Position numbers and translations under genes: made by a program. This document shows, piece by piece, positions 1 to 64,000 of a stretch of DNA of 64,000 bases (positions are counted from its first letter, which is position 1; each line of letters starts with the position of its first letter). The notes below the pieces were generated by a model. That model made no database searches. It saw only the letters and a list, made by a program, of their open reading frames with translations, and was not told the DNA's origin. Source of the stretch: Umbilicaria muhlenbergii (lineage: Eukaryota; Ascomycota; Lecanoromycetes; Umbilicariales; Umbilicariaceae); the NCBI GenBank assembly GCA_000611775.1, contig KK106985.1, positions 2,032,291-2,096,290 on the forward strand, read 5' to 3'.

Positions 1-1249
1 CAGGATCAACGATAACTCTCTCTCCGTTCTTCTCAACACGAAGCGTCATCTTAGTGCCTCGGTATTGCTCAGCGATAAGAGGGCTGACGTTCGACTTGAT
101 GCCACCTGTGCCGATACCAATGATGATCATTGCGGCAATCAGGCCACCTAGAGCGGCGCCATGTTCGATAGACGTAGGCAGAGAAGTGACAAAAAGAATC
201 AAGATGCCAAACATGTAGACGATGGCGAAGTAAAGTATGGTGTTATACCTCCCCAGATACTATGAGCTGTTAACCACATGTAACGAATAGTAATGTGAAC
301 CTATAAACCAACCTGGTCAGCTACGATGGCACCCCCAATGGGCGTCACCTGTGTATCTTAATCAGTAGTGTTCTGGCTGGATAGCAGCAGTGGCAGTGTC
401 TACATACATAGCACCAGAACTGTAGTAAGCTTTGTCAGTGGTGCGTTCAACATACTGAGAGGGGCGCCACGTACCTGGAAGAAATCGGACAATCCGGTCG
501 CACCTGTTTGACCAAGGCCTGTTTGCCAATTAGTACCAGGCTGATAGGAAAGCGAGCCATTAAGACAAGTGGCCATTTTGAAGCAGAGATATCTGGGAGA
601 TCCTCAGCTGCGAAATAAGAACGAACAGCACATCATCGTTCAGTATTTGAGGGATCCTCAGCCAAAACAACATGAACAGTACATGGTCATTCAGTAAGGC
701 AAGAGTGCAGTGGTAGAGCTCAATGACTGGAGCTTTGCATCTGCGCATGTGATCCTCTTCGAAATTCTTACCGCAAATATAAAATCAAGGGGGGCCCGTT
801 CATCGGAAGACTGCCACTTGTTCTAATGGGTCGCCTATATGTTCTTCAAGGAAACTTGTTGCCCTACCTATTGCGCCGGGGAGGCCGTTTGGGTCATTGT
901 ATGAGTTCTGGATGTAATTCTGGAAAGGACCCGACAGCCCATAGAAGGCGAATCGTTCGCACAACTCAATCACTGCGACAAGGAAAGCCGACCAGGGCAG
1001 CTTGTCTGATACGTGGCGGAGCGTGTGTTTCTCCTCCTCCGTCGGTTCGTCAGCCTCGAGTGACGAGACACTGCTTGCATGGCCATGCATTTTCTCCTCC
1101 ATTGCGACAGGCATAGTTCGAATCACGCCAATCTCGGTGCCTCCCGCCATGTCTTGCATACTCGATTTACGAGGCTGGACTTCGGTGGCATGAACGCTGA
1201 CGGCAACGTTAGCAAGGTGCGACATGTAGCTGATGTGAGATTCTCGCAT
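1..1249 (-). CDS. ptr2: PTR2-family proton/oligopeptide transporter (3' part missing)
   Basis: Proton-coupled di/tripeptide importer of the plasma membrane (POT/PTR2 family). Exons on the minus strand: 868-1249, 475-518, 408-419, 313-348, and 259 down past the left edge. All phases close and the joined protein reads through the family landmarks: KLPWSAFLVAVIELCERFAFYG (first helix with the ERFxxYG proton-coupling motif), then GLPGAIGLGQTGATGLSDFF, FWCYVTPIGGAIVADQ, and GIGTGGIKSNVSPLIAEQY. The last helices are outside the window. The start at 1249 is the first ATG of the open frame; ATGs at codons 9 and 31 are alternatives. Two oddities: intron 1 (519-867) is 349 nt because it carries an inverted-repeat element, and one exon is only 12 nt (Phe-Trp-Cys-Tyr). 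Family assignment is firm; substrate range is not visible. Confidence 0.93.
562..832. mobile_element. MITE-like inverted-repeat element E1 (type C), inside PTR2 intron 1
   Basis: Left end reads AAGACAAGTGGCCATTTTG near 562; the right end, read on the minus strand from about 830, gives CATTAGAACAAGTGGCAGTC, the same terminal sequence inverted. It has no coding capacity. The inner part on the minus strand shares CAGATGC...GTCATTGAGCTCTA...CACTCTTGCC with elements at 10681 and 43821, which defines type C. It lies wholly within the first intron of the peptide transporter. Ends are approximate by about 10 nt. Confidence 0.75.
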
Positions 1250-3336
1250 TGGAAATGCCTACCCCGCAAGATCGCCCACACGTTCCGACATCTCGATGCT
1301 GACGCGCGCAGGCAGTAATCGGTACTCTTGATTCTTTGGAAAGAACCGCGACCTGAATGTGGCCATAGCATGTGGGAAGTGGTCAAGTAAATAGCTCTGA
1401 GGCCTTCCGAGCTGGCCCAGTGGCCCACACCGCTGTAACCTAAATTGCCTGCATGCTTGTCCATGCTTATCTCCACAACGGCCGTGACAAGTGAGCACAA
1501 GCCTCGTGCAGGAAGCACCGCAGATAGAGTGGTGTAAGGACATTGGACCCAGAATTGCATGCCAAGCCAGGAGCCCCGTTGGCTACCTTAAGGTACCTTA
1601 TCCACCCACGCCACCATGCATGGAGGCGAAAATAGAGCTCGTCCAATCACGAGCATCCTTCTTCGGTTCTTCTTCGGCGCTGTTCTTTGCTCCTTCCGCC
1701 TCGGCAGCTCAGCTGCGAATCAGCACCTTTCCATATTTCCATTACCTACCTCCCGCTTTGATCTACATCCCCTTCTACTCGTACTATCGAGTTGGAGCAT
1801 GTCCATTAGCAGCCCCACCAGATATATAATTTTACGTATAAGGACCTCGGATCGCACTGCCATAGGTGTCGACTATCGTCCTCTTTCCAGTGAGGATCAA
1901 CAAATATCAAGAGGGTCCCCCAGACCCTCAGTCGTCTTAACGAAGCTGTGAGTGCTGGTTTACCGACAAAGGCGTCGTGCCATTCTCAGTGAACTGGAGC
2001 GTGAGGGAGCCTTGGAGGGAGCCTCAGGAGCCTCGCAAATTCTCGAAGCACACAAGGGACCTATCAACAAGAGTTATGGAGACGTTACTCTACACGGCCA
2101 CGGCTCCGAGTACTCGAAGAAGGCCAACTCCGAATCGAATATCTTTGCAATGTTAGACGCTTGGCTAATAAGCATCGGTGATGTTTCCCAAGAGGGCAAC
2201 TCTTAATTGTTCGCCAGGTGAACCAATCAAGGATGAGAACGATAGGCTGGGGGGATGCTTATTTTGCCTCCTACTACCTCGCGCAGGATGAATACTACCT
2301 TGTTTACCGTAAGGATTGCGGAGAAAATACAACATGGGTTGTTCAGTCCATGGTTGCATGCGTCAGGTGTATGGACAAAACAAGTGGCGGCCTCCAGCTG
2401 GGGCCCTCTTGATGGTACAACAGTGAAAGCGAGAGATCTGAGCCCTTGAAGTCGTTTTTGCAGAGTTCCACGACTTTTGCCATCTCTGCATTAACCGGTA
2501 CTCAATCTGTCTTGCTTATTGAGTGGTCGAGGGGACCCCCGACTGAGGACTATTTTATGCACACGCTTGGCGTACGGCCTAGTTATAAATCCTGATGTCT
2601 GTCACGCAAGTGGCAATTCTCAGCGGGGCAAAATGTCTTGTCGTTGTTGATTTGCCGAGGGCCTCCTGGTCTCCACACTGAGGACGTGCAATACATCTAT
2701 GCGAAACCGTCAAGTCAAGTGCCGAAGCAAGCCTATATGATATTCTTGATCACAGGTCTGTACCTCCTTCCCTTACTTATCCGTGTCTAATCATAGATAC
2801 TGCCTCGCCTTCCCTGCAGCACAAAACGTTTTGGAGACACCAAGCTCCAATCAACCAGGCACGGAGGCCTCCTCAGCCCTCCAGGTTCGACAGTAACCTA
2901 GACAAAGTTGGACTTCTTAGGCGAATAAAATATGCGCAACAAGTGATGATTCGTTGCCCAGAAAAGCGACTTAGAGGCTTGCGCCCGGATGGCGTTGTGC
3001 CTGAGGCGATCTCAAAGATCTACCTCCTCTTCGGGTATTGGATAGGGCAAAGTCGAGGTTTGAGCGCATGCCGAGAAACCTGAAGATCCCATATGGCGTA
3101 CCGAACGGCTACACGTGTAGGCTGCAGAAGCTTAGCACTCCGAGACATCAAGTTGCCGGAAGCCCACCCCCGGCATTGTTCCAATAGAACAAATCATTAC
3201 CTACGCCCTGCCTCGGCGTTCACTATGTTTCTCACGTCTATATTAGAGTGCTTAACCCCATTACCTCAAGATGTCAACCGACCGTCTACGTCATTGGAGC
3301 GCCTCAGGCATTTCAAACTGCTTCCTCCTGTGAATC
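1250..3336. other. Intergenic region between PTR2 (divergent) and lysophospholipase
   Basis: About 2.1 kb serving as upstream region of both flanking genes. Open frames here (for example plus 1491-1829, 1616-1951, 1952-2206) show no domain, no conserved motif and no codon pattern like the neighbours, so I do not call genes. It contains a clear inverted-repeat element at 2364-2571 and a possible decayed one near 2605-2700 (CAAGTGGCAATTCTCAGC). Confidence 0.6.
2364..2571. mobile_element. MITE-like element E2 (type A)
   Basis: Left end GTATGGACAAAACAAGTGGC followed by CCTCCAGCTGGGGCCCTC; right end GAGGGGACCCCCGACTGAGG then ACTATTTTATGCACACG, the inverse of the left end with the GCCACTT block of the right terminus deleted. 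The interior shares TTTTGCCATCTCTGCATT with element E9 at 37052. No coding capacity. Confidence 0.72.
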
Positions 3337-4953
3337 ATGCTATCCTATTCTTTGATATGCGTGTTCCTCGTGATAACATCTTCTGCTTTGTCTCTCCCTC
3401 AACTTCTTCCATCTGGCTACGCTCCAGTTCCTGCAACATGCCCTACTACGCCGCTGGTCAGACCTGCAACAGGGCTTTCTTCCTCCGAGTCTACCTACTT
3501 AGCAGCGCGTAAGACCAAAGCAGCTGCAGGCCTTGCGGCGTGGCTTCAAAAGACAAATGCATCCTTCAGCACCACCAACTTGCCTACGGTGGCTCTAACA
3601 TCCAGTGGAGGGGGCTACCGCGCTCTGCTTTCTGGTGCAGGCGTTATCCAAGGCTTCGACGCCCGCGACAGCAATGTTGGCACCAGTGGGGTCTACCAAG
3701 GGCTTACTTATCAATCCGGTCTTTCGGGAGGAGCCTGGCTTCTGTCCTCATTCGCGGGCAACAACTATCCAACTATAAGTTCGCTCAAAAACAACCTTTG
3801 GAAGCAAGCCTTTCAGGACAGTCTCCTGGACCCTAACTATCTCCTTGCCGCAGTTGCTTATGCCGAAGTCACAAACGATATTCTGGCCAAACAAGCCGCA
3901 GGGTTCCCACCCACGCTTACTGATCCATGGGGAAGACTGCTTTCTTACCAGCTCTTGTATGGAAATGACGGGGGTGTCGCCACTACATTATCCTCCATTA
4001 CAGGCTTCTCGAACTTCACAAGCTACAACGTCCCATACCCCATCATCACAAGCTTGGGGGTCAAGACGTTCCAAGGAGAGTGTCTTCCCGGCCCCAACGC
4101 CACGACCTACGAACTGACTCCGTACGAATTCGGCAGCTGGGACAGCGGTGTCAGTGCCTTCACACCCACGCAATACCTGGGAACAGCCCTGAGCAACGGC
4201 AGCCCTACCAACGAGACCTGTATCCAGAACTACGACAACCTCGGCTACGTCCTGGGGACCTCCAGTAACCTATTCAACGAAGCCTGCTTCAGTGTCCCCG
4301 CTACAAACATGACCTCCAACATCACCGACGACCTCGCCGCCATCGTCCTCGCCGCCCATCAACTCACCACACGAGACGAATACGCCGTCTACCTCAACCC
4401 CTTCCACAACTACGCCCGCTCCTCGCTCGTCTCCGCCCAAACCGAACTCACTCTCGTCGACGGCGGCGAGGCCATGCAGAACAACCCCATCTTCCCCCTC
4501 CTGCAGCCCGCCCGCGGCGTCGACGTCATCATCGTCAACGACAACTCCGCCGACTCCAACAACTTCCCCAACGGCTCCGAGATCCTGACCACCTACGTGC
4601 AATCCCTCAACGCCGGGCTGACGAAAATGCCATACATCCCCCCCGTCGCGACTTTCATCTCCGAAGGTCTCAACAAGCGGCCTACGTTCTTCGGCTGTAA
4701 CGATACCTCCAAGATCACGATCGTGTATCTGCCCAATGTCAACTACACTTTCCCGAGTAATGAGCCGACAGCGAAGTTGGAGTACTCGCAGGCGGAGACG
4801 GAGGGGATGGTCGATAATGGGATTCAGATTGCTAGTGAGGGGGGCGATGCGTTGTGGCCGACTTGTTTGGCGTGTGCGTTTGTGATGAAGACCGGGGGTG
4901 CGATGCCGAGTTCTTGTGGGGGTTGTTTTAGCAAGTATTGTTTTGAGCCGTGA
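3337..4953 (+). CDS. plb: Secreted lysophospholipase / phospholipase B
   Basis: Single-exon, 538 aa. It hydrolyses acyl ester bonds of (lyso)phospholipids; fungal members are secreted or cell-wall bound. Residues 1-19 form a signal peptide (MLSYSLICVFLVITSSALS). The cPLA2-type catalytic set is present: oxyanion loop SGGGYRALLSGAG with Arg95, nucleophile elbow GLSGG with Ser130, and the catalytic Asp375 in LVDGGEAMQNNP. Many N-glycosylation sequons and a Cys-rich C-terminus (CLACAF...CGGCFSKYC) are visible. There is no hydrophobic tail, so unlike several fungal PLBs it lacks a GPI signal and should be released. Synonymous sites are strongly C-rich between about 4080 and 4650 and G-rich after 4740. 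Family call is secure; which lipid it prefers is not readable from sequence. Confidence 0.96.
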   Translation: MLSYSLICVFLVITSSALSLPQLLPSGYAPVPATCPTTPLVRPATGLSSSESTYLAARKTKAAAGLAAWLQKTNASFSTTNLPTVALTSSGGGYRALLSGAGVIQGFDARDSNVGTSGVYQGLTYQSGLSGGAWLLSSFAGNNYPTISSLKNNLWKQAFQDSLLDPNYLLAAVAYAEVTNDILAKQAAGFPPTLTDPWGRLLSYQLLYGNDGGVATTLSSITGFSNFTSYNVPYPIITSLGVKTFQGECLPGPNATTYELTPYEFGSWDSGVSAFTPTQYLGTALSNGSPTNETCIQNYDNLGYVLGTSSNLFNEACFSVPATNMTSNITDDLAAIVLAAHQLTTRDEYAVYLNPFHNYARSSLVSAQTELTLVDGGEAMQNNPIFPLLQPARGVDVIIVNDNSADSNNFPNGSEILTTYVQSLNAGLTKMPYIPPVATFISEGLNKRPTFFGCNDTSKITIVYLPNVNYTFPSNEPTAKLEYSQAETEGMVDNGIQIASEGGDALWPTCLACAFVMKTGGAMPSSCGGCFSKYCFEP

Positions 4954-5967
4954 GGGATGGATGGGCTGTGTGCGGTGTAAGGCATGGTGTTCGTATACAT
5001 GGGTTTTGGTACGGAGGACAATAATGCGAGGTGCACCGTCGGATTAAGTGTCAGTAAGGTATGGAGGATGTAGATCTAGGGGAACCTCCGCATATAATCA
5101 ACGGTAAGGCACGGCGGAGTGGATTTAGTTTGTGCTGTATTATTTACGCACTCGATGTCTTTTAAAATAATCTAATTGTTCTCGGGTTGTCGAGGAGTTC
5201 CCTAGCATGCATTGCCACTCATTCTAACCTCGCGCTTGGAGATACCCTAAATACTCAACAACAGTTCTCAAGCCCTAGCACATTGTCCAGTCGAGTCAGA
5301 GTGGCAGCTAGTCCAGCCGGGGATATCGTAAGACTATCGAAAACAAGTCATGAATCGAGGGAAACAGCCAGCAGGCGTATGGAAAAAATAAGTGCTAATC
5401 TCCAGCTGAGGCCCCTCTCAACATTACAAAAGGTGAAAGCGTTGTATCTAAATTCCCCGAAGTGAGTTGAACGGGACTCGAAATCTGTTAAGTGTTTGAG
5501 GGGATCCCTTGCTGGGGACTGCCACTTACTTTGTACACATGCCCTGACATTTGATTTTCGCAGAGGCCCGCGGTGAGGCGATTCTCCCTTCTACCCATGA
5601 CATGTGTCTGATCCTCTTACAGTCTCGATACGACTCGAACCCGGTGCTGCTGTCACGCTTCAATAAGCCCGTCGTATCTCAAGTTCAAAATTCATGATCG
5701 TCACAGCATGATTGCGCTGGCTACATGCATCATTGAAACCTCAAAATTACAGAGAAATGCTAAGTAGCCTACACATCGCTTGCCCAGACCCTAACTTTTT
5801 GTACCTGCTCCACGCACGCTTAGGTGTACATACCCCGAGTGTCCTAATAGCCTTTTCGATGCAAACAAAGAATCCATGGGAGCCAACACAACACCTCACT
5901 GCCCTTGCTTGAAAGTAGGTGTACACAAATAGAATAAATGCATGATGTGAAGCCTCTCTGGTCGGAC
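4954..5967. other. Intergenic region between convergent plb and HAM1-like genes
   Basis: About 1 kb between two 3' ends. It holds one inverted-repeat element (5372-5546). The remaining open frames are short and show no recognisable protein. Confidence 0.6.
5372..5546. mobile_element. MITE-like element E3 (type A)
   Basis: Left end CAGGCGTATGGAAAAAATAA followed by GTGCTAATCTCCAGCTGAGGC; right end GAGGGGATCCCTTGCTGGGG followed by ACTGCCACTTACTTTGTACA, inverse of the left. 175 bp, non-coding, in the 3' flank shared by two convergent genes. Confidence 0.75.
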
Positions 5968-8242
5968 CTACTGCCCCATCATCGTGGCCTGGACGTCGAA
6001 GATCTCGTTCCTCCATCCTTGCGCAGCATTATCATCCACCACCTCTCCAGCCCGCCTTCCTTCCTCTTCCCACACTTTGACGACACTTCCAGGTGCATAG
6101 ACGCCGTTGAAGACTCCTTTACTCGGGGTCACACCCACAGCCGTATATACATCTGGATCGTCTTCTGGCGTCAAGCGTGTCATGACCGCCTTGATGAAAG
6201 TCCTAACATCCTGTGGATCGGAAATTCTAGTCGCACGTAGACGTTCACGAGCGAATAGCAACTCCCGATTCGCCGCGTGGATACCATCAGCAATGGCGGT
6301 TGCGAGTTGCTTTTCGAGGACTTTGCGGACGATAGGACGTAGCATGGGCTTGATGAGCCAAGCCAACCAGGAAAACTTGCTCTTACGGAGGGTGTATGTC
6401 AGCTTGTGCACATGCACCCTGACGGCCTTGAGGGTCAATATCTTCTCGAGCTTCTCCTTGCCGATCTCGATGTCCATGTGGATATCGATACCACGCTCAT
6501 CGAGCGCGAACGAGGCTATACCTTCGTCTGCAAGACGCAAGATTCCGGAATGTGCACGGAGCCAGAAGCCAACTTCTTCCGCACGAACGGAGAGACCATC
6601 GACTTTCACAGTCATGAGAGATGTTACAGACGAGGTTGTGCGGAACTTGGCTTTGCGTATTTCGAGGTCGTTATAGGTCTCGATGCGGAGTTTGTAGGGT
6701 AGGAAGGAAGTATTGTTGACGGTGCGGCCTGGTTCGATGATCAAGTTCTCAAGGAGCAAATCGATCTCCGGAACTGAGACTTCGAGACGGGGAATAGGAA
6801 TGTATTGGATCGTTTGGATAAGAAGAGGAATAAAGACGTGTAGCGAGTCTTGAATAAGGTCACTGTTCGTGACAGCATGAGTGGGAGAAAGGATGTTTAG
6901 GATTTTTCCTGTGGTGGCAATGAGAGCGTTAATGTCGGGATCTTCGACTACAGATTTGAAGGTGATTTGGAACTGCTCCAGAGCGTCGTCGACGTCCTTG
7001 CGGAGAGAGGAGTCTGATCCAACGTTCTTTGCTTTTTCGCGTAATTCTTGGATTTTTCTGTCTGCTGACTCGAAGAAATCGGGGTCACTCAAAAGCTTCT
7101 CCACCGAGTTGCCGACGTCTTCCATGAGATGTTCAAAGTCAGGATCCTTCTGAGAATGGTCCATGACTTTGTTGATCTTTTGCTCAAGTAGCTCCCATTG
7201 CTTGCGGTCACCAAAGGAGCTCAGCAACGACCAAAAGTTCTTGACGGCTCGATCGAGCTCTGGATTGGTGTCCACATCATCTTGTGCCGCGCTGATGGTG
7301 TGGTCAACGGCACGGGAATAGGCCTTAGCATAGCGCTTGATCAAAAGCCCAATCGTCGACACGGAGTCGGAGTAGTCGTTACGCTTGCGTAATTTCAAGA
7401 CTGCTTGCTTCAGCCGGTAAAGCAGTGTGTCCTTTTGATCGCCGGAAATGTTCTCCTTCGCGCTGGTAACGGCATCTTGCCCTGTCTTGACCAACCCATT
7501 GGTCACGATTTTAGACACATCGGCCACCTCATTGCCGAGGTCTTCAGTCGTCGGCTTTGGTCCTTCGTCCGATCCCGGTTCCTGTACAGCCTTCTTGTCT
7601 TGCTCCGAGGGTTCTAGTTTGTTGCCCGCCTCTTTAGCCGCCTCGGAGAGAGAGAAAGCTGTGTCTGCAAAGACTTGGCGGCCTATGACATTAAGGTCAC
7701 CCAGGAAGAGGCGAAAGTCGGAGTTGGTAAGGAGCAAGCTGCCAACAGTACGTAGGCTCTCGTATGCTGGTGATGGGGTCAGCTTTTAGTGAAAGTGGTG
7801 CACTTCAGAAGGACATACCAGCTGTAGCATCAGCTCTCGACTTGACCTTGGAAGCTCGCTTGGCAAGATCTTTTGTATCCACAGAGACACGAGACTTGGA
7901 CAAGAACCATATGAAGTCTTGGATCTGGTCCTCGTCGTTCTTGTGCCGCAGCATTTCGATGAATTGAGTGAGCCATTGCTTAGAGTATTTCATCAACAAA
8001 CGGCCCGAGTCACTGAGGTCGGGGTTGTCAGGGTTCAAGACATCGGAGGCCAAGAGGGTACGGAGGTTGACAATAAGCTGCTCCGTAGATGGCATGTATC
8101 CTTTGGATATAGCCCTCATCATTTGATACGAATGCATTTTCTGATGCAGCCTTCTCTGTAGGATTGTGTCATCCTGATACTGTGGCAATAGAGCTTCTGT
8201 ATCCTCCCCCTTGGATTTGCGGAAACCAAAACACGACGACAT
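5968..8242 (-). CDS. HAM1-like protein with BPI-type lipid-binding C-terminus
   Basis: Two exons, 7819-8242 and 5968-7766, joined by a 52-nt intron (donor GTATGT) to give 740 aa. It starts MSSCFGFRKSKGED, with no signal peptide. The N-terminal two thirds are helical and charged; the last third contains the segment PYKLRIETYNDLEIRKAKF, then VDGLSVRAEEVGFWLRA and a basic patch WLIKPMLRPIVRKVLEKQL, which I recognise from the fungal HAM1-like/DUF4449 family whose C-terminus resembles tubular lipid-binding (BPI/SMP-like) folds. Known of the family: widespread in fungi and essentially uncharacterised. Inference: a cytosolic lipid carrier or membrane-associated protein. The name does not imply the HAM1 ITP pyrophosphatase of yeast, which is unrelated. 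Confidence 0.88.
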
Positions 8243-8669
8243 CTTGGAGCTCTCGACGGTAGATACTCTTGGTGTTTGGAATGGTTGAAACGATCAAGAC
8301 TGCTGGACTGCGGGTACTCTGTCAATGCTGGGGTTCGGGTGAAAACCCTTCAAGTCATCTCTCAAAGCGATACACGTGAAAACTACCCCGCGAGCTTTGG
8401 TGAATCAGAGACTTGCCTCTGGATGGCCCACGCAAGGCAGAGCTTCCAAGTTTCTGCCTGCTGTGCCTGGATCTGGTTACGTGACTTACGTCAATGTTAT
8501 GCAAGCCGCCAAGGTACGGTAAGCGATACCATACGAGCACGAGCACCGCGTGCGGAAACCCCCGAAACACCTCACCTTGGGAAAAACAAAGTCGATAAAT
8601 GCGGGGTTCGCTTTTCTGTAGCAGTCTGGCACGTGTCAGGAGTACTCTAGCACGTCTCGAGCACGTCTG

Positions 8670-8841
8670 GGTAGGGTCAAAACCAATGGCAGCTGCAACA
8701 GGGGCACTATCATTACCCCTACTCGTAGCTGTGTGTCACGATCAGCAACACTTCCAGACATTGCAATCCTGTTGTTGATCTGTTGCCGGCGGCCGCCTGT
8801 ATCCCTTCACTTGGAACTGCCATTTATTTGACCCAACGCCT
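8670..8841. mobile_element. MITE-like element E4 (type B)
   Basis: Left end GTAGGGTCAAAACCAATGGC then AGCTGCAACAGGGG; right end TTCACTTGGAACTGCCATTT followed by ATTTGACCCAACGCC, the inverted partner. Type B ends (GCAACAGGGG left, CTTGGAGCTGC right) are shared with E10 at 37225. Non-coding, in a divergent promoter. Confidence 0.75.
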
Positions 8842-9581
8842 GTACATGTAGTCCTATTCCGTACTGCTCGTAGCGGTCATGGAGTAGAAATAGCGGGCCG
8901 AGAATCACAAACCTCCGTTGTGGATATTGGCAATCCGGAACCTTTCACTAAGGATTCTTTACTTGTACTCCGTAGTGATCCTGTACCTCCCACCGGAGTA
9001 TTCCTCTTTTCTTAGTTTACCATGACCAAAGGATCAAGGGTCCAATAATGAGAATTGCAGTTCATTGAAGCCAGCACCTTACCTTAGTAGTGCAGACTGG
9101 AAAGTCAAGTAGGTACGGTAGGCGCCTTAGCTTCACTGCGGCAGCGGGGATCAATCTGGGGTATTGCTAGCAAGCTCACTCCCTGCTCTACTGTCGCGTG
9201 CCCGGCGCAGAATCAATTCTGCGACGGCGAGAGGTAATCTTCAAGGTCTTGAGGGTGCAGAATTCGAGGTCTGTCAACTCTACCTCAGTGTCTGTCCGAC
9301 AGGCGCGGGATCCGGTAACATGTCGTCGACTCTACATGGAGTGGTGAGGAGGGGCGCCGTGAAGATGGGCGCTGCTACTCATACTCGTGCGGTCCGGAGA
9401 ACGGAGTCCGAGGAGTTCCCCGTAATGTTCCGATAAGGATTATCTTGGGCACATAAACACCAATCCTGGCCCATGTTGAATCTGTTGAGGGTGCGCGTCG
9501 AAAAAGCCACAATCCCTCTTCTATCTCATGCTAGGTGAGAGGGTGACTACGGAACGCTTCGTGAGTCTCGAGGATCATCAG

Positions 9582-9588
9582 TATAAAT
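9582..9588 (+). promoter_or_regulatory. TATA-like box of malic enzyme
   Basis: TATAAAT 33 nt upstream of the chosen ATG at 9621. Position is short for a classic TATA-to-start distance, so transcription may begin very near the ATG or the internal ATG (codon 45, MTSAPPSS) may serve as a second start giving a form without presequence. Confidence 0.4.
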
Positions 9589-9620
9589 GCGGGCGTGTGT
9601 AAGCTGGAGCATCCGTACAA

Positions 9621-12472
9621 ATGTTACACACATCCGCACTCCGTCCTTCAATTAATCGTATCCCGTCTCACTTCACGTATTCCGTGGTGTCTTTGCAAGG
9701 CACTCTCTCAAGTTTGTTTTCTACTACTAGAGTTGCACAACCACAATCAATCATGACTTCAGCACCTCCATCATCTGGTACTCGGGGGAACCCCCATTTA
9801 ACACGGGACTACGACACCTCACACTCGACCGGCATCCGTAAGTACCTGCGGACTTACGGGCTCACTCCACCCAATGTCGAGAGTTACGAGACGCAGGCGT
9901 CAAGATGTCTCAAGCAATTGGCGGAGAAGACGGCTTCCATTGACAAATATCTGTACCTCAGTAACCTCCGGAGTACAAATGTTCATCTTTTCTACCGGCT
10001 AGTTGTAGACCATGTGAAGGACCTCACGCCCCTAATATATACACCGGTGGTTGGGGAGGCTTGTCTCAGATGGTCAGAGATTTATCAACAGCCGGAGGGA
10101 CTCTACATCTCTTACTCTGACCGCGGCCATATAGCGTCAGTCTTGCAAAATTGGCCTCAAAACAACGTTGAGATTACTGTCGTCACTGATGGCTCACGCA
10201 TCTTGGGGTACGTCGTACGCTCAATGTTCAACCGGCACAGAGACTGATTTCAGCCAGACTGGGTGATCTTGGAATCAATGGAATGGGTATACCAGTGGGT
10301 ACGTATTGAGCCATCGTTCTGTCGTACTCTTGCGAAGCAACTTGACGATCCCTAGGAAAATTGTCATTATACGTGGGGTGCGCCGGGATCAGACCAGAAG
10401 CGACATTGCCACTGTGCCTCGACTTGGGCACCGGTAACAAAGCCTATCGAGAGGATCCCCTCTACATGGGAAGTCGAAGGGAGAAAGTCAGCGCACAGGA
10501 GGAGAGCGAGTTTCTCGACGAACTGATGGTAGCTTTGGTCGAAAAATGGCCGGGGTAAGCTCTTGCGCAGTGACAATCCATGCTCTTACGCCCCTTTTAC
10601 TTCGTCACATGCATGGCCCGAGGAGCCCCAGCTCTTGATACACTCAATCGTCTCCCTGAACCTACTCAATCCTGGGAAGCCAGGTGCAGGGTCAAAACAA
10701 CATGCGGGTTTTAGCAAGGGGAGCCCGTCAGTCACTCATTCTACGACGGAGAGAGGTGTCCAGGGTACCACGTGCGGAGTTTATAGAGCTCAGTCGCGCC
10801 TGGACGCTGCCCACTGGATGCTCATCGATATCTGTTCTTATTAATGAGTTGCCAATAAGCCACTAGGCGAACCATCAACTAATTGGCAGTCAAGCAGTCT
10901 TCTGACTGACCAGGAGACCTCCATGGATGTTCTGTTAGCGATGACAATGTTCGAAGATCAGATGCACAGGTGCTGAAACTTGAAGTCATTAAGCTCTAGT
11001 ACTACACTCTTGCCTTTACTGAACGACGATGTTTTGTTGCACTGTTTATTGTTGTTTCGCTGCTGAGGACTCGCCGGATTTCTTTGTTCTAAAACTGCCA
11101 TTTGTTTTGATAGTTCGCCTGGCTGACATTCCTCATAGTATCGTGATACAATTCGAGGATTTTAAGAATCCATTCCCGGCTCTTGAAAGGTACGGTGGGA
11201 AGTATACCTGCTTCAACGACGATATTCAAGGCACTGGCGCCGTCGTATTGGCGGGTATCATCAACGCCGTAAAGCGGAGCGGGGTGCCTATCAAAGATCA
11301 GCGCGCTGTATTCATGGGAGCTGGCAGCGCTGGCGTAGGGGTAGCAAAGCAGATTGTGCAATACTTTATGGAAGGAGGTTTAACAGAAGATGAAGCACGA
11401 CGCTGTTTCTGGCTTGTCGATACGAAGGGACTAGTGGCAAATGATCGGGGGGACAAGCTGGCAGATCATAAAGTATACTTCTCCCGCGACGACAATGCTG
11501 GAAAGCAATACAAGACTCTTGCCGAAGTCGTGGAGTACGTGAAGCCGACAATACTGATGGGACTATCGACCATGGGAGGAATCTTCGACAAGAGCATCCT
11601 CACAAAGATGGGCCAGTGGAACACACATCCGATTATCTTCCCCTTATCAAATCCTTCCGCCAACTCCGAATGCACCTTCGAGGAAGCAATGGAATACACC
11701 GATGGCAGGGCTTTGTTTGCAAGCGGTAGTCCTTTCCCACCGCTTGAGCGTGGTGGCGTGATTCACACCCCCGGTCAAGGTGAGCTCTCCTCCCAGGTGT
11801 GTGCAAAGAACGAGTGGCAGTCCTCAGCTGAGGGTCCTCTCGACCACTCAACGGTCGGGTTTTGCGGATCGGTCAGCCATGGATTCCCACAACATTCAAC
11901 ACAATCTTTCAGATATAGCGCTCCTACTATTTTCACAGAGGGCCCCCAGCTGAAGACTGCCACTTATTTTGTCCATGCACCTCCTCCTTATTCTCCACTT
12001 TCTTTTTGAGCCATGGGATTTCTGCGTCTTCGAATATTCCTCCAGTTGTGAAAGATTACTAATCAGTTATCTGGTGTCCACAGGGAACAATGTCTTCATA
12101 TTCCCCGGGGTAGGCTTTGGATCCATTGTCTCTAAAGCAACCACTATTACTCAGTCGATGATATACGCCTCGGCGACCGCATTGAGTACTGCTTTGATTC
12201 CTTCCGAGGTCGAACAAGGCTGGCTTTACCCCGATATCGGAAGAATAAGGGATGTCAGCGTGACCGTCGCCATGGGTGTGATCAGAGCGGCACAGGAGGC
12301 AGGTGTGGATAGGGAAGTACATATTAGGGGCATGGCTGACAAGGAACTGGAGAAATGGGTCAGGTCGAAGATGTACGACCCGCATGCGGAGACACAAAAG
12401 GTGCAAGACGAGGTGAATGAGTTATTTGGAAATGGTGGCGAAAAGAGTAGCATCGCTGATTCGCGTTTGTGA
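9621..12472 (+). CDS. mae1: Malic enzyme (oxidative decarboxylation of malate), probably mitochondrial
   Basis: Five exons: 9621-10207, 10258-10298, 10356-10554, 11139-11779, 12084-12472; phases close to give 618 aa. Converts malate to pyruvate and CO2 with NAD(P)+ reduction. Family landmarks: YTPVVGEACLRWSEIYQQP, VTDGSRILGLGDLGINGMGI, GIRPEATLPLCLDLGTGN, FEDFKNPFPALERY followed by CFNDDIQGTGAVVLAG, and the dinucleotide loop VFMGAGSAGVGVAKQIV. The first 44 residues are rich in Ser/Arg and lack acids, as in a mitochondrial presequence (inferred). NAD versus NADP preference cannot be decided by eye. Introns 1 and 2 are 50 and 57 nt; introns 3 (584 nt) and 4 (304 nt) are long because each carries an inverted-repeat element. 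Confidence 0.95.
10681..11121. mobile_element. MITE-like element E5 (type C) in malic enzyme intron 3
   Basis: Left end CAGGTGCAGGGTCAAAACAA, right end TAAAACTGCCATTTGTTTTG followed by ATAGTTCGCCTGG, an imperfect inversion of the left end. The interior near 10963-11030 (CAGGTGCTGAAACTTGAAGT, then ATTAAGCTCTAGTACT) matches elements E1 and E13. At about 440 bp it is the longest copy and may be a composite. It lies inside intron 3. Confidence 0.65.
11794..11983. mobile_element. MITE-like element E6 (type A) in malic enzyme intron 4
   Basis: Left end CAGGTGTGTGCAAAGAACGA then GTGGCAGTCCTCAGCTGAGG; right end GAGGGCCCCCAGCTGAAGAC then TGCCACTTATTTTGTCCATG. The two ends pair as terminal inverted repeats over roughly 40 nt. 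The left end begins 14 nt after the intron donor. One of the best-preserved type A copies. Confidence 0.8.
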
Positions 12473-13322
12473 GCATACATACATTCATGTGATGCTTGGC
12501 AGAGATTCCGAGCAGTAGCGTCTACTCAACTTAGCATTTTGGCATTCAAGCCGGCCCAGATGGACAGGAATCTAGCTTTAGTCGGACATAAGCATTATCT
12601 CGCCACGTGCTCCATACTTTATGCCATGTGTTCGATTACGAATACTGTGATCCTCATTATCCCCATACCTTGCCAGGGGCCTTCCATAGCCAGGCCATCA
12701 ATAAAAGTAGACTTTTGCAGGATATGTTCCGTATTTGAAGTCGTCTCCGAGGAGATCTGGCGACTCGCAGTTCGTGTCACCATTGCGTGAGGGCCAGGCG
12801 CCTCAGTTGAGTTGAAAAAGGACATAGGGCGCCCTCTGTAGCAGGCTACCGATGGATCTGATGTATCAGTAGCCCTGAGTACGCAATTCGCACCCGCTGG
12901 TGATTCGCGGTATTCACACACTTAATTCACTTCCAACTATCTGTTCTGCTGCCGAGTATGTCGACGGGCGGCACCCCAACTGGGAATACCGTGGCAATGT
13001 GGCAACCAATCCCTGTCTAGTCACTCGAACCAACCAGCCCCCAAATCTCAAGCTCTTTTGGCAGCTCCAAACCCCATGAGCGGAGGACATCATCATCCCT
13101 CGCCTTGTAAAGATGATGAGCCATCCCACAATCACGACTTTATGAATGGTTTAATAGATACCCCTGCATTTTCTACTCTACACCAAGCTGAGCCGTGTTC
13201 TCGCCCATTGCAGCGAGCTCTCCGAAGCTTAAGTGAGTTGTTGGTGAATTTTATGACAAAAGCACATTGTTGAAGGCATCTGCCAAATCCTTCCGGAGTC
13301 GTGGGTATATCTGACATCTAAG
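12473..13322. other. Spacer between malic enzyme and leashin
   Basis: 850 nt, downstream of malic enzyme and upstream of leashin (tandem genes). No TATA box, repeat or protein-coding frame stands out. Confidence 0.5.
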
Positions 13323-16300
13323 ATGTGGAATCTCATCACTGGGAAGTCCAGCGAAAAGTCCGAAGCCTCCTCCCCTGAGAGTCGCCGGCGCAAAGACTAC
13401 GAACAGCGATCAGCACAAAAACCTTCGGAGTCAATCGTATCTTCAAAATCAGCCCGAAAGCCATCACGGGGTGACGACCGTGATGGCGATCGTGGGTTCA
13501 ATCCCACCTCTACGAGTTACTCCTCGACCTCGCGAAGTTCATACCCAGGAACAGCCTCAGCGTCGATAGCTTCGAGTTACGCAACCGCGTCTAACGGGCA
13601 AACCGAAGATGCAGTATTACCTCCTGGCTTAGTGCGAAACGCGAGTCTAGCAGACCATATACCCAAGTTACGATCTTCCCGCGACGACCGAGACCAAGAT
13701 AGAGCCCGAGAACGCAAGAGTGAGCGGAGGCGCTCCTCAAGCAGAGACCGAAAACGTGATAGAGACAGTAAAAGGAGGGAGAGGAAGGGCCAGCGCGATA
13801 AGGTGGACAGGGGCGACGGCAGAGATCGGGGATTGACCAGGTCCGGAAGTGGCTATGCGGAAGAATTGAGTACATCGAGAGCTGGGGAGATTTCTGCACA
13901 AGCTAGTGGCAGTTTCAATGCGCAGGTGGGAAGTTCTGGCTTTACACAATTTCCGGGTCAATATGATGCGGGCATACCTGGTTTCACAAGCGGCCCTCCA
14001 CCCCTCCACCAAAGCATGTCTGCCCATGTTCAGGACCAGTTTCCAGGGCAGTTCCCATTGGAATCTGCGGCACCATATCGACCACCATTGGCTGCTAGCG
14101 AGGGTGGTCCTGGACTAGCTGCAGAGTATTATGGAGATGCTGGTGAGTCGGTGGCCGAGCAACCTGGTGTGCGTCCATACCCACTAGGGCCCATCATTGG
14201 AGCAGAACCGCACCTTCAGCCTGCTTCACAGGTAGCAGCACCCCCACCTGAGCCTAGTTCAGCAGGTGGTGTTGGCGCAGCAGCATCATTCTACAGCGGC
14301 GTAGATTTCCCGTCAACCATACCGAGCCAGCCCTCCATGACTAGTGAACTACCCAGACCAGGGAAACAAAGCAAGCCTACTTCCTCCGGCAGCCTCTCGG
14401 GAGCGGCCGCGCTTGCTGGAACCGCTATGCTTGGATACAATTCTGGCACAGCAGGAGAAGCTTATTACGCTCAAGGGTCTGGAAGTAATGGCTCAGCCTA
14501 CTATCAACAGGGCTCTGGTCGACCACCCTCTTCGGCTGAAGGGATGGCAGCATATTCATCTACTCCAGCGCCTATCAACAACGGCTATCATGCGTCTTCA
14601 GCTCCAGTGTTACCTACTCTCGGTGCTGCTGCGGCAGGAGCGGCGGCAGGCTATATGATGGGTAGCTACTCATCTGTGCAACAACAGCCATCTGTAATTA
14701 GCGGCCATAGTGAATATTCGTCTTCAGCAACCCAGCGTCCGCCACAGTTTGGGGATTCAGCCATCGGTATTTCAACTAACTCTCGACCTCCAAGGCCAGC
14801 CAAAATTTCTTCGCAGTCTTCTACCCTCTCATTCCATGCAGCAGGTCAATCCAATCCGATGGCACAAAAACACCGCCACCGGACGGGCCCTTTGGGAACT
14901 TTTGTCGAGTTCTGGACAGATCCTGATGGCGTTGCTCAGTACGAAGAGTACACGGAATATATCGGGGTTTGCAAAAACTGCTTTGCACCAGGTTCATCGC
15001 CTCGAGATGCTCCACGCAAGCACCATTACCGTCGACGTCGCTCAGACGAACGTTATGGCAGCAGCAGCCGAGTAGACAAAGAAAGTCGTTGGGGCTCTTC
15101 TGATGGCGAAAATCGCAGAAGGAGCAGAAAGTCGTGGCTTGCTGGAGGTATCGCCGGCTATGGTCTTGCAGAAGTTGGAAAAACTCTGTTCAACCAAAAT
15201 CGTGGTGCTGATGACACCTACAACGTCCGTTTCAGTCGTGGAAACGCCTCAAGTACATCAGTTCGTAGACGGAGTGGTAGCCACTCTCCTAGCCATGGAA
15301 ATCGGGCATCCTATGGCGTGACTGGAGGGTCATCGGCTAGCATATCACGACGGAGAAGTAGATCACGAGAGCGTATCGAGACTGGTATTACTAGTGATGG
15401 CAGAATCTATAAGAAAGACCCACACGGATCGTTTCTCGGCGGTCCGGCCATGAAAACATACACTCCTCGACGTCGTTCACGCTCAAGGTCCAGGTCCGGG
15501 GACCGCCATACCGGACTTGCTACAGCCGCGCTTGGTGTAGCTGTTGGCTCATCTGTGGTTTCATCAAAATCTCGGCGTCGAAGTCGCTCACCGGAGAAAG
15601 CTTTTATACGGTCTAAACATAGGAGCAGAGAGCGCAGTCCAAGCCGTGAGAAGGTCAGCGTAATGGGAGGTTATTTTTCATCCCCGTCAGAAAAGCGTCA
15701 GAGATCCCACAGAAAGAAAAAGAAGGGATTCTTCAGCTTTGGTAATTCGTCCTCTTCTTCCGCAGACACCGATTTGGCATTCCGTGCTGGATTGCAAGTT
15801 TCTCGGAATAGGAGACAACGATCGCCGCGGTCAAAGAATGGCCGAAGCGCTGATGCTGCATTTCTTGGCTTGAGTGCCGCAGCCGCTGCGATCGCTCTCA
15901 GAGAGTCTCAGAAGGGAAGCAAGGCTTCTCGAAAAGCTGATCTAGTGGCAGTCAAGGAGACTAAAGGTAAGAAGAGCGTGTCTTCGGAACGTCACCATAG
16001 AGGCAGGCGAACATCAGCTTCGCCTACTACGGAAGAAGACGGTTGGGAGTCTGCCTCAGAAGAAGACGACTCGTCGAGTGTCAACTCTGCTCTTGCTTAC
16101 GGTGGTCCTGCACGAAGGAGTCAAGAGTCTCTCACGTCAGATTCTTCCGGCACAGCGAAGTGGGGTTGGCGTTGGGGCAGTAAGAAACGGTCGAAGCGTA
16201 CCGTAATAGCAGATCCAACTCCAAGCAGCTTCCATGTAAATGCCGGCACTGCAGCTGCTGCCTTAGCGGGAGCTACAGCAGGCGTTGCTGTGACTTCTAA

Positions 16301-19300
16301 CACCTGGCAAAACGATTCAAGGATGAGTAGCTCTAGCAACCTTCCTCCTCTTCAGCAGGTGTATCCTGTACCAACTTCTGATCCTTCTCGCTTTGATGTA
16401 ATGAGGCACGACTCGATAACATCGTCCAGCCAACCTCTTATGACTTCTCGGCCTGCTCCGGTACCATTGCAACAGCCGCAGCCGTTTGCCCCTGTATCGC
16501 ATACAGTCTATACTACTCAGCCGCCTTACTCTCACTCATATAGCGCTCCAAGCGGCCCTCCAGTGTTCTCTCAGACTCCATACCAATCACAGTCTTCCAT
16601 CGTCGGTGGTCCACGAGACAATTCAAGTGGTCCAAGGCAAATTAACATCCCTGGCAGCTTCCCAGGCGGCGACATTGTTGCCGACAATACCTCATGGGAT
16701 GGACGAGCAGAGTTTAGCCATCGACGAAGGGAAACATCTCCAATTACACGAACTGCAGAACCAGAGGTGGATTCATTACCTCGCCCTCGACGAGCATCAA
16801 CCCGCGACGAGCCTTCCGCAGTTCGCTTTGACTTTTCAGAGGAGCCCAAAGGTAAGGACCTTTATGATTGGCGTCGCCGGGAAACCGGCCTAGACCAAAG
16901 GGCAGAGGAGACAAACGTCCAGGACGCCCACGAGCAGAGGCAATTTGATCATGAACGTAGGTTATCAAATGGAGTCTCGGTAAGGAGGACTGAATCTACA
17001 TCTGAACCTGAGAGAAAGATGGACCATAAAGGAGAGTCTCACTGGTACAAGAGAGGTGATGAATCAAAGGAAAGAAAACCAGGTTCACGGGTCGTACCTG
17101 TTACTACCAGAACGGTGGGCGCGGCTATCAGTGGCTCCACCACAGAAGCAGCCCACTTTGTGGCTGAGATACATCAAGAGGAGCATCGAGAGGACGACCG
17201 CAGGAATCGCATCATGAATGGCGAAGGCTCTGCGAACGACCAGACTAAATACTCTTCGGAAAAGGGGACCGGAACGCCAGACACCGGCGAGCAACGTGTG
17301 CGGATTCCCCCACGAATATTATCCAAAAGCGTGAAGAACCCCAATCATGAGAACTATGCTGATTATTTCGTACCCACTGAGCTGCTCTCCCAGTCAAGCG
17401 ATGATAGGCGAAGCACTGATGTCAACGGCGATAACGATGTAACCTCATATCAGATCCCACAGATCATTACCGTTGAGCCAAAAGGCCCGGGTCTTTCGTT
17501 TCTACCAACACATACACAAACGGACGAGGTTGATCTCGATCATATGAGCCTGCCTTGGGAAGTACCGAGACTTAATGTGATTGAGCCAACACCTCCACAC
17601 AGTATTGCTGGGTCTACTAAAGGCGATGCCTCTCCAGTCATCAAGCCTGAAGATGCCGGCATCGAAGAAACAGAGGAGATACATGGATCTTCTACGACTT
17701 CAAAGGTCACGTGGGGGAAAGACGAGACGCACACATATCAAGTGGTCACACCACTGGAAAATTCTGAAGAGTTTATCGGCGCCTCAAGGAAGCTAGGTAA
17801 TGAGAAAGAAGATATCCATTCATCAAGCGAGGCAAGCCCGGTCGATACGACGCCGATTATTGTTGAAATAGTGCCTCGTCATATGCCGGGTGACTTTGGT
17901 GATGATCTCGAATTCGCCGCAACACTGGCTGCTGGCCTCGAAGATACTGGATTCGACCCTGCTATTGTCGTCGATGATGCCACTTTTCGACGGCGCGATT
18001 CCCCACCGGGATCAGAGCCTACAGGCTTCTACCGACGTCCTTTTGCGGAGACAATCATAGATCTAGGTCTCGACTCACCTGGGACTGAAGGTGCTCCTCC
18101 CCAGCGAGGCTTTGTGGAGGGTGAGTTGCCACCAACACCGAAGTACGAGCAACCACCGAGTGCAAGTGGTGGCAACGCCGATGGTAGTGCCTCAAAGCCT
18201 AGCAAAAAGGACAGGAAGCGCAGGAAAAAGGTAGCGCAGCGTGGGAGTGAAGATGATGTGCTCGATGCTTCCAGTAGCACGTCTGAGCCCCATGGTCGAG
18301 GAGGGGTCTTCGATGACCCTGATAGACACTCTACAGAGCCGCAGCCCATGGTATCCGTGCCAGTCAACGCTTTTGACTACCTCGACGAAGTGGCAAGAGT
18401 AGACTCAAAGGGCAGAGACTCAAAGAGAGATGGCGGCGGGCTTGATTCCGCGAGCTCTGGTTCTCCGGTTCCCACTGATCTGGCGAGAAGTGAATACTTT
18501 GACGCACCAGAGGCGGCAGTGGTAGTTGCGAAGCCATCCAGTATTTCTCGGGAGTTCGATCATGTGACGGTCGACGTACCTTCTACTGAACAGCTTGTTG
18601 ATGAATTTCAAGCACCAAAGAGGGCGGACAAGCGGAAAACGAAATCGAAGAAGTCTGAACCAGAAGGCGAAACACCTGGTTTTCCTGCTGAGTCTCCAGG
18701 ATCACCGGCTCTCGAGAAGAACGACGAGTTTAGCTCGAAACGGAAGTCGGATCGTAAGTCCTCGCGGCGGGACACCGAGCGCTACGACCTTGCAGACCGT
18801 GAATCAGGCTCGGTGATATCTGGCCCGGTTTTTGGAGAGGAAGGAAAATCAAGGAGCCGGAAAAACAGAGACAACAGCGATCTCTATGACTCGCCTCCTG
18901 AGGACGCTCGTTCAGCACCAACATCCGCTCCGATTGAGGATGAGTTCGACAAGCCAAGAAAGTCCAAGAAGAAGTCAAAACGCGGCAGCTCGGGATATGA
19001 CGATATTTCTACATCGGTTTCTTCGTCAGCCACATTCGAAGACAAGCGAGAGCCGAAAAGCAAGTCTAAAAAGAACAAGAAAGGTGGAATCCTCGGCCTT
19101 TTCGGTGCCAGCAAGTCTTCGGACAAGTTGTCCGAAACTGCGCAAGCTCCGGATGCAATAGCAGAAGCAACCTCTGATGCTTTCGAAGAGTCAAGAAGGA
19201 AAAAGAAGAAGTCAAAGGAGAGGAGATCAACCCGAGATGGTGATGACGTCTCCAGCCAGGCCTCCGACAGGCTTATGGAACACGTACCAGAATCAGCTCT

Positions 19301-22300
19301 AGCTGAAGAGATAGCTATAGAAGGTACCCCCAACGACTTTGAAGACGCAAATGGAAAGCGCAAGAAATCGAAAGACCGGAAAATCAGTGGTGCTCATGAC
19401 GGGGAAGATGGGTATGGCCCAGCCTACCAATCCACTAGCAATCTGTCCCGATTGGAAGGTGACGATGATGGCAAATCCCGCAGGAAGGAGCATAAGCGAC
19501 GAAGCCAAGAGAGTGATCTCATGGAAGAATCAGGTAGGGTTACCCAAGCCCTACAAGCCAAGGTATATAAGGCAGCCTCTCCTGGTCGTTTCCTTACCCT
19601 CATGTTGGATCACATGCTAATAAGCCCCGAGGATCGCGATCTTCCAAGCACTAGAAGTGCCCCCATCATAGATGCTCCAGATATAGTCCATGCAAAAGGG
19701 AATTCAGGTGACGACGAATCAATTTCTTTTTTAGAGGAGCGCCGAAAATCACCACCACCAACTGATATATACATTCCCGCAGACCCGCTCAATCTCCATG
19801 CTGAGAAGCCCGTGGAGAAATTTCCTCCGTCGATAGTACAGCCTGAAACCGAAGCAAGTCGAATCGCAGGCGCCGATGGATCCCCATCTACACCACCCTT
19901 GGTTGAATTCCCTTTGGAAGACTTGCCACCATTACCGCCCAGTAAACCTGCGTCCCCAGTGCCGGAGGTAGATGATCATAGGCGACGTACCTCTGTTGTA
20001 CAAACATCAGAAAGCCCGCAAAGCCCTGTGATAAATTCTTCACCAACAGCAGTTCCGCTGCATTTTCGTCGACCTCCCGCCTCACCTGGCCCTGCTCGGT
20101 CGTCACCCTTCGCTTCGCCTGCGACCCCGAGTCAGAGCGCTTTAGTTTTTGTTCCTCCGCAGCGAAGAAGTAGACCCAATTCCACTGAGTTCAAGTCGTC
20201 TACCGAGTTTCGGCCACTCTGGCTTGTCGAAAGACATGGTCCCAGACAGGAACCAGCACCTGTGGAGTCATACCCTTCTCTTCCTTCGAGCCATACCACG
20301 TCACGTAGCTCTTCGGTGCATGACCCCGAGGAAGTTGACTCGCATTGGTCCCGTGATGATGCATTGAGCGAGTCTGACGGAGAAGATGTTGGGCTGAGAA
20401 TCGACGTCAGTCGCAGCTTCGAGCGACCTGACTTACTTGGTTCGCGGCAAGCTACGCCCACAGCAGCCTCCTTCCACCTTGATGCTAAAGACAATGTCCT
20501 GGCGGAAGCAATGCAGGACAGTGGCCAGGGCGAAATAAGTACAAGTCACGAAGACAGTGCCAAGGAAGTAATACGCGTCGTTTCTCCAATTTCACCAAAG
20601 CCATTGTTGCACAGCGTTGGTGATGATTTTCAAGAGCGTTCTGTACTCACGCCAATATATCTTGAAGGTCTGGAAGATCTGCCGCCTTTACCAGCCAGCA
20701 GGGCCTCGTCTCCGTTACTTGAAAACCATGGACAAGAGATCTCTTCAATACCGGAAGAGGTTATAAAGATGAAGGAACTGCCACCTTTGCCGGCGAGCAG
20801 ACTGGCGTCTCCCTTGCATGAAGATCAGCGACGAGGCATCTCCTCAATTTCAGAAGATGCTGAACAGCTAGAGGAACTGCCACCTTTGCCAGTGAGCAGA
20901 CCGTCGTCTCCCCTGCTTGAAGATCAGCGACGAGGCATCTCCTTGATTTCGGAAGAAGCTGAACTGGCAGAGGAACTGCCACCTTTGCCGGCAAGCAGAC
21001 CGTCATCTCCCCTGCTCAAAGATCAACGAGGAGGGATCTCCTTGATGTCGGAAGAAGCTGGACTGGCAGAGGAACTGCCACCTTTGCCGGCAAGCAGGCC
21101 GTCGTCTCCCCTGCTCAAAGATCAACGAGGAGGGATCTCCTTGATGTCGGAAGAAGCTGGACTGGTAGAGGAACTGCCACCTTTGCCGGCAAGCAGGCCG
21201 TCGTCTCCCCTGCACAAAGATCAACGAGGAGGGATCTCCTCAATATTGAAAGAAGCTGAACAGCTAAAGGAACTGCCACCTTTGCCAGTGAGCAGGCCGT
21301 CATCTCCCTTGCATGAAGGCCAGCGAAAAGAGATCTCCTCAATATTGGAAGAAGCTGAACAGCCAAAGGAACTGCCACCTTTGCTGATGAGCAGGTCTTC
21401 GTCTCCCTTGCATAGAAGCCGGGGCCTAGAGGCCTTGCCGGTTACAGAGAATGCTGAACAGACAGAGGAACTGTCACCTTTGTTGATGAGCAGGTCCTCA
21501 TCCTCGTTGCATCAAGGTCAGCAACGAGTGATCGTCCCGTTCTCACAAGAAACTGTACAGTCAGAGAAACTACCTCCTTTACCGGCGAGCAGGTCCTCAT
21601 CCCTCCCACGCGAGCATGAGAATCTAAGCACGCCGTCATTGCAGGATGGCGCCGCGATGGGTGCTATCGTTGGCTTGGCAGCAGCAACTGTTGCTCTCGC
21701 ATCAGTCAACCTCGACAAAGCAGCTGCGAGTTATAGTGTACCGGAAACTGAGGCTAACCCAGCAAGCGTTGTGGAAGAAACCACTGGGTTCGAAAAAGAT
21801 GAACCACAAACCTCGATCGCGGCCCAGAATCTAGATAAGTCAGAAATGCTCTTGTCCAGAAAATCGAAGAAAAAGGATAGCAAAAGTCAAAAAGCAAGCA
21901 GCTCAAGGTTCAAGGAGGACCTTCCCATCCACGACGAAGGAGTTCCGCAGTCGACTAATGATCAAGATGTTGGAATTCTAGTCAAAAATCAAAAGAACGA
22001 CGCTGAAGAAGAAGATGGACAAGACGGCGCTGACACTTGGTTTATCCCATCTACATCGAAGAAGAGCAAGAAAGACAAGAAAGGGAAAAAGAAAGGTCGG
22101 GGAGGCGAGAGCTCCAATACACCAGTCGATTCGTTAGCATCGTCGTTTAATGAAGCATCATCGATCGAAGAATCGAGAGCCGTATCGCCTAGTGGCGCTT
22201 TGAATGCCACCGAAAGCCCAGCCCGACCCGGGCCCGATATAATAACACCCTCGCAAATCGCAGAAGTGGCCCAAGATGATTGGCAAGTGTTGGTGACGGG

Positions 22301-25300
22301 CTCAAAGAAGTCGAAAGGCAAGAAAGGGAAGAAGAAGCTTGCTAAGTCAGGGCAGGAAGAGGCTACTGGGCCTGATGTGACTGGACGCGACACTGCCCTG
22401 GAAGGTCCGAATGAAACCCTAGGATCACAAGAACCTACGGCAGACTATGAGGGAGAGAACACAAACACTCACCTCCTCAGCGCTGGAGGTGTTGGTGATC
22501 TCGCAGATGTTGCAGGCCAATCAACCAACGAAGTTGCACCTGAGCTGGTGTTTGATGCCAAAAAGTCCGAACGCTTAGTTACCACAAACCAAGAAGGCGA
22601 GAAAACAAAAGAACACCTCGGGTTGGAAGACACCCTTGTCCTGGAGCGTTCTCTGAGTTTGCAGCAGCGGCTCGACATCGCGGGCCAAGGTCTCCAGTCT
22701 CCATCTGATAAGTTGGATTCGGTCAAGGATTTTTCGGAGACTGCGAACGTAGTGTCAACGCCACGAGGAGATCCGGAGGATGTCTTCTTTACACCGATGG
22801 GTATCCCTCTGTCGGCACAAGAAGCGGAAGCGGAGGCCGAATACCCTTTCCCAACTGGGAAAGGGAAAGCTTCGAAGAAAGCAAAAAAGAAGCGGAAGAC
22901 ACTACCCCTTGGTAGCTACGTTGAACCATCAAATCCTGCCCTGGAACCTCAAGAATCTTCAGCGACAAGAGGCATGTCTGAGGAGACTCAGACAGAAGAG
23001 ACTGGTGAATTTATAGGCGCAACAACCACAACTTCAAACAACACTTTCGAACCTGCTGTTGAAATCGCAGGCGGTACCATGAGGAGCTCTGATGGAGGAC
23101 ACTATGCCAAGGCCGCGTCACCTACATTTCAAGGCCCTTCCGCCTTCAGTCTAGCCCCAGAAGCTATACCGTTGCCTACGGATGACGATCTTGACCTGAT
23201 CGTAGCACCAAGAACAACCTCGGCTGACCGACTTTCGACTCCAGAGCTTGTACCGTTGCCCAGAGACAGAGACCTGGACCTAACTGAGACGTCACAAGCA
23301 AGTCCAGCCGGACAATTGTTGGCCCCAGAGCTTGTACCATTGCTAAGAGACAGTGACCCTGATCTGACCGAGGTGCCACAAGCAAGTCCGACTGAACAAC
23401 TGCTGACCCCAAGAGCTGTACCACTGCCGACCGACGAAAACCTTGGCCTTGTCGAGGCGCGCCGTGCCACTGAACGGCTGCTGACCCCAGAAGCTGTACC
23501 ACTGCCGACTGACAAGGACCTTGAGCTCATTGAGGCGCCCCCAGCCACTGAACGGTTGTTGGTTCCAGAAGCTGTACCGTTACCCAAAGACAGTGGCCTT
23601 GATCGGAGTGAAGCGCCACGAGCAAGCCCGGCTGGGCAGTTGTTGGCTCCAAAGGCTGTACCACTGCCCTCTGATGAGGACCTTGTGCTTTTAGAGACGT
23701 CCCCAGCAGCTGAACGGTTTTTGACCCCAGAACTTATACCGTTGCCCAAAGATAGTGATCTTGATCTGACTGAAGCCTTACAAGCAAGCTCCACTAGACA
23801 ATTGTTGACACCTGAGGCTATACCGCTGCCTTCCGACGAGAAGCGTGAATTTATTGAGGCGGCCCAAGCCGCTGAACAGTCAATGACTCCAGAAGTTGTA
23901 CCACTGCCCAGAGACAGTGACCTTGATCTGACTGAGGCGCCACAAGAAAGCCCGGCGGGACAATTTTTGGCCCCAGAGGCTGTACCACTACCCACTGACG
24001 AAGACCTGGACCTTATTGAGGCGCCATCAGCCGCTGGACGGTTGTTGGACCCAGACTTCATACCGTTGCCCCGAGATGGTGACCTTGATCTGGAGGACCT
24101 TTCTCTGATCGCGCCATCGCCAGGCTCAGTCGACAAGTTGTTGATCCCTGAGGCGATACCACTACCCGCAGACGACGATCCGACTTTGGTCGAGGCGTCA
24201 TCAGTAAACTTGGCTGACCGTTCATTGACCCCAGAGGCTGTATCGCTGCCTACGAATCTCTCTCTGATCGCGCCACCAGCAGACTCAGCTGACAAGTTGT
24301 CAACCCCTGAGGCTATACTACCACTCTCGCACGAGGATCCAAGTTTGATTGAGGCTTCATCAGCAAGCTTAGCTAACCACACATTGACCCCAGAGGCTAC
24401 TATATCACTGCCCTTAGACAAGAATCTTCATCTAGGTGAGACTCCACCAGTAAGCTCAGTCAAAAAGCTGTCGACTTTTGAGACTATACCACTACCCAAA
24501 GACGATGATTCAGGTCTGATTGAGGCCTCATCTGCAAGTTTAGCTGATCAGTCATTGGCCTCAGAGGCTGTATCACTACCCAGAGACAAGAATTTTGATC
24601 TAATTGAGTCGCAATCAGCAAGCTCAGCCGACAGGTTCTTCACCCCCGAGGCTATACCGCTGCCCATAGATGAAGATCTTGATCTCATTAAGGCGCCAGC
24701 GGAAAGGTCAGCTGAGCGGCTGGTGGGCCCAGAGGCGGTACCGCTGCCAATAGGCGAAGATTCTGATCTGGCTGAGGCATCACCAGCAAGCTTAGCTGAC
24801 CAGTCGTTGATCCCAGAGGCTGTATCACTGCCCATAGACAAGGATCTTGATCTAAGTGAGGCGCCACCAACAAGCTCAGCTGACAGGTCCTTGACCGCAG
24901 AGGCTATACCGCTGCCCGTAGACGAAGATACTGATCTGATTGAGGCTCCATCAGTAAACTCGGCGGAGCGATTCTTGATACCAGACGCTGTGACGCTGCC
25001 CACAGACGAGAATCTTGGTCTTGTTAAGGTGCCACCAGAAAGGTCGGCTGAGCGACCGGTGGGATCAGAGGCGGTGCCGCTGCCCACAGGTGAAGATCTT
25101 GATCTTGTTCAAGCGCCATCAGAAAGGTCGGCTGAGCAACTATCGGGTCCGGAGGCAGTACCGCTACCCATAGACGAGGATCTCGATCTTCTTGAGGCGC
25201 TCCCAGCAAGCCCAGTTTTACAACCCAGCAATGACACTTCTCGTGAATCTGGAAGTGCATCAGCGTATGATTCAAGATTGACTACGGAGAAAGACCGGGC

Positions 25301-28300
25301 ATTGACGTCATCGCCTCCGACGCCAGCTGATGGCCCTGATCAGTTGGTATTAGATCAAGCTCCAGCCGACACGGCTCTTGAGAAAGAGGACGTCTTGGAT
25401 CAACTGGCGGTCACTCAACCAATGCCTGTACCTGGAGATACCAAGCACGAACCGTCGTCTACACTGGCTCAAGCAACACGGGACATTCATCCTGTTCATG
25501 ATTCTTCGTCTTCTGCAGATGTTACCGGCGGCCTTGATCAAAGTTCGATACAAGAAGTTGCTGAGGACCGCTTCGCGGTCGTTTCCAAAAAGAAAGGCAA
25601 GAAAGGGAAGAAGGGCGATCAAAGCCTATCAATCACACCTGACCTGGGATCTACACCAACGGACTCGGATTTCCCAGTCGTAGCCACAGAACCAGGTTCA
25701 GTTTCAGTCAATAGAGCTGTTGACACTAGAACTCCCCTAGAATCAGGTGAGGGTGACTGGGATGTGCCCTTGAAGGGGAAGAAGGGCAAAAAGGGGAAGA
25801 AGGAGAAATCCGCCGTCCGAGAACCGGGATACTCGTCTCAAGAAGCGGTAACTTCAAAAGATTCTTCTGGCCCTCGAACACTTCCCGTCATGGAAACTCA
25901 GGGTGCAGATGTCGCTAAAGATCTCACAAATCCGCCTGAGCTCGGTGAGAGCTTTAGTCTCCCGGACCCTGAAGAGAAATGGGAGCCATCACAGAAGAAA
26001 TCCAAGAAGGGCAAGAAGTCGAAGACTCAGGGGCAACAGTCACTTCCTGGAGATTTTGCAGCAGCAGAGGGCGAAACGGAAGAGCCACCGGCGATATCTG
26101 AAAGTTCTTTAGCCACAACGAATACTGGCAAAGTGGTGCGTGATATGTTGGTTGATACAGGCAGTACACCATATCCTCAAGTCTTGCCTCAGAAGACCGA
26201 CGCAGTCAATCCACTTCTGAGTGACCCCAAACCAGAACAAACGATTCTTGAGAACCCTTCACATTTTGACAATCATCTAACCAGGGACTCGACCAGCAAA
26301 GAAAGGCCCATAGAGCGGGAAGAGACTGGAGTTTCTTCGCCAATAGCGTCTGTCCCAGAAAATCAGCTAGCGTCCGAAGGAACGCTTGCTCATATCAATA
26401 CAGCAAAAGAGGTACAGGCGGTGCTAGCGGACCGGGGTAGTCCCCGACCCTCCGTTGAACTATCTCGTGAAGACTTTCCTCCTCCAAACACACAAGCACT
26501 CACGGAGCCATCGTATGAAGATAATGACACCTGGGGTATTCCAGTCAAGAAGAAAGGTAAAAAAGGGAAGAAGGGTAGGCCATTGCAAGGTCCTGAATCC
26601 ACAACAGATGAGAACTCAATACCTCCTACTCCAACAGTCGGGCCACAGTCTGCTCCATCGAACGAGGATGCCATGGTTGAGCCAGCAGAAAGTTTCCTTC
26701 TCAAAAAAGGCAAGAAGGAAAAGAAGGTTAAGAAGGCTTTGAAGAAAGCTTCGAGTGGCTTCCAGGATGAGGGGGAGGCAGAGGTTGGTGTGATGCCAGA
26801 AGTTTACGAAGGTCCGCCCAAGGAAAACACAGAAGACCAGTCCTATTTCGATCGGGCAATTCGACCGACTGAGATTCAGGAACTACCGTTATCGCCGCAA
26901 AGACAGAGTGAACTGGAAATTGCTCCCAGCGTTCCACTGCCAATGGATGAGGTGGGCGACAAGCCCATGGACGTCGTGGCAGTGCAAAGGCTAGAAGAGT
27001 CGGAAGAAGCATGGTCGCGAGCAGTCGACATTACCGATCCAGAAATGGCTCCCTCAAATCCATCAAGCGGTCAACAGCTTCCGCAGTCTTCTCCCGATGC
27101 ACAACCAATCGCCGATCGAGGCAGGGAACTCTCTATGCTTGGGACACCCGACCCGACGGCTGTCGAAGCAGCGCCAATGATCGAATATATCAAGGATCCT
27201 GCAGTAGAAGATGACTTCACAGCCTTCCCCACCAAGATGGGCAAGAAGGCCAAACGGCAGCAGAGGAAGCAGCTTAAACAAGAACGAGCGAATACTGATG
27301 AGGGTAAATCTTTGCCTACTTCAACACAGCCTAAAGTTCCAGTAAACCAAGAGAGTCTCGGGTCAAGCTTTCCAGTGGATAAAACAGCTTCTGGGGGTCG
27401 GTTCTCACCAGAGTTGGGAGCTGCTTCTCGGGAGGCGCTCAGAGAGCTCGAGCTGGAAGATGGAGTGCCCTACTTCGGTCTTACGTCGGCAGAGACTGGC
27501 AAGGACGACGGAAAACAAGGCGAGCACCACCGAACCGCGCTTGCCAGTGAAGGAGACCAGGGTGCGGTACACGACGACCATCCAATAAACGAAGAGGTGA
27601 AACACAGCTTCTCAACGACACCGCATGAAAGTACTTTGGCAACAATCGTTGAGCAACCTGATTATGTAGATCCGGTCCCCCTTGGTCATGAACCTGATTC
27701 TCAGTGTGTAGACCAGGACCTTCTCAATCAGGAGAACTCTTCTCAACTCTTTGAGTCTACTAGCAAGGAAGTCGGAAGGAACATTGGCGCAACGGAAATC
27801 GAGACCGGCTCCTCTTCTGTCGAACAGAGTGGATTATTCAAACCCCATATCGACGATGCTCCTATGCGGGAAAAAACCCCGCTGTTAGCCACCACCGACT
27901 TTTCCATTCCTCACCCTTCAAGCAGCTCCCTCCCTATCGGAGACCCAGTCAGCGGCTCAGCTCCCAAATCAGTAGCCGAAGAGAACGTACCCTTAACTTC
28001 AAATGAAGACTTCTCTGCTTTCGCAACGTCTAAAAAGAGCAAGAAGGGCAAGAAGAGTAAAAAGAAGCAAGAGCCTGTTACTTGGGAGGACGAAGCTGCT
28101 CCACCGGCAGTGGTTGATTCTGGAGAGCCCACTATCAAGAATCTCGAGGCTCCACCATCCCCACCAACCTACGGGACACCCGAATCTGGCACCTCCCGCA
28201 ATGGCACAGGATATCTTCCAGCAGAGCAGCGGGAAAACAGGCCAAGCACTGAAGCCACCTCATCAACCCCTACGAATAATACTGCGCCAGAAGATCAAGC

Positions 28301-31300
28301 CAATGTGGACGAAGCAGATGATGACTTGGGATACTCGACGAAGGCAAAGAAGAAAGGCAAGAAGATGAAGCAGCGAGCAGATCTTGCTCAAAGTACAGAA
28401 GACCAGCCACAACTTGAAAAGTCTGGAGAGCGGGATGCATTAACAAGTCAAGACAATCAGTCCTGGCGCGAGCAGCGGGAGTCGGATAAACTCGATATAC
28501 CCCGAGAGCCTCAGGAGCCTCAGCACAGCGACATGCATTCATTAGTGCAACACGCCGACCCGGTCTTGATGGCAAAGGACGGCGAACACACCTCAGTACC
28601 CGTCATCGAGCCTTACCAGCAAACCCATTCGACGAGTCCGGATGGACTTCCCAGCGGTGTTCCGCAGAAATCGATACCCAGGGCTGATATCGACGAAGTG
28701 ACTATAGATCGACAAATCGAGCATGAGCATGCGGCCGTGAATTCCGATCATCCTCGGGAAGTAACAGCAACCAATGAAGAACAGCAGGACGACCTTTGGG
28801 ATTTTCCAACAACGAAGAAGTTCAAAAAATCCAAAAAGCAAAGCTTAAGGCCAGATATGGATACCCAACCCCAACCCCAAAGTGTGCAGCCCGAGCCGAG
28901 TGTGGATCAGCTTCACCAGTACACAAGTACAATATCCAATGACCTACCACTATCAACAGGAAAACCCAAAGAGCCTATGTCAGTCAGCCCGCCTCAGGTC
29001 ACTGGACACCGTGGAGACGGGCAACTTGCAGGTGCTGCTGCACTAGCTACAGTCAATGCAGGCGTGGCGGAAGCCTTGTGGCATAACAATTCTGAGGGAA
29101 AGGGTGACAAGTCGGAAACCCAGAGAGAGGACAGGCAATGGAAAGCTCATGAAGACGAAAGCGTGGAGTTTCGTAGCTTACACGACAAGGCGTTCCAACC
29201 CAGCGAAGGCTCTTTGCAACTTGACAATGCAACGCAGCACACGGTACCTGTACCACTCCAGCTATACCATGACAGTCCGCCATCTTTACCTCAGTTTTCA
29301 GTAGAGGATGAACATAGGCAGAATATCGCGCGTCAACCAGTCCCAAGCTTTCACTACGAAGACGACGCTAAAAGGGATAGCGCGGTACAGATCTCAGACT
29401 CGCCAGTCATCTCTGAAAGAATACCGACCTACGACGTCGTGCGTGATAGTGGATACCAGGGTACAGAGTCAAGCCCACTTATAGGAACAGATCCAGAACT
29501 CATAGATACAATTGGGGCCGAGCGCCACCCAAAAATCGTTGAGCGGCCATCAACTCAGGCAAGAGACGAACAGACTGAAACTCCAGAACATCTTCGCAGC
29601 TACAAAGACACTGCAGTTTACGACGCCGAAAACCCCCTTAAAATCTCTATCGAGGTCGATCCAGCGTATGAGGTAGCTATTTCGAGGCGTCAATCACGGC
29701 GAAGTCGTGGTAGAGTCGGGTCCAATTCTCATGACGGCAGTCTTGAAAAGAACGTCGCTCCACGGATCGATTCACGCCCAGTAAGTGCTGTAAAATCTCT
29801 TGTGCAGTATTTCGATGTGCCATCGAAGCCTGCGCCGGTGGACTTTACTACCAAGGACAGATCTTCCGTCCTCTTGCAATCCTCGCCATCGACTAGGGAA
29901 GAGCGTATGGGTCAGCCAAATGAGCACAAAAATGTGCATGTTTCCCGCGGCTACATAGGTCACGTTGACGTGTCGCCTGCACACAACGACAGCGGAGAAA
30001 TTCTGTCAGAACCTGAAATGTCCCCACCCATGCAGACCCACGATGGAGCGTCCATCTTGGCCGCACGCGCCTCAAGTCTGGCAGCTTTGAGTGGTTTCAC
30101 AGATGCGCATCACGAATCGCCCAAGTCTTTGTTCGGCGGTCCAGTCGGCATCAATAGTGATCATCCGTCGACAATCTCGCCGCCTAGAACCCCTTTCAGC
30201 CTCGAGAGTTTGGGCCGGCGACAATTGAACACGATCACAGAGCATAGTCCGGAAGAGTCTCCTCATCCCAAGAACGCCCGCGCCATATTAGATATCGGAT
30301 CACCAGAACGAGGTACGAAGTCAGCTCGGCGGTCAGCAACGCCCGGGGAGATATCTCAGCAAAGAGTACGCTCCCCGACAGTCATGGGTGCCAAAGACAA
30401 GAGCCTCATATCTACTGATGATGTGCTCGCACGACTCTCGTGGCCACCAGTGGACAAGGACAAACACTCTGTCGACCTTGAGCGAAGCAGAAGTCGAAAC
30501 GCCGATCGACGACCGTCAAGTCGACACAGCAACGTCTCAGCGCTGGTAAGCGACGCGATGAGACAGCGCGAAATCGAGCACCGCTCAGTGAGCGGCGCAA
30601 GCATTCGTTCTGGTGAGAGTATCAATGCCATCATCAGGACACCCGAGCAATTTCGATCCGCAAGCGGGCTCAGCAACAGATCGGGCACTCCGCCCTTGCG
30701 ACGAGTTGATACTCGCAGCGTCAGTGGGGACCTCAGGGCGGCAAGCAAGCGCGGTGAAGCCAAGGATCTCGCTAAGCCGGCCGAAGGTGAAGCCGAGCCA
30801 GAAGCTGCACCTGCACTTTCACTTGCAATTCCATCCTCTTCATCGTATGATCCTGTCAAAGACAAAGGCAAGAGTCGTGCCAAAGATATGGCCGACGTCT
30901 ACGTAAGTTATCCAAATTAGTTCTATCGTGTCTCTGATAATTCTGAAGGCTAAGTTGATCGATTAACAGGAAGGATGGGGTGATGTCCCCAATAATGGAT
31001 CCCCACTTTCTCCCACGCGACCGCCAAGCATGCGCCGGCGCCAGAGCATGCAGATTATGGATCTGGAGTCAAGAGTTGACCAACTCGTATCAGAGAACAG
31101 ATTATTGCAAGACGCAAAGTCAAGAGCGGAGCGGGGTCTTGAAGATGCTCACCATGATCATGGGCAGAAATCAAGCGCTTTTGTGGGAGCGATCGAAACA
31201 CGTGACACGTATCTGCGCCAGAAAGATACCGAGCTCAACGAATTGAGACAAATGCTGCAAAGCTTACAGCATGAGGTCACACGACTTACAGAAGTCAACC

Positions 31301-32550
31301 AGAGTCTTGAGACAACAAGAGACGTAGACGCGGATTACGCGCAGAGGTATAGTCAGTTGCAAGCCGAGCATTCCGAGACCCACGAGCAATGGCAGCAATC
31401 TCGACGAGAACTAGAAGACTTGAGGTCACAGCACTCGCAATTGTCTACTGGCATGGAGGGTATTGTTCGTCACGAGGTCAGCATTGCGCTTGAGGAGAAG
31501 AACGCCGAATTGGCGAGACTGCGAGAAGAACTAGAGGAGGCAAAGGAGCAAGTGCGAACTTTACAGAGACAGATCCTCGCATCGAAACCGAGCGATAGCT
31601 TTCTCGTCGAGCGAGACGAGGACTATTTCGACACTCAGTGTCAGCAGCTTTGCCAGCGTGTTCAGCAATGGATTTTGAGGTTCTCTAAACTTTCGGACAT
31701 GAAAGCATGCCGCCTAATGGGCGATATCGACGATGAGAAGATCCTAGACCGACTTGATAATGCCATCCTGGATGGCTCAGATGTGGATAACTTCCTTGCC
31801 GATCGAGTGAAAAGACGAGACGTTTTCATGTCTATGGTCATGACTATGATCTGGGAGTACGTCTTTACGCGGTACCTATTCGGCATGGACCGAGAGCAAC
31901 GGCAGAAGCTTAAGGCGCTCGAGAAAACCCTAGCAGAAGTTGGTCCGATGACAGCTGTGCACAAATGGAGGGCAACGACTCTTACGTTGCTCTCGAAGAG
32001 GGAGGCGTTCGTCGCGCAGAGGTCCCAAGATTCCGAGGCCGTTGTTCAAGAGATTTATTGTACTCTATCGATGTTTCTGCCTCCGCCATCACATCTGGAG
32101 AACCAGATCCAAGAGTCGCTGAGAAATGTCATGAAGGCCGCCATTGACCTGTCGATTGAAATGCGTACTCAGCGCGCCGAATACGTCATGCTACCACCAC
32201 TACAGCCAGAATACAACACCAACGGCGACCTAGCTCGTAAGGTTTACTTCAACGCTTCACTGATGAACGAACGCAGCGGCGACACCTCTTCCAACGAGGA
32301 GCTAGAAGCCCAAAGGGCCGTTGTGCGTATGGTGCTATTCCCACTTGTTGTGAAAAAGGACGACGCTTCCGGGGTCGGAGAACAAATTGTGGTTTGCCCA
32401 GCGCAGGTGCTTGTGGCCAAACCGGGCAAGGATAAGAAGGTGGTAAGGGTATTGAGTGGAGATAGGATGGACATTGACCGGGCAGGGAATAGGTCGGTGC
32501 AGAGCTTTGCGCCGAGTAGTATGGATATGGGGATGGGGAACATGATATGA
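13323..32550 (+). CDS. lah: Leashin: giant Woronin-body tether ('involucrin repeat' protein)
   Basis: Two exons, 13323-30902 (17,580 nt) and 30970-32550, with one 67-nt intron (GTAAGT...ACAG); 6,386 aa. Known of the family: leashin links Woronin bodies (via its N-terminus) to the septal pore rim or cortex (via its C-terminus) so that damaged hyphal cells can be plugged; Aspergillus orthologues are also over 5,000 aa and are often auto-annotated as involucrin repeat proteins. Seen here: Ser/Arg-rich N-terminus; a conserved block near residues 520-580 with FVEFWTDPDGVAQYEEYTEY; RS-like runs to about 800; a conserved acidic block near 1,520 (GDDLEFAATLAAGLEDTGFD); 33-aa repeats at about 2,450-2,780; PEAVPLP repeats at 3,275-3,965; polylysine modules between 2,900 and 5,180; and a C-terminal part that begins EGWGDVP, continues as coiled coil (about 5,890-6,070) and ends in a globular region. 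Apart from the ends it looks disordered. The tethering role is inferred from this architecture. Confidence 0.88.
20676..21665 (+). repeat. Ten tandem 99-nt units in leashin (33-aa LPPLPxSRxSSPL repeat)
   Basis: Unit starts at 20676, 20775, 20874, 20973, 21072, 21171, 21270, 21369, 21468 and 21567, exactly 99 nt apart with no indel. The unit encodes ELPPLPASRPSSPLLKDQRG followed by GISLMSEEAGLAE. The central copies (20973-21269) are almost identical at DNA level, the outer ones diverge, which fits recent expansion from the middle. The PxxP-type core could bind SH3-like or septal partners; this is inference. Confidence 0.95.
22030..28850 (+). repeat. Dispersed acidic/aromatic-polylysine modules of leashin
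   Basis: About twelve copies of a module made of an acidic-aromatic lead (DTWFIP, DDWQVL, GDWDVP, EKWEP, DTWGIP, DDFTAF, EDFSAF, DDLWDF) followed by a run such as KKGKKGKK. They lie near 22035, 22280, 22845, 25575, 25760, 25980, 26525, 26695, 27210, 28010, 28325 and 28790. Spacing is irregular, so these are repeated short linear motifs, not a tandem array. This pattern is probably what automatic pipelines label 'involucrin repeat'. Confidence 0.85.
23150..25215 (+). repeat. About 25 units of a ~27-aa PEAVPLP repeat in leashin
   Basis: Consensus L(T/A)PEAVPLPxDEDLDLxEAP plus a short variable linker. I count 25 copies of the PEAVPLP-like core (variants PELVPLP, PEAVSLP, SEAVPLP). Period varies between about 25 and 30 residues but always keeps the frame. 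Because the units stay in frame, the opposite strand also carries long spurious open frames (see rejected items). Confidence 0.93.
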
Positions 32551-33644
32551 GGCGTCACCCTCGTAACCTGTTTCTCCATTCTATAACGATGGGCGGCTTT
32601 TCGGGCGGTGTTGCATGGCGATCTTTTTAGCGCCATCTGAGGGAGCCATTTTGAGAGGTTTGAGTTGGGTTCTCCGTGCATGTAGAGACATGCCTTTGTA
32701 TAATGACGATTTACGACATTTACATATTCTTCTTATATAAATTCCTCTCAGTGCATATGTCCATGGTGATGGTCTCTCTCTCGCGCTCTCTCTGATTACA
32801 GATTCGAACCAACATGCGGTCCATCAGGCGTATGCATAAAGTAAGTGGCAGTCTACTGCTGGGAACCCTCTTGATGATAAGTAACGGGAAGGTAATGTAT
32901 AGATCCTTAGGCCGGATGTTGTAGAGATCCATGCTTCTACCATTCTACATCGAACATTCTTCAAGATCTGAGGTTGATTCTCTGTTAGGTAGGGGATCCC
33001 CTTGTTGCAATTGTCATTTCTTTTGAGCCTGCGCCTAACATGCCTGCCATCCCTCTGGCTCGGCACTTGCCCTTCTTTCACAACGACAAACGTATCTATT
33101 TAAATACACAACGATCGGCCTCGTCATGTATTTAGGTATGAAGAACACCGGCACTTGCGCCCGTGAAGCATCACCAACCACGAGCACGACACATCTCTAA
33201 CCCACCTCTGGCAACGATCAACCCGCGGTGCTCCCTCTATGGCGCCGGCAAGTGAAATGACAAGCATTCTGCATGCACAAGCATCAGCCAAAAGGAACGG
33301 AACGACGCGAGGTTCCGCCTCAGAAGATCGGTTGCGTGACGTCGATGGCCGCACGCTTCAGCCAATCGATGATAGCTTACTCGTACAGGTACCGAGGGAG
33401 CTTGCTTCCACAGATCGAGGCGGATAAGTACACCAAATGAGAAATTGCTTATTCTGTACTCGTATCACCTTCCCGGCCATGTCTTTCTTCCCGTACTCCC
33501 CAGACAAGTACGGGGTCATCTTGTATCACGAGCAGTATAGGGGACAATACCACTTTCTTTCTCCCTGACACAGCAACGTTCAATCACGAGTACTGACAAC
33601 TCCACCTCCATTTACAAGTCCTTACCTGGGCCCCAACTCCCACA
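32551..33644. other. Spacer between leashin and GPI-type protein gene
   Basis: About 1.1 kb. Contains a short TCTCTCTC/GCGCTCTCTC microsatellite near 32774 and element E7 at 32825-33036. No protein gene seen. Confidence 0.55.
32825..33036. mobile_element. MITE-like element E7 (type A variant)
   Basis: Left end CAGGCGTATGCATAAAGTAA then GTGGCAGTCTACTGCTGGGA; right end GGGGATCCCCTTGTTGCAAT then TGTCATTTCTTTTGAGCCTG CGCCTAA. Terminal inverted repeats are recognisable over 45 nt with scattered transitions. Non-coding, downstream of leashin. Confidence 0.75.
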
Positions 33645-34070
33645 ATGCGCCTCACCACCCGCATCCCCCTCCTCACCCTCAACCTCCTCCTCACCATCCC
33701 CCTCACCCTCGCCGCCAACTCAACCACCCCCGCCTCCATATCTTCCATCACTACTTCCACCACAACCGCCCCCTTCAACGCCAGCCCCCTCAGCACCCTC
33801 AACACCCAACCCGCCACCCGCACCTCCAACTCCGTCTCCGTCATGGCAACCACCGCCGCCACCTCTGCCTCCTCGAGCGCGGCTGGGACGGGCGGCCTTA
33901 CGGCGGGCGGGCCGGTGGTGGGGAGTGCGCAGGCGGGGAATGGGAACGGGAATGGGGCGGCGGCGACTACGGCGGCGAAGACGGGGCAGGGGGCGCGGAC
34001 GGGGACGGGGGTAGGGGGTTGGGGGGTTGTGGTTGCGGCTGGTGTGGTTGGGTTGGGATGGGGGGTTTAA
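33645..34070 (+). CDS. Small Ser/Thr/Ala-rich secreted protein, probably GPI-anchored
   Basis: Single exon, 141 aa. Residues 1-23 are a clear signal peptide (MRLTTRIPLLTLNLLLTIPL TLA). The middle is Ser/Thr/Ala/Gly-rich with two N-glycosylation sequons (NST, NAS). The C-terminus ends in a short hydrophobic stretch (GVVVAAGVVGLGWGV) preceded by small residues, the layout of a GPI-attachment signal. Inference: a plasma-membrane or wall mannoprotein of unknown role; no family domain is recognisable. Its wobble positions are nearly all C in the first half and nearly all G in the second, an abrupt switch near 33870. The gene could be lineage-specific. Confidence 0.75.
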   Translation: MRLTTRIPLLTLNLLLTIPLTLAANSTTPASISSITTSTTTAPFNASPLSTLNTQPATRTSNSVSVMATTAATSASSSAAGTGGLTAGGPVVGSAQAGNGNGNGAAATTAAKTGQGARTGTGVGGWGVVVAAGVVGLGWGV

Positions 34071-34706
34071 AGGGCTGGCGGCGCGGGTGGAGGATCTGGG
34101 TAGGATCGCTTGGGGGATGATGGGATGCGCTGGGATAGGATGGACGGAATGGATGTAATTAGAGGAGGTATTGAGGATGGGGGTCGCTGCGTTGAGACTA
34201 CCTCTAAGGCTTGCTTCCTACAGGTTGGGATCGGAGTTGTACGTTGTACTTTTGTTGCTTTTGGGGCGAATCGGCTCTTGATGGCTTTACGATTGCTCGG
34301 ATTCGTTAGCTGGGGGTCCCCTCAACCACTTAGCATTCAAGACAGGTTTCGAGGACCGGTTAACGCGGAGATGATAGAAGCATGGATCCCCATAACCATC
34401 GCTTCAGGAATTGAAATATATCGCTTTTGCTGTTGTAATGTTGAGAGGGGCCTCAGCTGGAGATTGCAACTTGGTTTGTCCATACGCCTGCTGGCTGCTT
34501 TCCCTCTATTTATGACTTATATCCATTAATCTTATCAAACATCAAACCAGCGTGATGGACCAGGGAACCACCCCAGTGACTGTAAGCCGTATTTCACACA
34601 ACCGTTCACCGTTGTCCGCATGTCCTTGGATGAGTAAAACCCTCCTCCTCCCCTTCCCTCCCTCCTTCCCCCCTCCCGTCCACCCCTTCCCTCCCCCTCT
34701 CCACTT
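34071..34706. other. Convergent 3' spacer with element and pyrimidine tract
   Basis: 636 nt between two 3' ends. Holds element E8 (34300-34490) and, from 34634 to 34706, an almost pure C/T tract on the plus strand directly after the stop of the Cys-rich gene. Confidence 0.55.
34300..34490. mobile_element. MITE-like element E8 (type A, left end decayed)
   Basis: Right end is intact in outline: GAGAGGGGCCTCAGCTGGAG then ATTGCAACTTGGTTTGTCCA and TACGCCTG. On the left only the inner part, TTAGCTGGGGGTCCCCTC, is recognisable. The 25 nt beyond the right end (ATGACTTATATCC) match those beyond E14 at 44463. Confidence 0.6.
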
Positions 34707-35088
34707 CTAATCCGCACGCTGCCCCATAGGCGGATACTCCACACCGCTCTTCTCAACCGTAGGCGTACACGTGCACCATTGGTCCTTTGGGTGCTGGTCC
34801 ATGACGCTGGGGACGTGGGAACCGCAGCCCCACCAGGTGGTTTTGTCTAATTTTGAGGGTTAGTGGGGGGTAAAGGTGGAGAAACAGTGGGAGGTGTTTG
34901 GGAAGGGGATGGGGGAGAAGGAGTGAGTGGGTTGGAATGAAGAAGTTGAGGGAGAGGACGTTGAGAAGAGACTGCGGAGAGATGGAGAGAGGAGGGTGAG
35001 GAGGAAGGGGGGGGTGGTGGAGGTGGAGAGACGAGGGCAGAGTGCATGGGGACGTACTGCAGGTTTGGCAGGTGGATTTCTTGCACAT
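34707..35088 (-). CDS. Conserved fungal 56-aa Cys/Trp-rich protein
   Basis: Two exons, 35058-35088 (31 nt) and 34707-34846 (140 nt), joined across a 211-nt pyrimidine-rich intron (donor GTACGT, acceptor TTAG). The product has 56 residues: it begins MCKKSTCQTCNKTTWWGCGS, continues with HVPSVMD, then WCTCTPTVEK and ends YPPMGQRAD. Six cysteines arranged CxxxxCxxC, C, CxC suggest a small zinc-binding or disulphide fold. I recall near-identical short proteins (TWWGCGxHVPSVMD) as hypothetical proteins across ascomycetes; no function is known to me. It is too short to be seen as a long open frame, and the splice junction restoring CNKTTWWGCG is the main evidence. Confidence 0.85.
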
Positions 35089-35376
35089 TGTTGCGGGTGG
35101 TTGGGTTGATTGTATGGGTGCTAGGGGGTTGGAGGTTGTGGTGGAAGCTGCGATAGAAGCTGTGGTGGGCGGACCGGAGAGGTAGTAAAAGGCAGAGGGA
35201 TTCGAAAGCTTATCGATAGGGCTGGAGGGGCGAGGGGCTCCTCAGGCCGTGATTTGGACTGTGGGCAATGGGGAGAACCAATTACAAGGATGATGTTTAT
35301 TGTAGTGTGTTCTATCGAATACCAATACTAATCTCTGTGAAATGAAATGAAATGAAATTGAATGAAACGGTGCCTA
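35089..35376. other. Spacer with (TGAAA)n microsatellite
   Basis: 288 nt between two minus-strand genes: promoter of the Cys-rich gene and 3' flank of the next. A pentanucleotide repeat (GAAAT)n of about five units, slightly interrupted, occupies 35338-35368, just downstream of the next gene's stop. Confidence 0.6.
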
Positions 35377-36465
35377 TTACTTATAATCAATCATATCAAC
35401 GTCCTCCTCACTGCTACTCTCGGAGGCCTCCGTCTCCTCGGCAGACGTGAGAGCAGTACCAATGGCCCCTATGCTCCAATCCCATGCATTTCGTCTCGGA
35501 GATGTAGGTGATGTTTGGCCGTACGCCTGCGCCTCGTCTTCGAATCCAAACTCGAATTCTTTGATAGTGATTTGGGGCTCCGACCGCTCGTAGGGTAGAT
35601 CCAGATCCACAATCTCATCATCAAGTTCAACCTCGAACTCTTTTACAATGACCTGAGGCTCCTCATGCTCAGTTGGATCCAGGTCCATGGTGTCGAAGTC
35701 GGGGTCAAGGACCCTCACGACTATTCTTGAATTTCCTTGGCTGTCATCGGAGGTACTGTCGAAAGTGTCGAAATTGGACTTCAGACCCGTAAAGTCGAGT
35801 CCAGGAAATGTTAGATCTAGTCCTTTGGGTGTAGCTGATGATGATGACTGTTCTCCCTCCTCCTCGACCCGTGGGAGACGATCGGTGAGTTGTGTAGTCC
35901 GCCGTTCGGCCGATTTGGCAAGTCTCGCAAGTTTGTTCTGCGAGCGCTTGCCCTCACCAACGACATAGTCACCGAACACGCTGGACTTGGCAGCACGTTT
36001 AGCGGTCCAGCGACATTCACTGGGATAATCGCAGTGTTTAGAACTGTCTTTGCTGCCATGTACAAAGTCAGGCTTCACTTCTTGATGGGACATTCTTCTC
36101 CATTCACCATATGCTTTCCAGCCAGTGTAGTCGAATTCGCTGGCACAAGCATTGTGTTTCTTGACCTTGCCTGTTCGGCGATCGATTGATATGCCGGCGC
36201 AGAAATAGTGGCCGTCTTCTAGACACCGCCGTGTTGCACCTAGAGGGTAGTGAGAGCGGCAGAGGTGGCAGGTCCATACCCAAGGCATAGGGTACTCTGG
36301 TGAGGCATCCGAAGTTTTAGAGGAAGAGGATGAGAAGGTTGAGTACGGAGGCGGTGGTGTACGAGGTGCTGGTGGTGTGAGGGGGCTTGCTGGAGATATC
36401 GGGCCTGAGGGTACCCGGAGGTTAGAGGGCTTCATGGGGAGATAGCGCGTCGAACTGGTGGCCAT
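35377..36465 (-). CDS. Uncharacterised Cys/His-rich (putative zinc-binding) fungal protein
   Basis: Single exon, 362 aa, start MATSSTRYLPMKPS. A Pro/Ser-rich leader (1-58) precedes a compact Cys/His region: Cys66-x2-Cys69, Cys81, His86, Cys89, Cys107, with the phrase WTCHLCRSHYPLGATRRC, then GHYFC and CASEFDYTGW; two further cysteines lie at 145 and 151. This resembles a conserved ascomycete domain found in hypothetical proteins. The acidic C-terminal half carries an internal duplication, EPQVIVKEFEVELDDEIVDL versus EPQITIKEFEFGFEDE. No catalytic motif, signal peptide or membrane segment. Function unknown; a zinc-stabilised protein-interaction module is the best guess. Confidence 0.82.
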   Translation of the reverse strand: MATSSTRYLPMKPSNLRVPSGPISPASPLTPPAPRTPPPPYSTFSSSSSKTSDASPEYPMPWVWTCHLCRSHYPLGATRRCLEDGHYFCAGISIDRRTGKVKKHNACASEFDYTGWKAYGEWRRMSHQEVKPDFVHGSKDSSKHCDYPSECRWTAKRAAKSSVFGDYVVGEGKRSQNKLARLAKSAERRTTQLTDRLPRVEEEGEQSSSSATPKGLDLTFPGLDFTGLKSNFDTFDSTSDDSQGNSRIVVRVLDPDFDTMDLDPTEHEEPQVIVKEFEVELDDEIVDLDLPYERSEPQITIKEFEFGFEDEAQAYGQTSPTSPRRNAWDWSIGAIGTALTSAEETEASESSSEEDVDMIDYK

Positions 36466-37051
36466 GTTGGGAAACCTGACAGACTTTGGAGGTGGGACTG
36501 GAAAATGTCAACGAATATTGAAAGAAGTACTCACACGAAGTGATCGAGAACTTGATGATGTGCCTTGGATGAGTAAAACGTAGTATCAGACCCACGCCAG
36601 ACGGTAGAGAACGACAAGAGAGAGCCGGTCTCTCCTGATAATGAAATGAAGAGAGTCGAACACGCAAAACACAACGTGAACAAACAACAGTGGGGAGATA
36701 TCCTTGGGGCGTTGCTGTGTATGTGTACGCCGTCCCATCAAAGAAACGACGCTGAGGCTTGTTGCCATGTGAACCACGTGGTGAACGGCAGCTCATGGCC
36801 ATGGTTCTCATCTGAAAGCTCTTTGTTCGACAGTGATTTGACAGCTATGCTCTTCATTCTCAACAACCGAGTATCCTCATGCGGCGATGTTGCCATTGAT
36901 CGTCTTTATTCACACAGTAGAGCAGGGTACAAAGCATTCTTTGTTCATGTCCACAGGAACCAATAATGAGAAGCCAGGAGATAAGCTAACTGCCGCCAGT
37001 TGAGAAGCACAGAAAGGAAGTTCGTATTCCGCCTTTGTCAGTCTTGCCCGC

Positions 37052-37226
37052 CAGACGTATAATCAAAATAAGTGGCCGTCTCCAGCTGGGGCCTTTCTTG
37101 GTATTACGACAGAGACAGCAACTTATGTAAATGCTCGAAGATTTCTACCATCTCTGCATTGTTCAGTCGTTGTGTATTCGAGGGGATCCCCAGCTGATGA
37201 CTACCGATTATTTTGTCTGCACGCCA
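37052..37226. mobile_element. MITE-like element E9 (type A)
   Basis: Left end CAGACGTATAATCAAAATAA then GTGGCCGTCTCCAGCTGGGG; right end GAGGGGATCCCCAGCTGATG then ACTACCGATTATTTTGTCTG CACGCC. Interior contains TTTCTACCATCTCTGCATT, shared with E2. Abuts E10. Confidence 0.8.
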
Positions 37227-37455
37227 GGCGTAGGGTCAAAATAAATGGCAGCTGCAACAGGGGGTCCCCCTACATGACGAGGCACCAACTTCAAGGCTTC
37301 GAGGATAGGTATGAATGTCATACATGTTTGCAAGCGGTTGAGCTCTGTAATCCTCACTAATTAGATTTCGTAAAATCACACTTTTTTGTTGATTTGATAC
37401 TAGGGACCGCCTGGATGCCTTTACTTGGAGCTGCGACTTATTTTGACCCGAGCCT
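37225..37455. mobile_element. MITE-like element E10 (type B)
   Basis: Left end AGGCGTAGGGTCAAAATAAA then TGGCAGCTGCAACAGGGGG; right end CTTTACTTGGAGCTGCGACT then TATTTTGACCCGAGCCTG. The best-preserved type B copy; interior includes GCGGTTGAGCTCTGTAAT. Begins exactly where E9 ends. Confidence 0.8.
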
Positions 37456-38098
37456 GACGCCTGCCGCCTTGTATTTCTGATTCTTGCCACGTGATGCCAC
37501 CAAAAGGAGCCCTGCCACATAACATACTGGCTTATCGTTCTCCGCCCATATAAGCTCGTCAATAGAAGCCAGCCGATTATGCATAGACGGAATGAAGTCT
37601 CACATTACCATGAAAGGTATCCGTAGAAGAACAATTTGGAAGCAATGTCCTATCTCCGCGCAACTCTCCAGGGGTCTCAACCTTCTCCGCCTCCAAATAC
37701 ACTAGCATTTGGTGGCGGTGGCGGATAAAGGAAACAACTCGATTGTCAACTCAGACGTCCCTACCAAGAAGCAACAATATACCCCCAGATAAGTACTTCC
37801 TTATCTCATTCCGCCTCACCCAACATCATCATCCCCAGGGATGATCCAGAGTCTATGATTCATTGTACCTTAGTCAGGAACCACCAAGGGACCGAGCGTG
37901 TTTCTGATATTGAGCAGGGTTTGGTGTGGTCGTGTTTGCTTCGCCCGTGCGGATAGAGGATGCTTATCCCTATTCGGTCACCGAAGACTTGGGATATCCG
38001 GCGGATATACAGAGGCAACAATTCTGTGATGTGGTATCGTTCGCGGTATCATCTACAAAAACATTGGAAAACTAAATATCAAGAACGTCCCTTACCAT

Positions 38099-38322
38099 CA
38101 GACGTAAGGCTGAAACAAAAAACAGTTGCAACAGGGGGCATTTCTACCCAACAAAGCACCGATTTCGACCTTAAAGGATATGAATTCAGTACATTTTACA
38201 AGCCATTGAGCTCCCGGTTCCGCAGTAATAATAAGAGTCAAAGAAATTGCACTCCGTTGTGGATTTGTTGATATGGCTCGCCTAGTACTAAGAACTGCCA
38301 CCTATCTCGACTATATGTCTGC
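38099..38322. mobile_element. MITE-like element E11 (type B, decayed)
   Basis: Left end CAGACGTAAGGCTGAAACAA then AAAACAGTTGCAACAGGGGG; right end TACTAAGAACTGCCACCTAT then CTCGACTATATGTCTG. Interior AGCCATTGAGCTCCCGGTT parallels E10. More diverged than E10 from the shared ends. Confidence 0.68.
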
Positions 38323-39413
38323 TACTAGCAAGAGGAGTACGGAGGGTCCCCTAGGACTACTGTAGCCGTACAAAGTACCCGTCCCGTGTGCCCTCCACCA
38401 CGCGGGCCTCACCACTATACCTCCAACTATGCACAGAACGTGGGCACTTTCCGATAATGTCCACAGAGGCCGCCATCTCCTGGGAAAGGGTTTGGCGATT
38501 CCCAGAAAGTCAACAAGAACGGACAAAGTAGTCTTTGCAGAAGCCACGATGTATCAGTAGAAAAGATTTGACATCTTTAGAGAACAGACGTGAGGTTCCC
38601 CACTCAGCATCATTATTCTATCCCAACTCCTCACAGCCGTACTCCAAAAACCTCGTCCTCCGCGCAGGGCGGAATGATGGCCTCCTACGGTGCTCATACC
38701 GCCTCCCCAGCCACCACCTCACGCTTTCGATCCGGACCTTCCACCTCGTCTCGAGGAACGGAATCACGGCATGATCTGATGAGCTTGTACCGCATAAGCA
38801 GCCGCATTATCAACGGCTACAGTTGGGTGCGTTATCATAAATGCACAGAACTGGAGGAAGCTGAAACGCAACGCAGCTAGATGATAGATGGTAACTTTTC
38901 TTTCCAAGGCGTAGGGCATCTTGAAGCTGCGAGGTGAGGCAATGATATGCAGGCACAATGAGGCGGCACACCATCGGTGAGCGTATGTCGGTCGCCCGTC
39001 GCAGCGGCTTAGCTATCGGCGTTGGCATTCGCATCGAACAATCGGTTTCAGCCGTAAAGCTTAAGAGACCGTAAGGTGATAAGGCCATCGACGTAGAGGG
39101 CGTTGGCGTAAGTTATGCGGTATGATGCCATTCGCGAAGAGCCTGAACGCGGCTGAAATAGTGGTCAGGCAATAGGGGATGATGGACTGGGGTTAAGATT
39201 GTAGCAAAAGGAACAAATGGAAGATGAAGTTAAAGATAGCATTGGCAATATCGATAGGTAAATGTCCAAAAACAACAAAGTTACCAATCGAATGCGATGC
39301 ACTTTATGAACCACCTATAGATCCGGTTCCGAGTCCCAAATGCCGCCAGAACCCCTTAACTCACCATGGATATCTCCCTATATGTCATACAAATTGCGCC
39401 CGCTCTTTCACCC

Positions 39414-41202
39414 TTACAAGTGCCCGTCCACCTTCTCCGCCATGACACCGTGCCTGTCACCCCCGATACCGGTATGTTGGTCACCACCGCTGCTATTCCC
39501 GTTGCTTGGGGTCCTGCCCTCAAGCATATCGCCGTGTTCGCTGATGCCGTGTCTGTCACCGAGTCGTAGTTCGGTTTCGCCATCTCGTGGCTGTTCTGTG
39601 GCGGGCGTCCACGCAAGGTAATCCCTCCTCACCTCAACGTAGTCGTATGCGAATTCGCCCAACTGGTCGTCGTCCATTCCGAGCAGCTCGGCCTCTTCGG
39701 ATGCACGTAGATGGAGACCAGGAATGTAGTTGATAATGTAGGCAAGGATGGCGCTCATGACGAAAGCGTAGGCTGTGACAGCGAGGACGTAGGCGAGCTG
39801 TATGTAGAGCTGCTTGTAGTTGTGGTTGAGCCAGCCACCGTTGATTAAGCCAGTGTTCACGCCATCAAGGCCGATAATGTAGTCGGCGGCGAAAAACGCG
39901 TTGGCCAGTAAGCCGACCATGCCAGCTACGCCGTGTTCAGCGAACACGTCCATAGCGTCGTCAATGCGGAGCAAGAATTTGACTAAGGAAACACGCAAGT
40001 TAGTAACAATTACTAGGGAGAGTGTGGAGAACGTACCCTTGGTTGCATAATTGCATACGGTGCCAGTAACAATTCCGAGAACAATCGAACCCCAAGGTGT
40101 GATGTATCCCGATGCAGGTGTAGCAGCCACGAGACCAGAGATGGCTCCGGAACACCAACCGACCATCGACCACTTCCTGGCAAGCCTCCAATCAAGGATA
40201 ACCCAAGTCGCGGCGCCGAACATGGATGTCAAGTTCGAGTTCCAGCAGGCCATTACCGCCCTCAGATTGGCGCCAAAGGAAGATCCACCGTTGAATCCCA
40301 GCCATCCGAACCAGAGGAAAACCGTCCCCAGCGTGATCAGGGAGACATTATGCGGGCGGAAGTTGATCATCATCTTCTCCTGCCGTCTCCCAAGGACCAT
40401 CGAGTAAGCCAGGGCGGACATACCCGAACCGATTTCGACAGGTCCACCACCAGCGTAGTCCATGACACCGTATTTGAAGGCCCAGCCGTTCAGGTTCCAG
40501 GCCCAGCAAGCAATGGGGCAGTAGACTAGGGTCGCCCAGAAGAAAATGAAGACCATCATGGGGATCAGGCGACCACGCTCAGCAACGGCTCCGACGACAA
40601 TGGCGCCAGTCGTGGCTGCGAATTGCATCTGCGAAGAGTATAAGCTGGTGTAAGACGATACTGAAAATGGTGCCATACCTGATAAAAGCTGTACAGAAGC
40701 TCCGGGATCAGGGGAGAGCCAGGACTTGGCGCACCGAGTGTGTTCATCAAGCCAAAGTGTCTTAGGTCGCCAATGAATCCGCTCGTCCCCGTGGGGGAGA
40801 AAGCCAGCGAGTAACCCCAGAAGTACCATTGGAATGTGACGATGGTGAAAGAGCCCATACAAGCCCAAATCATACTAAGTGCCGATTTTCTTCGTGCAAG
40901 GCCCGAATACAGGAAGCCTAGTCCGGGTATCATGACCAACACCATGGCCGAAGCCACGATGATGAACGCCTGGTCTCCGGCCTGGTACCATTGATTCAAG
41001 TTCTCCGTGGCTAATTCGCAGTAATGTCAGCCCTGCTGCGATTTCGTGGCATGTTGTGGCGAGTAATCGGGGGATTGAAGCGAAGCACGTGCTGAGCGTG
41101 GGGGCGCCATTTGGAAAACCGCGCGTGCTTACCAGAATCACCACCGGTATCCACATTCGTGCCATTGAAAGGAGTTGGCGCTCCAATCCATGAGTACGAC
41201 AT
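39414..41202 (-). CDS. mep: Ammonium transporter, Mep1/Mep3 (MeaA) type
   Basis: Four exons: 41133-41202, 40679-41010, 40037-40628, 39414-39982; introns of 122, 50 and 54 nt; 520 aa. Plasma-membrane Amt/Mep/Rh channel-transporter for ammonium, with about eleven membrane helices. Landmarks: GDQAFIIVASAMVLVMIPGL for the first helix, YSGLARRKSALSMIW, the Amt signature DYAGGGPVEIGSGMSALAYS, and AEHGVAGMVG. At the twin-histidine site the first position is Glu199 (PVEIG) and the second is His348. Yeast Mep2 has His/His, Mep1 and Mep3 have Glu/His, so this is the low-affinity, high-capacity class. The hydrophilic tail (about 80 residues, Gly/Asp/His-rich) is cytosolic. Several GATA-factor sites lie upstream. 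Confidence 0.96.
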
Positions 41203-41262
41203 CCTGGTGTCGCAATCGTCCTCAAGGCCCTCTGCTGTTGTATACTATTGTTGTCGGTTTCC

Positions 41263-42175
41263 TTATCGGATAGCGAGACAGCGGGGAGATGGGAGGCTGC
41301 ACAGCAAGAAAGATGTAGGATGGACCGCCGGTCGTTGAGAGGCAACGAGGAGGTATGATGGAAGAAGGACGAGGAATTGAGAAGTCGACAGTCCGTCGTC
41401 CGAGGTCACGGCATAAACTTTTGAACCTTCGAGTAGTGGTCGGAGGGACACGGGTTTTTATGGAATACACTATTTGAGCATCTACCCACCCACCAGATAT
41501 CTTATCACGGCCTAGTTACTTTTTTGACACAGTTCTTCTCGGCCGATGACATTACCCTCGAGCCAGGGCAATTGACAAAAAGCCATGGACCATGCATGGA
41601 CTCCAATCGTGGCTTCGATCTGCTGCAAGAATCATTTCTTTTTTCCCCAACTCTCCATGTGCCAGGGGGGGACGGCCCCCATGGAAATCTCCATGGGGCC
41701 AGACACATGATTCCGGATCAACGAATGGCACGGCCGAGGGGTGAAAAGGCCGTGGAAAACGGACAGGCTCATGGCTGAAGGCTGCAGTTAGAACCCAGGT
41801 CCCTTGCGGAGGGAATGCATCCCTGCTGCATACCCCGTGGAATCGAGCATGGGGATAGGTCCTTGTAGGCAGTGGCCTCTTCCATTGGCCCTATCAATCT
41901 GAAATTTGGGTGATTTGGTGTTCCGAGTGACGCAGCTTGGCAGCTGGGTGTGTGCAGATGTCGGTGCGGGACGAGAGAGGGAGACGTAAGGAAATGGTGT
42001 AACTTCAGGTTGCAAAGATAAGGAACTCTTGGCACTGTACCTCATTGCCTGCTCACTGCCTGCTCTTGCCTGCTGGCTGCCTGCTTAAGCGACTGACAAA
42101 GCTCCGATCGCGCTCGAAGGCCTTGGCCATCCTTTCAGGGAGGCTCTGTCATTGGCCACGCCGACGTCGAGATAA
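41263..42175. promoter_or_regulatory. HGATAR (GATA-factor) sites upstream of the ammonium transporter
   Basis: Four matches to HGATAR: TTATCG at 41263-41268 and TTATCA at 41502-41507 (reverse orientation), AGATAA at 42016-42021 and 42170-42175. AreA/Nit2-type GATA activators control ammonium permease genes under nitrogen limitation in fungi, so these are plausible sites. Such hexamers also occur by chance, so functional status is unproven. Confidence 0.4.
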
Positions 42176-43388
42176 GGAAAACTCTAGAGCGTTTCCGTTT
42201 ATAGTTGAATTTGGACACTAAAGCTCGAGTCTTTTTGTACTCGGAGTACGGCAAAGTCGGCCAAGACTGTTGAACCCTTCAAATGTCTGCATCTTGCGAG
42301 CAGTCAAGCACGACAAGCATTGGTAGTGAACGGAAAGAGCGGTTCTATATGGTCTAGTCAACCCCTCGTTGGGACAGCCCTATCGATCGTTTCGAAATGG
42401 GGCGGAGCGGTAACCGCGGAGAGCGAACCAAGGGGCAGGCACCGATGGCCACACCCACTGATATAATGCGGCACACATGGCGCGTGAAAGGCAGATCTCC
42501 GTACCTTAGTCTCTGATTCGGAGCTCTCGATTCTGAGCTCTCGGCTCTGGTCGGGCTTTGTGCTTGTCATCCTGAATGCAGTCGTCAGACCACAACCGGC
42601 TCATTTCGGTGGAGCAATTTCCAAGTGGCGTGGTGCCGAGAAACGCGCCTTAACGACGAATGTTCTTCAGCCCGTCCGAGCCCTAGCCCGTACTCGTACT
42701 CGGTACACTGCGCTATACTAAGGTAGCTGCGAATCCGTCTCCGCCCTCCGCCCCCTGCTGCCGTCTTTGTTTGAGCATGCGACGTGCAATTGTTTGATAC
42801 TCGCTCACGTGCAGGGCCATGCTTTTACGGGAGTGCTGAAAGCCGACGTGCAGGACAGCAGTGATGCTAGAGTTGGGTGCATAGCACGTGCATTTGCTGG
42901 TACATGCTGCGCATTCGCCTTATGCAAATCGATGGCTCATACAGGACACTATTGACGTATTTGACAGAGAATCGACGCCTTACGAGGTCGACCATAACGA
43001 CCCTTCACTCTCCACGCCTTTGCCGCGTGACCCGCGATATCAATACACGATTCTCCGAATCTTTCTTGCCACTAATGATCCGACCTCCATTCGGACTGCC
43101 CTATCCCCACCAAGAGTACCTAGCTCCGTTCCGCCCCGGCTCCCCTTCAGCCTCCGCGTTAGTCCGCAATAGGCCCAAACTAGGGATCATTCAATTACTG
43201 CAGATTATAGTGCGAGAAAGAGAGTGCAGCAGCGCAGCATACCGTATTCTGAGATTTCTTCGGGTCAGAAATGTAGCTTCTTTGATGGTAACCGCCGGTC
43301 TACGCTGTCCCGCTTTGGTGACAAAGACAATAGCTCAAAGAAGACGACTCCAATGATGATCTGTTGACTTCTGGGTATCATAAGACTT

Positions 43389-43580
43389 CAAGCATATGAA
43401 CAAAACAAGTCGCAGTCATCAGCTGGGGGTCCCATCACCCATACAAGCTTGATATTGAGGAATCCTTGAGATGTGGGGGTAGAAGCCGTTGATCTACAAC
43501 TTCCACCCCAAGAATTTAGATCTATCGCTATCGTTATTGTCTCGTCGGGAAGGATCCCCTGCAGCCCTGAACTACAGGGT
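43389..43580. mobile_element. MITE-like element E12 (type A, right end decayed)
   Basis: Left end AGCATATGAACAAAACAAGT then CGCAGTCATCAGCTGGGGGT; right side only partly kept as GGGAAGGATCCCCTGCAGCC. Right boundary uncertain. Confidence 0.55.
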
Positions 43581-43820
43581 CTCTCCCATGTAGCAAAAGG
43601 ATAGAACTACCCAAAAAATCAAAAAAACATACAACAGCAGGGATTCGCTGGTGGTCACCCACCCAACTACTGATCTGCCGATCTCAAGCTTATGTATGGC
43701 AGAGCGGACGGGATGCCCAGTTTTCTTGAGTCTATGGTCGTATGTGGCAATACATCTCCTCGTAATAATATATTTACTAATGATTGCAATGTTGCGCCGG
43801 CAGTCAAGATCTCCTGCAAA

Positions 43821-43975
43821 CCCATCAAAACAAGTGGCAGACTTTTGATGAAAGAAGCGCCCCTTAGTATTCTATCCGTCGATGAAGAAAATCCCAAAAA
43901 GTGTTAATCGCACAGATGCTGAAAATCAAAGTCATTGAACTCTAGCACTCCACTCTCCCCATCCATGACCGAACA
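43821..43975. mobile_element. MITE-like element E13 (type C, right end not found)
   Basis: Left end CCCATCAAAACAAGTGGCAG; interior at 43913-43975 (CAGATGCTGAAAATCAAAGT then CATTGAACTCTAGCACT) matches E1 and E5. A right terminus may lie near 44090 but is not convincing. Confidence 0.5.
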
Positions 43976-44232
43976 ACAATACATAATCCACCACCGTCCA
44001 TCATCACTTCCACCGAGGAACCCCTGGATTTTCTCAGCCCTCAAACCACCACTTATTCCAACCCTGCGCCCGACCTCCGCTCTGAATTTGTCCTGACCGA
44101 GCGAGCACAAATAAAAGTACCGTAATTTCTGCTGGAGTTGTCTCTACGCCCGTTGCTACAGCGCACACACACAGTTCGTAAATCTTTCGAAGAAGAAGTT
44201 TAGAGCATGATCGATCTTAGAAGCTTGCGAAG

Positions 44233-44463
44233 TAGAAGGTTTGAAATAAGTGGCAATTCCAAGTAGAAAGATCCAAGGCAGCCCCCAGTGATATCAATTA
44301 GAATAGATTACAAGATCTAGAAAGCTCGTTACTGCAGATTATAGAGCTCAACAACTTTTCAGAGGTGTGCAGAATTCATATCCGTCAGGCCTGACTGAGG
44401 TCGGTGCTTTGTCGTGTTGAGGGTGCCCCCTCTCGGACTGCAATTTATTTTGACCCTACGCCT
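44233..44463. mobile_element. MITE-like element E14 (A/B mixed ends)
   Basis: Left end GGTTTGAAATAAGTGGCAAT then TCCAAGTAGAAAGATCC, which resembles the right terminus of type B; right end GAGGGTGCCCCCTCTCGGAC then TGCAATTTATTTTGACCCTA CGCCTG. Interior CAGATTATAGAGCTCAACAA. The sequence following (CCTATTCATGACTTATATCC) recurs after E8. Confidence 0.68.
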
Positions 44464-44505
44464 GTCCCCCTATTCATGACTTATATCCGATACCCTTACA
44501 TGTGA

Positions 44506-44566
44506 TTATTCCCTATTCCAATACTAGTTATTCGCTGTTCCAATATTTACTATTCGCTGTTCAAAG
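44506..44566. repeat. Imperfect 23-nt tandem repeat, 2.7 copies
   Basis: Units TTATTCCCTATTCCAATACT, GTTATTCGCTGTTCCAATAT and CTATTCGCTGTTCAAAG follow one another. Non-coding, 180 nt from the CSC1 stop codon. Confidence 0.65.
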
Positions 44567-44743
44567 TCCGCTAAAGCAATGCCAACAGCGGCGGATATCA
44601 TGTATGCACGCTAAGACGCATCGACTGAATCAAAACCCCCCCACGCCTGTGTACCCTCGTGGCATCCAACCAGGAAAGAGGACGACTGTCAAAGCCCCTC
44701 GAGTCCTTACAGCGACACCGCCGCAACCCCTCCACTTCTACAA

Positions 44744-47700
44744 CTACAACTCAATCAGATCCACCTCGCTAAAGTCCGGCGGACTCCTCCTGTAAATGAC
44801 CCTGCATTTCCCATCCAACGCCGTATACTCGTTACTGATCCAGATGTGGTTGCTGAAGCGTTGCGTCCGACGGATCTCATCATCGCTGACACCCAATTCG
44901 TCTCTCGGGATCCAAACCACCGGTCTCTTGGCCCTCAGGGCCTCGTGCTGGAAGGCACGCTGGACGAGCTTGTCTCGTTCCTCGGGCGTCAGGTCTTCGA
45001 TCTCGTCGTTCAGACCAGAGAAAAGCGCCTCGCCGATCGGGTTGGGGTTTGAGCTCTGAGCTTCCACGTCCGCGTGGCGAGGCCGCCGATGGTGGTGACG
45101 GCTAGGGGTTATGGGAGTGCGAGGTGATTGGCCGTGTTCGTTGGCCCAGTTGGCCGACCCCCGGTTGTTCGACCGATCGGCCCAGGATTTCTTTGAAGGG
45201 ATAATATTTCCAATCGCTCCGGGTACTATGCTGCCTATGTGTCTAGGATCCAACCTGCCGCGTCGCTTGTGCACCTCAAGATCTTTCAACTCAATGCTCT
45301 CGGCTTCTCTGTCTCGCTCTTGCGAGCGCCTCTCGCGTTCTTCAAGGGTGCCTTCGATGTCGTCACCGCTGTGTACCCCCTCGGCCATGTCCCACCGCTT
45401 CTGCTGAGCTCTCGCGAACTCTTCGTCCCGGATCACCGCCTCGTCCTCCAAGGTTATCGGCAGATATCGAAATAGAGGAGCAAATGCATTATTCAACAGG
45501 AATTGGTACATGACGGTAAGGATCAATACTACAACCATAATAATGGCCTGTACCTTGCAAGGAGTTCCCACCGAGGCTCCGTTCGTGGGGTCCACGTTTC
45601 GAACAAGGAAAAACAAACCAATCAAGCATAGCTCCATCACGTAGAGGCCTGTGAATAACTGATTAATCGCTTTTGGGAACAGCAAACCGCCGGTGTCAAA
45701 GCGAAACTTGGTGACGTAAAGCGTATTGTACCGGTAAACGACCCAGAAGAGACTGAAGGTGATAATGTTGAAGACCAGGATCAAAGGTGAGATGACGGAA
45801 TAGATCAGCCCTACGAAACGGTCAGCGGGTCGTCTCCCTGCTCTGGTAGGGATTAGACTCACCAATCGCAGCCAGGTTGGTGTAGACTGGGAAGAAGGTG
45901 CCCCATTGCATCTGGGGCAAGTCTACCTGTCTCTTCCACTTCTGCCGAGCCGTGTTATCGAGTATTGGGGCCAGGATAAACCAACTCAGCAAACCCATGA
46001 TCTGAACTAGGGCACCAGCACTCGTAGATAACGCCTGTAGCAACATGTATGAGAAGAAGTAGTTAGTAGCCTTCGGTAAGTTCTGTGCCAGTATACTGGG
46101 AACACTCTGCGGGCTCTTGGTAAGCTGCGCTATCACAGTCGTGATTCCAGAAGAGATGGACACCACAAGGAAGACCTGCACGAATAGGAAGATGAAATAA
46201 TAGGTCTGCACCGTGAGCTCGATAGCCATGCCGGTATGCACACCTTGATTCTGTGCCAGTAGTCTCAGGATCATTGGCAAAAGTAACAGCAGCAGACCTA
46301 GTAGAGCCTGTGGCAGGATACCTTGGATGATAGAAAGGACCCAGGTGGGAGCTTTGCGCAGCCACCTCAACCACGTGAACGTAGCCGTCAAATAGTTAAC
46401 TTGCGACAACAGACCGGTGAACGTGACGGGGAAAGCCCATCCAATTATTATTCCAACGAACATCGTAGCTACAACGCCCGTCCGAAGGTATCGCTCCCAC
46501 CATCGGATCGACATGTTACCCCAAAGGACGTCATCCGGGGAGACCTCAATCATCCGAGGCGCCATCTGATTTGGCATGTGGTGACTGACAGCTTGACAAG
46601 CCATGTGAGCCGCGACCTGGTGGTTGAATTGCACGAATGCAGAGTTCATAAGCGGAAACTTCTCGGGTTCGTTTTGGTCTCTCTCAATCTCGACGTTAAG
46701 GCGAGCGACTTCTTTGCGGCAATAGTCTATTGTATCAACCTTTTTCCCGATCAGCGGCAGTGAAGGCATCCATAGCCACCCGAATATTGGAAGTCTCATG
46801 GTCTCTCGATCCTTCTCTTTTAGATACTTCTTCCATTGCGGCTCGCCATCATTACGTGCGTCGAAGTCTTCGTTATAGGCGGGAGGATACTCTTCTTTGT
46901 TGGCCTTCTCTCCCTCGTGCTTGGCTTTATGCGATACGAACGGGATCTTGAACTTCTTCTGGTCGCCGTCGACAGGGTGTGACCCATTCCTTGACTCTGG
47001 GCCGTTGATTGTAGCTTGCGGATTACACCCTGGGGTGATTGGGCTCGGAGTGCTTAGAGGGAACTCATCTTCTTCTAGCCCATGTGGTTTGGGGCTGGGG
47101 ATGTCGTAAGTTCCACCCTTGTGGCCCTTTTTCCAGAACATCCAGCCAGACTCTGGAGGTTGCGAAGCTTCGCTTTCCCGTTCTGCAGCAGTTCTCCCGC
47201 CTTTGTCAACCGCACCCGAGCTTAGATGAGGGCGCACGCGGGAGCCGTGAGAAGTGATCGGAGACATAGTTGTCTCTACCGTGGTATTCCCGTGTTCGGG
47301 TTGACCACTATCCTCATGATAATTGCCAGACTGGACAGTATGTTCCATGAAAGTAGTGGGTACAGCTGGATGCTCGTATTCTTGATCTGATACTCCGACG
47401 GGGCCGCGTTGGTCTACAGTAGTGGCTGCGTTCGATGAGACATTCTGATTGTAGTAGTTCGAGGCACCCCTATCATCGTTCTGACCATCATAGGAGATGA
47501 CGTGTTCACCGCCTACGGGATGTAAACCGTCTGTAGTGTTCAGCCTCCCGTCAACGTCTCGGGCAAGCCTTTTCAGGCCTCCAAACATGTTCCGGCCAAG
47601 GTTGTCGATCCCATGGCCGACAAACTCTAACCCGGGGCCTACTATAGGGAGCATCCTCCGGCCGTGATCTGGAGACTGCTCGCGTGTAGAAGGACCAGAG

Positions 47701-48815
47701 CTCTCATCGAGCGCCTCTGCGAGCGTGTGGCGAACTTGATGCGGATTGCCGGAGCTGATTCCACCAGTACTTGCTATGTGCTGTCCCTGCTTTTCTGCCT
47801 GCTTCTGTAGATTCTCTTTCTCCTCTTTTGTCTGCTTCCTATGCGCTTTCTTTGCTGCTTGCTCAAGCTTCTTTAGGTGAGCCTTTTTCGCATTCTTGAT
47901 AAGCGCTGTCTCCGCATTCTCCAGGGCCAAAGCAAGCTTGTTGCGTTGTTGTACTTTGACGCTCAACTCGTCGTAATTGCGGTTGACCCAAATGTTCCGT
48001 ATGCCACCCGGGAATACATCGTACAACCCATCAAGCGCCTCGAACGTGCACCACTTCTTCGGGATAGACGTGACCAACACTGTTGTCGCAGACGCACGCA
48101 ACCGATGTTGCGGTGATGTCAAGTAGGCTTGCCGTAAGCGGATGTAGCCCCTGAGCTCGTCGAAGAATACGTAGCATGTATAGGCTACCACCAGAATAGC
48201 CAGCCATAAATGAGCCCAGTAACGGTTATTTTTCGTCGGCCGGACATTGCCCCACGCAAGTTGATCCAAGCCGGTCACGTTCGTGTAGGTGGTGGAATTT
48301 GAATAGATGCCGACGGCAAAGTGACCGCCTCTACCGCCGACAATATTGATGGGCAAGAGAATCGGTAGGATCACACAAGCCAGTGGGATGAAGATCTTGA
48401 GGAGAGTCCGTAGGTAGCGGAGGAAGAAGTAGGCATCGAGGCCACATTTCTGAATGAAGTCGGAATTGGAAGTTCGAAAAACGGGAACAATCCACTGCCA
48501 GAGACCAGCTGGAGGGGCTTTTGTGCGTTCTCTCTCCGGAACAAGGTACGTTCGCGGTTGGCTATAGTCACATTAGCTGGTATGTGTCGGAGGAAGAGGT
48601 AGGCGCACGTACTATATTCTGGTGAACTTGTTCTTGATGAGCAGAAAGACGGCAAACTGGACACCGAAGGCAACGAAGGAACCGACGATGGATGCGAAAA
48701 AGGTCTGCAGTGAGATACCCGTGTTGGTCTGGGCCTTGCCCGCACCAGAATTCAGGGCGCTGCTTATGCTGGTCGGCTGTGCTATGGCTGAGGAGGTCGA
48801 GGAGGAGTCCGCCAT
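44744..48815 (-). CDS. CSC1/OSCA (DUF221) family mechano- or osmosensitive cation channel
   Basis: Three exons: 48613-48815, 45863-48561, 44744-45810; introns 51 and 52 nt; 1,322 aa. Plasma-membrane channel related to yeast Csc1p/Rsn1p and plant OSCA/TMEM63. Order of parts: N-terminal helix at about 35-62 (LQTFFASIVGSFVAFGVQFA), the RSN1_TM segment ending in YPRTYLVPERERT-like sequence and helices to about 210, a PHM7_cyt region interrupted by a low-complexity insert (about 320-640), then seven helices between about 750 and 1,080 including YFFSYMLLQALSTSAGALVQ, and a charged PHM7_ext-type C-terminal tail. The about 320-residue charged/polar insert in the cytosolic domain is large compared with yeast Csc1p and may be regulatory. 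Start ATG lies in ACCATGGCG. Confidence 0.93.
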
Positions 48816-50075
48816 GGTGATAAGGGGGGCGGAAGAGTTCTGTAGTTATGGGACCGAATGAACGCTCAAGGCGTTGGTGACTGTTGAATTATCGATCAGT
48901 GCTTCATGGGCGTCGTGGAGCCATATTCAAGCAGTCGTTGAATGGGCCATGAAGGTGATGGCACGGGTGAATGACAAAGGACTTAGCTCGTAACAGGACT
49001 CAGACTGATACCACGATAAACAAATCCTGAACGCTGCCAGAACTCCAGAACACATCAACCACAAGACAAGAGAGTATGGTCCGAATTCCTCGAGTATGTC
49101 CAGAGACCGTGTTGGCAACTGCCAGCCGGGGAGGGAGGAGGTGTCCCGATGTGCAGCGTGCCGTGAATCTTGGTGTGTGTCTTGGATGGTGATGCATGAT
49201 CCCTGATCGCTCATCCCTGCGTGACACGCGAGACCTTCCATTTCCGGCGCGCTCCTGAGTGCCATCCCATCCCACTGTGAAGCGAATCAGGGATCATCAA
49301 CGCGGTCAGAGAGGGGACCAATCAGGGCCGAGGCAAGCTGGACGCGCGCGACTCGGTGACACGAAGCGTTACCTGGATTTGGGCACCGGCGTGGGCATGT
49401 TGGCTTTGGCCGTTTCAACATGCGCCTGGCGCCAGAGTTGCACCACTGGGATCTGACGGACGTCATCGCGGAGCCCTCTCCATCACAGTGATGCTCTTCA
49501 CGATAATGTCAAGGCACTTGAACAAGCACCTGCACTGAAAGCCTGCGAGGACCCGATTGATGCTGGGCTGAGTGTTGGCACTTTCAGTCAGGGCCACCGT
49601 AGAAGCTACGGCACACGAGAAGCTTCAAGCTTATCCGGAATGTTCGATCATGTTCCTTCGCCGGTGTCGTAAGAGAGCGAGACAGTAAAGGCTTTACTCT
49701 TCCCCTTCGCCAATTAACAGGCACGCACAGGCTACAAGATAGAAGATCAATTACTTGACAGGCCAGTGCAACTACGAGACCAAAGAACCATTGGTGCCAT
49801 TAAATCCTCTTTGCGCATAACAACTCGGTGAGCCTCAGGCCCCAATCGCGAGGCTTTCGGTAGCTATGTGAAGGGGGATTCAAGCATAGCCCGAACTACC
49901 CAGCATTCAATTAAAGGATGCTAATTCCACCATAAGACCAGTGCATCTCGGCGAATTCACTCCCCACACTTTGCTTGTCTACGATAGCTCCAGCAAGTCA
50001 ATACCTTTCAACCAAGGCACTCTCCAATCGGCGGAAAAACGAATATAAAAACACCAGAATAGCTGAACAGGCAAG
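48816..50075. other. Divergent promoter region of CSC1-type channel and hexokinase
   Basis: 1.26 kb. TATAAAA at 50044 precedes the hexokinase ATG by 32 nt, and CACCAGAATAGC follows it. No element or gene recognised. A short plus-strand phrase (YLDLGTGVGMLALA near 49370) imitates a methyltransferase motif but stands alone. Confidence 0.55.
50044..50050 (+). promoter_or_regulatory. TATA-like box of hexokinase
   Basis: TATAAAA 26-32 nt upstream of the ATG at 50076. Implies a very short leader, or a non-functional match. Confidence 0.35.
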
Positions 50076-51698
50076 ATGGTCGGACTCGGCCCCAGGAAAC
50101 CACCGTCCCGGAAGGGTGTGTTCTCCATTACCACTAGACGCGCCGTGAAGGCACTGACCAGCTACGTATCCAGGGTCGATGGCGGATTGTCCAAAGGACC
50201 TCTTAGATCAGATAAAAGAGCTGGAAAGAATCTTCACAGTGGACACGGCCAAGCTGAAGGAGGTCACCAACCACTTCGTAAAGGAGCTCGAAAAAGGTCG
50301 GTCTTCGGGCCCGGACGTATCATTTGGGGTGCTGACATACAGGAAGGTCTCAGCATCGAAGGGGGTACCATTGTGGGTCGCCTTGTACTCGTCCCGTCAT
50401 GACAGAGCTTAACTTCCTTTCAATAGCCAATGAACCCTACATGGGTCATGGGATTTCCCGACGGTTATGAGACGGGAACTTTCCTCGCTCTAGATATGGG
50501 CGGCACCAATCTCCGTGTCTGTGAGATTACTTTACCCGAGGAGAAGGGCGAGTTTGATATCACTCAGTCAAAGTACCGCATGCCGGAGGAGCTCAAGACC
50601 GGTAAAGCAGAGGAGTTGTGGGAGTACGTTGCGGACTGCCTACAACAATTCATCGAGTACCACCATGAAGGCGAGAAGCTGGAAAAGCTACCCCTCGGTT
50701 TCACCTTCTCGTACCCAGCAACCCAGGAGTACATTGACCACGGCATCCTCCAACGGTGGACAAAAGGCTTCGACATCGAAGGCGTAGAAGGTCTAGATGT
50801 CGTCCCTCCGTTCGAGGAAGCCGTTGCCAAACGCGGTCTGCCCATCAAGCTAGCCGCGCTCATCAACGACACCACCGGAACGCTGATCGCATCCGCATAC
50901 ACCGACGACACCATGAAGATCGGCTGCATCTTCGGCACCGGCTGCAACGGCGCCTACATGGAAAACTGCGGCTCCATCCCCAAACTCGCCCACCTCAACC
51001 TCCCCCCGGACATGCCCATCGCCATCAACTGCGAATACGGCGCCTTCGACAACGAACACCTCGTCCTGCCCCTCACCCCCTACGACCGCATCATCGACCG
51101 CGAATCCCCGCGCCCGGGCCAACAGGCCTTTGAAAAAATGATCGCCGGCCTCTACCTCGGCGAGGTCTTCCGCCTCGTGCTCGTCGACCTGCACGACAAC
51201 AAAACCCTCATCTTCGACGGCCAGGACATCGCCAAGCTCCGGAAACCTTACTCCCTCGACTCCTCCTTCCTCTCCATGATCGAAGAAGACCCCTACGAGA
51301 ACCTGTCCGAGACCGAAGACCTCTTCCGCAAACACCTCGCCCTCGCCCCCTCCAAACCCGAACGCGAACTCTGCCGCCGCTTGGCCGAACTCATCGGCAC
51401 GCGCGCCGCCCGCCTCTCCGCTTGCGGCGTCGCGGGCATCTGCAAGAAGAAGCAGATCCAATCCTGCCACGTCGGCGCCGACGGGTCCGTGTTTAATAAA
51501 TACCCGCATTTCAAAGCCCGGGGCGCTGAGGCGCTGAGGGAGATTTTGGACTGGGCCGAGGGCGAGCCGGACCCGGTGACGATTTTGGCGGCCGAGGACG
51601 GGTCCGGGGTGGGGGCGGCCGTGATTGCGGCGTTGACGATTAAGCGGGTGAGGGAGGGGAATTTGGTGGGGATTAAGAATCATGAGGGGATGGTGTGA
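50076..51698 (+). CDS. hxkA: Hexokinase
   Basis: Four exons: 50076-50115, 50174-50296, 50347-50372, 50427-51698; introns 58, 50 and 54 nt; 486 aa, the usual size. Phosphorylates glucose and other hexoses with ATP in the cytosol, first step of glycolysis and a carbon-sensing node. The N-terminus MVGLGPRKPPSRKGSMAD is that of Aspergillus-type hexokinases. Motifs: phosphate-1 loop LALDMGGTNLRV (Asp86), sugar-binding LGFTFSYPATQ, catalytic Asp211 in INDTTGTL, GTGCNGAYMENC, and the adenosine loop EDGSGVGAAVIAAL. Exon 3 is only 26 nt; its acceptor must be the AG at 50345-50346, since the upstream ACAG at 50340-50342 would break the frame. Wobble bases are C-rich to about 51470 and G-rich thereafter. 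Confidence 0.97.
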
Positions 51699-52285
51699 GG
51701 GGGCGGGGCGGATGGGGTCTGTGTTGGTTGTTTGTGCTTCGCGGATGGATGGAAGGATGTGCGGATGATGTTGATGCGGCTCTTTGTGGAGATTGGAGAA
51801 CTTGTTACATACTGTCGTTAAAACGGCGATTGTCGTAGAGCATTCGTACGGACGTCAGCGGTTGCTAGCCGTAGTCGATCATGGACTCGTTGCGTGGTCC
51901 GTCATGACCACCAGCGGAAAGAAGCAGGTAGCACCTCAGGCGCTCTGGCTAGGATTGATGATACTCTCCTGTCTCAGCACTTTCCGGGTCAACAGCTTTC
52001 CCTTCAAGTACGCATATCGCATTCATCGCACTTTATTCATTCCGGTCATTGGCAAATCTATCGCTGAGATCCATTTATCATTCCCTATAGTACAAATGCC
52101 ATGCCAGTTACATTTCCGTAGCTCTTCCTTCCTTCAGCCACGCCGGGCGGCGTTACCCCTCTCGCCCCGAGCCCACTGAAGCACCAATGCACCCGAGCAA
52201 ATTCCTTTCCTGGCCCTGGTAGCCCTCATTCGAAATCCACCGAAGCAACCAATGCACCGAAGCAAACCCCTGTTCTGGCCCGCAA
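51699..52285. other. Convergent 3' spacer between hexokinase and glutamate dehydrogenase
   Basis: 587 nt with no recognisable gene or element. A partial duplication is visible: GAAGCACCAATGCACCCGAG near 52176 and GAAGCAACCAATGCACCGAA near 52243, about 70 nt apart. Confidence 0.55.
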
Positions 52286-55200
52286 TTAAACCTCGGTCGA
52301 CCCATTCACCCTGATTGGCAGCGGCTGTTGTTGTCGGCCAAGCTTGGCCATCCGCTTGGACATGCTGGTGATAGCGGCGTTAGTAGACGTCATCTACCAT
52401 ACCACTGATAGAAGGCGGGTGGATTGGACTTACAAGTCAAAGAAAGCAAACTGGCTCGGGTTGCTCCCGTGCTCGTAGACGAACCGACTGGCCAGATAAC
52501 TGCCGAAGATGGCGCGGAGGTAATTGTCCGGCACCTACAGGGAGGAAGTAGTTAGCGGACCACACGCACGACGGAATGAGATGGTGGCGCTCACCCTTTC
52601 CAGGATGGTCGGCAGGCCAATCTTTTCCAACAACAAGCCGGGCAATGCATCCTGCAGGACGGCATTCCTCAGCTCGATGTTCCGCCACAACTCCGTGTTC
52701 TGCAACTCCTCATCGAGTTTCGTGATCGCCACGCTGAGCGTGTCACTAAGCGTACTCCTTGCGATGCCCGTTTGTTGATGTTCGCGCCATATTGCCTCGA
52801 ACTCCAGCGCCGCGTTCCGTTTGATGGTTTCCTGCACCTCCTTGACATAGGCGTCGTAGAAAGGTGGCGCGGTGCCGTCTTCGCGGATGCACATGTTCTC
52901 GATGAAGCCTTTGTCGTCGAAGGATAATGAAGCTAGGACCTCAAGAGAAGAGGATGTCACTCCGCCCTTGTTGGCCGAGGCGTCCTTGTACAAGATGCAG
53001 CCAGCCTTCTCGAGACGAAGCTTGGCGTCTTGGGTGATGAAGAGGTTAGCCCCCTCGACAATGTACGGGATCGTGCTCTTTCCGTCGACGATGAGTTTGT
53101 GTACCGTGCTGAGATCGATGGACTCGGGACGGCCACCGCAGGGAACGAAAAGATCGTACTCCTTTCCTCCGCGAAGATGGAAGGTGTTGCGGAAGGTCAT
53201 GCCGTTGTTGACGACCTCTCCGGATGGAAGGGTTATGCTCGTTTCCTCGACAAGGACACGGTAGCCTTCCGAAGAGAGTTTCTTGACATCGAACTCCGAT
53301 ATCATGACTCGCTTCTTCGCCAACCGCAGTAATTCCTCACGGTCAATGCCTTGAGGATCGACAAGGACACCAGCGCCATCGACGATCGCCGTGTACTTTT
53401 CATTGCCCAGCAGTATCTCGTTCGATCCAAGATCACCGTCTGGTCCACCAGTTTGCAACTTCCGTACCGTATCCGGGGTGAGGTTGAGCTTGCGGTAGAT
53501 GCCCAGCACATACTCTCTGACCGAAAGCGTTGTCATGCCATAGGCATCGTGTGGAATACCACCAAGCTTAGGGCTCTTCCCGGTAAAGAACGATTTCCAC
53601 CAAGGAGCACCCCTGTTTCTCGCGTGTTCCGTAGCCCAATTGACAAGGTCAGCAGTGTTTTCATCTGGCCCCATGAATAGGATTTCTTCCTGGCCATGTA
53701 AGTCCACGATGGGGTCTTTGATGCCCGGACTGGTTGGTGGAAGTAAGAGATCCATGATGCTGTCGATGTACTTTTCGAATGCCACTCTGGCTTTGTCCTG
53801 GTGGTTGACATCGAGAAGAATGACACCCTTGGATCCGCCTTCTGGGATGTCTTTATTCTTGCGTTGTTGTGTATTAGCGAGGTTGTAGTTCTCATCGAAT
53901 AATGATCGAGCATTTATCGAATAGGCTTCGCGATTCCGAGACTTGACGATACGAATACCACCCCGAGCTATGTCGCGGAAGCGGAGGTGAAAGCCGCGGA
54001 ACTCTGAACTGATGACCAGAAACATCCCAAACAGCGGTTGGGGGTATTCCACTTCAGGGAGAAAGCTGGGCTTCAACCGGAAGCTAAGCGCTACTTTGGT
54101 TGGGGTATAGAAGTTGGTTTTCAGGACAGCGGAGTTGAAGACACGGAATGCGGTCATGACCATCTCGTCATGCTCGTTGGCCACAGCCTTCGAAATCAGA
54201 GTTTTCAACTCGTCGTCATCAAGAATTCTGTCGACCTTCAGTCGGAGATAGCTCAAAGTGGGAATGAAGTCATCTTGCTCGCCTCGGGTCTGGACGTAAT
54301 GTGCGTTCGCAAAATTCAGGTAGAGAGAGCGAACGAGATCGGGATATCGGTTGATGATCTCGAGAATGTAATCCGACGTGAACGTCTCGGTCCTCAGGCG
54401 ACGCTTGATTTTCGACAGCATCTCCGCATGCACGCTATTGTTGGCGTCTAGCAGAGAAGCAAGCGAAGCGTATTCGGACCCCAAGCGGTTAAGGAAATGT
54501 CCTACAAAGACCCATACGCAATGCGCGTAAATGGTCTCCTGTAGGCTCAGACGTCCGCTCGCAAAATGTCCTTGGAATTTGTTTTGTGGAATGCAGTAGA
54601 GTAAAGACACTTCCTTCATGATCTGATGGATCGAAGCTTCGATAGGAGGGTGCCTCGCCGATGCCGATGACGGTGGTAAGGGACGCAGATATATCGACAT
54701 GACTGTGATACCATTCGAAAATTGCTCCACGTATTTCCTGGAACTCGTAACACCATAGTAGTGATAAAGATCCGAAAGGGCACTGAACATGCCCATGGCT
54801 GACCCCTGCCTGTACGCGATGACGAGTCTCTTCTCCCGACTGCCCTCGACCTCGAACATCTCAATCACAGGGCCTGTGCGTTTGACTGCAGTTGTCATTA
54901 TACCTTGGTAGATATCTCTGGTGTTTTTGGTCGCCTTTTGCAAGAATCGTTTCTCTCCAATGATATCGAGGTTCGTCTCCTCGGGGCCGGGATTTGGGTT
55001 GGCGAAGTGACACTTGTATACAAAGTAGCATCGCAATTGCTGATCACTTTCACCGGGAAGCTGACTTCCTGAGCGAAACGTCTCCACTCGGTAGCTGTTG
55101 GTACTTGTAGATCCATTCACGTACTTCTCGTCAATACGCTGTTCGTATCTAGGACCTTCAACCACACTGATGCCTGGTTTGCTGGTGTCTATGTAGACGG

Positions 55201-55757
55201 CGTGATCGACTGCTTCTTTGTCGAGCCGGATCTCGAGGCGCTTGTCGTCGCGCGCGTATGCCGCTACCTTCCCGGCGTACAAAGAGAGGATGTGGCTCAC
55301 GATGGCGTCAACAGTTTCGGTTTGGAAGTACATGTCATCAATACCAAGCTCGTTGTAGAACCAGTTCGTCTCTGACTCCACAAATTCCGGTGGAATGAAG
55401 CCTTTCTCCTCGATCTGATCCATGACTGAGCAAAGATAATCAGCCGCTGCAGTGAGACAGAAGGTCCCTTCGCATGGCTTGGAGCTTACCCTGATCCATC
55501 TGCAATTCCTTGCCCTCAAATTTCGGAGCGACATAGCCCGGACCCTCCTCATGGAGGATCCTATGCTGGCTCGCACCAGGCACGCTCAAATGCGTGGGTT
55601 GGGGTGAGGGTTGGCGACCGGGGGTTCGGACCACGTGCTCCAGGAGTTTGTTGTGTATCCCATTCTCGGGCAGTTTGTCATGTTGCTCCCCAATCTGGAA
55701 ATCCGCGTGCTTCGGCAGCTCCACTGCCGGCGAGGTCGTCTGTGCCGGTTCGGCCAT
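52286..55757 (-). CDS. gdh2: NAD-specific glutamate dehydrogenase, large (~120 kDa) type
   Basis: Four exons: 55490-55757, 52595-55425, 52434-52534, 52286-52364; introns 64, 60 and 69 nt; 1,092 aa. Catabolic enzyme: glutamate + NAD+ to 2-oxoglutarate + ammonium, allowing growth on glutamate-family amino acids. Landmarks: GFIPPEFVESETNWFYNELG near the N-terminus, the glutamate/catalytic region RFRDIARGGIRIVKSRNREA, GGSKGVILL (about residue 618), GPDENTADLVNWATEHA, GGIPHDAYGMTT (about 710), GGPDGDLGSNEILL (about 750) for NAD binding, and VEGANLFITQDAKLRLE. The C-terminus SKRMAKLG is encoded by the last short exon. The ATG at 55757 (GCCATGGCC) is chosen; the frame stays open a further 90 codons upstream, so a longer form cannot be excluded. 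Confidence 0.96.
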
Positions 55758-57256
55758 GGCAAAGACGGGCGGCACTCGGTGCAGCTGGTAGTACGAAGTG
55801 AGAGGGATTGCTTTCAAGGGCGCACAGAATCCGAAGCTGGATGTCAGGTCTCGTGGGGACGAAGTGATGTCAATGTCGTGGGGGGGGAGATGGTCTGTAA
55901 TGAGGGATTTGGCCCTGAGCTGCCTCCGGTCGAACGACGAGTGTTTGCTGGCGTCGAACAAGGGGAACGTCGCTCCGCCATCTTCGCGTGTCGAGCTGTG
56001 GCACTCCAGATCAGGAACCATCGTCAATGGCCAAGACCAGCCTCAGCCTTATCGGCAACAGGGGTCCTGCCCGATAAGAAACCTGGCCGTGCTAGTTTAG
56101 GCTCCTCAGGCTTCAGGCGTGACCCGGTGGCAAGCCTCTGGCGGCCCTGGGGCAGCACAAGCAGCACAAGCGGCACAAGCACCAGCCCAAGCCGCGCCCA
56201 CGCACTCGCACGCCCTCGCACCAGCTCTGGCCCCGTTTCCGGCGCCCCGAATAACTTAACAGGGGATGGTGCCGACGATGAAAGGTACGCGGAAGCCGGC
56301 AACGAATCAGACTGCCGAACGAGGCTCTCCGTGGTGACTGGTGCCAGACCTGTCGAATGACCAGAAACGACAAGAGACGAGAGATATGAAATCTATGGCG
56401 CTTCAGGACAGCGATCACGATGCAACAGAAGACCAGCTTCCCGCTGCTCCGAATGGCTGAAATGCGGAAATGCGGAAGGGCTGACAGGCTGAAATTCTTT
56501 GCTCGGTGTCTCGGTCGGAGCACGAAGAACGAGCATTTTTATACGTGAATCGCAAATATCTACAGCAAAGCACGAGTGCTGGATAGCCCGCCGGTGTGCT
56601 TGTGCCCAACGCGTCCCTAGCCCTAAAGACGTTGGAGAATAAACTCGCGCGGTATTTACCAGCCAGGAGCCGGAGGTCACATCATCAGAGAGGCCTCGTT
56701 TCAGGCTTGCACTTGGCGGTCCTGTCAATGCCACGCGTCTGAAACCACCCTTCCACCCTTCCACCCTTCCCTCCAACGCTGAACATACCCGTACAGTAGC
56801 GACATGCGCCTCCCCCCGCAATCGATCTCGCTGCCTTCCTCCCCTTCTCCTCGTCAGGATACCAACCATCTCAGCGATGTAAGGTACTGAGATGCACCCG
56901 ACGAAATACGGCAGTCGCTCTGTAAGGCTACGATGTCCGGCAACAACGCCATCATACTTTCCTCGGGCGTGGGTGGACGAAGCCGCCTGTTGCCTGCCGA
57001 CACCACTGACGTGGGCGGATCATTTGTGAACTGAATACATTGCTTGGCCCACAGAGGCTGTCCGGCTGATGAAAAGAGCCGTCGACCATATGCCGGCTGC
57101 ACGAAAGACAGCAAAGATAGGGCATCATGGGGATTATTGGGGCGTGATGCCACAATCCCCCATATTGTTTAATGCGCAAACGCACGCGGGTCTTGATGCA
57201 TAGTTCATTCTGCACGTTCGCTTTGACGTGGCCCATCTCGGCTTAGTCGACGGCAG
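55758..57256. other. Upstream region of glutamate dehydrogenase / 3' flank of ADE2
   Basis: 1.5 kb. Short direct repeats GCAGCACAA/GCGGCACAA occur at 56151-56185, and CCACCCTTCCACCCTTCC near 56752. The frame of 158 codons at 56393-56869 (minus) shows no domain. No gene called. Confidence 0.55.
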
Positions 57257-59174
57257 CTACTCTTTCGAGTCATACCCATCAAAGCCCACAGACTCCATTC
57301 TTTCGGCTTTGACCACTACCGTCTGCTCTTGATCCGCCAGGTACTTCTCTAAGCGGTTTCGGACGGCGTCATCCGTGGCACCTAAGATCCGCACCGCCAG
57401 TTGCGCCGCGTTGATGGAGTTGTTGATACCCACGGTGGCGACAGGAACTCCCCTCTGCGTGCGATGCTCAGCGCTGAATGATACCTGGCTAGTCTAGGTG
57501 AAACATTTGACTTACAGGCATTTGGACGATGCTCAAGAGGCTATCCATGCCATCCAATGTGCTCCCCTTGACCGGGACCCCAATGACGGGTAGAGGCGTA
57601 CTTGAAGCGATCATGCCTGGTAGATGAGCTGCACCACCCGCCGCTGCGATGATAACTTTGACTCCCATCCCTGCCGCGTCTTGGGCGAATTGGAACATGC
57701 GACTCGGTGTGCGATGCGCAGAGGTAATCGTAACACTGTGGGGGATATCAAGTTCCTTTAGAAAATCTACGCCTGCCTTGAGCACCGACCGATCAGAGTC
57801 GGAACCCATGGTGACAGCCACCAAAGGTCGCCCTTCCGATGGCGTCAGCTTGCTTCCGCTGGCGATGGTGCTTAGGCTAGCGCTGGGCTCTTTTCGTTCG
57901 GCGCGAATTCGGTCGATAAGCTTCACTAGAGGCTCTATCTGACTTTCGGCTTCGTTCATAGAGCTTGCTACGATGGTGATATGCCCCATCTTGCGTCCCG
58001 GTCGAGCGTCTCCCTTTCCGTACAGGTGGATCCTGGCACCGGGTACGGAAAGGGCTTCCTGAGCCGCAATAAGATGCGTATCCGGTCGGGCACCTCCAAG
58101 GATGTTCAGCATGATAGCGTGGGTATCAGGAGTCGTGAGTCGCGTGCCTCTCTCGGGTATCGGCAGTCCCAGAATAGCCCTAACTTGTGCATCATACTGC
58201 GATATCGGACAGGCTTCGATGGTGTAGTGTCCCGAATTATGCGGTCGAGGTGCAATCTCGTTGATGAGGAGCTTCCCTGAATAAGGTTGTTAGTTAGCCT
58301 CTATTCTATCCACAGTCCAAGCTTTGTGGTTACCATCCCGAAGGAAGAACATCTCCACGCCGAAGACGCCCTTCCCCCAAAAGCCAGCTACAGCGCGTCT
58401 GGCCAAATTTTGCGCCTCTTGCATCACAGTACTTGAAACGCCTCTTGCAGGTGCATAAACTAGCTTGCAGATGCTGTCTTCGTGAACTGTTTCGACCACG
58501 GGATAGGCCAGAGTGGCTTTTTGCCAGTCTCCTGTGGCGTCATCTTCGGTCTTCACTACCATAACAGCTAACTCTGCTTGGAAGTCCGCCCATTGTTCAG
58601 CATATAGAGGCCGATCTCGAAGGGTGTCTAGAGCTGTCCGTATCTCCGATGCAGAACGAACTGGATGGTTTCCCCGGCCATCGTAGGCTTCAGTCCTTGA
58701 CTTCAGCATCAAGGGATAACCAAGCACGCCCGCGATCTTCTTCAACCCCTCAGTACTGGCATCCTCCAGTGGTAATGATTGAGCCGTTGTAATCCCAAGG
58801 CCGATTAGATGTTCTTTCTGTCGGTATTTGTCCTGTATGATCCTGATCGTGCGCCAGCTCGGATGTATCTCGAGCTTGGTGCCCTTGCCCAATCTGCAAT
58901 CACTCCTGACCTCTGTGCCACTGGCGAGCTCCTCTAGCACGTCGGTATCCACGTGTTCGATTTCAACGGTCAGCACGTCACACTCTCGGGCTAATTTGCG
59001 AATAGCTGTGGGGTCTTTGAACGAGCCATTGACATGATTCGAGTTGGCGTTGATTTGCTTGGCCGGAGATCCTTCGGCGTCGAGAATAACGACGCTGATA
59101 TTGAGCCGATTGGCAGCCTCCGTGAGCATCCGGCCAAGCTGACCACCCCCAAGGACCCCTATCACCCTATCCAT
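57257..59174 (-). CDS. ade2: Phosphoribosylaminoimidazole carboxylase (AIR carboxylase)
   Basis: Three exons: 58334-59174, 57516-58276, 57257-57454; introns 57 and 61 nt; 599 aa. Carboxylates AIR to CAIR in purine biosynthesis; fungal Ade2 fuses a PurK-like ATP-grasp domain to a PurE-like domain. Seen: VIGVLGGGQLGRMLTEAANR at the N-terminus, ATP-grasp phrases SRTEAYDGRGN and FGVEMFFLRDGKLLINEIAP with RPHNSGHYT after the first junction, and from about residue 425 the PurE part VAVTMGSDSDRSVLKAG, ITSAHRTPSRM, AAGGAAHLPGMIAS and VPVKGS. The ATG at 59174 is preferred; 18 nt upstream the frame has only a GTG. Loss of this gene gives red pigment in many fungi. Confidence 0.97.
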
Positions 59175-60981
59175 TTTGAGAGAAACAGCCACAATCGCAG
59201 TAAAACAGCCGATATAGCATATAACTGGTACAGATGGAATCTTTATATACTGGAGAAGCTCTAGCGTGGATCGGAATTTTGCGCAGAAAGTGAGTCAACA
59301 ACGCCTATCTTAGGAAGGTTGCATACGAAGTGTAGTAGCACCAATTCTTCTGCTAGTGAGGCTGATTCTAATGAGACCCCGAATACGAGTAGAGAGACTC
59401 TGTGTGGTGGTCAAAGAATGACAGACCGATATGATACTTGGTTGAAGATTTTCGCTTAAAGTTACGTAGCACATAGTAAATTTGTCTGCCGGCACTAAAA
59501 CAAAAATGGTCGAAGCACGCCTTAATCCACAGACCGTCCACACCAGACTATCTTAGGGTGATGTTACCACTACAAGGTCAAGCGCAGGCGAAGAGGAGCA
59601 GGAATCTGGAAGGAGCCGCTCCAGGTCGGACCCGGGGCTTATTCAAACGCGGAGGATCTTCACCGCGCTCCTTAAAAGCTGACGCTTAACAATTCCCCAG
59701 GTGAGAAAAGACCTTCTTTGCAATCAAGACCCAACATATCGTAGAAGACGACCAAGCAACCCATATCGCTCGGTCATCGAACAGTTCACGGCATCCAAAA
59801 GTGTTCCGTACATCCTCGGCTTTCAGCACGGAGTACGTACTCCCGAGTCGGTGGAGGCACTTCCAATCTCAAACTAGAACCGCCACAGCGCACTTGTGCA
59901 GGTCCCGGTCCGTGGCACGCGAGATGGCAGGATCAGTGCTGGGGGCTGGACCAGACGGCAGGGGGTGGTGTGAAGATGGACATTAGTGATGCATGCTTCC
60001 AATTGGTGCTAGAAGCCTGCCTAGCTGAAGGCCCGGATGCGCCGTAACTCCCTATCGTACGCTTGGAAGGAATCCCGGCACCGCTGTTATGCACCGGATG
60101 CAGGCGTGGCAGACCTGGGCTAAGGTAAGGTAAGGTAGCCAACAAGACGCGGGTGCAGCCTAACGCGCCCTTTTGCTCGATCCCGGTGATTTACTTGGGG
60201 CCGGAATCTGGGGTGCAGCAGGCCACAGATCACATATGTAAAGAACAAACGAAGAGAGATGTGCCAGGTCGGATTGGGTCCCTCCGTTCCGTCTGTGATA
60301 AGACATCACTAAAAGCCGAGGGATGAGGATAGGGAGGGGACGGCAAGGTACAAAAGCCATGTACTCATTCGCCGCAAGGCACACTATCTCATGCTCGTCA
60401 TCAGGGAGGAAGGATTCAGGAATCAGGAATCAGGACCCTAATATTGCCAAGGGAGCCCAGAGACATCGTAGCATCCAACCGTCTGCGTACCCATATCCAA
60501 AATACCACGTTCCCAGATTACCAACAGACTCGCAAGCTCCAGTAATTGGACGCCTTGCAGCCCCAAGGGAGCGACAGCAGCCCAATCTCCGCTGCTGAAA
60601 GGCAGAGCGGCTTCCACGTCACCGCATCCTTGCTTGATATGCGCTGGCCGGCGGTGTGAGACCTGGGGACCGGGACGCATCCCTTGGCTCCCCGGCATTG
60701 CAACCTTTCCCCAGCTTTGACCGCCACAAGAAATTTATCCTTACAGCTGGCACGTTATATGTAAACGGCCGACTCCCTCTGAGAAGTCGGCCCCTTCTCT
60801 TTTCCCTTCACTCACCAGTGTCAAGAAACAACTTTGACTTCAACCTCGACAGCTATCAGGAAATCATAGCTCAGCTGTAAGCGTTTGTGGTACTGACACA
60901 CCGCCCAATACTTGCTGACGGTTTATGCTAGTCTACTACTACGCATTTCCCACCTCCCACTTGCAAGTTCACCTCTTCACA
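59175..60981. other. Divergent spacer between ADE2 and a possible small gene
   Basis: 1.8 kb. Contains TATATAAA for ADE2 (59242-59249, minus strand), a GGTAAGGTAAGGTAG run at 60122-60138 and, at the right end, a leader with a convincing untranslated intron (60877-60931) before the ATG at 60982. Confidence 0.5.
59242..59249 (-). promoter_or_regulatory. TATA box of ADE2
   Basis: TATATAAA on the minus strand, about 68-75 nt upstream of the ADE2 ATG, a normal distance for a fungal TATA promoter. Confidence 0.5.
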
Positions 60982-61200
60982 ATGTCGGCTCCGATGACCC
61001 AGACGCGCCGCCACCTCTCAGTCCTCACGGCCAGTAACCTCAGTCACGATCTCTCCACTGCCATCCAAGCCTCCTCTCAACCAAAGTACCAACTCTCGAG
61101 AGATCAGCGGTCGGCGGGACAGCTGCAACCACCACCACCGCCGCCATCTCCTGTCGGCTTTTCCTCCTCGGCGAATGGGTGGTCATGCAGAGCACGATGA
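60982..61200 (+). CDS. Possible small gene, 72 aa, with intron in its 5' leader
   Basis: The frame encodes MSAPMTQTRRHLSVLTASNL and ends with a proline run and SANGWSCRAR. Support is mostly from context: upstream lies a C/T-rich leader and a good intron at 60877-60931 (donor GTAAGC, branch-like TGCTGAC, acceptor GCTAG) that would bring the ATG into an early exon, and ATTTATCC/TATATGTAAA promoter-like sequence near 60750. No family is recognisable, and the protein could be longer if further splicing occurs. It may alternatively be a non-coding transcript. Confidence 0.4.
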   Translation: MSAPMTQTRRHLSVLTASNLSHDLSTAIQASSQPKYQLSRDQRSAGQLQPPPPPPSPVGFSSSANGWSCRAR

Positions 61201-61593
61201 GCGATCGATGGCATGGGGATGACGCGGAGGGATGCGGAGAGTTGACAAGGAGATAAGGACTTTTTATTTCCCAGAGAGATTCCAAGGGATTACGGCGGAG
61301 ACGGCGGAGTTGGCGTTGAGAATCATTCTCCGAGCTTCTATCTGTTGGCGAGCTTGCATCTAGAACCTTTTGCGTGCTTGAATTAGATGTATGTGGTATC
61401 ATCCGATCACATCGGCATGCCGGTCGCAAGGGGCTTTTGCCATCAGTGTTCTGTTGATGGAAAGTTGAAGAGCCAGTTCAGGTTGAGCAGCAGCAGTTGT
61501 CAATTAGCTGTAACATACTACACACCCCGAACGTAACCCCGAAGTCGTGCCCCGTGAAGAGGGATTGAGCAAGTGTCCCAAGCTCCTGTTCCG
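61201..61593. other. Convergent 3' spacer
   Basis: 393 nt between the possible small gene and the PPR-like gene. Nothing recognisable. Confidence 0.5.
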
Positions 61594-63900
61594 CTAGGAT
61601 TGGTAGCCTGTACCCCGCAGACGAAGGATTGTCTCTCTCCATTCTGGCTCGGTGAACCGTTGCGTACGTGCAGCCATAATCTCTTTGAGATCTGCCGGGA
61701 GCGTCGCTGCCACGTACTTGGAATGTTTTCCGGATAGTCTTTTGGACAGCGAATCTTTTGACTTTGGCACAGACTTGCCTTGTGCTATAGCCTCATCCAC
61801 TAGTCGTTCCTTCCCGGCCTCGAAAGGCTCAGCCAGCATCAAGAGATCGTTCACCGACTTCCAATTGAGGTATCGCAGCTCGTCCAAAGGGAAGCCGGTG
61901 GTAGTCTTCACTACAGGCGTCTTCTTACCCTCCTCAGGAGGCACAGCAGTTGGAGCGCCCAAGTCTATGGTAAGCTCATCGTAGAGACGACTTTGCCACT
62001 TCCCGTCCACACTTGAAGCCCAGGGACTTATCGATATACGATTTAGGGGTAAAGTCTTGAGATTGTAGGGCTGGCTAGCGCTGAGCCGTTTGCGCAAAAG
62101 ATCGAGTTCTGCTGATATCTGCTGGAAGGATTGAGAGCGCTCCTGGGCATGGGGTTCTATGCCTGTCTGTAACGACTCCAATGTCGTATCTTGCTTTGTT
62201 TCAGGGATCGGTTCCTTCGCTTCAGGAGCCATGTGTTGTGGATTTGAGGACATCAGCTCCGTGATGATATCTTCCATCCCAGCTCTTTTAGCGACTCGTA
62301 CAAATGCCGACCAATCTTCCCCATCTGGTTCTGCGCCTTGAGCGACAACAAAACGCACGAATTGGGTCCAAGATGACTTCATCATCACAGGATCGCGAAG
62401 ACGTCCGGCTGCTGTTTGAAGCGAGCGAAAAGTGTTCGCATTTGGTGAGAAACCTGTACTTTGAAAATTGTGCATAGCAAATGCTATCAGCTCCCTGTGT
62501 TTTAGCCTCCCACCCATTTCAATCAACGTGTTGAAAGTAGATGGGTCTGGACTGACACCCAGAATTCCGAAAACCTCATGGTGCAGCTCCACCATCCCGA
62601 AAACCTTCTTATCCATTTTTTCTTGCTCGGACTGTGCTTGAAATGGCTCTGTAATATCATTTGGGGCTAACACGCTCAGAATACCTTTGAGCAGGACGTT
62701 CATGTGAGGCGTTTCAAGCCTTCCAGCTGATCCGACAAAAGCATGAATAGCGTTGAACATAGCTCCCACAATGTCCTGGCTGAAGTTGCTAGCATTCCCG
62801 TTGGGCATGGCCTTGTATAGGTCTTGAAGAAGTGTTGTGAGCAATGAGCTAGGTATTACATTACCAGCTCGGCAGGCCAAGCAAAAAACTTCGTAAGCTT
62901 CTTGCAGAGGCCTCTCCATGAAGAACAGCTCGATGAAACGCGAGGGAATTTGGGAAGGATGAATCCGCAGGGCAGTATCTAATGTCATGTATGCATTCCG
63001 CCAGTCGCGGTGAAGCAGGCGTGCAGTGAGAATACCTTGCAGTAGTTGCATGCTAGTCCCTGAAGTAACCATATGTTGAGCCCGATCGGGGAGGATGGCT
63101 CCTGGGGAGAGATGATATTCGTTGAATTGAATCGCAAATCTTGTGAGAGCATGCTTGTATACCGCCTCGCAATACTCAAGATCCTTGCCGTAATATGCGA
63201 GTAGTTCAATTGCCGCTCCATAGGTCCCAAGACTGATGTAATTATCATCTTGTTCGATGACCCAATTCCAGAACTCAATCCCTTTGTCGTAGTTCTTTGA
63301 TTCTTTGAAGTAACCAATTAGGTGCAGGCTGACTCTAGGATCAGGTGGAACTGCCCTATTAACAAAGTCCCGCTGAAAGCTTTCAACATGGCTCTTTAGC
63401 GCTTCTCTTTTCGATCCATCCTTTTCTGCCCTGTACCTGTAATGGAGGAGTCGAGCTATTCCTACAGTGTCTCGGGAATCGAGGAGCTTGTTCCGGACCA
63501 ATTGTGGATAATTTTCCAGGACAGCATCTAGATCGCTCTCGACGAGGCGCTCTCGAAAAATGAGTAGCTATAATATCCACTTTGTCAGCGCACATCAACC
63601 AGAACATTAATACAGTATGTGGCAGACCTCGTGAGGCACTACTTGAGCAATTCTCTGTGGCAGTATTTGCTCCGAATACCTGCTGGAGCTCCATTTCCCA
63701 CGAGGTCCCTTCAACGGTTGAGCTCTGAACGCTGACGAACGACGCTCCACTGTAGACTCAGTCTTTTTCTTTTTGGATGCTCTCGAAGCATAGGACTTCG
63801 TTGCTACAAGAGGGAGCAGCGCAGCACGGGGTGGTAGCAAAAAGTATGCGTTTGGGCACACGACACTGGCAACAGCGCGGTATTGGAGCAATCGCGACAT
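61594..63900 (-). CDS. Mitochondrial PPR-like protein (organelle RNA/translation factor)
   Basis: Two exons, 63628-63900 and 61594-63567, with a 60-nt intron (donor GTCTGC, acceptor ATAG); 748 aa. The N-terminus MSRLLQYRAVASVVCPNAYF followed by LLPPRAALLPLVATKSYASR is a typical mitochondrial presequence with a likely cleavage near residue 40. The body is all-helical with degenerate pentatricopeptide-type pairs, for example GTYGAAIELLAYYGKDLEYC, PDPSTFNTLIEMGGRLKHRE and PNANTFRSLQTAAGRLRDPV. The C-terminal 200 residues are not PPR-like and include LDELRYLNWKSVNDLLMLAE. Fungal proteins of this shape act on mitochondrial mRNAs; the target is unknown. The first ATG in the frame lies 69 nt further upstream (63969), but MSRLL fits a presequence better. 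Confidence 0.8.
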
Positions 63901-64000
63901 ACGACCAATCCGGAAGTATGTACTATAGTTCGTCCACTTCTTCCCACGACATGCAGTAATGTATGACACGAAAAGCCTCCCTACGCAATCTTTGAATATT

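Follow-up and report, generated by a model that had tools for sequence, protein, structure and literature searches.

Short repeats with CAGG ends, dispersed through the 64,000-nucleotide stretch of DNA analyzed here (the window; C5:2032291 to 2096290 of a 34,788,950-base genome in seven contigs), are very probably old nonautonomous MITEs, one type of which (type A) came to lie within a second element, termed X, with the nested pair then spreading as a unit. The features observed are those of MITEs, that is, short noncoding elements with inverted ends, a 4-bp duplication, and many dispersed copies. The original prediction, made from the letters of the window, had called the family MITE-like, a reading supported here by at least 258 ends in the genome, the duplication, and the nesting of a type B in a type A element. 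This duplication and nesting, as well as the outer Tc1/mariner-like arms beside three copies in the window, had been missed in that prediction.

Self-comparison of the window, in which G+C content is 50 to 55%, revealed related dispersed repeats from 552 to 44488. An end profile was iterated on the window and then rebuilt from 120 ends (window and fetched loci), whose consensus starts CAGGCGTATGGACAAAATAAGTGGCAGTC; the inverted ends, CAGGCG...CGCCTG, span ∼30 to 50 nt. At ≥8 bits, 24 ends were detected in the window compared with 0.02 on average in 50 random windows matched for dinucleotide composition, a count that is not independent, as window ends contributed to the profile; independent evidence comes from the genome. 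By reading, the ends resolved into ∼15 noncoding elements (552 to 44464), including truncated and highly degenerate ones, in agreement with the at least fourteen copies with imperfect inverted ends described previously, and one weak fragment was found besides (2607 to 2628). Likewise, the profile scan returned no end of ≥8 bits after 44464, as expected from the claim that none lies between 44.5 and 64 kb, and the claimed lack of a transposase in the window was matched by Pfam, which detected no transposase domain among its 15 ORFs of ≥250 aa (all scanned, the largest as two halves). The end motif originally spelled out, GGCGTAGGGTCAAAATAAG, closely resembles the type B end and has three window matches at ≤3 mismatches (0 expected) and no exact match in the genome. 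Interior types A and B were borne out by consensuses of 216 and 228 bp, respectively, and the third proposed type (C) is present at 552 to 837, 10894 to 11121, and ∼43910 to 44070 according to BLAST, consensuses having been built for A, B, and D.

Several elements occur in introns. The first element of the window (type C; 552 to 837, minus strand; BLAST match to 10894 to 11118, TIR match at 824 to 800) lies in an intron of a minus-strand PTR2-family transporter gene, the PTR2 domain being encoded by the exon downstream of it. Malic_M positions 1 to 188 are matched by the frame from 11029 of a malic enzyme gene, and positions 183 to 257 by the frame after the intron (Pfam). The predicted GT...AG signals are outside a plus-strand type A element (11794 to 11983; TIR profile) with CTCC duplicated on both sides, and the preceding intron holds two further plus-strand elements, namely, a degenerate type B-like element with an uncertain right end (10681 to 10864; weak TIR match, 8.7 bits) and a type C element with a weak left end (10865 to 11121; TIR match at 11121 to 11091, BLAST matches to 552 to 814 and 43910 to 43956). 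Splice sites were read from the sequence by eye and are thus predicted; since they are outside the elements in the three introns read, an interpretation of the window elements as introners was rejected. The statement that no element lies in an exon therefore stands for three element stretches, which sit in introns of genes with followable frames, and for such genes only.

The other standalone elements are, on the plus strand, a type A element (2364 to 2569; L035) with TIR matches and a GCGT duplication (2360 to 2363 and 2570 to 2573), a type B element with a degenerate left tip (8661 to 8842; self-BLAST and TIR profile), an element with an A-like left end and a B-like right end (32825 to 33037; self-BLAST, end pairing, and TIR profile), a degenerate type B element (38101 to 38321; self-comparison repeat family, TIR match at 38321 to 38288 with 8.0 bits), a type A element with its far end missing (43389 to 43562, end approximate; TIR match), in which homology to paired copies stops ∼174 bases in, and a degenerate type C element with ends placed by eye (43814 to 44072; BLAST and TIR profile). 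A 5S rRNA gene is located on the minus strand (43626 to 43745) between the truncated type A and the type C element. In addition, a plus-strand open frame of 5,865 aa (13323 to 30920) with 99-, 84-, and 162-bp tandem repeats occurs between two element groups and has no Pfam match.

One pair of plus-strand elements records its own history. A type B element (37225 to 37456) sits in the end of a type A element (37052 to 37463) and splits it. The two ACGC copies flanking the former (37221 to 37224 and 37457 to 37460) belong to the ACGCCTG end of the type A element, whose last bases, CTG, occupy 37461 to 37463; after this final CTG, CCGC (37464 to 37467) repeats the CCGC preceding the type A start (37048 to 37051), so that both duplications are intact. 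The order of insertions is plain: type A came first, and type B was inserted into its end.

Genome-wide, AGGCGTNNGNNCRAAAYAARTGGCAGT had at least 258 matches, of which ten fall in the window, and the stricter CAGGYGTAKGGWCAAAAYAAGTGGCAG had 92 at ≤3 mismatches, with six matches in the window and all seven contigs represented; the reversed-pattern control gave 0 matches in both cases. A genome-wide copy number search had been proposed in the original prediction, and at least 258 ends, rather than a few copies, favor transposition. After merging of stricter-pattern ends <500 bp apart, 88 elements remained, with a maximum of 7 per 64 kb (C5:2025273 to 2076728); six of these 7 fall in the window, which thus lies in the densest cluster seen. 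In 2,000 uniform placements, the maximum per 64 kb was 2 in 770, 3 in 1,131, 4 in 94, and 5 in 5. The suggested regional clustering is therefore real for the pattern used (7 versus at most 5), uniform placement ignoring gene density and the pattern favoring some subfamilies.

The target-site duplication, the second check that had been proposed, also favors transposition. Inward-facing ends 120 to 460 bp apart in the window and the fetched loci were paired (78 pairs); 56 pairs had ≤3 mismatches at the two hexamer tips, and the 42 of these without the tested X-arm words made up the test set of standalone elements, with expectations taken from flanks swapped between elements. A perfect 4-bp duplication was present in 15 of the 42 (0.24 expected). 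Flank identity over 4 bp was 0.65 versus 0.28 in swapped flanks, and position by position, these four bases alone rose; for 2, 3, and 5 to 10 bp, identity was at chance (0.23 to 0.29 versus 0.24 to 0.28). Perfect matches numbered 2 at 2 bp (3.29 expected), 2 at 3 bp (0.80 expected), 1 at 5 bp (0.10 expected), and 0 at 6 to 10 bp, where fewer still were expected, such that the 3-bp and 5-bp counts slightly exceed chance, whereas identity does not. The larger share (27 of 42) had no perfect 4-bp match, which fits old copies, and includes the element at 37052, scored as a failure although its duplication is intact when the nested element is allowed for. The duplications (GCTG, CCTC [twice], AGGC, GCGT, ACGC, GCAC, CGGT, ATAG, CAGC, ACAG, GCCT, CCGG, ACCC, and CTCC) share no fixed target word, and most are G+C rich; subfamily D showed a duplication in three of four further standalone copies examined by eye (GTGT, CCTG, and CCGG). 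Such varied 4-bp duplications at CAGG ends are the mark of cut-and-paste insertion.

The duplication length separates the CAGG elements from several known superfamilies. Insertion of Tc1/mariner elements duplicates TA, while PIF/Harbinger duplicates 3 bp, hAT 8 bp, and Mutator-like elements 9 bp, and piggyBac targets TTAA; Sola, Ginger, Chapaev-type EnSpm, and Academ leave about 4 bp. Assignment to Tc1/mariner was rejected with 2-bp flank identity at chance, to PIF/Harbinger with two perfect 3-bp matches among 42 and an identity of 0.23 versus 0.26, to hAT with 0 of 42 perfect at 8 bp (identity, 0.29 versus 0.26), to Mutator-like elements with 0 of 42 at both 9 and 10 bp, and to piggyBac with TTAA in none of the 15 perfect duplications.

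Consensuses of 216 bp (type A), 228 bp (type B), and 228 bp (type D, with ends CAGGCGTGCCATC or similar) were compared with their copies. Median identity to the consensus was 0.72 (28 copies) and 0.81 (22 copies) in two type A sets, 0.82 in type B (17 copies), and 0.85 in type D (6 copies), indicating that the family is old. Transition/transversion ratios ranged from 1.25 to 1.51 with no clear C>T or G>A excess, and in the type A set of 22, the changes from consensus were roughly balanced (G>A, 142; A>G, 149; C>T, 143; T>C, 131). In these overall substitution counts, the family shows no plain RIP signature.

Outside the CAGG tip, some copies continue into an outer arm reading GTAAGAGTATCGGACATAAGTCATGAATAGAGGGA, which belongs to element X. 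A 32-base piece of this arm had 38 genome matches at ≤3 mismatches, whereas the control gave none. The window holds one composite with both arms and two single arms. In the former (5328 to 5621, plus strand), a type A element (5372 to 5546; TIR matches at 5372 and 5543) lies between arms with X matches at 5328 to 5362 (30.7 bits) and 5620 to 5591 (9.6 bits) and carries the shared junction AACAGCCAG. The single arms, both on the minus strand, follow a type A element without its far end (34312 to 34534, arm at ∼34491 to 34534; self-BLAST, TIR profile, and junction analysis) and a type B element (44230 to 44499, type B at 44230 to 44464 and arm at 44465 to 44499; BLAST, TIR profile, and X match at C5:2076758 to 2076789). 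Further CAGG ends occur inside some composites (L114, L119, and L121). Among 37 X-arm loci (one row per arm group, excluding repeated loci as well as arms in the window itself), 36 also hold a CAGG end, a share that is biased because all except six were fetched by CAGG-containing queries; for the six fetched for the arm itself, out of the 38 matches, the count is five. Moreover, the junction of AACAGCCAG with CAGG, at ≤1 mismatch, was present at 21 of 195 distinct ends, compared with roughly 0.1 expected (0.000175 per random position, with about four offsets allowed). One junction common to so many ends suggests that copying involved the nested pair as a whole and was probably carried out by a Tc1-like transposase whose broken gene persists elsewhere in the genome.

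Such a gene is carried by L113, a 1,576-bp X copy with 66-bp identical inverted ends, in which HTH_Tnp_Tc3_2 and DDE_3 domains in two separate ORFs represent broken pieces of a Tc1-like transposase; the fragment had no match among solved structures. A relative at C2:3705634 to 3707078 is 73 to 77% alike and does not have the short repeat that interrupts L113. X ends have TA at the second and third bases in 42 of 47 cases and G first in 44 of 47. X thus resembles Tc1/mariner elements in the two domains between its ends, its size of ∼1.6 kb, and the TA beside its ends, and differs in the near-constant G before the TA, being known here from one broken copy. The interrupting repeat itself (134 to 137 bp; L113:932 to 1068) is also found in L127 and L128 and has 16 further near-full genome copies at 94 to 99% identity, with flanks suggesting ∼5-bp duplications (ACGTC and CAACT). 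Its interpretation as an introner was dropped in view of two further copies where no long open frame was seen.

A full-size CAGG element or a transposase with the same ends was found neither in the long inward end pairs read (L061, C1:9693806 to 9699494; L062, C3:3627663 to 3635455; L063, C4:472779 to 478928; L064, C2:4520060 to 4528815) nor among subfamily D ends, which formed inward pairs of ∼227 bp only. L065 contains two complete elements 7 kb apart. Pfam detected no transposase in L062 to L065 (six of the seven ORFs listed in L062 and L063 and ten of the eleven ORFs of ≥150 aa in L064 and L065); the ORFs either had no match or matched, for example, a deaminase, a short-chain dehydrogenase, TPR repeats, SPT2, a Cys/Met enzyme, or a fungal transcription factor. 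In L061 (C1:9693500 to 9699800), a type B element seems to have been the insertion site of a Copia-like retrotransposon that includes a run of N; homology covers 123 bases from one end and 112 from the other, together approximately one type B length. Thirty-one of 33 unpaired ends were compared with paired copies, and most look truncated or degenerate by eye. Genome searches for Transposase_21 and KDZ returned no match, as did the control genomes. hAT dimer domains had 13 genome matches, and piggyBac had one open frame and six other matches, with none in control genomes for either; no CAGG end occurs within ∼1 kb on each side of the open piggyBac frame, which has a different TIR. The transposase domain of the piggyBac type (C6:1870438 to 1871646) is part of this 596-aa frame and lies between matching inverted ends starting ATTATCCCTTCGACTG.

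Considering these results together, we propose that a transposase acting in trans once recognized the shared CAGG end and cut its target with a 4-bp stagger, and that this enzyme would now be lost, decayed, or too diverged for detection. A type A copy would then have landed in a nonautonomous Tc1/mariner-like element X with ends GTAAGAGTATCGGACATAAGTC, and mobilization of the nested pair by the X transposase may have followed, so that composites at different sites would share one inner junction. Alternatively, the repeats might be regulatory or structural, such as a conserved hairpin RNA or a protein-binding palindrome, and never have transposed. Some copies do lie in introns, and the folding of one copy was equaled by 2 of 200 shuffled sequences (z = −3.07), but such folding is expected of any long inverted repeat, no element has an Rfam match (the window's only one being the 5S rRNA gene), and the 4-bp duplication, the nesting, and the low conservation (medians of 72 to 85% to consensus) render this explanation highly improbable.

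It is also very unlikely that the standalone CAGG copies arose as remnants of the composites, with the latter being the true elements. X-arm words in 14 of the 56 well-ended pairs and the junction common to 21 of 195 ends would be consistent with this order of events; however, 42 of the 56 are without the tested arm words, and 15 of those 42 carry varied 4-bp duplications directly at the CAGG ends. Nor is there much likelihood that a single system was at work, with the Tc1-like transposase of X moving the CAGG elements as well. This would account for the frequent association of the two, and X is the sole transposase tied here to such loci, but the ends differ (CAGGCG versus GTAAGAG), and the TA duplication of Tc1/mariner is at odds with the 2 of 42 perfect 2-bp matches at CAGG ends, where 3.29 are expected. 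Within the preferred reading of old MITEs and a nested pair spreading as a unit, we would advance only speculatively that the CAGG elements form an undescribed ascomycete cut-and-paste lineage with 4-bp duplications and that the composites reflect a MITE hitchhiking in another family as a way to spread, perhaps following the loss of its own transposase.

The CAGG family is another MITE family of a well-known kind, with nested composites added. In the parts of the report consulted, mimp MITEs of Fusarium oxysporum are described as 200 to 220 bp long and noncoding, with short TIRs and several subfamilies, in a genome that has no intact transposase to partner them (PMC3599309). The CAGG elements share with mimps, as described there, their size, short TIRs, lack of coding capacity, and subfamilies, and for them, too, no partner was found in the stretches read; in contrast, mimps need TA targets and resemble the ends of impala (Tc1/mariner), whereas CAGG elements duplicate 4 bp, the ends of the two being compared here unaligned. 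For Umbilicaria pustulata, a likely congener, 18 TIR-order and 4 MITE families are listed in the portion seen of the source (PMC8773270), which gives them without sequences, ends, or duplications and hence does not allow identity to be compared. Repbase, according to the section consulted, groups nonautonomous DNA transposons by duplication length and first 11 bases (PMC4455052). No description of the CAGG family was found in the open-access literature searched, which does not prove its absence. Defined ends, a duplication length, and consensuses are now available for a MITE family in a probably genetically tractable lichen fungus, together with a clear example in which a nested MITE was copied along with the element around it, and the hot spot copies in the malic enzyme and transporter introns offer loci for testing effects on splicing or expression. 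In addition, L120 and L123 have a common flanking sequence (GCCTCAGGGTTAAGCA...) upstream of the type D element, perhaps representing another repeat.
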